Positions 1 through 45,407 of a stretch of DNA of 45,407 bases are shown in pieces. Position 1 is the stretch's first letter. Each line of letters begins with the position of its first letter. Source of the DNA: a virus; IMG/VR virus record IMGVR_UViG_3300042691_034885, positions 1 through 45,407 of that record, one strand, 5' to 3'. A model generated the notes under the pieces. The model was not told the origin of the DNA. It worked only from the letters and a program-made list of their open reading frames with translations, and searched no databases. Both the position numbers and the translations under genes were made by a program.

Positions 1-730
1 GCTTAGTTCCGCGCATTGCTCGTTTGCGAGCGTTCGCTGCAGCTTCAGTATTCGGAACAAATTGCCTACCGGCTCGGCTGCCAATAATCTTTTTGCGATT
101 TGTTGCAGCACGTTGTCCTGGCGTCAATTTGTCCCATGCCTTGGCTGGCAAGTATCTTCTTGTTACATTCCCACGCTTAGCTGGCTTGCCGTCAGATGTG
201 CGCCATTTTTGTTTTGTCCAACGTGTAAGTGACCGCTGTTTCTTGTTTTTCTTCCCGCGGTATCCGCCACCAGCTTTTCTATATTCAATCGCTACAAGCT
301 GTGCCTTGCGAGCGGACCACTGACCAGGAGCGCCACCCCTGGAACCAGCCATTATTCTGTTTTTAATTCTTTCGCGCAATGCCGGGTTTGTGTAGTTTGC
401 GCTCTTTTCATTGAATTTCCTCTTTGATGGAGTGCCAACTATTTTTCTAACTTCTCTTTCGAGTTGCGTCCTTCTAAACTTACGACCCGAGTATCCAATA
501 CCTGAGTACTTTCTGTAATCAGATTCATTTGTGCATGGCATCCATGATGCTGTGCCGTTTCTGTTGTTGTAGCGTCTAATGCCTATACAGCCAAGCTGGC
601 GTGCCCGTACCCTTGCTGATTCTGGGTCTGGATATGTGTCTGGGTCACTAGCTCTGACAATGCGGGCGCCACCAAGAACACCCTTCGACTCATTGTCTTC
701 GTATGATTCAAGTTCTTCCATGTGACCCAT
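1..730 (-). CDS. DUF5872-type phage protein, C-terminus cut by window edge
   Basis: Read on the minus strand from an ATG at 730; the frame is still open at base 1, so only about the first 243 residues are visible. The N-terminal third has a cysteine pair (LGCIGIRRY and, after 18 residues between the cysteines, WMPC). The middle carries APGQWSARKAQLVAIEY followed by GGGYRG. The last part (SLTRWTKQKWRTSDGKPAKR, then RRYLPAKAWDKLTPGQRAAT) matches my memory of DUF5872, a basic domain of unknown function seen in phages and large viruses. The protein is very rich in Arg and Lys and may bind nucleic acid. No clear Shine-Dalgarno sequence precedes the ATG at 730; an in-frame GTG upstream or the ATG nine bases downstream are alternatives. 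It is last in the visible minus-strand block, after a 117-base gap. The domain name is recalled, not searched. Confidence 0.8.
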   Translation of the reverse strand, partial: MGHMEELESYEDNESKGVLGGARIVRASDPDTYPDPESARVRARQLGCIGIRRYNNRNGTASWMPCTNESDYRKYSGIGYSGRKFRRTQLEREVRKIVGTPSKRKFNEKSANYTNPALRERIKNRIMAGSRGGAPGQWSARKAQLVAIEYRKAGGGYRGKKNKKQRSLTRWTKQKWRTSDGKPAKRGNVTRRYLPAKAWDKLTPGQRAATNRKKIIGSRAGRQFVPNTEAAANARKRAMRGTK

Positions 731-788
731 CGAATTAGATTGTTTTTGAGGGCGCGTCACTACCGATTACATCCGTAGGAGCTCTTCT

Positions 789-806
789 AATAGTACTCGA
801 ACTATT
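789..806. other. Short AT-rich inverted repeat in a 117-base intergenic gap
   Basis: AATAGT and ACTATT form a perfect 6-base inverted repeat around a 6-base spacer. It lies between the 73-residue gene and the leftmost gene, both on the minus strand. It could be a weak hairpin or an operator for the leftmost gene. No U-tract makes it a convincing terminator. Confidence 0.25.
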
Positions 807-847
807 GGTTTCCCGGGAATAAACGTGGTTTGTCAATAAATGATTGA

Positions 848-1069
848 TTATACGAGTTTCCAATTATTATCTCTTTCAATTATGGAATATAGTTCGCCAA
901 CGTATTGGATTCCTTTGTCATTTTTGATGTATCCATACGGTATTTCACTGTCATCTATTGCTTTAAATTCCCCCAACTTAAACATTTTTCTTGTTTGTGC
1001 TTCTGGTGTATCGCCCCAGACTGCGAAGAGCGTGCCTTTTTCTAAGTCCATATTCTCACTCCGGCTCAT
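848..1069 (-). CDS. Small hypothetical protein (73 aa)
   Basis: A 73-residue acidic protein whose start overlaps the end of the 1208-residue gene by 14 bases, consistent with translational coupling within the minus-strand operon. An internal ATG at residue 7 (MDLEKGTLFAVWGD) is an equally possible start and would remove most of the overlap. The sequence looks like a small folded alpha/beta protein with aromatic residues spread throughout, and has no signal peptide or membrane segment. I do not recognise a family. It is kept as a real gene because of its tight packing and strand agreement with its neighbours. Confidence 0.6.
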   Translation of the reverse strand: MSRSENMDLEKGTLFAVWGDTPEAQTRKMFKLGEFKAIDDSEIPYGYIKNDKGIQYVGELYSIIERDNNWKLV

Positions 1070-4000
1070 CTAAAACATCGGACTCCGCAAGGCCCTTGCG
1101 CAACATTACTATGGGTATGTCCAAACTTTCGGCAACTTTAGAAATCTGAATCCAGGTTGGGCTTTCCATCCAGTTATCCACATCCACACCTGGCCCAAAA
1201 TGCTCGAAAAGCATTTCTGGATTATTTTCGTACCATGCCTCATCAATGATGATGTGAGAAATATCTTCGAGAGAAACACCGCCGTGAATCTGTGCTTCAA
1301 TAAATGGCCAGTTTTCATAGTCCGTCGGAAAGCCAAGCTCAGCTGTCCGTCTTCGTCTTTCGCTTGAAAAATATGCGTCTTTTGTTTTGGGGTGAACTGT
1401 TTGGTTGTGAAGCCCATCCCATGTGCGCTTATTCGGAATTAGGGTAGATGCTGCAGTTTGGTGGCCGAGAGAGTCGGCCTGCGTCCATGTCGTCCTATTT
1501 TCTACTCCATCTTTTAAGACGATTGTTGCGGCGCCATATTGGGTTGATAGTTCATCACTGTCCTCGTTTGTTCCACGACGAACGGTTCCATAAATTGGTC
1601 GTTGTTTGGTTTTCGGATGGATTGAAAACATTGCAACTTCCTGAATCGAACGAAGGTCGGGGTTAAATGCACCTTGACTAGTATTGGTTTCGTGTTGTGT
1701 TTTTAATCTTCCATCGTTAAATATTTTTTCTAAAGTTGGTGCTGGGACAGTGATATTGACTGTTTCCGCACCCATAAAATCAATATTGTCAAATACCGAT
1801 TCAGTTGAGTCTTTCAATGTTTCTAGCGACTCTGGAGTCATGTCTGAATCATCGAACTGTTTTTTTAGATAAACAGCTCGAGCAGCGTCAACTGATGCGC
1901 GCATTACCAGGCCATAGGCAATTTGCCTATTTGTCTCCCTGTCATTAACCCCCAAAGAACCCAGTGCCATCTGCAAAATCATTGCGTGTCTATGTTTTAT
2001 GTTCTGAAAATCGCTAACCAGTTGGTCTTGTTTTTGTTTTTCAACCGCCGAGGAGAATAAACCAAATTCAAACATGTGTGGCGGTATCTCAAGCGAAATT
2101 GCATCAGTTGCACCAAGTGCTTCTATTTCACCAACCAGGGAGTTGTAATGGTCATTTAATTCAGGATGCAATTGTCCTGGTATCAACCAGGATATCGGCT
2201 TCCCGGTACGCTCTGCTTCAGCGATGTCGTCGGTTGGTTTTGGCAGGCTGAGATATGAAGACGGTGTAGAAACGACATGGTTAATGAAAGCTTTTGGATT
2301 GCGCTTTCTTGCAGATGTATTTTCTGCATCAACAGTCTTAATGTGCGAAGAGGCAATTGACATTGAGCCAGTGATTCCTAGTTCGTCATTGTGCAATTGC
2401 TCTAGAATCGGCATCGTGATGTATTGTTCTGGGAACATTGATGATTTAACTTTTTGTAAATCTAGTTGTCGTGGTTCAACGCCATTGGACTTTGCCTCAT
2501 CGTGGACAAGCCCCATAAGTTCTTTTGCGTTTTTGTATTGACCAAAAGTCAATTGGTCATAAATTGAGCTATTGAGAAGATTTGGCTTGTCGCGCAGAAG
2601 TTGTGCTAGAACTCCGGCGTGCCTATCTTTTAGCAATCCCTCCAATTGCGCCGAATTGATTTTTTCTGGCACATACAGTTTTTTGAAAAGTTCATCACTA
2701 ACCACATCGGAAAGGTGTTTCAGCGTTGAAGCTTCTTTCAGTCGTGAAATAATTGATTTATCGCCGAGTACATCGTCTATGGCCTCTAGAACGTACGGCC
2801 GCAAATCGTTGTAGTCTGTTGACTCGCTTTCCCCACTGACCACATCGTCTATCTCGTATTTTTTGCCAAATTTGCTATTAATGGATGCACGGAGTTCCTG
2901 TATCCGACGCTCAAATTCAGCGGCCATCTTGTCGTAGTCATTCTTAAAGAAAAGACGCACCCCAACGTTTTGCCCTGTCTTTGGGTCGCGCATAGTCGCA
3001 TACGGATTTCTAATCCAGTTTTCAAAATAGTCCCAGTATTGAGATGGGTTGAGTTTTTTGTCAAGCAGGCCGAGCAAGTCGCGTATTTGGGCGCCGTCTG
3101 CTGTTTCCTTGTTTCTCGCACTTGAGGAATGTGTCATGAATAATCCAAATGGACTATATAGAGCACCGTGGCTTTGCCCTTGTGTCCCCCAAATCAATCC
3201 GAGCCCCTTGAGCATTCCCAAATGTTCATTAAGGGTTTCCCCAAGACCCATGCGTGCCTTGGCTTTCGGTTCCGCATTTCCGTATTTTGCTAATTCATTA
3301 CGCATTTTCCCGCGCTCAAACGCTCGTATGTACTCCACCCGTGTTGAATCATCTGTCCAGTCGAACGTAAAATTAACTTCGGGTTTTGATGCAGTTCCCT
3401 TTTTTCTTTGTGCGAAATACTTGCTTGCGGCTAAATCTATTTTGGCCCATTTTGCAATAAATTGTGGTTCTTTGCGGGGGTCTCTTTGCTCCCCGCCGTC
3501 GTATCCGCCAAATGAGTTTGGGCTTATACCGACAGCCATCGAGCCGACAACGCCATCTCCACGAACAAATGATGTGCGCATTTCGAACCCATTTGGGTCA
3601 TCCCAGAACGCGTCGTTACCGGTTCGGTATCCAGCATTGCGCAAAGATTCGACCATCTCTCTCACTGAGTTGAACTCATCACTGAGACCATGTATCTGCA
3701 TTGAACGCCCTATTTTAAATAGGCGCTGCTGGTTTATGTTTTGAGTCGGGTGTTGCCCACGGTCAAAATCTGGTTTATCAATCCAGTCGTGTTTAGTTAA
3801 ATCCCATGCCATTGATTCCATATAAAGTGATGTTGCTTTACGTAGTGAATCTAGGTATTGCTTATTGGAACGGAGCTGCTGGAGCGGCTCTCCGCCAATG
3901 TGATATTTGAAGCCATATGCAGCACTGCCTCTGTCAATTGGAAATGTCCACCAATCAAAATGTTGGCGGTGAAACTCGAACCAATTCTTTCTACTTGCCC

Positions 4001-4682
4001 ATGACTCAAATTTTTTTACCTGGTCGGCTTGTTCACTAATTAGATTATCTACTCCAATGAATGGGGCTTTATTAATCCTTCTTTCTGGGACATTAGGATT
4101 TTTAAATTTGTCGAACACACCCATCGACCCGGAAATAGAACCTCCCGGTGTTGGGTCTGGCATCTCCCTCCATGTGCCATCAAAAATTAGACCATTATTA
4201 TTTGCATCATTGCGTGTCATTGGATTCTGGTCGCCAGAAATCGGTGTGCGTGTAGCAAGTCTTCTGCCTATTCGAGGCAGGGCCTTCCCAACTATTGCAT
4301 GTTCGTTGAGCCCACCGTTAAATACACCAGGTATCATTCCTCCGCCAAACGCTGTTACTGCTCGGCCGGCAGGGAGGGGTGGAGGATTAAGTATTTCTGA
4401 ATAAGCCTCTTCTCCGTCAAGGACAACTGTTCCACGTCGTTTTTTGCGACGCAATTTTTTAGGAATACCAGATTCATTATTGACGTTTTTTGTTGCCGAA
4501 CCAAAGCCAGAAGATTCTCCACTGACTATGCCGACACCTGGTATGGACACCGGTGCTGATGGCAATCGTTCTCTGAGTTTTTCCCAGCCAATAGAGGTTT
4601 CTCCTCTTTTGCTGCGTCTTTTCCTATTACGCCGTTTTCTGGATGTTATTGCTGGCGGGTCAATAGGTGATTCGGAATTCAT
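1056..4682 (-). CDS. Giant virion-associated protein (1208 aa) with C-terminal DUF3626/ART-like domain
   Basis: The first 40 residues are strongly basic (RKRRNRKRRSKR). Residues about 150-160 hold an Asp/Asn-rich loop (DANNNGLIFDG) resembling a calcium-binding loop, followed by a Pro/Gly linker and SISGSM (182-187). A large mostly helical region follows, interrupted by GITGSM at 769-774. The C-terminal region, about 975-1195, has the order TLEKIFNDGRLKTQHETNTS, IHP.T..RPIYG, QYGAATIVLKDGVENRTTW, then FIEAQIHGGVSLEDI. This layout recalls DUF3626, which I regard as possibly ADP-ribosyltransferase-like; no activity is proven. The 1626-residue protein carries a paralogous domain. It starts 8 bases after the 141-residue gene. 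The role as a packaged or injected protein is inferred from its place in the late block. Confidence 0.75.
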   Translation of the reverse strand: MNSESPIDPPAITSRKRRNRKRRSKRGETSIGWEKLRERLPSAPVSIPGVGIVSGESSGFGSATKNVNNESGIPKKLRRKKRRGTVVLDGEEAYSEILNPPPLPAGRAVTAFGGGMIPGVFNGGLNEHAIVGKALPRIGRRLATRTPISGDQNPMTRNDANNNGLIFDGTWREMPDPTPGGSISGSMGVFDKFKNPNVPERRINKAPFIGVDNLISEQADQVKKFESWASRKNWFEFHRQHFDWWTFPIDRGSAAYGFKYHIGGEPLQQLRSNKQYLDSLRKATSLYMESMAWDLTKHDWIDKPDFDRGQHPTQNINQQRLFKIGRSMQIHGLSDEFNSVREMVESLRNAGYRTGNDAFWDDPNGFEMRTSFVRGDGVVGSMAVGISPNSFGGYDGGEQRDPRKEPQFIAKWAKIDLAASKYFAQRKKGTASKPEVNFTFDWTDDSTRVEYIRAFERGKMRNELAKYGNAEPKAKARMGLGETLNEHLGMLKGLGLIWGTQGQSHGALYSPFGLFMTHSSSARNKETADGAQIRDLLGLLDKKLNPSQYWDYFENWIRNPYATMRDPKTGQNVGVRLFFKNDYDKMAAEFERRIQELRASINSKFGKKYEIDDVVSGESESTDYNDLRPYVLEAIDDVLGDKSIISRLKEASTLKHLSDVVSDELFKKLYVPEKINSAQLEGLLKDRHAGVLAQLLRDKPNLLNSSIYDQLTFGQYKNAKELMGLVHDEAKSNGVEPRQLDLQKVKSSMFPEQYITMPILEQLHNDELGITGSMSIASSHIKTVDAENTSARKRNPKAFINHVVSTPSSYLSLPKPTDDIAEAERTGKPISWLIPGQLHPELNDHYNSLVGEIEALGATDAISLEIPPHMFEFGLFSSAVEKQKQDQLVSDFQNIKHRHAMILQMALGSLGVNDRETNRQIAYGLVMRASVDAARAVYLKKQFDDSDMTPESLETLKDSTESVFDNIDFMGAETVNITVPAPTLEKIFNDGRLKTQHETNTSQGAFNPDLRSIQEVAMFSIHPKTKQRPIYGTVRRGTNEDSDELSTQYGAATIVLKDGVENRTTWTQADSLGHQTAASTLIPNKRTWDGLHNQTVHPKTKDAYFSSERRRRTAELGFPTDYENWPFIEAQIHGGVSLEDISHIIIDEAWYENNPEMLFEHFGPGVDVDNWMESPTWIQISKVAESLDIPIVMLRKGLAESDVLDEPE

Positions 4683-4689
4683 CGCCGAC

Positions 4690-5115
4690 CTAGTACCTAT
4701 CTGCGTCCGTTACTTCTATACCTGGGTTATCTTTCGAATATGCCTCTACGGCAACAATATAGTTGCCATTTGACTTTTCGTAATATTTTCTTGCCTCTGC
4801 CAATTCTTTAGAAAATTCTTTTTCTAGTTCTGAGTATGGCCGAAAACGTTCTGGTATTTCATATTGTAAAAGTTCATTTCCGTCATTCCATAGCTTCCAC
4901 GCCATATCCATAAATTTGGCGGTGCGTTCGCTGTTTGCCTCGAGCTTAAATGGTGGGAATTCTGCCAACTTTTCGTAATCAAAAATAGGAAACTGGACAA
5001 GCTTGTACATATCATCCAGAACGTCAAGGTCTTCTGGCGTAAGTTTCGACATATCCATCGGTGTTTTTTCCATATTATTACCAACCGCTTCTGTTTCTTG
5101 CTGCTGTTGACCCAT
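4690..5115 (-). CDS. Small hypothetical protein (141 aa)
   Basis: A 141-residue acidic, Tyr- and Phe-rich, probably helical protein lying between two giant genes. The listed ATG overlaps the end of the 2343-residue gene by 38 bases. The internal ATG at 5073 (MEKTPMDMSKL) would avoid overlap; neither start has a clear Shine-Dalgarno sequence, so the start is undecided. No membrane segment or signal peptide is visible. The fold is not recognised. Since it is translated between two putative packaged proteins it may be a partner or chaperone for one of them; that is inference only. Confidence 0.6.
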   Translation of the reverse strand: MGQQQQETEAVGNNMEKTPMDMSKLTPEDLDVLDDMYKLVQFPIFDYEKLAEFPPFKLEANSERTAKFMDMAWKLWNDGNELLQYEIPERFRPYSELEKEFSKELAEARKYYEKSNGNYIVAVEAYSKDNPGIEVTDADRY

Positions 5116-8100
5116 CTGGATATGTTATCGAGGTAAGTATCGGTGCGTACTCTGGATAGTTTTTTATTGGCCTATCTTCAATAATCATCGCCGAACGATT
5201 TAAAATAGTGATTCTGCTTGCGCGCCCACCAAGAAGGGCCTTCCAGAGTTGTGATGGTGTGATTAGTTCGTCTGCAGCGCCCTGTGCGATAAAGCCGTCA
5301 TAGCCCATCATTGTCGCGATATTCTCACCACGCGTATACAGATGGCTACGGAAAGCTCTCCAAACCTTGGCGTTTGCGTCTTTTGCTGATTGTCCGCCTG
5401 TAGATTCGTTCTCGAGTCTCGAAACAATATCCCTACCCATTACTAGACGCTGATGCAGCCATGCGTTCCAGTAGTTCCGAGTGTCCTCAATTTCATCAAG
5501 CTCGTCTTGTGACATGTTAGATGCTTGATAGGCGCTTGGGAAAAGAGATTGCAGCTCAGAAGGTAGGCGATTTCGCTCGTACATCCCCTCGAGCGTTACT
5601 TGTCCCCATCCGGAGACAGATTGTCCTGGCACATACGGGGTTCCAACTTGAGTCATTTGGTCAATGTAGCCATCTAGTTCTGTTAGTTGCGTTGCGCTCA
5701 GCTGTCCTGTATTTGGGTCTGGCTTTAGGCTATTTGGCGGGATGCCAAATATGCTTGGGGTGCCGTGCGTTACGTTTACTCCAGCCCTGGCTCCAGGTGC
5801 TCCAAAACCGTTATACAGAGACCATAGGGATTCATATGTAATGCTTTTCTGGTTGGTTGCAGAACCCTCTGGGCCAAACAGAATGCCGAATGGTTTACGG
5901 TTGGTGAGTATCATGTCTTTTGATAGAAGAGCAACCATCGTTCCGCCATTTTTACCGTGCAACGAAGACCATGACGATGGATTTTGTGCCCAATACTCTC
6001 CTGTTCCAGACGCTCTTTGGCCCTGTCCTGGAATGAATCTATCTCCAGTAAGTGCATCTGTCACCATTTGTAGTTGTTTTGCTGCTGATGCATTTTCTTT
6101 CCCGCCAAGACCACGCGAAATAGCGACATACTTTGGAGACCCGTTAGCATCAACTTCTTTTAGAGCCTCGATTATTTCCTCTCTGCTTAATAAAACTGGG
6201 AGGCTGTTAAAGCCATTGTATTGCCATACCATACCGAGATGGGCTGAGGTTACATCGTAAAACGTTGCGCCAGGGAGTGGTGAATTTGCAGGTCCAATCG
6301 CACGTCCTCCAGCTTGAACCTGGTCGTGCATCTCGCCCAATATGTCCAGCATTTGGAATTGCTCGTCTGTCAACGGAGCGGGAACACCCTGAGTGATTCT
6401 TTGGAATAGTGTTTGAGAGCGATGCTCGTCTCTCAAGCGAGCAATGTCAGCAATTTTTCTAGGCGCAGGTGGTGGGCTTGGAGAGTTCCAAGGGTCAAGA
6501 ATGTCTGGCTGATTGTCGTATAGTCCGGAATTTCTTGGAAGACCGGCAGCCTGTCTTGCAGCAACAAGTCGCAAGCGTTGATTTTTGCGCTTTGCGTTAT
6601 CTTCCATTGCCTCGCGTTTTGATGCCTCTATTGCAGCAAGCGCATTTGGGTTATTGGTGATGTGTTTTTCAAGTAGATATTGAGCTCGTTCTGCTACCAC
6701 ACCGTTATAGATGTAATCATCAAATTCTCTTTGGTAACGCTGCTTTTTGTCCATCCTCCTTCTGCGCCATGCAGTTAGAGAATTATCTCGTGCTCGTTGA
6801 TGAACTGAATAGACTGCACCAATTTGGTTTGCAGCATTTGACCAAGCCAAGTTCGCGCGCTTACGTAGGTCCGCGATGTCTGTTTGTGACATACCAGCTG
6901 GTGGATTATTTGAAGCATGTTCTAGCTGCAGAGCTGTATTTATTGCGGTAACCATTTCGTATGTTCCGCCATTGCGTGCAGCTCGAGCGGTCATTGGTAG
7001 ATAAAACTCACCAATTGGAAGCGCTGGGTCAATTCCCATGCGACTCATATCCGAAGTTAAGTGCGACATACTTGGATTTGCAGGGTCAACGAGAAATTGG
7101 TTTGGTGAAATTACATACATCAATTCGAGTGGGTCGGTAAGAAGCGGATTCTGCAATGCTTGTTGAATCGCAATATTTTTTGCATCAATGGCCTTCAGCT
7201 CCGAAAGTGGAGATGTTGGAGAAAGTGCCATCGTGGCATCGATTAGGGCAAAATCATGACGCAGGTTTCTTTGCATATCGCTATTCATGCGCATTGAAGG
7301 AGAAGCATCATGCTGCGCGATTCTCCGCTTAATAGCTTCGGTAAATGAAGAAATAACACCTTTTCTATGTATTTTGGATGCTGCCGTTTTTGGTGTTGCT
7401 GTTATATCTAGAGTTGGGGTGGTTGGGTCAACGCCAGGTGCAATAACCTCATGCGGAACGTGCTTTTGGAGGGTGTTCTGAATATCGACGGGCATTGTTG
7501 GAAACTCTGCTCCATACATAGGACCGCTATCGATTTCTAGTGGTTTTGGTGTATATATTGCGTGTTGGTCGATTGGGAGATTCGACAGGTCTTCTACAAA
7601 CTCGCCGGTATTTGTATCGATATATAATCCACTTGCCGCGTCAAACGTTATGCCCGCCGATGGATTGCCGACGCCAGGTGTTAGCACTGGCCCTGTCCCA
7701 GCTGGTTTTGGTATCGGTTTTTGTGGAGCTACAACTGGCTTTGATGGCTGTACGGGTACTGGAGCGGCAGGAGTAGTAGGAGTTGGCGGAGATGAAGGCG
7801 CGGATGGCGTAGACGGAACTGGAGGGGCGGACGGAGCAGGAGATGGAGAAGTTGGAGCAACCGATGGGGTAGGAGTATTTTGTGGAGACCTTGGTTGCGG
7901 AGTCGGAATTGGAATTACTGGATATCCGCTATTTCGGCCATACGGGGTGAATGGGCGCGGCTTCTTTTCATCTACTGGGGTACCAACAATTGCACTGTTG
8001 GTCATCACTCTTCTTCTCAGTGAAGGCTTAAGATTTGATACATATCCAAAATCTTCCGTATTAGCAAACTGCGACAGAACAATGAAGTTGTGTAGATTTG

Positions 8101-11100
8101 TTTCCTCTATTCCAGCACGCTTCGGGTCCGTTTTCTTGAGTTCTGCAATCCAATCCAATACATCGCCTTCTTTGATTGGTGTCGCGTCAACGTCTTTAAT
8201 TCCGAGCGCTTTAGCGAATCGGCCTGCATGGTAATCAAGCTCCTTGAGCATTTCTTTTTTAAGACGCGCTTTTTCTACATCGCCAAGAGATGATGGCATC
8301 TCTGGGCCCGTTGTGGTTTTTGCAAATCGTAGACCGAAACGTTTGTTGTCATAAACAATTGCGCGAGACCTGGCGCGCATTGATGGAGCTGGCGTTTTGT
8401 CTTGTTTTGGTTTTCTGAATTTTCCTCTAACCCTTTGAATGAAAGATGGCTTTACCACTTTTTCTGGTTCTTTTGTTAGCAGTTTTTTTGTATATTCGCT
8501 CGCAATATATTTTATTTCAGAGTTGCCATTCGCATCTACCACTTCTACTGCTGAGGCAATATGATTACCATCGTCATCCATGAAGTGCGCCGCAGAGCCG
8601 TCCGCAAGCTCAATATAAACTGGAGGCTGGCTCGATTTTCTACTGCTGTATTTCCACGAGTTTCCTATACCGTCATTGTTTTCCGTGAGCAATTTGAAAT
8701 TTGAAATTGCACCCTGCGGTGTAGGTTGATTTGGGTCATTAAAAGCCTCTGACCATTTATCAATTGCTTTCTGCAAATCGTCCTGGTGTTCCTCATCGAA
8801 TGAATCTGGCAATAATGTCTGCCTATTTGGGTCCATTAACATTCGATTCAGATTAATTAGACCATCAAAATTGGTCGCTTCACTTCTCCAGTCCGCCGCA
8901 AGCCTGCCGGCCGGACCGGGTGGGTCAAGCAATAGTGGGTGAACCCTGCTATCGGACATGAAGAAATGCCTCGGAGCAAGGGCGTCACTAGGCGTCGTCA
9001 CCCCAGGAACGTTACGCATTGGTATGTCTGATATAAAATCAGCAAGGTTTCGATATTGTGGCAATAGGCTTTCTTCTACTGGTTCTTTTCTGATTCTTTT
9101 AGCAGTCCGACGGAGCATGTTTGCAGCACGCTCGCGTCGTGAATTCGTTGGTCGAGGTCTACGACCGTACATTTCTCTTATAGCGCGCTCTTTATCAGTA
9201 GGAGGTTCGAATAGGGAGTTTATGTTTTCGAGCAAGCCAAAGCGCTGAACAATAGGAGATTTGGCTGGCTTTGAACCACGTTTCTTGCGTTTTGCGTCTC
9301 CGCTCGGAGTAATTACGTTTGCAGCTTTATCAGCTCCACGCTTTGTTGTGTAGGTGCTTGCTCCCTGCATTGCACCCCTGACACCATTCGTGAACAGGGT
9401 ATTCCCAGTAACCCAACTTGTATTAGCGAGGTCGCCGTAGGATACTGGTGGATTGACTCCATAATGGGCAACCTGGAGAAGTGATTGTCCATCTGTATCA
9501 AACATCACAACAGTTTTCCCAGCATCAAACCAATTTGATTCAGCTAGGTGGTCGCGCCAAAAATTACTATCAAACATCCATGCATCTGGTGAGACAGTAT
9601 TCTGTACTGTTGTTCGTTCGGCCTGCAGAGCAGACAAAGCGCTTTGATTGCGTGGATAGGCGACTTCATAAACAAATCCACGAATCCGAGGTTTTCCGTC
9701 ATCTCCGGTGCTAAAAATCGTTCGCAGTCTTTCGCGTATTACACCATTACCGTAATTCCTGTAATTTTCTGATACGTATGCGTTTGCGCCACCTTGGATG
9801 AACGCAGCGGTAAACAACGCCATCGCCACCTTTTGTGCGTCATCTGGATTGGCCTCATCCCATTGCGACATGTTCCCAGGGACATGGAAAGAAGCAGATG
9901 AGTTATTGAATATGTCATCCATTACCTGGTCGCTGTCTTTGGATGAAAGGTGCTTGATTCCGACATCTGTAAGTATGTCGTCCATATATCCTTTTGCGTA
10001 CGCAAATTGCGGAGTCGGTTGAGCTATGCGACCACGCATTATGTTCGGAGCCAACTGGCCTGCGCCGGTGTCAATCATTCGTGCCGCGTTTGTTAGTACG
10101 CCGTTATATTTTTTGTCATCAAGGAATTTAGATTTGTTGAGTTTTTGTTTTCCTTGGCGACGCGCGCTCCTTCTTCCTGGTTCGCGTATGTCTTGTGCTG
10201 ATTCACGCAATCTTGCGGCAATCATTGCTCTCTTGCTTGGTCCGCGACGACCCCTTCTTCCATTCATCAAAGCCCTTGCAGTTGCTTCGCCCATTATCGC
10301 GGCATCTAGTTGGTTGCGTGGGTCTAGTCGACGTCCAGGTTCATAAGTGCGTGCTCGTTCGTCGAGTTCATCCGCTATTGACCGTCTTGCCAACACCGCC
10401 ATGCCGTAATACTCATTTGGCGATATATATGCCGGGAGATAGCCGAAACCCATCGTGATGCTATCTCTTTCATTGGGGGCCATATTTGCCGTTGGGAGCA
10501 TTGTTTGGTAATCAAACATTTCCCCCGTGGCGTCGTTGTAGTAGATTCCATTGTTGGCAATACCACTTGGGATGGTTCCACCATTGGTTCGAAGCTCATC
10601 TGTGATGGTCCAATCAGGCTCCGTATAAATGCGGTACATTGATTTGTCTGCGCTTAAAAAATCTTCAGCCTCTTCACGAGTTAAAGATTTCCATAGACCA
10701 GGTTGCAGCGTTCCTAAATATGTTTTGCGCACATCCTCAATGGTCATTAGCGGCTTATCCGTACCATCTCTGTAATTTCGAGCAATTGATTCAAGTTGGA
10801 ATATTTCGGCTTGCGTTAAAAAAGCAGGTAGCGAACTAACTTTTAGCCCATTTCCGTCAATGTTATCTAGGTTGACATAAGGCATGGTTCCAAGAGATAA
10901 ATAAAGATTGTCGCGTGGTTGCATGCTGTCAAAATTCAGCATCGTTCCATTTGTGGAAAGTAGCAAACCTTCATTTGACAATTTTTTTGGCAGCATTCCG
11001 CCACCAACGCGGTATTCACTAGGAATCCTATTATCCAACTTAAACGTTGTTTGTTTTTGGGCTTGACCAGTATCCTTGGGTATTCGCCGTTCAGCTCGGC

Positions 11101-12109
11101 GCGTCATCGCGGCATTGAATGCCTGTTCCCGCATGTCGTTTCCGACTCTGGCGATAACGGTCCCAGCTGCTATTCGAGCCCTATCTCTTCTCGCCATTGA
11201 AGGGTTGAGTGAACTGTATACAGTTCTTGCGCTTGGTGCCCCTTGTCTGAGCTTATCTTTTGCATTTTGCTTGGCAAGTTTTTCAACCCGTCTAGACACG
11301 CGACGTTCAAATTTTTGTAATCTATCCTGCCGTCTCGCCTCGGCCCCACTTTCCAATCTCCTTCCAGCGCGATAGAGCATCGGTTTATCGATGTTTTTTG
11401 GGTCTGTTATTGGTTTCTTTATGTCTCGTATTGATGCTGCTGTTAGGCCCTGTCCTAAGCGACGCATCATTCCAAACGTGCAACCAATACCCAATCTATT
11501 GGTGAATTGTCCACCGAAAGGCGTATCCTCTGGGCAGCGCCAACCTCCACCACCAGGTATAGCTGAATCCCATACCGCACGAACACCCTTCACTTTGAGT
11601 GCCATGCTCGACGTGCTGATGTCATTCCTGAAAGCACGTGATTTATAGTTGACTGCAATTTGCTTGTATGCGACGTCTATCGATGCCAATGAAGAGTCGG
11701 TAAGCGGCCAATCAATGATTGACTCCTCTTCGGCATGTCTATCTATATCAAAATCATCTTCGTGGTTTGCATTCTCAGGGAAAAACGGTGGCAAATTTTT
11801 TGTTTGTATTATCTTTACCAAACTTTTTTTGGCGATTTCATTCTTTAAATCCCCAAATATTTGTTCTGAAAAATTGTCTTGCATTGAGGCGATATCGACT
11901 TTGTCTACATCGGACATCTCCGACAGGGAAAGGGTTATGTCTAAAGAGTTTTTCATCTGCTCCAATGACATTTTTTCCCCATTTGCCCAGTTCGCCCACA
12001 CCTCACCCTGTCCGGTTGCGCCATAGGCAACAAGGGAGTTTTTGGATAGAACCAGTACGGCAAATGGCTGCTTTGTAAGTCTATCTTCGATTAACGCAAT
12101 TTGTCTCAT
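5078..12109 (-). CDS. Giant polyvalent protein (2343 aa) with C-terminal ADP-ribosyltransferase-like domain
   Basis: The largest gene in the window. A short N-terminal alpha/beta region (about 1-80) is followed by the cysteine module near residues 188-207 (CPEDTPFGGQFTN, 17 residues between cysteines). Next come basic, helical low-complexity stretches. A roughly 20-residue repeat appears near 380, 520 and 1490 (for example NGIYYNDATGEMFDY and SGLYIDTNTGEF). A Pro/Ala/Ser-rich linker spans about 1386-1473. From about 1990 to the end the sequence reads YVAISRGLGG, GQGQRASGTGEYW, GGTMVALLSKDM, then ITILNRSAMIIED. That order matches phage ADP-ribosyltransferase domains: a first Arg, then a glycine/serine motif, then a closing strand. 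Activity is not proven and a catalytic Glu could not be assigned. Its ATG overlaps the 705-residue gene stop by 4 bases. Confidence 0.75.
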   Translation of the reverse strand: MRQIALIEDRLTKQPFAVLVLSKNSLVAYGATGQGEVWANWANGEKMSLEQMKNSLDITLSLSEMSDVDKVDIASMQDNFSEQIFGDLKNEIAKKSLVKIIQTKNLPPFFPENANHEDDFDIDRHAEEESIIDWPLTDSSLASIDVAYKQIAVNYKSRAFRNDISTSSMALKVKGVRAVWDSAIPGGGGWRCPEDTPFGGQFTNRLGIGCTFGMMRRLGQGLTAASIRDIKKPITDPKNIDKPMLYRAGRRLESGAEARRQDRLQKFERRVSRRVEKLAKQNAKDKLRQGAPSARTVYSSLNPSMARRDRARIAAGTVIARVGNDMREQAFNAAMTRRAERRIPKDTGQAQKQTTFKLDNRIPSEYRVGGGMLPKKLSNEGLLLSTNGTMLNFDSMQPRDNLYLSLGTMPYVNLDNIDGNGLKVSSLPAFLTQAEIFQLESIARNYRDGTDKPLMTIEDVRKTYLGTLQPGLWKSLTREEAEDFLSADKSMYRIYTEPDWTITDELRTNGGTIPSGIANNGIYYNDATGEMFDYQTMLPTANMAPNERDSITMGFGYLPAYISPNEYYGMAVLARRSIADELDERARTYEPGRRLDPRNQLDAAIMGEATARALMNGRRGRRGPSKRAMIAARLRESAQDIREPGRRSARRQGKQKLNKSKFLDDKKYNGVLTNAARMIDTGAGQLAPNIMRGRIAQPTPQFAYAKGYMDDILTDVGIKHLSSKDSDQVMDDIFNNSSASFHVPGNMSQWDEANPDDAQKVAMALFTAAFIQGGANAYVSENYRNYGNGVIRERLRTIFSTGDDGKPRIRGFVYEVAYPRNQSALSALQAERTTVQNTVSPDAWMFDSNFWRDHLAESNWFDAGKTVVMFDTDGQSLLQVAHYGVNPPVSYGDLANTSWVTGNTLFTNGVRGAMQGASTYTTKRGADKAANVITPSGDAKRKKRGSKPAKSPIVQRFGLLENINSLFEPPTDKERAIREMYGRRPRPTNSRRERAANMLRRTAKRIRKEPVEESLLPQYRNLADFISDIPMRNVPGVTTPSDALAPRHFFMSDSRVHPLLLDPPGPAGRLAADWRSEATNFDGLINLNRMLMDPNRQTLLPDSFDEEHQDDLQKAIDKWSEAFNDPNQPTPQGAISNFKLLTENNDGIGNSWKYSSRKSSQPPVYIELADGSAAHFMDDDGNHIASAVEVVDANGNSEIKYIASEYTKKLLTKEPEKVVKPSFIQRVRGKFRKPKQDKTPAPSMRARSRAIVYDNKRFGLRFAKTTTGPEMPSSLGDVEKARLKKEMLKELDYHAGRFAKALGIKDVDATPIKEGDVLDWIAELKKTDPKRAGIEETNLHNFIVLSQFANTEDFGYVSNLKPSLRRRVMTNSAIVGTPVDEKKPRPFTPYGRNSGYPVIPIPTPQPRSPQNTPTPSVAPTSPSPAPSAPPVPSTPSAPSSPPTPTTPAAPVPVQPSKPVVAPQKPIPKPAGTGPVLTPGVGNPSAGITFDAASGLYIDTNTGEFVEDLSNLPIDQHAIYTPKPLEIDSGPMYGAEFPTMPVDIQNTLQKHVPHEVIAPGVDPTTPTLDITATPKTAASKIHRKGVISSFTEAIKRRIAQHDASPSMRMNSDMQRNLRHDFALIDATMALSPTSPLSELKAIDAKNIAIQQALQNPLLTDPLELMYVISPNQFLVDPANPSMSHLTSDMSRMGIDPALPIGEFYLPMTARAARNGGTYEMVTAINTALQLEHASNNPPAGMSQTDIADLRKRANLAWSNAANQIGAVYSVHQRARDNSLTAWRRRRMDKKQRYQREFDDYIYNGVVAERAQYLLEKHITNNPNALAAIEASKREAMEDNAKRKNQRLRLVAARQAAGLPRNSGLYDNQPDILDPWNSPSPPPAPRKIADIARLRDEHRSQTLFQRITQGVPAPLTDEQFQMLDILGEMHDQVQAGGRAIGPANSPLPGATFYDVTSAHLGMVWQYNGFNSLPVLLSREEIIEALKEVDANGSPKYVAISRGLGGKENASAAKQLQMVTDALTGDRFIPGQGQRASGTGEYWAQNPSSWSSLHGKNGGTMVALLSKDMILTNRKPFGILFGPEGSATNQKSITYESLWSLYNGFGAPGARAGVNVTHGTPSIFGIPPNSLKPDPNTGQLSATQLTELDGYIDQMTQVGTPYVPGQSVSGWGQVTLEGMYERNRLPSELQSLFPSAYQASNMSQDELDEIEDTRNYWNAWLHQRLVMGRDIVSRLENESTGGQSAKDANAKVWRAFRSHLYTRGENIATMMGYDGFIAQGAADELITPSQLWKALLGGRASRITILNRSAMIIEDRPIKNYPEYAPILTSITYPDGSTAARNRSGW

Positions 12110-14223
12110 TTAGGAGATAGCCCCAGTGCTTGCTTGAAAGATTCGGAAGAAGTTTTCAGCTGTTGTATGCGGTTTTTGAAAATTGTTTCTACCACACGCA
12201 AATGCATTCTTTCGGCTTCGCTAAGTTTTCCGTCTCTTGCTAGATACTCAGAAAACTTCGTGAAGTCAAAATTATCAGCTTGTTCAAGTAATTTTTCGAA
12301 CAATTCAAGCGCTCGCGCCCGTTGCTTTTCTTGGAGTTCAGCAAAATACGCCATATAAGTAGCTCGTTGTTTTTTGTTGAAGAAATCGTTGATTTCCATT
12401 TGTCTACGAGACCGTATTTCTGCTGTGCTCAATCCAGACAGTCCGGCAGATGGGTTTATTGATGCAATTGCTCTCATCTGTCCATTAACTCTGATTGGTG
12501 CAATATTGGATGGATTCCTATCTCTTGTATCAGTTAGAAAATCGGAGATAGCAAGACCAAGAATATCTTCTGGAGGAAGCATGTCTGCTGGAGTCTTTCT
12601 CAGTTGTCGAGCTGTGCTTTCAACATCCTGCGCTTCGGCGAGCATATAACTCCTACGCTTCCCGCTTCCAGTAAGTCTTACCTTAGGCGCATTTAGGCCC
12701 ATTGACCTTTGAACCTCTGATGCCAAGGCAGCGCCGAGATGTTCAAAATCTTTTTTAGGTTGTATTTCAAATACCGTCTGTCCATCTGCGCGCTCATGAA
12801 TAATTACGCCATTTTTGATTTTGCCAGTTTTGTACATGGCGCTTCGTTTTACTGCTTCTGAACGTATTGTCGCATCAATATTTTCTATTGAACCGCCTGC
12901 GTTCAGATGTCGGACAGCTGATGCAAGGTCATCGATTCTTTCGTTTTCGTTGACTGCTTCGAGCTGTGCATTTGATGAAGAACGTGTTTTTGCGGTACGT
13001 TTTTTAGCAAAAATTTCATACTGCCAACGACGCATTTGTCGTTTTGTCTGCTCACCAGGAAGTTTTGCCATTATTAGTTCATTTGGATTATTGACACCAA
13101 TGAAATTTTGCTCTAGAGAAATTGCATCGCCCATTTCGCTGGCGATAAAGTCAAGTCCTGCCATTGGTTCTTGCGGTGTGCTCAATTTTTCTGCTTGGCT
13201 CACCGTTTTCCCCAGCTTTCGTCTTTCTCCAACTGTGAGCGGTCTTGCTTTTGAGAGACTCAAAGTAGAACCACCAGGCAAAACATAAACTACTTTATCG
13301 ACTCCAGTATTTGAAAGAAGTCCAAGCTCGTCGTTGCCAATAACGTCCTGGGTGAGTGCTGTTGTGATAAATGCCGCACCCTCCATATCTCGGTTGTCCG
13401 GCACAGTGCGCAACACGGCGGCAGAAACGACCGGTTCAAGAACGAAGCCATCTCGTCTAACAAGTCTTGTGTATGGTTCTGTCACGGTTGAAAGCTGCTC
13501 AATTAGATTTTTAATTTCGCCTTGCTTAGCTGTTGTGTTTAGTTTTGACACTTTTGGTATTTGTGGAGCTCGAGATTGAAGAGGCTGTCCTGAAACTGAT
13601 AGACCGCTCACTCTCCCACCAGATGTTCTTTGGCCACCAGAACCAGGACCAGCGCTTCTCAGGGCTCTGCCTATTGCTCTTCCGATTGCACCAGGAAGGT
13701 CAAATAACTGCCTACCGCATGTTGAGTATCTCTCATCGGTGAATCTTCCGCCGAACTGGTATCCCTCAGGACACCTGAAACCTCTTGTTGGCTTCATCGG
13801 TCCAAATGGGCTTAAATTCAATCTGCTTGCAAGAACAGAACCAGGTCCTCGAAGTGGGTTGATACCAGGGAGCCCGAAATTGGAGCCACCAGGCGTCAGT
13901 ACCGTAGAGGCCAATGAGCGACCAGGCGAACGAAGTGCAGTCAGGTTTCCTGGAGTTAAAGCACTTCCAGCACCTTGAAGCGATTGCAAAATTCTGCTCT
14001 CAGATGATACTTGTCCGACCTTTACTTCGTATGCACGCTTACCGCCACGTCGTTGCATTTGACACTTGAAGTTGACTACAACATTGTTGTCATCACCGAA
14101 AGGTACTTGCGTCAAAAATATGTTCGGACGGCCAATAGCCAGCTGTGGTGATAGGTGCCTTACCTTAACAAGTGGCGCATCTGACTTGTTGTCGCAGCAA
14201 TTAGAAATCAAGTGTGTCTGCAT
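12106..14223 (-). CDS. Polyvalent protein (705 aa) with kinase-fold-like domain
   Basis: The open frame extends upstream to 14301, but I choose ATG 14223 because AGAGG lies 6 bases before it and this cuts overlap with the preceding gene to 23 bases. Residues 151-169 hold the shared cysteine module (CPEGYQFGGRFTD...C). A Gly/Ser/Pro-rich stretch surrounds it. From about residue 475 to 600 the sequence resembles HipA or PI4-kinase-like folds: FEIQPKKDFE (candidate nucleotide-binding Lys), ALASEVQRSMGLNAPKVRL, then ISDFLTDTRDRNPSN (candidate catalytic D..N). The usual metal-binding Asp after this seems replaced in IASINPSAG, so the domain may be inactive or divergent. A charged helical tail follows. 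Family assignment is by eye and moderate; the gene itself is secure. Confidence 0.7.
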   Translation of the reverse strand: MQTHLISNCCDNKSDAPLVKVRHLSPQLAIGRPNIFLTQVPFGDDNNVVVNFKCQMQRRGGKRAYEVKVGQVSSESRILQSLQGAGSALTPGNLTALRSPGRSLASTVLTPGGSNFGLPGINPLRGPGSVLASRLNLSPFGPMKPTRGFRCPEGYQFGGRFTDERYSTCGRQLFDLPGAIGRAIGRALRSAGPGSGGQRTSGGRVSGLSVSGQPLQSRAPQIPKVSKLNTTAKQGEIKNLIEQLSTVTEPYTRLVRRDGFVLEPVVSAAVLRTVPDNRDMEGAAFITTALTQDVIGNDELGLLSNTGVDKVVYVLPGGSTLSLSKARPLTVGERRKLGKTVSQAEKLSTPQEPMAGLDFIASEMGDAISLEQNFIGVNNPNELIMAKLPGEQTKRQMRRWQYEIFAKKRTAKTRSSSNAQLEAVNENERIDDLASAVRHLNAGGSIENIDATIRSEAVKRSAMYKTGKIKNGVIIHERADGQTVFEIQPKKDFEHLGAALASEVQRSMGLNAPKVRLTGSGKRRSYMLAEAQDVESTARQLRKTPADMLPPEDILGLAISDFLTDTRDRNPSNIAPIRVNGQMRAIASINPSAGLSGLSTAEIRSRRQMEINDFFNKKQRATYMAYFAELQEKQRARALELFEKLLEQADNFDFTKFSEYLARDGKLSEAERMHLRVVETIFKNRIQQLKTSSESFKQALGLSPK

Positions 14224-14989
14224 CGAATGCCTCTGCGCGTGGTTGTTCAATCTCATATCCATGAATATGTTCCCAGTTATTTTCATCACGCAGGTGCTCA
14301 CAGAATTCTGGTTCCATCGACATGAAGTCCTGTAGTACCGAAATTGCGTGATTCCAGTCTGCTTCAGTTATTACTGGGCTGAATGGTGTGTCTGTCCCAC
14401 GAACGCCAACAAACGCCAACGATTTTCCACCAGAACGAGATGTCAGTTTTCTAATTCTGTCATCAAACTCTCTATCTGACCACAGTGAACCGTGTTTGAT
14501 TTTCTTCAATTTCTTCTTGCAATTTTTCATCCCTGGATGGTGGCAACCCTCGTTCGGCCACAGGCCAGTTGTTTCGTGATGCAACCAGGCACAAATATTG
14601 TTGAGTGGGTAGAGTTCCGGGTGGTCTGCAAGGATTACTCTACAACGTCGGAATCCGCCTTCTCTGCGCATAATTGGGCGCCAGTAGCGTAATAGTCTTT
14701 CGAGGTTGCCGCGTCTTGGGCCGCGACCCTTAAGCACGTCTCCGGTAATATTTTCTTGCGGTATGACTGCGCCAGCAGGGCCGCCAGCTTTTTCTTCAAC
14801 CTGTTCGTCAGGTGTTTGTTTTATAACAATTTTTCCGTTAAGGATTTGCTCAAAAATATCCACTGTTGCTCCTGTGTCGGCGAAGATAAAAATTCCCCCT
14901 GGTCTCATTGTACGCATAAAACCAGCGGTATTTATAATGTCAACGGTTAATGTACTTTTTAAATAGTCTTGGTCGTTCGGTTTGCTCAA
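14201..14989 (-). CDS. Hypothetical Cys/His-rich phage protein (262 aa)
   Basis: A 262-residue protein with a central segment dense in conserved-looking residues: GGFRRCRVILADHPELYPLN, then ICAWLHHETTGLWPNEGC, then HHPGMKNCKKKLKK (about residues 108-158). Four cysteines and several histidines in about 50 residues suggest a structural metal site. I have a recollection of similar segments in other actinobacterial phages but know no function. The start overlaps the preceding gene by 50 bases; a later ATG (MRTMRPGGIF) is possible. Its stop overlaps the 705-residue gene. Placement within the capsid-side operon suggests a virion or assembly role, by inference. Confidence 0.7.
   Translation of the reverse strand: MSKPNDQDYLKSTLTVDIINTAGFMRTMRPGGIFIFADTGATVDIFEQILNGKIVIKQTPDEQVEEKAGGPAGAVIPQENITGDVLKGRGPRRGNLERLLRYWRPIMRREGGFRRCRVILADHPELYPLNNICAWLHHETTGLWPNEGCHHPGMKNCKKKLKKIKHGSLWSDREFDDRIRKLTSRSGGKSLAFVGVRGTDTPFSPVITEADWNHAISVLQDFMSMEPEFCEHLRDENNWEHIHGYEIEQPRAEAFDADTLDF
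14230..14234 (-). promoter_or_regulatory. Shine-Dalgarno AGAGG deciding the 705-aa start
   Basis: On the minus strand AGAGG lies 6 bases upstream of the ATG at 14223. No comparable motif precedes the upstream in-frame ATGs, so this site argues for the shorter 705-residue product. Confidence 0.55.
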
Positions 14990-15290
14990 GGGCGTGTAGC
15001 GATGCGTGCACTTTTTTATTGTATGGATTCGTATTTTCTTTCCTTGGAACCATCACGATAAACTCTGCCTGCCATTTTGGGTTATCTATATCCATTGACC
15101 ATAGGAATTTCTGATATTCATTTTCTTTGATTGGCTCAACATCGTCATTTCCGGCTATAAACGACATGAATGAGACGGGGTTTTGTTCATCGCCATTGAC
15201 GTAAATGCCGTCAAATTTATCAGCTCCAGAAACGAAGTAAAGTTTGCCCGTTTCGCCCACGTTTGCTACTAGGTGTTTTTCTATAGCCAT
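14940..15290 (-). CDS. Hypothetical protein (116 aa)
   Basis: A 116-residue protein beginning MAIEKHLVANVGETGKLYFV. Its ATG overlaps the stop codon of the 1626-residue gene (TAATG arrangement), indicating translational coupling. The N-terminal half looks beta-rich and the C-terminal half ends in a basic helix. No Cys, signal peptide or membrane segment is seen. The family is not recognised. Coupling to the exonuclease/metallopeptidase polyprotein makes a partner role conceivable but unproven. Confidence 0.65.
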   Translation of the reverse strand: MAIEKHLVANVGETGKLYFVSGADKFDGIYVNGDEQNPVSFMSFIAGNDDVEPIKENEYQKFLWSMDIDNPKWQAEFIVMVPRKENTNPYNKKVHASLHALEQTERPRLFKKYINR

Positions 15291-18200
15291 TATTGTGCCT
15301 TCGGTTTCTTGTACTTGATTATTAGTGGCTTTTTATCATCGTCCATACCGTCAATCATCCACTGCGCGTTACGTCGCTCATTCATGATGTCAACAATTTG
15401 TTCAATTATTTTTTGTCTTAGCGCGTCTTCTGCTGCAATAGTCTTTTTTGCATTCTTGTCGAATGTCCGTGGGTCAAATATGTTCAAGCCATATTTATTC
15501 GTCACTGAAAGGGTGATTCCCATTTCTTCCAGCTTATCTTTCATATCCCTAGCGGCACGCAATCGAACAAATTTATCAACATTTAGTTTAATGTCTTTTT
15601 CGTCTGCTCCAAACCGATTCATCTGTTTTTGTAATGAATCAGGTATTACGTACGAATCTGGTTTTGATTCCAGAATTTTACCGACAACAAATTTTTCTTC
15701 CTCGTTTAAACCCATTGCCTCAAAATCATTATCACCGATGAGCGAGCGCTTCATGTTTTTAATGAAATCTGGGCCTTGTTCTTCAGACGTATTGCTGATG
15801 AAATTTTCCGGTACGGAATCAAATTGAATTCTTACTTCGTCGATATCCGATGCGTCAAACCCACCGGCTATGAGTGCTTCTCTTGGCTCCCAGGAGCGCC
15901 CAGGACTAATTGCGTATTTCTCGCGACGATATGCATTGTGGTCGTCCTTAAAACGGTTATATAGGTGCTCAATAATATTCTCAGCTCTATTGTCTGTTTT
16001 GAAAGATGAGTCAACATGTGCCCTGGTGATTAGTTCAATATCTGTACTGCCAAGTGATACTGGCTCAATATGGTTATTAAACAAATCACCATTGCCATAT
16101 GCAGTTCTATCTGAAACACCGGGTTTGAGGATAATTTCCGCACTTCCGAAGTTCCAGTTATTTCCACGCGTTCTTCTGGAGTGTGGATAATCGACAAGAT
16201 TTGGAAAATACCGCTCGGGGTCGGATTTGTCGCTATTTTCGAGAAATCTCAATATGTCGCGTTGTTCTCTTTCGACCTCGTCTGAATGGAGAACTATTCC
16301 ACTAGCAGGGCGAAGTTCTGCCGGAGTATCTGGGTGTATCCCAATATCAGCTTCGTATTTTGCAAGAACTTTATTCAATCCCGAAATTCTGTTTGTCTGA
16401 TGGCTATTTTTGAAACCATTCTCAATTACGTCTTTTAGTTTTGATGCGTTTACGTGGGTGCGTGGCTGCGAATCAAGACCATCATGGAAATCCATAATTG
16501 CTGCATTGAGGTCTTTTTCTAGTTCCTCGACATTCGTTTCAATTAGGTACCTATAGAATTCTGGATTTAATCCGTTGAGTGCTTCTTGTGCAGCCATTTT
16601 TGATAGCGCATCCCATTGTGGGCTCCTGTTCGGGTCATTCGGGCCAAAATCTGGAGGAGGGGGATTTCCCGGAGGTGCGGCAGCAGCTACTTGTGGTTGG
16701 TTTTCATTAGGGACAAAAGATGCAGCAAGAGCTCTTAGTTGTGTGATATTGCTCTTGCGTTCGGCAATTCTTTGGTCGCGTGTTGAGCGCTCTGCAGTTG
16801 GTCCAAGCAACGTATTCTCTGGCTTTACATCATCGATGTACTTTAGGCTCGTATCTCCGCCGAAGTTGCCGCCATATTTATTTATTTCTTCTTTTATTTG
16901 TTTTGTTTTTCTATCTGAAGCCCTGGATGAAGCAAGTTGTCTACCTACAGACATAGAACCAGTTATTTCTGCATTCTTTTCTGCTACAAATCTTTCAAAT
17001 TCGATGAGTTCTTTTTCGAATCTATCTTTTGCTTCCGCGACGCGTTTGCCCTGGGAATTCATATCCAGAACTGTTGTTGGAAGATTTTTTTCAATTGCCT
17101 TATCGATGAGAGCTGCCATGACTTTGCCTGCGGCTTCGGAGTCGGCATCAGCTGTATGGTGTTTTGAACCCAAATCAACACCAAGGTATTGAGTTATGTC
17201 GGCTAGACCATTTGAAGCTTTTCTTGTTTCTGGGATGACGGTTCCATCCTCAAGTATTTTTTCTTTGACAAGCTTTGACGGTCCTTCTGGGTTTTCAGGT
17301 GTCCAACGCGGAAGTGTATGTTCAGCTACGTCTTTTGTATCAATATACCCAGATGGTCTCCATTGAATACCAAGTTTTTCAAGAGTTGCATCAAGAACGT
17401 CTTTGTCGAACGGTGCGTACTGGACGCCAAATATTGCGTTTTCACCAGCGAACTCCGCGAGCATCTGGTGGGCCTTTAATTTGCTCACTTGGCCACTCAG
17501 CCAATCATCCGTGAGTGTATTTCCTTCTTTATCTTTGAGGTATTTTGCCGACCACTCCCCAAGGGGTTTATCTGGCTTCATGAAGACATTGAGGCGGTCG
17601 AGTACTTTGTCACCCTTCATTCGTACGGCACCTATTTGTACCGGGTCGCCTTTGTCCACGGTCCGGCCATCTGCGTCGTGTTCTATTCCTGTAGTTTCGT
17701 AATCAAAATAGACAACTTCTGTTTCGTCGTATATCTTTTTAAATTCTTCCCACGTTTTTGCCCCTCCAAATATTTTTTGCGCTTCGCCAAGGAAGGAGCC
17801 ATAAGTAGCTTCGCGTGGATAATGGATTTCGTCCTTCTTTGCGGCCATTCTTCCGGTGATGGCTGTTGCCCCTCTATCACGGGTTAGAGGCTGCCATGAT
17901 TGCTGTTCCGGCCGCTTTCTTCGTGACCGTGTTTCATTGTTGCGGACAGCTCTTCTGACATGTTCTGCGTGAAGGCTTACTCTTGGAGCCTGTCCGCCGA
18001 CTTGCATTGCCCCAGTTATATTCCATGTTCCTGGTCTTACCTGGAAGGTGTGTCTACCTATGTTGTCTAGGTCGCGCATCACTTCTTGTGGAGTTTTGCC
18101 AGATATGTTCCTGACTGTTGATAATGGGGCTCGGAATTTTTGAAATGGTTTAGACGCTTGGGGCCCAGAAGTCATCGCATTTGCAAAATCTTCAACGTAG

Positions 18201-20170
18201 TTTCGATTTCTGGTTTGTGGATTAACAGGTCCATACCCAAATGGTTTTTGTCTTGACAATCCTCGATTTGAAAGCAATCTACCCTGTTCGTTTGTTTCTC
18301 CAAACAAACGGCGTGCTGCGTAGTATTCTGCACGTGCTTCAACTGGGTGGGAAGCCGCATACTCTCCACCCGCAAATGCACGCATTAGTTCTAATTCTTC
18401 CGGTGTATCTGTGACGTTATTTACAACAGCTTCATTGAATGCTTCATAGAAGTTCTCAAGGTCGCGTTTGAGGTCGTTTGAATTGAACATGCCTCGTCCA
18501 CCTGCATACTGACGAGTTTGTAGATTTCGTGCAGCATCCATAACCAGCTGGATACTTGGGCTGTTCAAAGGATTTTGCATGTTGGTGAAATCTATTATCC
18601 AAGCGTTATTTTCTTTTCGCGGTAGCCACTGCGCACCAGCTCCGGTAATTCGTGATGGAGTAAAGCCAGTTGGGGTTACCTGGTATCTCGAGAGACGATT
18701 TACATCAAATCCAAGCGCCTGCATCGCACTTGCAAAGTGTGCGAGATGCCCAACTTCATGTGTCGCCGTATAGTGCATGTCGCCCTGCACGCTGTCCCAG
18801 AAGCCGATTGCGCGTGCATCTGGGTCTCTATTGTCCAGTGATGATGCATATAGAAGTCGTGGGTTTATGCGCATTGCAACATGCACACCACCCTGTGCGG
18901 CATTTCTGCCAGAGGTGAGTTTTTGACCAACTCCGCTAACATAGCGACCCTTATCGTCAATCGCTGGGGGAAAATGGTCAAGAACCATTTGGAATGCATC
19001 ACCCATGTTGTAATCGGTTTCAAATTTAGTGACCCATTTACCAAGTTCTGGGTTGTTTATTATTTCAGCTATCGTTGATTCCCAAAATTGCGTGAATGCA
19101 CGTCTTGCTCGAATACGTTCTTCGAAAGTCATTCCCGCTGGGATGGCCTGTTCAAAGTAGTTAAGTATTTCGTTTTCTGGAAGGTGTGGGAATAGCTGCT
19201 TCATTGCGTTGAGGAAGTTCTCCCGTTTGCGTATGTCGCCAACCACTTCCCCGTTTGGGAGCCTGTCCAGCCCAAGCGCAATGCGCTGGCTTGTTATCTT
19301 CGCCAATTCTGTGGCTCGTTTGCCGCGAGCTAATTTTTCTTTGCGTCCCAACAGGTATGGCTCTGCTTCTGCTGGGGCTCTTCTTGCCGGGTCGTATCTT
19401 CCACCGGTCATTGCGCCGACAATTCGTCCACCGCTTGCCATAAGACTGGATACTTCGTCGTAACCCATATCTATGAAATCTTGTTGGGTTAAATTCGCTA
19501 AATCGCGTGCTCCCTCAAAACCACCACGAGTGCGTTCGCCCATTTGTGCTGAGCTTGTTGCGGCGGCGCCAGCACGTCGTGCCATGCGTCTTGCACCTTG
19601 AGCCATTGTTGCCGGCGATATGACAAAACAGTTGGACATCCGTTGGTCGGTAAATTGGTTAGCAGCTGGTGTCCCTTCAGGGCAGCGCAACTTGTTTTTG
19701 TCATCCACCCATGGTTTCAGGCCGAAGCGACCCATCATTGCTCGCGACAGAAGCGTATCTATTTCGTCTCTGAGTTTTGGCCCGAGTGACTTGGAGTCGA
19801 GTGTTAGGTCGTTGTGCTTAAATTTGACCTTAGGTTTTTTGGTTCTATACTCTGGCATTAAGTCAAAATAGTTTGTATCTATTCTTCTTGGATTACCAAA
19901 CTTGCACAGGTGCATTGATTTACCTGGCGGTATAAGCGGGAGTATGTCGCCCTGTTTCCACGTATTAAGAAATTCTTCATACGGGTTTGCAAACTCTTTT
20001 TCGTTCTGCTTTGCTGGCTTCTCTTCCGCCGCTGGTTTGTCTTCTTTTGTTTCTATTTGTGGTGCAATAAAAACACCAGCGTCTCTTGCCTGAATAGCTC
20101 TCGCTATTGCTTGATTGACAAAATCGCTTTGTTTATAGCCCACTGAAGGTCTCCCAGCGCGAGGCCACAC
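15290..20170 (-). CDS. Polyvalent protein (1626 aa): zincin-like + DEDDh exonuclease + DUF3626/ART-like
   Basis: A multidomain protein. Residues 163-181 hold the shared cysteine module (CPEGTPAANQFTD...C). Residues about 375-625 resemble a zincin metallopeptidase: HEVGH at 471-475, with acidic segments (YEAFNEA about 575, EARAEYYAARR about 611) that could supply the third ligand. Residues about 815-1025 are a DnaQ-fold 3'-5' exonuclease: D823 and E825 in FDYETTG, D922 in APFDKD, H1005 and D1010 in HTADAD form a full DEDDh set. A Pro-rich linker (about 1155-1185) leads to a DUF3626/ART-like domain (about 1235-1460), paralogous to the end of the 1208-residue protein. NITGAM (717-722), ITGRM (771-775) and ITGSM (1069-1073) bracket the exonuclease. 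Virion packaging is inferred; domain presence is seen directly. Confidence 0.85.
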   Translation of the reverse strand: MWPRAGRPSVGYKQSDFVNQAIARAIQARDAGVFIAPQIETKEDKPAAEEKPAKQNEKEFANPYEEFLNTWKQGDILPLIPPGKSMHLCKFGNPRRIDTNYFDLMPEYRTKKPKVKFKHNDLTLDSKSLGPKLRDEIDTLLSRAMMGRFGLKPWVDDKNKLRCPEGTPAANQFTDQRMSNCFVISPATMAQGARRMARRAGAAATSSAQMGERTRGGFEGARDLANLTQQDFIDMGYDEVSSLMASGGRIVGAMTGGRYDPARRAPAEAEPYLLGRKEKLARGKRATELAKITSQRIALGLDRLPNGEVVGDIRKRENFLNAMKQLFPHLPENEILNYFEQAIPAGMTFEERIRARRAFTQFWESTIAEIINNPELGKWVTKFETDYNMGDAFQMVLDHFPPAIDDKGRYVSGVGQKLTSGRNAAQGGVHVAMRINPRLLYASSLDNRDPDARAIGFWDSVQGDMHYTATHEVGHLAHFASAMQALGFDVNRLSRYQVTPTGFTPSRITGAGAQWLPRKENNAWIIDFTNMQNPLNSPSIQLVMDAARNLQTRQYAGGRGMFNSNDLKRDLENFYEAFNEAVVNNVTDTPEELELMRAFAGGEYAASHPVEARAEYYAARRLFGETNEQGRLLSNRGLSRQKPFGYGPVNPQTRNRNYVEDFANAMTSGPQASKPFQKFRAPLSTVRNISGKTPQEVMRDLDNIGRHTFQVRPGTWNITGAMQVGGQAPRVSLHAEHVRRAVRNNETRSRRKRPEQQSWQPLTRDRGATAITGRMAAKKDEIHYPREATYGSFLGEAQKIFGGAKTWEEFKKIYDETEVVYFDYETTGIEHDADGRTVDKGDPVQIGAVRMKGDKVLDRLNVFMKPDKPLGEWSAKYLKDKEGNTLTDDWLSGQVSKLKAHQMLAEFAGENAIFGVQYAPFDKDVLDATLEKLGIQWRPSGYIDTKDVAEHTLPRWTPENPEGPSKLVKEKILEDGTVIPETRKASNGLADITQYLGVDLGSKHHTADADSEAAGKVMAALIDKAIEKNLPTTVLDMNSQGKRVAEAKDRFEKELIEFERFVAEKNAEITGSMSVGRQLASSRASDRKTKQIKEEINKYGGNFGGDTSLKYIDDVKPENTLLGPTAERSTRDQRIAERKSNITQLRALAASFVPNENQPQVAAAAPPGNPPPPDFGPNDPNRSPQWDALSKMAAQEALNGLNPEFYRYLIETNVEELEKDLNAAIMDFHDGLDSQPRTHVNASKLKDVIENGFKNSHQTNRISGLNKVLAKYEADIGIHPDTPAELRPASGIVLHSDEVEREQRDILRFLENSDKSDPERYFPNLVDYPHSRRTRGNNWNFGSAEIILKPGVSDRTAYGNGDLFNNHIEPVSLGSTDIELITRAHVDSSFKTDNRAENIIEHLYNRFKDDHNAYRREKYAISPGRSWEPREALIAGGFDASDIDEVRIQFDSVPENFISNTSEEQGPDFIKNMKRSLIGDNDFEAMGLNEEEKFVVGKILESKPDSYVIPDSLQKQMNRFGADEKDIKLNVDKFVRLRAARDMKDKLEEMGITLSVTNKYGLNIFDPRTFDKNAKKTIAAEDALRQKIIEQIVDIMNERRNAQWMIDGMDDDKKPLIIKYKKPKAQ

Positions 20171-20220
20171 ATTTATGGTTAGCCCGAAGTAATGGTTGGT
20201 ATGACACCAACAATATTACA

Positions 20221-21732
20221 TTATTCCGAATCTAACTGATTCAGTTCCTCTTCGACGGAAAGCATCTGGAATTCCATCAAGTTGGATAGGAAGTCAGATT
20301 CTTCGGAACCCTCGGTTGCGGCCTCAACTGTGGCGGCAGACTTTTCCTGACTCTCTGGACCAGCCCATTTTGTTGGGATGAGGTCTTCGAGCCCGAGGTC
20401 GACAGCACGCTTCATGATGTGAGCTTTTGCTTCTGCTGGATTCTTTGCTCTACCGAATGCCTGGATTGCATTTCTAAGGTCTGCCTCGTCCTTGATTGGG
20501 AAGGAGCCGTCTGCAAGAGCATGTCCGTGCTTAGCGAGCTGCATTCTTGTCTCTTCCGAGTATGCGCGCTTCAGTGCTATTTCTGCTGCTTCTGCTTCAA
20601 TCTCTGAAGCTTCTTCCTGGGTGTATTCGTCATATCCAAGAACTTCTCCGTCAAGAGACACGAAGACATCGTATGACTTGCCATTAATGCCATCGATTTC
20701 TACGGCATAAACATCAAAGCCTTCGAACACGTCTGGCTCAACTGCGACGATATCGCCCTCAACGGACTTGACTGCGATGTCCGCAGCTTCCGTGAAACTA
20801 ATCAGCACTTTATCTTGCAGTGCAGACTTCACCTCAATAACGTCGTTTGACAGAACATGCCATCCCATGACCTCACCTGTTGAACCATCGAAGAAAACTT
20901 CAACTGGCTTTCCGTCTTTTCTTTCAACGTCGACAACGAAGAGGTCGGCTTCATCTGAATAACCAGAGTCGAGGACTTTGCCTCTGAACATGTCTTCTGC
21001 CATTCCTTCAATCTCTATCAGAGCAGGCATTCCCTTTTCGGAAACGCAACCGCCTGGGCAGCTGTCGCAAACATTTGCTCCGCCTGGGTAGACCTTGCGG
21101 TCGAATGCGCATACATATGCTTCTTCGTCAAAATCAGCAGACTTGAAGCCCATTGACTCCATCCGTCTTTTTCTCATTGCGTTACGGTTGTCCTGAGCTG
21201 TTCCAAACATTTTCTCATTTTCCATGTCGGCAGCTTCTTCATACGATTCCTCCATCGGGATGGAACGCTTTCTTGGAGCCATCATTGGAGCGTCTTCCTC
21301 TTCAACGTCTTCCATGTCTTCCATGTCTTCGTCTTCCATGTCTTCGTCTTCCATGTCTTCGTCGTCCATTTCTTCCATTGACGCGGCCTGCATCTTCATT
21401 TTCTTTTTCTTTTGAGGAGCCTGTTGCTGTGCGTAAATTTCTTCAGCATCTTCCTCGTCAATGACATCTTCATCATCTGTCATGACCTTTTCATCAATTT
21501 CAGAATCAACATATTCATCCACTGCTTCAGCTGCAGCCATGCCACTCCGCTTTCTTTTTGGAGCACTTTCTCCCATTTCCGCCATAGCTTTCATCGAAGT
21601 CGCCATTGCGCCACACTTGCCACATACTTTTGCGCCAGCCTTGTAGCCGCACTCAGATGCATCAAGGCCCTTCGCACACTCAACGAGTTCGCCGTCTGAA
21701 TCGATTTTGACGACCGCTGCTTTTTCGCTCAT
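20221..21732 (-). CDS. Acidic scaffold-like protein (503 aa) with Cys motifs and DUF6582-like region
   Basis: Start chosen at ATG 21732: AAGGAG lies 8 bases upstream and ATGA overlaps the preceding stop; the upstream ATG at 21771 would add 13 residues. Residues about 15-40 hold a cysteine cluster (ECGYKAGAKVCGKCGAM). A very acidic Met/Asp/Glu repeat follows (about 120-145). A second cysteine cluster (CAFDRK...NVCDSCPGGC) lies near 210. Next come two similar PepSY-like units (DLFVVDVERKDGKPVEVFFD and DVYAVEIDGINGKSYDVFVS). KHGHALADGSFPIKDEADLR through about residue 440 resembles the phage domain I recall as DUF6582. The acidic, low-complexity character and place after the prohead protease suit a scaffold or capsid-internal protein, but it is not a recognisable HK97 major capsid protein. 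Confidence 0.75.
   Translation of the reverse strand: MSEKAAVVKIDSDGELVECAKGLDASECGYKAGAKVCGKCGAMATSMKAMAEMGESAPKRKRSGMAAAEAVDEYVDSEIDEKVMTDDEDVIDEEDAEEIYAQQQAPQKKKKMKMQAASMEEMDDEDMEDEDMEDEDMEDMEDVEEEDAPMMAPRKRSIPMEESYEEAADMENEKMFGTAQDNRNAMRKRRMESMGFKSADFDEEAYVCAFDRKVYPGGANVCDSCPGGCVSEKGMPALIEIEGMAEDMFRGKVLDSGYSDEADLFVVDVERKDGKPVEVFFDGSTGEVMGWHVLSNDVIEVKSALQDKVLISFTEAADIAVKSVEGDIVAVEPDVFEGFDVYAVEIDGINGKSYDVFVSLDGEVLGYDEYTQEEASEIEAEAAEIALKRAYSEETRMQLAKHGHALADGSFPIKDEADLRNAIQAFGRAKNPAEAKAHIMKRAVDLGLEDLIPTKWAGPESQEKSAATVEAATEGSEESDFLSNLMEFQMLSVEEELNQLDSE
21308..21369 (-). repeat. Tandem 9/15-bp repeat encoding an Asp/Glu/Met tract
   Basis: On the plus strand the unit gtcttccat, often extended to gtcttcgtcttccat, is repeated five times with few changes. 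In the gene it encodes repeated EDMED/DEDME. Copy number could vary by replication slippage without breaking the frame, because units are multiples of three. Confidence 0.8.
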
Positions 21733-22106
21733 TTGTCTTGCTCCTTGTATTGCATCGAACTTGATAGACAACCTTTTGGGTTGCTACAACCACCGCAAGG
21801 TTCCATGCGTTTTGCGCCCGAAACTATGCAGTGATATTTGTTTGAAATTTTCTGTTGCTGTATAGGTTTAGCATAACCTATAGATGGGTTGCTCTGGCTG
21901 ACGTTACGCATTTTGGGGCGTGTAAAACGAGACGATTTAGCCTGAATCGACGTCATCTTTTCTTGTTCAATCCGACCTTCCAGTTCGTCTAACTTGTTAT
22001 TCAGTTTGGATACCAAGTTGGAGTCATTCGCGGCAATTGCCGAATCTCGTTTAAATTCAGTGTTCCTCAACGCATTGAGAAGTAGTTCCATGTTTTTGTT
22101 GGGCAT
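21729..22106 (-). CDS. Small helical protein with C-terminal Cys cluster (125 aa)
   Basis: The N-terminal half is a predicted charged coiled-coil (LVSKLNNKLDELEGRIEQEK). The C-terminal end has CIVSGAKRMEPCGGCSNPKGC, four cysteines spaced like a small zinc or disulfide knot. It begins 6 bases after the protease gene and its stop overlaps the scaffold-like start (ATGA). The cysteine spacing resembles the clusters in the neighbouring acidic protein. No family is recognised. A role in capsid assembly is inferred from position only. Confidence 0.7.
   Translation of the reverse strand: MPNKNMELLLNALRNTEFKRDSAIAANDSNLVSKLNNKLDELEGRIEQEKMTSIQAKSSRFTRPKMRNVSQSNPSIGYAKPIQQQKISNKYHCIVSGAKRMEPCGGCSNPKGCLSSSMQYKEQDK
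21741..21746 (-). promoter_or_regulatory. Strong Shine-Dalgarno AAGGAG before the scaffold-like gene
   Basis: AAGGAG on the minus strand sits 8 bases upstream of ATG 21732 and inside the end of the 125-residue gene. It supports the shorter start and suggests high translation of the acidic protein. Confidence 0.7.
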
Positions 22107-22112
22107 TTTCGG

Positions 22113-24590
22113 CTATCCGCCAAATTTGGCTAGTTCATACACTTCAAGCGGCTGTTGGCCCTCGATTTGCGATATTGCATTGACAAGTGCGTTCACGCCG
22201 TCAACAGTTACGGAGGCTATGCCACTGATTTTGACTCCTTCGTCGTTCGCGATTGCTGAGAATCCGTGATACTCGGCAACTGCATCAATCGCAGATTTAA
22301 CATCGAAAATGAATTCTGGTCGAATATCAATTTGGAATGAATCAATTTCTGTTGATTCAATCTGTAGACCAGACTTTATTTCTAGGTCGTGATGCTCTGA
22401 AATCGATACGTAAACGCTCATGTCGGACTTGCCTCTGGCCCTCCCCGCTCTTTCGAGCACCGCATTCCGTCTGGCACGAAGCACTGCCTGACGCAGGCGC
22501 TTGCGGACTTTTTCTTCCGAGATATTGTTGCGTTTTGCCAGATGGCGAATAGCCGCATCCATTGCACGCTTTGGTGAGCCAGATGGGTTTGATGCATCGT
22601 TTTCAAATTCTCGCAACTGCGACAAAAGATTTTCACCAGGATTTCTTAGGCCCATCGCCCCAGTTACACCGCGGGCAGGAACCTCTCTTGGTGCTGGCTT
22701 TGGCGTCGAGGGTGAAGGAGCAGGACGTGACGGCGCCGGCGCAGGGCTTGGAACGCGGTATGGTCGTGGCTCTTTTTCTGGAACTTCATGAGGTATTTCT
22801 TCTGGTTTTGCAGGCATCCTTGGCGCGACGTATGGCATGTCGTCTTCGCCAGTTGCCGGGTTTGTGACATTGCCATCACTATCGCCATCCCTGCTTGGCT
22901 TACGCATTGAGCTTGCACGTCTTTTAGCCCCACCGATTGCACTACCGAGAGCTTTTTCATTAATTCCTTCAAGTGCTGTCATCAATGCATTTTGTGCTTC
23001 TGGTCCGTACCAGTCCATATTCGGAACTGCAAAACCGTCAGCAAGGAGCTCCACGTCAAACCCATGAGAACCACCAATTTCATTGGCGGCTTCGTACATC
23101 TCCATGTTTTGAGTCTTAACGAAAAGGTGAAGACCCGGGGTTTCATCTTTAAATACTTTCCAAGATTTCATGTTTGATTGTCCAATCTCACAAGTTTTTG
23201 CTCCTCCACAACCGCATCCACAGTCGCCATCATCGTCTCCATGCTTCTCGGCATCTCGACGCATCATCGCTCCGTAGAAGTCTTCACGGCCAACAAAGCG
23301 TTTTGGTTCGCCCTGTATCGCCACTGATGGACCGCCATCAATTGGAAGATAGACAGTTTCTACTCTGACCCTGTTTGGTGGCCCAAACATAAAGTTCTCT
23401 CCGTCTGGGGTGTGCCATGCCGCGCGGATTGTTTGCTTGTCACCATCTTTTTCCAAGTCGAAGATAACCATATTTTCATCTGCTTCGCGGACCGTGACAG
23501 GACCGCCAAAATGCATTCCGAGGTGTCTGGCCAAACCACCCATGCGTCCGTTTATCGGGTTTATCGCATTGCCTCGTCCTGAATAAATCGGCATGTATTT
23601 AACTTCTGATTGTTCATCAGATTTCTTTTTTGTATTTTCGTATCTATCCAATAAACGGCGACCCTTTGCTGCAAGTTTTGCTGCGTCAGATGCATCTTGT
23701 GGCACAGGTTCACCCCATGCGGCTGCGGAAAGAGCGAGTCTTGTTGGGCGCCCCTTCTCATCTTTCATTGGACCTGATGGATTGGTGAAAAATCTCGTTA
23801 GGAATGAACCTTTACGGCGCATCTTTTGCGGAGTATCGGCTGGACCTTTTACTCCTGGTTTTAGGTTGGCACCTTCTGTGCGTCTGAAGTGTGCGCGACC
23901 AGCAGCAGTGAGACCACCCTTTGGGTCCTTGAGCGGAGCGCCCTTTTCTTCAATAGGAACACAATTCGGAACCATTTCGCCGTTTTTGCCGGCCTTCATT
24001 CCAACCTGCTTATACCCAGGCCAACATGGACCATCGGAACCCTTTGATTCAAGCTCCTGTTCATCTGCCTTAATAGAAATTGTTCCGGTCAGTTGATTTG
24101 CGCCATGCAGCACTGGGCTGACTTCGTATAGTTCCACTTCTTTTAGAAGGTTGGCTTTTTTCTGGTTGTCGTATGTTGCGTCAAGTGTTTTATACCCAAT
24201 TGACCATTCTTGTTCTTCGCCGAAAAATTGGATATTACTAAAAGCTTCCTTGCCTCTTTCTGACTTGAGGTTGAATTGCACTCTTGTATACAAGCCGCCG
24301 ACGCCATTTGCTCTCATTTTCGCTGGCAGGCGTGGGTCCTGTGGGCCGACTTCATAAATATCAAGGACCTTGCCGATTGGCTCATTCCAGTTGTGGCCCC
24401 ATACAACACGGGGTTTTCTGCGTCTAAGGGACGCATCAAAACATCCTGGAAGACATATATCCCCAACGCTGTCTTTGTTGCCTATCGCAGCAGTAAAGCA
24501 CTCAACTATTCCAAGTGCTTCATTCGTGCTGATTAAGCCTGGAATTGATTTGTACTGAGTTTCAGTAAAAGTTTCAGTAAAGTTGGTCAT
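22113..24590 (-). CDS. HK97-type prohead maturation protease, multidomain fusion (825 aa)
   Basis: Residues about 10-165 match the S78 prohead protease family: H66 in WGHNWNEPIGK, S130 in EWSIGYK and E156 in LYEVSP are the likely catalytic triad. Typical family members are about 200-250 residues, so this is a large fusion. Then come a cysteine module (PCWPGYKQVGMK...VPNC, 179-200), a DUF6321-like region (KDPKGGLTAAGRAHFRRTEG to about 315), an alpha/beta region with a CGCGCGGAKTC cluster (447-457), an Asp-rich loop (DGDSDGNV, 558-565), a Pro-rich linker, GVTGAM (641-646) and C-terminal helices plus an alpha/beta domain. The protease matures the capsid by cutting scaffold and other proteins inside the prohead. 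The 97-base gap to the portal contains no gene. Domain names other than the protease are from memory. Confidence 0.85.
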   Translation of the reverse strand: MTNFTETFTETQYKSIPGLISTNEALGIVECFTAAIGNKDSVGDICLPGCFDASLRRRKPRVVWGHNWNEPIGKVLDIYEVGPQDPRLPAKMRANGVGGLYTRVQFNLKSERGKEAFSNIQFFGEEQEWSIGYKTLDATYDNQKKANLLKEVELYEVSPVLHGANQLTGTISIKADEQELESKGSDGPCWPGYKQVGMKAGKNGEMVPNCVPIEEKGAPLKDPKGGLTAAGRAHFRRTEGANLKPGVKGPADTPQKMRRKGSFLTRFFTNPSGPMKDEKGRPTRLALSAAAWGEPVPQDASDAAKLAAKGRRLLDRYENTKKKSDEQSEVKYMPIYSGRGNAINPINGRMGGLARHLGMHFGGPVTVREADENMVIFDLEKDGDKQTIRAAWHTPDGENFMFGPPNRVRVETVYLPIDGGPSVAIQGEPKRFVGREDFYGAMMRRDAEKHGDDDGDCGCGCGGAKTCEIGQSNMKSWKVFKDETPGLHLFVKTQNMEMYEAANEIGGSHGFDVELLADGFAVPNMDWYGPEAQNALMTALEGINEKALGSAIGGAKRRASSMRKPSRDGDSDGNVTNPATGEDDMPYVAPRMPAKPEEIPHEVPEKEPRPYRVPSPAPAPSRPAPSPSTPKPAPREVPARGVTGAMGLRNPGENLLSQLREFENDASNPSGSPKRAMDAAIRHLAKRNNISEEKVRKRLRQAVLRARRNAVLERAGRARGKSDMSVYVSISEHHDLEIKSGLQIESTEIDSFQIDIRPEFIFDVKSAIDAVAEYHGFSAIANDEGVKISGIASVTVDGVNALVNAISQIEGQQPLEVYELAKFGG

Positions 24591-24687
24591 ATTTATGCGC
24601 TTTCGAAGAACCGTAGTGACAATGATAAGCGCAACATCCCCTTCTGTGGCATAAGAATTGGGGATTAATGGCGAGTTTACTTAAAGT

Positions 24688-26976
24688 CTAATCAAGCCCG
24701 AATTTTAATCTGCATCGACAATTCATTGTCATGCTCGGAGGTGAAAGTGGGTCTCCAGGGAAACGGATGCTTTGGTCGCCGACAGCAAACGAGTCATTAA
24801 CGCCAACGGTATTGCCATCCAGCAAGCGATGTTCAGACCTGGTCTTGGCATCTTTTAAGGCAATCCATGTTTTGCTTGCCGCGCCGACCTGCTTTGCCCC
24901 AAAATATACACCGGCATTGTATGAAGTCTGGGCTTCGTGTTCTGCAATCATGCGCTGTTTCTTTGATATCAAATTAACGAATACGGCTGCCAGCGCTGCT
25001 TTCAGCATTCCTGACCTGTCTTCATCTTCGGCAAGCGCTGATGCAATCAAAATTGCTGACTTGATTTCGTCTTTTGTTGAGTTGTTGACTTTTTGCATAC
25101 GCTCTATTTGCGCGTTGAGAAGTGTTTTAAATTCTTCTTCGTCCATGTCGGCTGGCATCCCTGTTTGCTCACTAATAAGACGCGCAGCGTCGTTTGTTAT
25201 GCCGGCTAGCAATGGAGTGAAATCTTCGAGCATCTGCTTGTTCCAGATTTCGCTATCGAATATTGATTCTGCCTCAAGGGTTGATGAAGATAGGGCCCTT
25301 CGTGATTTTGCGCCCATTGCTTTTTCCATCACGACTCTTTGTTGACGCTCAAAATATCTATCGAGATTTCTGTCCAGGATTTCAATCCAACGTTTTGAAT
25401 TTTCTTCCGCTTTTGCATCCCAGTCGTCAACTTGTTTGTGCTCAGACTTTGACTGCATTGAGCTCTCATATGCCGAGAGCGCGCTTGGTGACATTTGTGT
25501 TGGTGGAGGTCCAGCCTGCTCGGCCGCTAAAGCCTCGGTCATCGTGTTTGGTTTTCCACTCATGTCGACTAGCTGCGCTGGTATTTCTTGTGGTGCCTGT
25601 TCTGCCCCAGGTTGGGCGGCCATCTCTGGAGGCATTGTTCCTTCTGGAGCAGGTGTTGGCATAACTCCTGCAGCAGCGACTCCAGGCATTCCTGGTTGCT
25701 GACCAGCCGCGGCAGCAGCAGCTGCCTGTTCTGCGGAGTCGAACTTCTTGTCGGTATAGCCAATAGGGGTGAGGTTCGGATTAGCAAGCATTGCTTGCAT
25801 CAAATCTGATTCGATGTGTCTGCGCCCTGTTGCTGCACGATATTCATTTCCGCTGATTAATCCATTTTGAAACTCATCAAGCAAATAACGCTCGCGCTCT
25901 TGCTTGTAGAGAATTAGAATTGGGACATCAGAGGTGTCGAAGTCAATGTAGTACTCCTCATCTAATTCGTCCAATGCGCGACCGATTAGCTCCATGTGCG
26001 GAAGCATTGTTTCGTTCCAAAACACACGATGTTCTTCTGCTGCGTTGGAGAATGTTCTGCCTGATGCATTGCCGATTACTGACTCTGGTACGCCAAATGA
26101 CGCAAGTATTTCTTCTTTTGTAATTTGTCGCATTTGGATGTAGTTTGCGTCACGCGGACTCGCCCCAGTATCGACATAGTCAACACCTTCGTCGGATGAA
26201 ACGACGGTTATCGAACCAGCGCGATTTATATTTCCTCTAAATCTTGCTCGTAATTCATCTTTGTCGTCGTCGTCTATTTCACCCTTAACAACGAGCAGTC
26301 CACCCGGTCTTCCGTCATTGAGAAGGAAGTTCCTGTTATACACCTTTGATAGGTTTTCGATTTCTACTGCTATTCCCGCCGACTCAAGTGGGGTCATGGA
26401 CAGGTATGGGTCGAGTGGGTGTGGCTTACGAATCCAGCAAACATCTTCTGGCTTGAGGGTTATTTTTGTCCCATTGCGCATATCTACTTCGTAGCCAGCA
26501 ACAAATTTTCGTGGGTCCGGTATTGGCGATGTGTGCTGTGGTGGAAGAAGTTGCAGAGCAATGATGCTTCCATCTTTGCCGCGAACTTTTTCAATAAACG
26601 CGCCGCGTGATGACATCAGCAATTGTGATGACAGTCGATACCTAAATACAAAAGAGTTCTCCCCCATATTCGACTTTGAGTTCAAAATGTCGAGAATCTT
26701 GTTATCGTAATTATCTGTGACTATTTTTCCATGCGGAGAATTGTCTTTGCGCAAAATGACAGGGAGTCTCGCCTGGTTTCCAGCAATGGCATCGATACAT
26801 CTATTCACCCATGTAACTTTTGCCATTCCCTCGCGATAGGCACGCTCAATGTCCCATGAGTCTCTATACGGCTTTCCAGCCATGCTTGGATTAAATGCGA
26901 TTGGTGCACCGGGGGTTATCAGCGACTTCTGCCCTGAAGACTGGAGCGACTTGTTTTGCGATGAGTTCCACGCCAT
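24688..26976 (-). CDS. Portal protein fused to MuF-like minor head domain (762 aa)
   Basis: Residues about 25-400 read as an HK97-type portal: KSNMGENSFVFRYRLSSQLL, LLPPQHTSPIPDP, SKVYNRNFLLNDGRPGGLLV, then QMRQITKEEILASFGVPESV. A Gln/Pro/Ala-rich linker occupies about 415-500. The C-terminal 100 residues match the Mu gpF-type minor head domain: ASKTWIALKDAKTRSEHRLL, a G.TV..... F segment, FPGDPLSPP, and the closing NCRC. Typical portals are about 400-550 residues and MuF is usually a separate gene, so this is a fusion. The portal forms the dodecameric ring for DNA packaging and tail attachment; MuF domains sit inside the head. It starts 9 bases after the small membrane-protein gene. Confidence 0.9.
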   Translation of the reverse strand: MAWNSSQNKSLQSSGQKSLITPGAPIAFNPSMAGKPYRDSWDIERAYREGMAKVTWVNRCIDAIAGNQARLPVILRKDNSPHGKIVTDNYDNKILDILNSKSNMGENSFVFRYRLSSQLLMSSRGAFIEKVRGKDGSIIALQLLPPQHTSPIPDPRKFVAGYEVDMRNGTKITLKPEDVCWIRKPHPLDPYLSMTPLESAGIAVEIENLSKVYNRNFLLNDGRPGGLLVVKGEIDDDDKDELRARFRGNINRAGSITVVSSDEGVDYVDTGASPRDANYIQMRQITKEEILASFGVPESVIGNASGRTFSNAAEEHRVFWNETMLPHMELIGRALDELDEEYYIDFDTSDVPILILYKQERERYLLDEFQNGLISGNEYRAATGRRHIESDLMQAMLANPNLTPIGYTDKKFDSAEQAAAAAAAGQQPGMPGVAAAGVMPTPAPEGTMPPEMAAQPGAEQAPQEIPAQLVDMSGKPNTMTEALAAEQAGPPPTQMSPSALSAYESSMQSKSEHKQVDDWDAKAEENSKRWIEILDRNLDRYFERQQRVVMEKAMGAKSRRALSSSTLEAESIFDSEIWNKQMLEDFTPLLAGITNDAARLISEQTGMPADMDEEEFKTLLNAQIERMQKVNNSTKDEIKSAILIASALAEDEDRSGMLKAALAAVFVNLISKKQRMIAEHEAQTSYNAGVYFGAKQVGAASKTWIALKDAKTRSEHRLLDGNTVGVNDSFAVGDQSIRFPGDPLSPPSMTMNCRCRLKFGLD

Positions 26977-26985
26977 AAAATGCGA

Positions 26986-27153
26986 TTATTCCAGTCCTAG
27001 TAGAAACCCTAATGCGCCGCAACTTACCCCAGATGCTATGAAACCAACAGCAGGGGAAATATAAAAAGCGCCAATTGTTGTCATAATTATAAATGACGCC
27101 ATTAGCAAATTGGCAGTTCTACCCCTTGTAAACCAATTTTGTATTTTTTTCAT
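26986..27153 (-). CDS. Small membrane protein upstream of portal (55 aa)
   Basis: A 55-residue frame from ATG 27153 to TAA at 26986. After a basic N-terminus (KKIQNWFTRGR) there is one hydrophobic segment (LLMASFIIMTTIGAFYI) and a second (AVGFIASGVSCGALGFLLGL), giving two membrane passes with the N-terminus probably inside. It is the first gene of the minus-strand block and is followed 9 bases later by the portal. The upstream GGTGG-like ribosome site is weak. Small two-pass proteins at this position occur, as I recall, in related phages; the function is unknown. Confidence 0.7.
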   Translation of the reverse strand: MKKIQNWFTRGRTANLLMASFIIMTTIGAFYISPAVGFIASGVSCGALGFLLGLE

Positions 27154-27222
27154 CCGCCCACCAGTTACATGTCTTTCGTATGATTAAATACTAGTACTAA
27201 AAATGTTTGCGACAGGAACACG
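27154..27222. promoter_or_regulatory. Divergent intergenic region between minus head block and terminase
   Basis: This 69-base AT-rich gap separates two oppositely transcribed blocks, so it likely holds at least one promoter per direction. It contains overlapping palindromes TACTAGTA (27189-27196) and TAGTACTA (27192-27199), which could be a regulator site. AGGA lies about 6 bases before the terminase ATG. No -35/-10 pair with good spacing was found by eye. Confidence 0.4.
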
Positions 27223-28527
27223 ATGACGAAATGGGATGAAGTCTTAAAATACCTAGAGCCTAAAAAACCTTTGTTTTGCCCCGAGGAGCCATCGTTGACT
27301 CAGCGTGTGTTTCTTAGAACATATGACATTGAAGCTCTTTTCGGTGGTGCTGCTGGCGGTGGTAAGAGCTCTGCATTACTAATGGCCGCACTTCAATATG
27401 TTGATGTCCCTGGCTATTCCGCGATTCTTTTCCGCCGAACATACGCCGACTTGGCCCTGCCTGGAGCATTGATGGACCGCTTTAAGTCGTGGATTACGCA
27501 ATACGACGAAGTTCATTGGAACGCTAATAGCTTTATAGCTACGTTCCCATCTGGCGCCAGAATCTCGTTCGGATACCTAAATAATGTGGGTGACTACCTT
27601 AGATACAAGGGTTCTGAATTTCAATTCATCGGCATGGACGAGGTAACCGAAATACGAGAGACGGATTATCGATACCTGTTCTCTCGACTCCGTCGCCCGT
27701 CTACTGGCGAACTTTCAAAGGTCCCACTACGGATGCGGTCAGCGTCAAACCCAGCGCCCAATTGGGTTAGGCAGCGCTTTATTGTAGAAGGAAAGGAACA
27801 GGGTCGGATATTTGTTCCATCCATGCTGACCGACAACCCAGGCATCGACGCCGAGTCGTACCGTCAAGCACTGTCCGCCCTAGACCCGATAGAACGTCGG
27901 CGTCTTGAGATGGGTGACTGGTGGGCAACAACCCTGGGAACCATTTTTGACAGAACTGCGTTTGTGCCAATTGACCCACTAAGTGTGCCAGAGGTCACAT
28001 CAAGTGCTCGAGTTGTGAGGTTTTGGGACTTGGCTGCTACTGAGCCAAATCACGCCAACCCTAATCCTGACTGGACCGTAGGGACTTTAATGCTTTTCGA
28101 CCAAGGTATCGCTTATGTGCTGGACGTCAGAAAAGCGCGAGTCAAGAACGAAAAGGTAGAGCAACTTATTGCCCAGACTGCATACGAAGATGGCCATACG
28201 GTCCCAATTCGGATGGAACAAGAGCCTGGTTCATCAGGGAAAGCGCTTGTGGACCAATACGCCAGATACGTTTTGCCTGGATATGACTTTGCCGGAATCA
28301 GGTCAACGGGGGACAAACTAACCCGCGCCCGCCCTTTTTCGGCCGCCGTGGCAAACGGGAACGTTCGCGTAGTACAGGCCCCATGGCTTTCGGACTGGTT
28401 GGACGAATTTTCCTCGTTCCCGGAAGCATGTGACCACGACGACCAGGTTGACTCGGCGGTTGGGGCATTTACACATTTAACTGGTTTGGGGTTGCCACAG
28501 AGGAGACAAGTCTCTATAATCATCTAG
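27223..28527 (+). CDS. terL: Terminase large subunit (434 aa)
   Basis: The packaging motor ATPase and nuclease. Walker A is GGAAGGGKSS at residues 41-50, with a Walker B-like FIGMDEVTE near 135-143. The C-terminal nuclease has WDLAATE near 270 and DHDDQVDSAVGA near 405, giving the usual acidic metal-binding residues. The length is normal for TerL. It is divergent from the portal gene, an arrangement less common than terminase-portal on one strand. No small terminase was recognised in the window. It is followed after 27 bases by the recombination genes. Confidence 0.95.
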   Translation: MTKWDEVLKYLEPKKPLFCPEEPSLTQRVFLRTYDIEALFGGAAGGGKSSALLMAALQYVDVPGYSAILFRRTYADLALPGALMDRFKSWITQYDEVHWNANSFIATFPSGARISFGYLNNVGDYLRYKGSEFQFIGMDEVTEIRETDYRYLFSRLRRPSTGELSKVPLRMRSASNPAPNWVRQRFIVEGKEQGRIFVPSMLTDNPGIDAESYRQALSALDPIERRRLEMGDWWATTLGTIFDRTAFVPIDPLSVPEVTSSARVVRFWDLAATEPNHANPNPDWTVGTLMLFDQGIAYVLDVRKARVKNEKVEQLIAQTAYEDGHTVPIRMEQEPGSSGKALVDQYARYVLPGYDFAGIRSTGDKLTRARPFSAAVANGNVRVVQAPWLSDWLDEFSSFPEACDHDDQVDSAVGAFTHLTGLGLPQRRQVSIII

Positions 28528-28554
28528 CAACACCTACTTAACTACTGGAGTGCT

Positions 28555-29064
28555 ATGACAATTGAAGGGATACCAGCCTGGTCCGAGGCAATCGATTCTG
28601 CCAACCGTTCCTTGCTTTCTTTGGATAAATCTTTCCAAGAACTTGCTAAAAGCGGAGACATGGAGGTGATTTGCTCAGCTCTTGTTGAGGCAAATCTTCT
28701 CAAACAAAGCATGTCTGTTGCTTACGATTCGCTTTGCCACATCGTGAGTGGCGTAATGGGCAATACTGCCGAATACGTTGTTGCAGATGGAAGCAAGGTT
28801 GAGAAGCGAGCCGGAAACGACCGCAAAAAGTGGCAACATAAAGAACTTGCGGAAAACATTGCATCGCGTTTAAACGACATGTCGGTGGATATGTCGACGG
28901 GTGAAATAACAATGAGTCCGCAGGAGATGGTCGTCAAACTGCTCGACTACTGTGCACCGTCTTATTGGCGCGTAAAAGAACTTGCAAAAATTGGCATTTC
29001 TGCCGATAAGTTTTGCGAAGTGGAAGAAAAAGAAGCAAGTATCATCGTCCGAAAGGGGAAGTAA
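28555..29064 (+). CDS. Hypothetical protein preceding Rad52-like gene (169 aa)
   Basis: A 169-residue largely helical protein; GGAG lies a few bases before its ATG. The stop codon abuts the start of the Rad52-like gene, indicating a shared operon. No enzymatic motif, cysteine cluster or membrane segment is visible. The steady linkage to annealing and exonuclease genes suggests a role in recombination or replication, but I do not recognise a family. Confidence 0.7.
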   Translation: MTIEGIPAWSEAIDSANRSLLSLDKSFQELAKSGDMEVICSALVEANLLKQSMSVAYDSLCHIVSGVMGNTAEYVVADGSKVEKRAGNDRKKWQHKELAENIASRLNDMSVDMSTGEITMSPQEMVVKLLDYCAPSYWRVKELAKIGISADKFCEVEEKEASIIVRKGK

Positions 29065-29715
29065 ATGTCATCTATCTACCAGCAACTGTCCGAGCAGTTC
29101 CCTCAGGAAATGGAACGCTCACTAACCAAGAGCGGAACAAGCCTAACGTATATTCCTGTCAGTGAAGTAATTAATCGCCTCAACAAGGTTCTTGGAGTAG
29201 ACAAGTGGTCATTCAAGATTGTTCGTTGTGAACGCGATGCATCAGACCCAGACTTTGTTGTCGCTCATGTGCGTCTTGAGTGGTGCCCAGCGCTGGGTGA
29301 AGAATTCAACATCGTTACTCGCGATGGATTTGGTGGACAAAAAATCAAGCGCACGAAGCAGGGCCAAATTGTTGACCTCGGTGATGAGTTCAAGGGAGCA
29401 ATTTCTGATGCTCTCAAAAAAGCAGCACAGACCCTTGGCGTTGGCCTATACCTTGCTCGTAGCGAAGATGCGATGGAAATCGAGCAAGTTATGGATTCTG
29501 TTCCAGACAATCTTGAGGCTCAAGTTGTTTGGGATAACTTCCTTGGCGTAAGCAAGAAGTTCAACGCCGAACAGAAGGCTGCCTTGCGCACGAAGTGGAC
29601 TGAGTGGAGTGGCGGCAAGCCGGTTCCTCAGAAAGAGAACATCTCCATGGCCGAAGCAGAGTTTCTGCATGCTGAAGCAATCGCCATTGCGTTTTCTGCC
29701 ACCAAGCAGGATTAA
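29065..29715 (+). CDS. Rad52-family single-strand annealing protein (216 aa)
   Basis: The core LTYIPVSEVINRLNKVLGVD, W..KIV, GFGGQKIKR and DLGDEFKGAISDALKKAAQT, ending in LGVGLYLAR, is the Rad52/Rad22 fold signature of phage annealing proteins. It would anneal complementary single strands during phage replication, working with the PD-(D/E)XK nuclease encoded next. The C-terminal 60 residues are helical and variable, as usual. It starts directly after the preceding stop codon and is 2 bases from the next gene. Confidence 0.85.
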   Translation: MSSIYQQLSEQFPQEMERSLTKSGTSLTYIPVSEVINRLNKVLGVDKWSFKIVRCERDASDPDFVVAHVRLEWCPALGEEFNIVTRDGFGGQKIKRTKQGQIVDLGDEFKGAISDALKKAAQTLGVGLYLARSEDAMEIEQVMDSVPDNLEAQVVWDNFLGVSKKFNAEQKAALRTKWTEWSGGKPVPQKENISMAEAEFLHAEAIAIAFSATKQD

Positions 29716-29717
29716 TA

Positions 29718-30509
29718 GTGTCTTCGGAGATAAATCAACTTCCACCACACTTATCGGCGTCATCAATTGGCACGTTTCAGCAGTGTCCGCTGCGTTTTAA
29801 GTTGTCTCGCATAGACAAGATACCCGAGCCTCCCACAGAGGCAACTTTGATGGGCAATTTTGTACACGACACATTGGAGTACTTCTACAACACGTACCAA
29901 CCTGAAGAGCGAATTATTTCCAATGCTCAACTTTCTGCACGCATCGTGTGGGAGTCGGAAGGTTGGGCTGAACGGGTAACGCCATTTCTCAAGACGTTTT
30001 CAATAAATGATTTTCGATGGAATTCGTGGTGGTGTATCGAGAACCTATTTGGTTTGGAGAACCCAGGGAAAATCAACCCACGGGGAGTTGAGTTTGAAGT
30101 CAATGGCTCAATCAACGGAGTGGTGATAAAGGGTTTTATAGACCGATGGATTCAAGATGAAAACATAGTCACAATAAGCGACTACAAAACCGGCAAGACC
30201 CCATCTTCTCGCTATATGGAGGGAAAGTTTTTCCAGCTTATTTTGTACGCCCTGCTCCTCAAGGAGATGGGCATGAAAGAAGAAGAATTCAATCTTGAGC
30301 TTCTCTATCTTAAGGACGGAGTCCGCAAGACACATACCCCATCAGAGATTGACTACAAGTCAGCAGTGCATTTAATTACGACAGTAAAAAAGGAGATAGA
30401 CCAAGCATATGAAGACAACAACTGGCCAGCGGTTCCATCACGACTCTGCGACTGGTGCATTTACAAGTCGGGTGTCTGCAGCTATTGGAACAAAAAAAAT
30501 GAACGATGA
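29718..30509 (+). CDS. RecB/Cas4-type PD-(D/E)XK exonuclease with likely Fe-S cluster (263 aa)
   Basis: Starts with GTG at 29718. A single cysteine near residue 20 (QQCPLRFKLSR) and a C-terminal CDWCIYKSGVC provide four cysteines, as in the iron-sulfur cluster of AddB and Cas4 nucleases. The nuclease core shows GNFVHDTLE near the N-terminus, VVIKGFIDRW and DYKTGK (Asp and Lys of the PD-(D/E)XK motif), and the helix FFQLILYALLL. It probably resects DNA ends to make substrate for the Rad52-like protein. The next gene begins 11 bases inside its end. Confidence 0.85.
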   Translation: MSSEINQLPPHLSASSIGTFQQCPLRFKLSRIDKIPEPPTEATLMGNFVHDTLEYFYNTYQPEERIISNAQLSARIVWESEGWAERVTPFLKTFSINDFRWNSWWCIENLFGLENPGKINPRGVEFEVNGSINGVVIKGFIDRWIQDENIVTISDYKTGKTPSSRYMEGKFFQLILYALLLKEMGMKEEEFNLELLYLKDGVRKTHTPSEIDYKSAVHLITTVKKEIDQAYEDNNWPAVPSRLCDWCIYKSGVCSYWNKKNER

Positions 30510-30987
30510 GTCATTTGCGCGGATTGTTGCAGAAGACGTTAAAAATAAAATTACAGAAAGCCAACGCGATTATTTGATGCTTCCGCAAAACCGAGACCGG
30601 TGGAAGCGCGCTCTCATTGCGTTAATCAATAACATCGAATCACAAATAGCAGATATCGAGGATGACAAGACGTCCGATGTGGAGCGCTACGAAGCACTTG
30701 GGGTGCAGGGGAAGGCCTTGGCAGTTGAGGCCAGCGCAGCATATGATGCAAAATTAAACAAAATCAATCGCTTCAAGTTCTATGTTGAAAACCGTTTGAC
30801 TTTTGTTGAAGGTCTGGTCGATGAGCAGTACGAAATGTCGCGTAAAGAAATTCTTGAAGCGGCAATCCACAAGTACCTACAGATGCTCGATGACCTTGAT
30901 TACGAGCGCACAGAACTGGATGATGCGCTTGAGTATGCGCTCATCAACAACACGCTCGAGGCGTTTAATTCAGTTACACTTGACTAG
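30499..30987 (+). CDS. Hypothetical coiled-coil protein (162 aa)
   Basis: ATG 30499 (MNDESFARIVAED) is preferred: it overlaps the nuclease by only 11 bases, while the longer frame from 30409 would add 30 residues lying inside the upstream gene in another frame. The protein is acidic and nearly all helical, with heptad-like stretches (LIALINNIESQIADIEDDK; ILEAAIHKYLQMLDDLDYE). No known motif is present. Position in the recombination operon, one base before the HNH gene, suggests DNA metabolism. Confidence 0.7.
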   Translation: MNDESFARIVAEDVKNKITESQRDYLMLPQNRDRWKRALIALINNIESQIADIEDDKTSDVERYEALGVQGKALAVEASAAYDAKLNKINRFKFYVENRLTFVEGLVDEQYEMSRKEILEAAIHKYLQMLDDLDYERTELDDALEYALINNTLEAFNSVTLD

Positions 30988-31289
30988 TGCGTCATAGGTC
31001 AAAAAAGAAAGAAGCTGAATACAGGCTAAGAAGACCATTGGTTGCAAGACTTCTAGAAGAACGCCCATGGTGTGAGGCCTGCGCAAAATTTGCCGAGCAT
31101 GACGGTGTTGGAATATACAGAAGAAATCCAAGCAGTGACGTTCATGAGATTGTTCGTCGTTCTCAGGGCGGGTCAATTCTCGACGAAGAAAATCTTATGA
31201 CTGTATGCAGACCATGCCATACGCGAATAGGGAACTACCCGCAACTTGCGTTTGAACTTGGCCTAGCAAAACATGGTTGGGAGCGCTAA
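30987..31289 (+). CDS. HNH endonuclease (100 aa)
   Basis: A small HNH nuclease starting with GTG at 30987, overlapping the previous stop by one base. It has the paired metal-binding cysteines (CEAC near 30 and CRPC near 75), the central VHEIVRRSQGG that holds the first HNH histidine, and NLMTVCRPCHTRI with the Asn and last His. In many phages a short HNH protein works with the terminase in DNA end formation; its presence four genes downstream of terL fits that but does not prove it. Its 3' end overlaps the converging gene by 4 bases. Confidence 0.85.
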   Translation: MRHRSKKKEAEYRLRRPLVARLLEERPWCEACAKFAEHDGVGIYRRNPSSDVHEIVRRSQGGSILDEENLMTVCRPCHTRIGNYPQLAFELGLAKHGWER

Positions 31290-31906
31290 ATATCGACTGA
31301 GCCAATTCTCGGATTTACTCGTCTACTCCCCGACCAAGCCGCTCTTAATGTTTCTCCGTCGGATGTTGTTATGTCGCCGCCGTTCAAAAACGGCCCATAC
31401 CCGCCTGCGACTATCACCAAATCAGCAACACCAAAAAGCGCCAAAGTAACTCTTCGTCTGCGCCATTTTTCTTCTACAAAAATTTGTTGAATTTTTGAAT
31501 CCTGCCTAAACCACTGAACAAATCCAACTCGTTCCGAACGGCCAATAAATTTTCTTTTGATTAAATCTTGTTCCATTACGATTGTTCCCGATGGGTAATC
31601 ATCACCGTGCAGGGCATAGACAAAAATCATTGGGATTGGTGGGCCATTTGGATACGGTTTATCAACTTCTTTTACCACGTACCAAAGCGGTGGCGTGATG
31701 TTCATGACATCGTTGTCGTTCCAATTTATGAACAGATTTTGGTTCTCATCAATAGAGCCGAACCAAATTACATCTGATTCTGTTGGTCTGTTATCAGAAA
31801 CGACAATGGACGGACGCTCAAACTCCTCCGTAGAGAAAGCATGAACCTCCGCCCATCTGTCTGTTAGTTGTTTCGGTTTCCAGAACCAAAGTTGCTTGAA
31901 CGCCAT
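31286..31906 (-). CDS. GNAT-like protein (206 aa)
   Basis: The C-terminal half has IQQIFVEEKWRRRRVTLALF, close to the beta4 to acetyl-CoA loop of GNAT acetyltransferases (V..+.RRR.....L), followed by a hydrophobic strand and a Gly-rich turn. The N-terminal half is Trp- and Pro-rich and not typical of GNATs. I therefore call it GNAT-like with low certainty; loss of the catalytic function is possible. It is on the minus strand, 9 bases after the 232-residue gene, and converges with the HNH gene. Confidence 0.5.
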   Translation of the reverse strand: MAFKQLWFWKPKQLTDRWAEVHAFSTEEFERPSIVVSDNRPTESDVIWFGSIDENQNLFINWNDNDVMNITPPLWYVVKEVDKPYPNGPPIPMIFVYALHGDDYPSGTIVMEQDLIKRKFIGRSERVGFVQWFRQDSKIQQIFVEEKWRRRRVTLALFGVADLVIVAGGYGPFLNGGDITTSDGETLRAAWSGSRRVNPRIGSVDI

Positions 31907-31915
31907 TCGGCTAGA

Positions 31916-32614
31916 TTAGTCGTTCCACCATGTCGTGAATTCACGAACTGGTGCGGATGTTGCGTTTTCTCCCCACATTCCGCTATAGGCAACATGGATA
32001 TCTACATATGCATTATTTTCATATCCAGTCCAGTCTCCTGCAAAGTTATACACAAATATCTGCAGCATTTCATCAACATTCATGACCGACATGTCCGTTG
32101 TGTATGCACGTGTATTCCATTCTGCCTCGTCCCACGCGATGTTGGCCATTACGCTGTTATCTTCGCTCCCGAACAATGGTGCGGTTCTTGCAGTGCTTCT
32201 TAGGGATGGAAGATATGTAAATCCTCCACCTGCAGCAAACGCGCCAATTCTTCCTGCTGCATCGTCTGGGTTGCCGAGCCACATCGTAGGTTTTAGTGAT
32301 TCATCTGCGCTGATGCCATATCCAGTTTGTCCACCAAAGAAAGCGCCGAAGTCGGTTGGCGAGTCAAAGTTATCTACAGGGTTTGCTGCGTTTTTTGCTT
32401 TGAACGCGCATAGCTTAAGAGTTCTTTCTGTTTCCATGAAGTCCCCTACAATGCCTTCCCAGAGACCATCGCTTCCATCGTAAACGGTGGTTGTCGTAAA
32501 CCAGATTGAGTCAATCTTCACTCTGAACGGGAATGACACATTTAAGAATGACGGGTCATTTATTCTGACTTGCCACCTGTAGTTAACGATTGATGGTGCG
32601 TTTATTCCTGACAA
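31916..32614 (-). CDS. Hypothetical beta-rich protein, possible virion protein (232 aa)
   Basis: The start is TTG at 32614, supported by AGGAG placed 6 bases upstream. The protein is rich in Trp, Tyr, Phe, Thr and Gly, has few charged helices, and looks like an all-beta structural protein (for example a decoration, fibre or capsid-surface protein). No cysteine pair, signal peptide or membrane segment is visible. It heads a two-gene minus-strand island and probably has its own promoter in the 413-base gap upstream. Function is unknown. Confidence 0.65.
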   Translation of the reverse strand: MSGINAPSIVNYRWQVRINDPSFLNVSFPFRVKIDSIWFTTTTVYDGSDGLWEGIVGDFMETERTLKLCAFKAKNAANPVDNFDSPTDFGAFFGGQTGYGISADESLKPTMWLGNPDDAAGRIGAFAAGGGFTYLPSLRSTARTAPLFGSEDNSVMANIAWDEAEWNTRAYTTDMSVMNVDEMLQIFVYNFAGDWTGYENNAYVDIHVAYSGMWGENATSAPVREFTTWWND

Positions 32615-32620
32615 TTTATA

Positions 32621-32625
32621 CTCCT
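32621..32625 (-). promoter_or_regulatory. Shine-Dalgarno AGGAG before a TTG start
   Basis: AGGAG on the minus strand, 6 bases before TTG at 32614. The next in-frame starts have no comparable site, so this decides the unusual TTG start. Confidence 0.65.
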
Positions 32626-32755
32626 AATAGATAGTGTTTGAAATAATATTATCATTAGCTACAAAACTTAATGCTACTCAAAAACAATTTGTTTATTTAA
32701 CACCTACGTGTTTTGATATCGGTGTATCGTTGTAATTCTTAGGACCGTTATAGGC

Positions 32756-32800
32756 GCGAAAGTCGGGTGCACAGGGCAACGTGCAGCACCCGGCTTTTGC
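32756..32800. terminator. Long hairpin (15-bp stem), terminator-like in both directions
   Basis: Bases 32756-32770 (GCGAAAGTCGGGTGC) pair with 32786-32800 (GCACCCGGCTTTTGC) over 15 positions with two G-U pairs and a 15-base loop. A-rich and T-rich flanks lie inside the stem, as in bidirectional intrinsic terminators. It lies in the gene-free region between the minus island and the RuvC gene, so it does not directly follow a coding gene. Confidence 0.6.
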
Positions 32801-32998
32801 GTCTCTTTCATTTAACGGCAGCAAAGAACTCTTTACCTGACCATATTTTTCGTAGTGGTACTCTGAGGTTCTCTAGCCGGTAGCCATTTCCAAGGGAAGA
32901 AAGGCAGGTGGTCAAAGAGTCTAGTGATTTTTCACGGCAAAACAAATTTTGATGTTCGAAATTTGGAAACCCGCCTGATTGCTAGAGGTCAGGCGGGT
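32801..32998 (+). ncRNA. Candidate structured non-coding RNA between two terminator-like hairpins
   Basis: No frame of useful length exists on either strand of the 413-base gap 32615-33027. Between its two strong hairpins, CTCTTT (32829-32834) and GACCA (32839-32843) pair with TGGTC (32909-32913) and AAAGAG (32914-32919), an 11-base helix with one 4-base bulge. Inside it, TGGTAC and GTAGCCA pair around a GGTT-CTCT-AGCC hairpin. GTGA-TTTT-TCAC forms another small hairpin before the last stem. No tRNA or named RNA family is recognised. Strand is inferred from the final hairpin and the lack of other use for it; a promoter was not identified. Confidence 0.35.
32969..32998 (+). terminator. Perfect 10-bp GC-rich hairpin, intrinsic-terminator-like
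   Basis: ACCCGCCTGA (32969-32978) and TCAGGCGGGT (32989-32998) form a perfect 10-base stem with a 10-base loop, preceded by GGAA and followed by GTTTGCTG. The short T-run is modest. It ends 29 bases before the RuvC start, so it should shield that gene from upstream transcription or end a small RNA made from the gap. Confidence 0.65.
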
Positions 32999-33027
32999 GT
33001 TTGCTGTATTGGATTAGTATCTAAATC

Positions 33028-33546
33028 GTGAGACTACTTGGCCTTGACCTTTCGCTAACATCAACAGGCTTTTGTATTGATGGGCAAACTGGAATTATAT
33101 CCACCGGGCTAAATGGAGTTGAGCGTCTTGAAGCTGTTCGAGATGACGTAAAAAACTTGCTTGTATCCAACAAAATAGAGTGCGTGTTGCTTGAAGGATA
33201 TTCTTTCGCCTCTCGTAGCGGGCAAGCATTTTCAATTGGTGAACTTGGTGGCGTAATTAGAGTAGCTATTTATGAATCGGGTATTTCATTAGTGGAGATT
33301 CCACCAACGTGTAGAGCAAAATTTGCCACAGGCAAAGGTAACGCATCTAAGAACGAGGTCATTTCTGCTGTTTCCGCGAGGACTGGAATCGTATGGGGGA
33401 ATCCAGGGGCAGATGATAAATGCGATGCGTGGATTCTTGAAGAAATGGGCCTTGCATATTTAGGTGAATCAAGATATGCTTGGCCAGAGATAAATCTGTC
33501 TGCATTAGAAAAGATAGATTGGTCACCTATCGAAGGGATTAACTAA
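33028..33546 (+). CDS. ruvC: RuvC-like Holliday junction resolvase (172 aa)
   Basis: GTG start at 33028. The RNase H-fold motifs are in order: LLGLDLSLTSTGF (first Asp at residue 7), VLLEGYSF (Glu near 56), and the C-terminal GADDKCDAW (Asp pair near 127-131). A basic segment (KFATGKGNASKNEV) precedes the last motif, as in RuvC. It would resolve recombination or branched replication junctions before packaging. It is the first gene of the right-hand plus-strand block and is followed directly by a small gene. Confidence 0.85.
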   Translation: MRLLGLDLSLTSTGFCIDGQTGIISTGLNGVERLEAVRDDVKNLLVSNKIECVLLEGYSFASRSGQAFSIGELGGVIRVAIYESGISLVEIPPTCRAKFATGKGNASKNEVISAVSARTGIVWGNPGADDKCDAWILEEMGLAYLGESRYAWPEINLSALEKIDWSPIEGIN

Positions 33547-33885
33547 GTGGACAGAAGTAAACCAATTAGCCAAGTTGACATCGAAGAAGAATTGTTGCGG
33601 CTAATGGATATGTTGGAACGAGAAACGGAATCGTTTGAATTGCTTGCTGTTGATGCCGCCAAGAAGGAAGCATCGTTTAAGGGTGAGTGGGCAAAACAAT
33701 ACCTATCAGCAAAGGGTTCAATCAAGGAACGCGAAGCATGGTCTGACTATAAACTTTCTGACCAAATTCTTGATTATAAAATTGCTGAAGGCTTGGTCAA
33801 GGCAAAGCGTGAAAAACTTCTCTCTCTTCGCACGAGCATTGATGCCCTGCGAACACTCAATGCAAACGTTCGCGTGCAAGTATGA
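33547..33885 (+). CDS. Hypothetical helical protein beside RuvC (112 aa)
   Basis: GTG start at 33547, one base after the RuvC stop. The protein is all-helical and charged (ELLRLMDMLERETESFELLA; YKIAEGLVKAKREKLLSLRT), like a small coiled-coil accessory protein. Its end overlaps the ParB-like gene by 4 bases. No family is known to me by name. Linkage suggests replication or recombination help. Confidence 0.7.
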   Translation: MDRSKPISQVDIEEELLRLMDMLERETESFELLAVDAAKKEASFKGEWAKQYLSAKGSIKEREAWSDYKLSDQILDYKIAEGLVKAKREKLLSLRTSIDALRTLNANVRVQV

Positions 33886-34448
33886 AAAATATTTTTGACA
33901 AGGCGCAGCATTCAACCATTGAAGTATCCAAGTTAAAGCAACCCTCATGGCGCGCAACCCATGTTTTAAAGCCGGATTTGGAACTCTTGCGTGATTCCAT
34001 AATTGAATACGGTCTGTTGTCCCCATTGGTCGTGCGCGCTAAAACCATGCAAATTATCGATGGGTATCACCGTTGGACTGTTATTCGTTCAAGCAAAGAA
34101 CTTATGAAGCGTTATGACGGAGTTGTTGGCGCAGTCATTTTCGATATCGATGAAATAGATGCGATGGTCATGCATTTGCGACTGAACCGCGGCAGAGGGA
34201 ATATATTCGCAAGCAATATGTCAACAATTGTTAAAGATGTTTGCTACAGCGGCAAGTATGACTCAGAAGAATTGCGCAAAATTCTCAGCATGAACGTGAT
34301 GGAGATGGACGTGCTGCTCGACGGAACACTCCTGAAGAGCCGAAAAGTAAAAGACCACACATACTCAAAAGCGTGGGTTCCGATTGAGGTCCCATCCGGC
34401 AAACCAGATAACGCAATTCTTGAGCGCCCGCCAAACGCCGACCGCTAG
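33882..34448 (+). CDS. ParB/Spo0J-like nuclease-domain protein (188 aa)
   Basis: The first 115 residues carry the ParB N-terminal fold: LKPDLELLRDSIIEYGLLSP, VVRAKTMQIIDGYHRWTVIR (the G.HR signature) and MHLRLNRGRG. The following helices (about 115-155) could form a helix-turn-helix. ParB-like proteins in phages include CTP- or nuclease-type regulators and DNA-binding factors; a partition role is not implied because no ParA is seen. It is the last gene before a 54-base gap and a small gene. Confidence 0.75.
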   Translation: MKNIFDKAQHSTIEVSKLKQPSWRATHVLKPDLELLRDSIIEYGLLSPLVVRAKTMQIIDGYHRWTVIRSSKELMKRYDGVVGAVIFDIDEIDAMVMHLRLNRGRGNIFASNMSTIVKDVCYSGKYDSEELRKILSMNVMEMDVLLDGTLLKSRKVKDHTYSKAWVPIEVPSGKPDNAILERPPNADR

Positions 34449-34502
34449 TAGGTAATTGCAAAATGGTGTAAACTTTGGGAAACCTGTCTATCGCGAGGTC
34501 CC

Positions 34503-34676
34503 ATGCCCACACCAAGTAATGCCGTTGACACAGAAATTGGCTCACCAACTAGACCCAGAGTATTTGCATCCAGAGAGAGGCAACCTGGGTTTCTGAGACG
34601 TGCCGCCGCTGCGGGTCTAGAGCGTTTGGCGAATGTTATTTCTCCACGACAAAGACCAGCCACGTCTGGTGCTTAG
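34503..34676 (+). CDS. Small basic protein (57 aa)
   Basis: A frame from ATG 34503 to TAG 34676, with GAGG 4 bases before the ATG. The protein begins MPTPSNAVDTEIG and is Arg-, Ala- and Pro-rich with a single helix (GFLRRAAAAGLERLANVI). It opens the connector and tail operon and lies 15 bases before the adaptor gene. Family unknown; the call rests on the ribosome site, position and absence of another gene here. Confidence 0.5.
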   Translation: MPTPSNAVDTEIGSPTRPRVFASRERQPGFLRRAAAAGLERLANVISPRQRPATSGA

Positions 34677-34691
34677 TAGGGGCGATTAGAG

Positions 34692-35570
34692 GTGCCTGTG
34701 CCTGAGGAAACTACAATCGTCACTTCGGATGAATTGGCAATCTATATGGACATTAGATTTTCCATGCGCCAGACCGACGCTGCAAAATTTGTTCTCGAGG
34801 GACTACAGAGTGAGTTGGAAACTTTTCTAGGAAGACCGCTGAAGCTTGATGAAGTCACGGAAACACACGTCATCCCGGCAACCCACCTAGGTGTTCCTGC
34901 TACATCTTTTTTCTACGACTCAAGTTTGAATTCAACAGGCGAAACACTGAACTATCTGCTTCCATCAATAACCATCCCACTGCGCAATTCCCCAGTTGTC
35001 AGCGTTAAACAAGTAAAGCTATTAAACACTGGAACTCAATACCAAATCATGGGCGAAGCAATTCTCAGAACCGCCACTGTTACAGGCGCTGTGCAGTCAG
35101 GGTCAACCGCAACTTACACGGCAACGGGTCACGGATTCACAGTTGGTCAAACAGTGAGCATCAGCGGGATAACTCCAACGAGCTGTAACGTTTCAGCAAA
35201 ACGAATCACATCTGTGACCTCGAACACATTTACAGTTGGGGAAATAAATAATACGTTCGGTACGTATGTAAGCGGTGGAACAGCTAACGCAAATGGCAAT
35301 GACTACACCGTTCAAAGATACGGTCTTGAGTTGTATCGCGGATTCGCTAATGACGTTGTCGAAGTTATATACACCGGTGGACTTGAAGGTGAAAATATTA
35401 AGCTGTTTAGACTCATGATTCTTCGTGCGGCAACACGCGAAATGCAAAACATGCATGACGATGTTGTTGGAACAAAAGATTTGAACACACGAAATGTTGC
35501 GCCGCTAGAAACTGGATTTTTAGAAAAAGAACTGATGGCTATGCGGAGATACAGAAGAAGAAGAATCTAA
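34692..35570 (+). CDS. Head-tail adaptor (gp6-like) with inserted beta domain (292 aa)
   Basis: GTG start at 34692. Residues 1-45 and the C-terminal 80 residues form the helical connector body typical of HK97 gp6-type adaptors (DELAIYMDIRF, then LELYRGFANDVVEVIYTGGL, LFRLMILRAATREM). Between them, about 135-205, lies a Thr/Gly/Ser-rich beta insertion (GHGFTVGQTVSISGITPTSC, ITSVTSNTFTV) of the kind found in many phage connector and fibre proteins. It would dock on the portal ring. Its stop overlaps the next start (TAATG). Confidence 0.75.
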   Translation: MPVPEETTIVTSDELAIYMDIRFSMRQTDAAKFVLEGLQSELETFLGRPLKLDEVTETHVIPATHLGVPATSFFYDSSLNSTGETLNYLLPSITIPLRNSPVVSVKQVKLLNTGTQYQIMGEAILRTATVTGAVQSGSTATYTATGHGFTVGQTVSISGITPTSCNVSAKRITSVTSNTFTVGEINNTFGTYVSGGTANANGNDYTVQRYGLELYRGFANDVVEVIYTGGLEGENIKLFRLMILRAATREMQNMHDDVVGTKDLNTRNVAPLETGFLEKELMAMRRYRRRRI

Positions 35571-36034
35571 TGGCCGAAATAGACATTGATATCAGGGTTC
35601 GTGGGCTTCAGTCCATGATTCTTGGTCTTGAGAAAAAAGTTGCAAGAGCACAGGATTTCACCCCCATCTTTCCAAAGGCAAAAGCAGAACTAGCTCTTTC
35701 TACGACTTCAAACTTTACTTCCAATGGTTTGCTTGTTGGTGGATGGGCTCCACTTGATGCGGAGTACGGAGCTTGGAAAATGACAAGATTCCCTGGAGCC
35801 CCACCGCTTGTGCGGACAGGCAAGTTGTTTGCGAGTCTTACCGGAGAAAACATGGCATCAGTTAGCATCATGCCTAAGTCTTTTACTATCGGAACCAATG
35901 TGGAGTATGCAAAATTCCATCAGTATGGAACAACAAAAATGGCAAAAAGAAAAATCTTGTTTGTTCCTAAAGAGTTTTCAATGAAATTTGCGAACGATGC
36001 AGCGCAGTGGGTGAATAGGGGAGATGCGTTCTAA
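35570..36034 (+). CDS. Tail completion / virion morphogenesis protein (154 aa)
   Basis: Matches the gpG/HK97 gp10-like family by layout: a short N-terminal strand (IDIRVRGLQSM), the middle PPLVRTGKLFASLT, and the C-terminal FTIGTNVEYAKFHQYGTTKM followed by a basic segment and a helix. These proteins complete the connector or tail tip before joining. It overlaps both neighbours by one base each, so the connector genes are translationally coupled. Confidence 0.8.
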   Translation: MAEIDIDIRVRGLQSMILGLEKKVARAQDFTPIFPKAKAELALSTTSNFTSNGLLVGGWAPLDAEYGAWKMTRFPGAPPLVRTGKLFASLTGENMASVSIMPKSFTIGTNVEYAKFHQYGTTKMAKRKILFVPKEFSMKFANDAAQWVNRGDAF

Positions 36035-36663
36035 TGGCTTCTGAATTGATGTATGGTGCACAGTTTGCAAAACGATTTGTAACTGACTATTTAAAGAACG
36101 ACATACCAACTCGTTTGATTGAGTATCGCAATGGATGGAACCTTGATACGCTTACTCTGCCAGACCCAGAAGAGTACCTAACCTACGAGCCACTCGCTCT
36201 TGACGCATGGCCATCAATTATCAGTGTTGTTTTATCAACCAAGCGATTTGAGAGACGTGGTTTTGCTAATGGACTAGACCCGTTATACAGAGTCGTTTAT
36301 GGGATGCGAACATATGTGTGGGTTCGAACCGAGGGTTCTGAAGAGACAACAGAGATGCGGGATAGATTAACGACAGTCGTGAGGTCTGCTTTGCTCGACT
36401 ACCCATGCCTACAAAGAGACGGTGCGGATAGAGAAGCGATGATTGACGAATCAACCGTTGGTGAAGAGTTTTCTGATTTGACATTGCTGAAAGGCGACAG
36501 AGTGTTGGCAGGTGCGTATATTGCTTATGACCTTGCAATAGATGAAGTGATTACGCGTAAGAATATCGCCGATGAAGTCACTGAGTTCACTGTTGATATG
36601 GGTGTGAATCCGCTCAATTCGGCAATATCGAACTTTGATGGCACCACATTTACTGTTTCATAG
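36034..36663 (+). CDS. Probable tail terminator-type protein (209 aa)
   Basis: Position between the completion protein and sheath, and the mix of ATG overlap and an alpha/beta sequence (FVTDYLKNDIPTRLIEYRNG; RVVYGMRTYVWVRTEGSEET; MRDRLTTVVRSALLDYPCLQ), fit the tail-terminator family, which caps the tail tube and sets its end. The family is divergent, so the call is mainly contextual. The next gene starts 6 bases after its stop. Confidence 0.6.
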   Translation: MASELMYGAQFAKRFVTDYLKNDIPTRLIEYRNGWNLDTLTLPDPEEYLTYEPLALDAWPSIISVVLSTKRFERRGFANGLDPLYRVVYGMRTYVWVRTEGSEETTEMRDRLTTVVRSALLDYPCLQRDGADREAMIDESTVGEEFSDLTLLKGDRVLAGAYIAYDLAIDEVITRKNIADEVTEFTVDMGVNPLNSAISNFDGTTFTVS

Positions 36664-36669
36664 GTTGAT

Positions 36670-37041
36670 ATGGACATCAATTTCTTTGAACCCATTGACG
36701 AACTTGTTGAGAAAATTGACAGTTCATATGCCGGATGCGTTCAGGTGCAAAATATCTCTGGCTCAATTCTGCAGATTGCTGAAGGCTGCTACCTCAGAAC
36801 TTATGCATTTGCCCTCGTGTCTGAAGAGAATAACAATTTAGAAAAATTCATCAAAACACGAAAAGTTAAAGTTCATCCACTTAAATTTTCTAAGACCAAA
36901 AAGAAGAAAACCACAAAGCAGGAACCAAAAGAAGAGGACAATGTGTCCAAAATCGGACAAAGCATTGACATTGATGAGCTGGCTGCAATGTTTACAATGG
37001 ATAAAAGCAAGTTTCAAGTAGAAAAAAATGCTACTGAATAG
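36670..37041 (+). CDS. Hypothetical protein with Lys-rich linker (123 aa)
   Basis: The first 70 residues look like a small beta-rich domain (GCVQVQNISGSILQIAEGCY). They are followed by a Lys/Thr/Glu-rich linker (KTKKKKTTKQEPKEED) and a short C-terminal helix (SIDIDELAAMFTMD). It sits between the terminator-like gene and the sheath. No family is recognised; a small head-tail or tail accessory role is a guess from position. Confidence 0.6.
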   Translation: MDINFFEPIDELVEKIDSSYAGCVQVQNISGSILQIAEGCYLRTYAFALVSEENNNLEKFIKTRKVKVHPLKFSKTKKKKTTKQEPKEEDNVSKIGQSIDIDELAAMFTMDKSKFQVEKNATE

Positions 37042-37096
37042 AAACCATTCTTGGTGTTGCGCACAAAACGTACGCCAAAATTGGGCCGCGAGTAGT

Positions 37097-37102
37097 TATA
37101 CT
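37097..37102 (+). promoter_or_regulatory. Possible -10 element (TATACT) upstream of the sheath gene
   Basis: TATACT lies 54 bases before the sheath ATG in a 114-base gap, and the sheath has a strong GGAGG site (37144-37148). No good -35 hexamer is found at normal spacing, so the promoter is tentative. Confidence 0.25.
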
Positions 37103-37155
37103 CTCAGTAGTCTCATAACAAATAGTTCCTTTAGAAATGGGACGGAGGAAACAAA

Positions 37156-38607
37156 ATGGCTGCAGGCGTAACCATCACAACATCAGTTCGCACAGGTCCA
37201 ACAAATGCACAGCTTGCTGCCACAGCAACGATGTTTGTTGCCGGTGTCACAGAGCGTGGCCCAGATGGAACCTGCCACCTCGTGACAAATATTTCTGACT
37301 TCCAGGATATTTTCGGTGCAAAGGTGTCAGACGGCTGGGTGTATCAAACAGTCGAAACATTTTTTGAAGAGGGTGGCGCACGCGCTTACGTTTCTCGCGT
37401 GGTCGATGAGTCGGCTGTCGAAGCGGAAGCAGAACTTCTTGATTCAAGCGCTTCGGTATGCGTGACACTGATTGCATCAGGAACAGGCACATGGGCAAAC
37501 ACACAGCTCGAAGCAGAAGTAACAAATCCTTCAGTTACTACCTTTAAGGTAAAAATCAAGCTGGATGGAGCTACTGTCTGGACAAGCTCAACACACTCGA
37601 CACCAGAAGATTTCATTGAGGAAGTCAACAATGACCCAACTGCAGCACTGTATGTAACTGCTGTCGCTGGTACATCAACCAACATCGCCGATGCGGATAC
37701 ATATTCGTTCTCTGGAGGAACCGATGGTGGAGCACTTGTTGATGCAGACCTCGTAACTGCGCTCGACACATTCACAAACAATCTTGGACCTGGTGCAGTT
37801 TGCGCCCCAGGATTTACATCGAATGCTGCTCGCCTTGCACTTCTCTCGAATGCTCAGGACAACAACAGAATTGCAGTCATGTCATTCGACAAGGATGCAA
37901 CTGTTGCTGAAGCAATTTCAGAAGCAGCAGACTTCTCGGTCGAGGACAATGCGTCATACGGCTCATTCTTCTACCCATGGGTGAAAATTCCAAATGGCAG
38001 CCTTACACAAGTTGTTCCGCCAGAGGGCTATGTTTGCGGCAAGCGCGCAAAAGTTCACAACCAGTTCGGTTCATGGACTCCATGGGCTGGCGAAAAAACA
38101 CAAGCAGACTTCGTCACAGGTGTTTACTCATCAATGACCAAGGCTGAAGCTGGCGACCTTGACGATGGCAACGTAAACCCAATCCGGGTTATTAATGGCA
38201 CCGTCCGCGTGTATGGCGCTCGTTCACTCTCGAACGACACAGCCAACTACCGATTCATCATTTCCCGTGAGGTTCTCAACCAGATTACCTACGAGGCGGA
38301 GCAGGCCCTTGAGGCATTGTTGTTCTTGCCAATCGATGGACGTAAGTCGACATTCTCTCGTGTTCAGGCAACACTGACAGCGATTCTTGACAGAATCCGT
38401 ATCGGTGGCGGCTTGTACGAAGCATTCGACGCATTCGGCAAGCAAATTGACCCTGGCTACACAGTTCAGGTCAACGATGCCAACAACCCAATCAGCCAGC
38501 TTGCGACAGGTGCAATCAAGGCAAAGATTGGTGCTCGAGTTTCTTCAATCGGCGACAAGATTGAAGTCGAAATCACAAAGTCCAATCTAACGGCAACGTT
38601 GGTATAG
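37156..38607 (+). CDS. Contractile tail sheath protein (483 aa)
   Basis: Begins MAAGVTITTSVRTGPT after a strong GGAGG site. The N-terminal strand, the FVAGVTERGPDGTCHLV region and the C-terminal block (YRFIISREVLNQITYEAEQA, LEALLFLPIDGRKSTFSRVQ, GALYEAFDAFGK-like segment) match phage sheath proteins. A variable insertion (about 80-230) is usual for the family. The sheath contracts to drive the tube through the host envelope; its presence makes the phage a myovirus. Tube and chaperone genes follow in the standard order. Confidence 0.9.
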   Translation: MAAGVTITTSVRTGPTNAQLAATATMFVAGVTERGPDGTCHLVTNISDFQDIFGAKVSDGWVYQTVETFFEEGGARAYVSRVVDESAVEAEAELLDSSASVCVTLIASGTGTWANTQLEAEVTNPSVTTFKVKIKLDGATVWTSSTHSTPEDFIEEVNNDPTAALYVTAVAGTSTNIADADTYSFSGGTDGGALVDADLVTALDTFTNNLGPGAVCAPGFTSNAARLALLSNAQDNNRIAVMSFDKDATVAEAISEAADFSVEDNASYGSFFYPWVKIPNGSLTQVVPPEGYVCGKRAKVHNQFGSWTPWAGEKTQADFVTGVYSSMTKAEAGDLDDGNVNPIRVINGTVRVYGARSLSNDTANYRFIISREVLNQITYEAEQALEALLFLPIDGRKSTFSRVQATLTAILDRIRIGGGLYEAFDAFGKQIDPGYTVQVNDANNPISQLATGAIKAKIGARVSSIGDKIEVEITKSNLTATLV

Positions 38608-38623
38608 GTACACGGAGGAATAC

Positions 38624-39070
38624 ATGGCCAGTAATAAATTAGCTCAGAGGCAGATTATTGCCGAAATCACACCACTTGCTGGTGGCGATGTCGTGGGCCC
38701 AAATCTTTCTGGGTACTTTGCTCAGGTCTCTGGTGGTGAAATCACCGCAGCCGTGGAAAAGATTTACATCGGCGGTCAGCCGTTCCCAGAAGTGCTCTGC
38801 GCACCATCCGAGGTTGGCGACTTAACCCTGACCAAGCACTATGACACAGACCTTCGTACAGTTATGAAGGACCTTCGTCTAGTTGTTGGTCGTGCGTACT
38901 ACGAGCTTAAGATTTACGACACAGACTGCGACCTCAAGAACTCACAGTCAGAGAGAATCTATTCAAAGGCTCTTCTCACTGGTCTCTCTGAGCCAGAAGG
39001 CGATGCATCATCTGGTGCACCAGCAACCATCGCGTTGACCTTCGCTGTATCAGGCGCACCAACACAATAA
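38624..39070 (+). CDS. Tail tube protein (148 aa)
   Basis: A 148-residue protein 16 bases after the sheath with its own GGAGG site. The beta-strand pattern (GYFAQVSGGEITAAVEKIYI, GDLTLTKHYD, LVVGRAYYELKIYDTDCDLK, TIALTFAVSG) and the position match tail tube proteins of myoviruses. It polymerises inside the sheath along the tape measure. Length is normal. Confidence 0.9.
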   Translation: MASNKLAQRQIIAEITPLAGGDVVGPNLSGYFAQVSGGEITAAVEKIYIGGQPFPEVLCAPSEVGDLTLTKHYDTDLRTVMKDLRLVVGRAYYELKIYDTDCDLKNSQSERIYSKALLTGLSEPEGDASSGAPATIALTFAVSGAPTQ

Positions 39071-39117
39071 TCGTTGACATCCGCCACTAAAGGGTATTCC
39101 CTGATAGTGTTGCGCGC

Positions 39118-39627
39118 ATGACGAACTTATACGAAGAAGACAACTCCCTGTCCGCTGCAACCCCATCATTTGATGGAGCCGATGAAAACGTTCTTGATGC
39201 TCTCAAGGCTGTTATCTCGAAGAAGGTTCAGAGACCAGAAATCTTTATCAACGTCCCAGAGCGTCCGGGCGTCACATTGCTGATTAGCCCAAACATCACG
39301 CAGAATCAAATTCGTGCTTGGCAAAAGAACTCGGGTTCAGAATCAAAGAATGGCATCGATGCAACAAAGTTTGCCTGCCAGGTCATTGGTCATACCGTCA
39401 AGGGAATCTTCTTGAATGGTGAAGAAGTGTTCGAAAATGGCAAGCCACTCGGCTTTGCATCGCCATCGGTGCTCAAAATGACTGGTGCAACACGCGCTCT
39501 TCCGGACTGTGTACAAATGTTCTTTGGACTTGACCCACACGTTGAGTCTGCTGCTTTGGCAATTATTGACGCTGCTGGTTACGGTGATACCGTCGAGCAG
39601 CAGGAAAACCCCTCGAAGCAGTCCTAG
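39118..39627 (+). CDS. Tail assembly chaperone, 0-frame product (169 aa)
   Basis: The gene between tube and tape measure, the usual place for the tail assembly chaperone (lambda G analogue). The product is acidic at both ends with a central alpha/beta part (EIFINVPERPGVTLLISPNI, NQIRAWQKNSG). It ends after a slippery site that gives a longer product. The chaperone binds the tape measure and helps tube assembly; it is not in the virion in studied cases. A TTGACA lies about 45 bases upstream but a well-spaced -10 is lacking. Confidence 0.8.
   Translation: MTNLYEEDNSLSAATPSFDGADENVLDALKAVISKKVQRPEIFINVPERPGVTLLISPNITQNQIRAWQKNSGSESKNGIDATKFACQVIGHTVKGIFLNGEEVFENGKPLGFASPSVLKMTGATRALPDCVQMFFGLDPHVESAALAIIDAAGYGDTVEQQENPSKQS
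39606..39612 (+). promoter_or_regulatory. -1 frameshift slippery site A AAC CCC
   Basis: In the chaperone frame the codons are GAA AAC CCC TCG, so bases 39606-39612 form the heptamer A AAC CCC, an ideal X XXY YYZ site. Both tRNAs can re-pair after a -1 slip (AAA, CCC). It lies 5 codons before the 0-frame stop. Confidence 0.85.
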
Positions 39628-39803
39628 AAGAATTAATCGAAGACACGCGCATCGAGACCGCTGCGCGTCTAGGAGAGGTCTTCGGCACAGACCCAATAAA
39701 ACTGCTTGATTGCTCATTCGAGGAATGGGTTATAAGGCTTGCTTGTGCTAAAGTTGTTCAACAGGACCGCGAAGCAGCTGAAAGAAAATCGCAAGGCTAC
39801 TAG
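39612..39803 (+). CDS. Frameshift extension of tail assembly chaperone (lambda GT analogue)
   Basis: After a -1 slip at the A AAC CCC site translation continues for 63 codons to TAG 39803, giving a 228-residue fusion (165 residues from the first frame). The extension is a coherent, acidic, helical sequence beginning LEAVLEELIEDTRIETAARL and containing FGTDPIKLLDCSFEEW, as is typical of the T part of lambda GT-like proteins. It has no start of its own. It ends 33 bases before the tape measure ATG. The minor fusion product normally links the chaperone to tube protein. Confidence 0.85.
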   Translation, partial: LEAVLEELIEDTRIETAARLGEVFGTDPIKLLDCSFEEWVIRLACAKVVQQDREAAERKSQGY

Positions 39804-39836
39804 TGTGTCGTAGATATTTATCTAAGGTAAGAGGCT

Positions 39837-42800
39837 ATGGCAGCTGACGAGCGCGCAGTTATAACTATTGACGTTGACGTCAAGAACCTGAACCGCATAC
39901 AGCAGGTTATTGCCGACCTTGAGGCAATGGGTATCGCCTCTGAAGTAAACGCCGCGAAATTCTCCGCGCTTACAGGCGCAATGAATAGACAATCCGGAGC
40001 AATGAGGGGCGCATCCAAGGATTCTCAAAAGCTCTGGGAAAGAATAAGCCTCCTCGACCGCATATCTGGGCAGTTCACCAAGCAAGCCAGAAAACTCATG
40101 TTCGCCGTTATAGGTATGAGCATTGAGTTTGGAATATCAGCCCTGGCCCTTGCCTCGGTTAATGCTGCATTTGCTGTCGGAAAGGTGCTTGCTAAGGGCT
40201 ATCAACTTGTAATGCAAGGTTTGGCGGCAGGGTTAGCCGCTGTTGGGGCTGCGGCAATAGCTGCAGCTGCGGCATTTAATGAGTACCAGACTGCCCAGTT
40301 TGCATTTAGATACCAGAGTGATGCCGTAAGCACATCTCTTGATAAATCCTCATATGCGATGAGGTCGCTATATAAAGACACACAACTCAATATCTACGGC
40401 ATGAAGGCTCTTTCTGCTGCGTTTGTCGCTGTTAGCAAAAACACAAGATTTACTGGCGAGTCACAAAAAATGCTTCAGGCGTTTTCGGACTTTGCTGCAT
40501 CGAGTGGTGACCCAACCAAAGGACTGCAGGCAGCAGCAAATGCTGTCGGCTTAATTCAAAAGAAGCAAGCCGGTATCTACAAAAACAGCAAGAGCATGAG
40601 CCAAGAAGCAATCAATGCAATCAAGGAAATAAACCCTGCGCTTGCTGACCTGTATAAGACTGGCGCTGGTCCTGGAAATCTTGGGAACAAAGAAAAATTC
40701 ATAGAAATGCTCCTTAGCGGTGAACTGGCTGAAAAAGCTGGTGTTGCTGGTGCGGCTCAGAATCTTGCAGGAACACTTGTTTCGCAATTCAAAAGCTACA
40801 TTTCCGTAGCGTTCGTTGAATTGAATGATGTTGGCCAGCGGGTTTTAAACCCGGTAAAAGAAGCCTTGAATGACATTTTCCAGGGTTTCATTAGGACATT
40901 CAGACGTGTTTCGTCTGACTTGGTTAGTTTCGGACAAGGTCCGTTCCTAAAAACGTTAACTGCTTTTGTGGGGAAATTGGAAGATTTCTCTGTAATGCTG
41001 TTCAGAAAGTATTTACCTCAAACACAGGGATTCTTCCAGAGAATGGGCAATGTATTCCTTCAATTGAAGGTTTGGTTCCTCGATGTTCGTAATTCGCTCA
41101 ACGAGATGCGTGATGGTGGTTCAATCGTAATCAAAACGTTTGGCAAGCCAATAGCAGAAATTTTTAAGGGAATCGGGAGAAACGCCCGTTCGCTATCAGA
41201 CATCGCTGTAAAAAATAAAGATAAATTCCTCAACTTTGGTGAGGCTTTAAAGAATATTGTTGCTGCGCTGTTTGAAATGTCCGCGGCATTCCGCAACATG
41301 TTCACCCAGGCTTTGCCATTCATTACTTTGCTTCTCAATGGTCTTAGTAAAATCGTCGGTTTTGTAGAACGATTGTTTAATGGTTTTGCCAATCTTGGAC
41401 CTATTGCTGCTGCGCTCGGTGTTGGCGTTGCTGGTATGACTTTGAAGAAAGGAACTAGGTACGCTCGCCGTCAGGCACGATATGGACAAAAAAGTACAAA
41501 GTTTGGATTGCAAGAAGTTGACCCATTAGAAGCAGCGTATAGAAATCTTAAATACACCAAACAGGGTTCAGGAATGAACTTAAATCCTGCTGGTTCTCCT
41601 CTCTCTGGAGCAATGGCAACCGCAGGGTCACAAATTGCCGGAGCTATGACAACTGCGATGACTCCGGGTATGGACGCAATTCGTTCGAGTTCGCAAAATG
41701 CTGCAGCCGCAATCAATGAATTAGCTGGTGCTGCTCGCGGGAGTGGCGGAGCATTACGTGGTGGAATGACCGGAGGGCGAGTTGATATAAGTGGCTACGC
41801 TCAGACTCGCCCAAATCGTAAACCTGGCCAATCCGATGCTGCGTATCGACGTGACATAGCGCAATGGATTAGGAGTCAAAAAGGTGGACACGAAGAATTC
41901 AATAGACAGCTTTCCAGTAAATCGGCTCGGCCGCTGACGCGAGGTGAGTTTTTGCGTCAAAAATACGGTTCAGGGGACCCGGTGGACCGTCGACCAATAT
42001 ATGAGCGTGGAGCCACTGCGGGAACACGAACGCAAGCACAACAATTCGCATATTACAAAACACAGGATGACCTATTCCTCAACGGCATGGAACGTCATCG
42101 TAATAAAAAAGCAGGGATGGAGAGGGCGAAGCAAATTGCAATCGAAAGACAGCAAGCTGCTGCACGTGCGGCGATGCCAGCTCCATCGCGTGCGGGCAGC
42201 ATATTTTCTGGATTGAGAAGCTCTGCAAAAACTTTCTTGATGGGTCCTGGGTCTGGTGGAATTGTTGGCGCGGCATCTGTTCCTGGCGCTGGTGGTGGTG
42301 GCAGCGTAGCGACAATTGCTGGTGAAAGCACGCTCCCATATCGAACAGTTCGCGAACAGGGCCTCCTTCCATATATGAAGCAAAGAGGTGGACAAGCACT
42401 ATTTGGCAGTGGGTATCAGGGCCGTGGTTTCAAAGCTGAAACTCGCGACTGGTTTGCTGGGCGTGCCGGCAGAGAAAATTATATGGGCTCACTGCAGCAA
42501 CAACGTGAATGGTACATGCAAAACGTTGATAAAGACTTGAAAGGGTTCAAACCAAATAGAAAAGAAGCACTCAAGGCTGGATTTAAGTCCCAGTTTTCTG
42601 GTCTTGGTGTTCTTGGCGCCATGGGCGCTGGATACGCATTACAGAACGGCATTCCGGGAATGGGCGGATTTGGCAAAGCAACTGATGAGGCATCTGGAGC
42701 ACTACAAACCGGTGCCGGGCTTTTGGCTCTAGATGCAAAAGCTGGTATAGCTGTTGGTGGTCTTGGAGCCGCAAAATCCGCTCAAACACGTCTTGGCGGT

Positions 42801-44801
42801 ATGGCATCGGGTGCGATTGGCGGTGCTGCTCTTGGCGCGAAGATTGGTGGAGCCATCCCACTGCCATACGCAAAGCTCATAGGAACAGGTCTCGGTGCAA
42901 TTATTGGAACTGGATTTGGCTTTGTCATGGCTGGACGAAACCAAAAAAAGATGGCTCAAGATGCAGCGGACAAAGTCAACTACGAACAACTCGCAAGTCT
43001 GGCTGGCTCGGCAATACAGGGAGCGATGTCGGGGAGTCTTTCAGCAACAAGGAGCAAGCTCAAGCAGAGCAGGGTCTTCCTGGATAGATATAAAGCAGCT
43101 GGGACAAAAGAAGAACGTCAGGCAATACTAAAGGCCTATTCAACAGGGCCAAATGCAGTTTTGTCTGGAAACCAGCTAAGTCTTGCAACGGGTAAAAACT
43201 CAGATGATTTCATAAATCAAATGTCAAAAAATGTTGCCGACCAGCGAGCTGTCGAAGTTTCATTGAATTCGTTTGAAAAAACTATGGCTCGACTTAAGCA
43301 GACCACAAGCATGACGTCTGAAGAAATATTTGATTTGGCCATGCGGAAAAATGTTAACCTTTTCGATGCTACTAAAAATCTTTCCGACATAACTGCTGAA
43401 CTTGGTGTTGGAATGGTAAAAACTGGAAAACAAATGAAAGATGCATTTACCGATATCCGCGTTGCCGCTATGGATGTTTTTAGCCGTTTTGCAAAGGGGA
43501 AAGAAGCAAAAGATGCAGTGCAGGCAGCATTTGAAACTGTCTACTACGGCAACAAAACCGAAGACGCACTAGCCGACTACCTGAATCGCTATAGCGATTA
43601 TCTTAACTACAAGAACCCAAATAGTCCTTTGATGAACATTGCTACCTTCATCAAAGATATGGGTGCAGGAGCGAAGTTTGGTCAAGGTGCAAAATTCCAA
43701 ACCGGTGGTTCATTGTATGGTCGTACCCCAACGGGCAATGCTCTGTCTCTTGGTCAGGAATCAAGCAATTTGCTCGTCAAGCAAAGCGCCGAGACAGTCG
43801 CAAACCAAATCGGTTCGCAGCTGCTTGCCACAAATGTCCAAGGCCAAAACCCTGTTGATTTACGTAATCGACTTATTAGTAAAACTACTGCATTGCTGAA
43901 TGCAGTTAATGCTGGCAATGCCGCTGGCGCAACAGAGGAACAGAAAACAGCTGCCGCAAAAGCTGAACAAGATTTGAAGGCAATTGACCAACTCATCAAT
44001 AATCCAGCCTCATTCCAAGGACTAACAGCAGCAGAAGCCCAAGCCAAGCTTGAGAAGTATTTCCCTGGTTTGTTTGGCGCACCAGCACAGGGAGAGACAG
44101 GTGCTCGTATACGCGGTCAAATGAGCGGTCTTACCTCCGTCACAGAGAATAGCGTTGGCCTAAACCTTGATGACGAAAATATAAAGAAAATTAGCGAACA
44201 ATTCGCCGAGGCTATTAAATCTGGATTCCTAGAGATGACAGATGCTCCGAGTTGGTGGAATCAAGCACCGAGTTGGTGGAGCTGGAAGTTCAATCCGGAC
44301 ACTGGGAAATTCGAGCCATCACCTGACACCAGTTCGCCTCGACGCAGCCGTATAGGTGATACGAGCACATCGAAAGCACTCGGTATGACGATGTCTGCAC
44401 ACAGGTCAATGGACTCAATGTTGACCGGAAAGAGAAGTGTTACAAGCGCGTTCAGAACAAACAACCTTGGCTCTCCAAGTAGCGACCATGCTGCAGGTAG
44501 GGCTTATGACCTGACTGGCCAGAACTTGGGGCAGTACGCAACGCTGGCTAAAGCCGCTGGAGGCTTTGCCGAGTTCCATGGAGCAGCAAGCTCACGGCAT
44601 CTCCATGTCGTCCCAGCATTAGGTCGTTCTGGGGACACATCCACGCCAATGGCAGCAACTGCTGCGGTGTCAGGTGGGTCAATGTATCAAGGTGGGGATA
44701 TATCGATAACCATAGTTGAGTCTAAGGATGCAAAAGCTACTGCGAAAGAAGTTGCTAGAGAGATAATCGCCATGCAGAAGAATGAACGTAGGAGAATGTA
44801 A
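39837..44801 (+). CDS. Tape measure protein with C-terminal M15-like peptidase domain (1654 aa)
   Basis: The longest plus-strand gene, following the chaperone as expected. The N-terminus is helical; hydrophobic segments lie near 85-150 (LMFAVIGMSIEFGISALALA; a long Ala-rich stretch), with Gly/Ala-rich membrane-like segments near 1000-1030. At 1654 residues, tape measure length scaling (about 1.5 angstrom per residue) predicts a tail of roughly 250 nm; this is an estimate. Residues about 1500-1600 hold SVTSAFRTNNLGSPSSDHAA, GRAYDL, FAEFHG and HLHVVPA: His, Asp and His in the order of M15-type D,D-carboxypeptidases, giving a likely zinc cell-wall hydrolase. The stop overlaps the next ATG. Confidence 0.9.
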   Translation: MAADERAVITIDVDVKNLNRIQQVIADLEAMGIASEVNAAKFSALTGAMNRQSGAMRGASKDSQKLWERISLLDRISGQFTKQARKLMFAVIGMSIEFGISALALASVNAAFAVGKVLAKGYQLVMQGLAAGLAAVGAAAIAAAAAFNEYQTAQFAFRYQSDAVSTSLDKSSYAMRSLYKDTQLNIYGMKALSAAFVAVSKNTRFTGESQKMLQAFSDFAASSGDPTKGLQAAANAVGLIQKKQAGIYKNSKSMSQEAINAIKEINPALADLYKTGAGPGNLGNKEKFIEMLLSGELAEKAGVAGAAQNLAGTLVSQFKSYISVAFVELNDVGQRVLNPVKEALNDIFQGFIRTFRRVSSDLVSFGQGPFLKTLTAFVGKLEDFSVMLFRKYLPQTQGFFQRMGNVFLQLKVWFLDVRNSLNEMRDGGSIVIKTFGKPIAEIFKGIGRNARSLSDIAVKNKDKFLNFGEALKNIVAALFEMSAAFRNMFTQALPFITLLLNGLSKIVGFVERLFNGFANLGPIAAALGVGVAGMTLKKGTRYARRQARYGQKSTKFGLQEVDPLEAAYRNLKYTKQGSGMNLNPAGSPLSGAMATAGSQIAGAMTTAMTPGMDAIRSSSQNAAAAINELAGAARGSGGALRGGMTGGRVDISGYAQTRPNRKPGQSDAAYRRDIAQWIRSQKGGHEEFNRQLSSKSARPLTRGEFLRQKYGSGDPVDRRPIYERGATAGTRTQAQQFAYYKTQDDLFLNGMERHRNKKAGMERAKQIAIERQQAAARAAMPAPSRAGSIFSGLRSSAKTFLMGPGSGGIVGAASVPGAGGGGSVATIAGESTLPYRTVREQGLLPYMKQRGGQALFGSGYQGRGFKAETRDWFAGRAGRENYMGSLQQQREWYMQNVDKDLKGFKPNRKEALKAGFKSQFSGLGVLGAMGAGYALQNGIPGMGGFGKATDEASGALQTGAGLLALDAKAGIAVGGLGAAKSAQTRLGGMASGAIGGAALGAKIGGAIPLPYAKLIGTGLGAIIGTGFGFVMAGRNQKKMAQDAADKVNYEQLASLAGSAIQGAMSGSLSATRSKLKQSRVFLDRYKAAGTKEERQAILKAYSTGPNAVLSGNQLSLATGKNSDDFINQMSKNVADQRAVEVSLNSFEKTMARLKQTTSMTSEEIFDLAMRKNVNLFDATKNLSDITAELGVGMVKTGKQMKDAFTDIRVAAMDVFSRFAKGKEAKDAVQAAFETVYYGNKTEDALADYLNRYSDYLNYKNPNSPLMNIATFIKDMGAGAKFGQGAKFQTGGSLYGRTPTGNALSLGQESSNLLVKQSAETVANQIGSQLLATNVQGQNPVDLRNRLISKTTALLNAVNAGNAAGATEEQKTAAAKAEQDLKAIDQLINNPASFQGLTAAEAQAKLEKYFPGLFGAPAQGETGARIRGQMSGLTSVTENSVGLNLDDENIKKISEQFAEAIKSGFLEMTDAPSWWNQAPSWWSWKFNPDTGKFEPSPDTSSPRRSRIGDTSTSKALGMTMSAHRSMDSMLTGKRSVTSAFRTNNLGSPSSDHAAGRAYDLTGQNLGQYATLAKAAGGFAEFHGAASSRHLHVVPALGRSGDTSTPMAATAAVSGGSMYQGGDISITIVESKDAKATAKEVAREIIAMQKNERRRM

Positions 44802-45407
44802 TGGCGATAACTATTGCAGGACGTGCAGCCCTAGAGGGTGTATTTACTGGAGCGAATGAGCTGGCTAAATCGCGCAAGGAAAAGAATGGTTCACGGCTCC
44901 GTTCAATGCAGCAAATCACTGCCGCACTGGGCAATCCAAAGCCGATGGAGTATGTATTTCTCTATCCGCCACAATCATTCACACATGAAGGATATGGCGT
45001 AAATCTCAACCAAATACCGCGCCCGTACCTGTCACCAATAGTAGACCCAACTGCAGGAAACGCGCGTAAAGCTGGTTTTGAATTCAATGTTGTAGCACAG
45101 CTCGACCTTTTCAAAGATGGTGTTTACGTAGACACTGTTGGCGATGGCTTCCAACTCTCGACCGATGACGAAATTGCTGTTATTCAAGCCTTTGCCGATA
45201 ATGGCATCCCAGTTGTTTTCAATAATGTCCACAGACAACTACAAGAACTTGCGTGGTACATCGAATCTGTAACATTCACCCATAATCGCTCTGTTCTGGC
45301 TGGGACAACTGCAGTTTCTAGTTGCAATATGTCATTGGTCGAGTTTACATACACAAACAAAAAGCTCATTCTTCTTCCTAGATTCAAATACGGCAACATC
45401 ACACAAA
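44801..45407 (+). CDS. Baseplate/tail hub protein, N-terminal part only (202 aa visible)
   Basis: Starts at ATG 44801 overlapping the tape measure stop and is open to the window end. The visible part, MAITIAGRAALEGVFTGANE, then QQITAALGNPKPMEYVFLYP, LAWYIESVTFTHNRSVLAGT and SCNMSLVEFTYT, resembles the first baseplate or LysM-containing tail protein that commonly follows the tape measure in myoviruses. The family call is tentative because the C-terminal part is missing. Confidence 0.65.
   Translation, partial: MAITIAGRAALEGVFTGANELAKSRKEKNGSRLRSMQQITAALGNPKPMEYVFLYPPQSFTHEGYGVNLNQIPRPYLSPIVDPTAGNARKAGFEFNVVAQLDLFKDGVYVDTVGDGFQLSTDDEIAVIQAFADNGIPVVFNNVHRQLQELAWYIESVTFTHNRSVLAGTTAVSSCNMSLVEFTYTNKKLILLPRFKYGNITQ

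Follow-up and report, generated by a model that had tools for sequence, protein, structure and literature searches.

The prohead protease of phage T4, gp21, cuts at (I/L)xE. Those of phages phiKZ (gp175) and SPN3US (gp245) use the motifs SxE and AxE, respectively (PMC5694885). Polyvalent proteins are giants of phages and conjugative elements that are encoded among virion genes and carry a zincin metallopeptidase (MPTase), ArdC-N, ADP-ribosyltransferase (ART) and other effector domains (Iyer et al., 2017; PMC5512222). The available text of that survey proposes autoprocessing by the MPTase and cites two large packaged proteins that bear it: DdrB of phage P1, which is processed, and the virion RNA polymerase of phage N4. 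Polyproteins of eukaryotic RNA viruses offer an analogy, with enzyme modules split at short sites for a virus-encoded protease.

The locus described here lies in a 45,407-nucleotide stretch of viral DNA (the window; IMG/VR record IMGVR_UViG_3300042691_034885). Together with its relatives, it resembles polyvalent-protein loci in the modules (RNase_T, NUDIX, DnaJ, zeta-toxin-like, ART, sigma region 4, Clp_N, UvrD and ArdC-N in proteins of 1.2–5.3 kaa), in a zincin MPTase with HExxH plus a downstream glutamate, and in the position of the giants between the portal/S78 genes and the major capsid protein gene. However, the available text on polyvalent proteins (PMC5512222) describes no recurring cut-site motif, no lineage-specific motif switch and no set of giants sharing a motif, and it treats DdrB and the N4 polymerase as single proteins, with no site array described. 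As with T4 gp21, phiKZ gp175 and SPN3US gp245, a short, phage-specific motif occurs in head proteins and in the C-terminus of the protease protein (PMC5694885). In SPN3US, the capsid protein is cut at the same motif and processing is mostly propeptide removal (PMC5694885), whereas here the capsid protein has no motif and a single protein carries up to 23 sites. The RNA virus polyproteins involve unrelated enzymes and viruses, whereas several polyproteins would here derive from the head genes of a dsDNA phage.

A sequence-only reading of the window had named six strict copies of the motif [IV][ST]G[SAR]M, and all are present where it placed them (coordinates of the window are on the minus strand unless stated). 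The 1208-aa giant (1056–4682) has ISGSM at aa 183 (4122–4136), where relatives have DPTPGG-EISGRM or DPTPGG-PVGQM, and ITGSM at aa 770 (2361–2375), where relatives have ITGKM, ISGRM or ISGKM. Beyond its last motif, close to the C-terminus, is a DUF3626 domain (aa 985–1163; 1194–1730; Pfam). The 1626-aa giant (15290–20170) is composed of an N-terminal region, a zincin metallopeptidase, an exonuclease and C-terminal modules, with ITGAM at aa 718 in a low-confidence linker past the zincin (18005–18019), ITGRM at aa 771 (17846–17860) and ITGSM at aa 1069 (16952–16966). The last two bracket the exonuclease, as the sequence-only reading had it: Pfam places the RNase_T module at aa 820–1016 (17123–17713), starting 44 aa after ITGRM and ending 53 aa before ITGSM. 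The sixth copy, VTGAM at aa 642 (22653–22667; VTGAM, VSGRM, ISGRM or PVGRM in relatives), lies in an 825-aa protein annotated by PHROG as head maturation protease (22113–24590). This protein has a Peptidase_S78 domain (aa 28–171; 24078–24509) with catalytic His (GHNWNEPIG) and Ser (EWSIGY) blocks that look intact, a DUF6321 domain (aa 221–292; Pfam), the long motif-bearing linker and a C-terminal part. The portal-MuF head morphogenesis protein (24688–26976; PHROG) has no motif.

The looser matches flagged as needing statistics fared unevenly. VVGSM at aa 378 of the 1208-aa protein (3537–3551) aligns with VVGRM in two relatives, and VRGAM at aa 910 of the 2343-aa giant (9368–9382) is a degenerate match near the one site of relatives (ITGQM or ISGRM), the giant itself (5078–12109) having no strict motif. 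The strings in the tape-measure protein (LTGAM and LSGAM; 39837–44801, plus strand) fall short of the strict pattern and probably have no relation to the candidate cut-site motif. VVGSM 378 may be a real site, judging from the alignments, as may IVGAM at aa 250 of the 1626-aa protein (19409–19423), which aligns with VSGAM or ISGAM in relatives. By contrast, the surroundings of VNGQM at position 605 of the 731-aa protein are themselves conserved (flank identity 0.47), and the strict motif that some relatives have at this position may be a chance match.

The motif is far above chance, is selected as a peptide and switches in concert within a lineage. Composition shuffles of the left-half (head-gene) proteins of the window gave an expectation of 0.05 strict copies against the six observed, an excess of about 100-fold; the highest count in 2,000 shuffles was two, and six was never attained. 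The right-half proteins have no strict match. Thus, the comparison with shuffled proteins proposed in the sequence-only reading bore out the enrichment, and the homologue alignment proposed with it showed the motif kept while linkers vary. An unbiased pattern scan of the window alone placed the motif among the top patterns, not first; it is the relatives that carry the case for it.

Searching IMG/VR with the S78-containing protein retrieved 217 relatives, of which 80 were kept. The longer ones have the gene order portal-MuF, S78 protein, several giants of 1–5 kaa and major capsid protein; the window stops short of the last giant and the capsid gene. The motif recurs in the giants of these relatives, with ten sites in one protein of G005 and eight in one of G003. 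A scan of every three- or four-residue spaced pattern, with no motif pre-specified, ranked ISG.M first in the head giants of G003 and G005 (17 and 18 copies versus 0.11 expected). The top pattern in G009 was GP.G.M (16 copies versus 0.10 expected), in which the Ile-Ser part is swapped out and G-x-M kept. A second clade has GLAS, G[FLM]AS or LSSG in place of the motif. The scan recovered 15 copies each of GLAS (0.33 expected) and GMRS (0.06 expected). The alternative motifs found in the same role are GPVGxM, GLAS, RLSSG, RFSSG and GMRS; STRS is a further recurring pattern. Motifs of groups A and B follow the form Phi-x-G-x-M and then a small residue; Met is absent from those of groups C and D (GLAS, LSSG). 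The extreme case is a single 3,645-aa S78 protein (L402, 9992–20927) with 23 GMRS-like sites. Another S78 protein (L412, 9992–20990) also bears UvrD helicase and ArdC-N anti-restriction domains.

In about 40 of the 61 dereplicated lineages, some pattern recurs at log10 P ≤ −8, in Poisson values that take positions as independent, on metagenomic contigs, with some lineages kin to each other and a few of the top patterns Pro-rich or otherwise not motif-like. After shuffling inside 30-residue blocks, the best log10 P was −4.3 to −6.6, compared with −13 to −33 in motif-rich relatives. No recurring motif was seen in the isolated Gordonia, Brevibacterium and Microbacterium phage relatives, and neither the zincin region nor the 262-aa protein matched any isolate. 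From these contigs, the group with the motif system appears to be one of widespread uncultured tailed phages, with dozens of related phages and a motif private to each lineage. For host assignment, the only matches to metagenome-assembled genomes were two contigs labeled Gammaproteobacteria SP183, which carry S78 relatives (L439 and L440) and could be wrongly binned phage contigs.

Codons at the motif sites are mixed, with all four Gly and all three Ile codons in use, and the upstream DNA varies. The mixed codons indicate that selection acts on the peptide and, together with the variable upstream DNA, rule out DNA-level repeats as the source of the motif. Where positions can be matched between relatives, the motif changes in a concerted manner. 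For example, the linker position of the S78 protein reads VTGAM, VSGRM, ISGRM, LSGAM, PVGRM or PAGRM depending on the lineage, and the 1208-aa family has a conserved DPTPGG followed by SISGSM, EISGRM, PVGQM or PVGRV, as in the switch from SISGSM to PVGQM. Such joint switching of many sites is the expected outcome of a specificity shift in a single reader.

The motif is also interdomain and travels with inserted modules. Pfam domains contained none of 81 motifs, against an expectation of 9.2 (P = 0.0004), a result bounded by the small share of the giants that Pfam covers. In homologous proteins, 32% of large-insertion ends were within 40 aa of a motif, compared with 14.5% in the null (P = 0.001); for both tests, the regular expressions were chosen per lineage once its motif had been seen. 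In one insertion of about 1,490 aa (G002), each end lies no more than 5 aa from a site. The modules bracketed by motifs include exonuclease, ART, NUDIX, DnaJ, zeta-toxin-like, sigma-region-4 and ArdC-N, and some modules fused in one phage are stand-alone genes in another. RNase_T is mostly 44–46 aa past one motif and 53–54 aa ahead of the next, and modules start 9–10 aa (DnaJ, three phages), 15 aa (Clp_N), 11 aa (ART) or about 4 aa (ArdC-N) past a motif. In an AlphaFold model of aa 270–800 of the 1626-aa protein, both motifs are in disordered-looking stretches with pLDDT < 50 and the zincin core is well predicted.

Enrichment, placement at domain boundaries, cassette-like insertions and concerted lineage shifts strongly support the earlier proposal that the recurring interdomain motif is a candidate site for phage polyprotein processing. 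Our main reading, to which we assign a probability of roughly 0.65, is that a protease recognizing the motif cuts the giant head-gene proteins into separate enzymes. That the motif is cut at all is quite probable on the sequence evidence. The giants would be made as polyproteins and cut at the motifs between modules; their packaging with the phage DNA as polyvalent proteins, with release of the modules as individual effectors, is likely.

The cutting enzyme may be the zincin of the 1626-aa protein (aa 270–640; 18251–19363), a candidate motif reader with HEVGH at aa 471–475 and EARAE about 130 aa downstream. Both elements are conserved in relatives (HExxH, then E[AT]xAE about 130 aa on), and HExxH is in a helix of the model. 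A Foldseek search of this model against the PDB returned nothing significant, and a zincin ranked first solely in a second-look alignment (Z 8.3). Zincin identity is 52–72% within some motif groups, 33–44% within the broad ISG/ITG group and 12–28% between groups; between the window and G009, for example, the zincins are 17% identical and the S78 domains 77%. We favor the zincin as reader, at a little short of even odds, because its divergence follows the motif groups while S78 and the capsid protein are conserved, and because Microbacterium phages with S78 and giants of 1.5–2.2 kaa showed neither HExxH nor motif. This is in line with the general MPTase proposal in the available text on polyvalent proteins (PMC5512222). 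Phylogeny nonetheless confounds the zincin–motif association, since rapid change is usual in the giants in any case, and the zincin is part of one. A phylogenetic profile failed to separate the two enzymes: two relatives (G010 and G011) have both zincin and S78 but neither the motif nor long fused giants.

The sequence-only reading had given the cutting, inside the capsid, to the prohead protease. As the head matures, S78 would then read the motif and cut the giants and also the C-terminal part of its own protein, which we consider rather unlikely. S78 occurs in all lineages examined, and the protein that houses it bears the motif in the C-terminal linker. Furthermore, the prohead proteases of T4, phiKZ and SPN3US process head and ejection proteins at phage-specific motifs, including, in SPN3US and phiKZ, their own C-terminus (PMC5694885). 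However, the S78 domain is 62–95% identical across all motif groups, unrelated motifs included, and 68–94% in a further comparison across unrelated motifs, with invariant catalytic blocks; its loops vary and could set specificity. It also has a weak structural resemblance to herpes proteases. The major capsid protein, the expected main substrate and one that SPN3US cuts at the shared motif, argues against this role: in relatives, aligned over its N-terminal part, it showed no motif and no covariation. A capsid delta-domain bearing the motif was looked for and was absent; NGANM is nearly invariant across all lineages and shows no covariation. The Microbacterium S78 giants, as noted, have no motif. 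The probability left by zincin and S78 falls to some other phage or host enzyme. Taken as a whole, the picture of packaged phage polyproteins with up to ~20 products each, freed by an embedded zincin whose motif is rewritten per lineage at all sites independently of the conserved, capsid-maturing prohead protease, is tentative, with the odds somewhat against it.

The motif could instead be an uncut docking peptide through which every module binds a partner in the scaffold or capsid. Such a peptide would show the same peptide-level, lineage-specific conservation, and an EF-hand-like cassette often adjoins the motif. Yet the conserved partners (capsid, portal and S78) do not covary with it, and up to 23 copies per protein, one between nearly all module pairs, make docking improbable. 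Internal translation starts at an ATG for the motif Met, which is always present in groups A and B, are rejected as a general explanation and have a negligible probability, given the Met-free lineages of groups C and D, the mixed codons and a variable upstream DNA that lacks any shared Shine-Dalgarno-like sequence. Composition bias, repeat homology or chance, for which G-, S- and P-rich linkers and small counts in the window might speak, is just as implausible in view of sites in non-homologous contexts, separate lineages each with its own motif and local-composition shuffles that come nowhere near the values of motif-rich relatives.

We found no description of these motifs in open-licence PMC papers. 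Processing of fused phage takeover proteins has already been proposed, and we found no report of their cut sites. A motif readable from sequence would make the mature effector products of the giants predictable, allow the embedded protease and its many sites to be compared as a co-evolving pair and make phage polyprotein processing directly testable by N-terminomics.

Other elements recur in these giants. Three window proteins (12106–14301, 5078–12109 and 15290–20170) and relatives share an N-terminal element, RCPEGTPxGGQFTD...C, at about aa 165–195, a possible common targeting domain. A KSANYTNP-type domain that opens a 3–4-kaa giant in several relatives is encoded at 2–760 of the window, in an ORF of at least 253 aa running off its edge. 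The EF-hand-like cassette, FDPNAxDGDxDGxVQ[DE]xTxFERP, recurs in head giants (L116, L118 and other loci), often directly ahead of a motif, and is possibly a packaging or docking tag. In the window, it reads NDANNNGLIFDGTWRE, at about aa 159–180 of the 1208-aa protein (4143–4208), directly ahead of the first motif.
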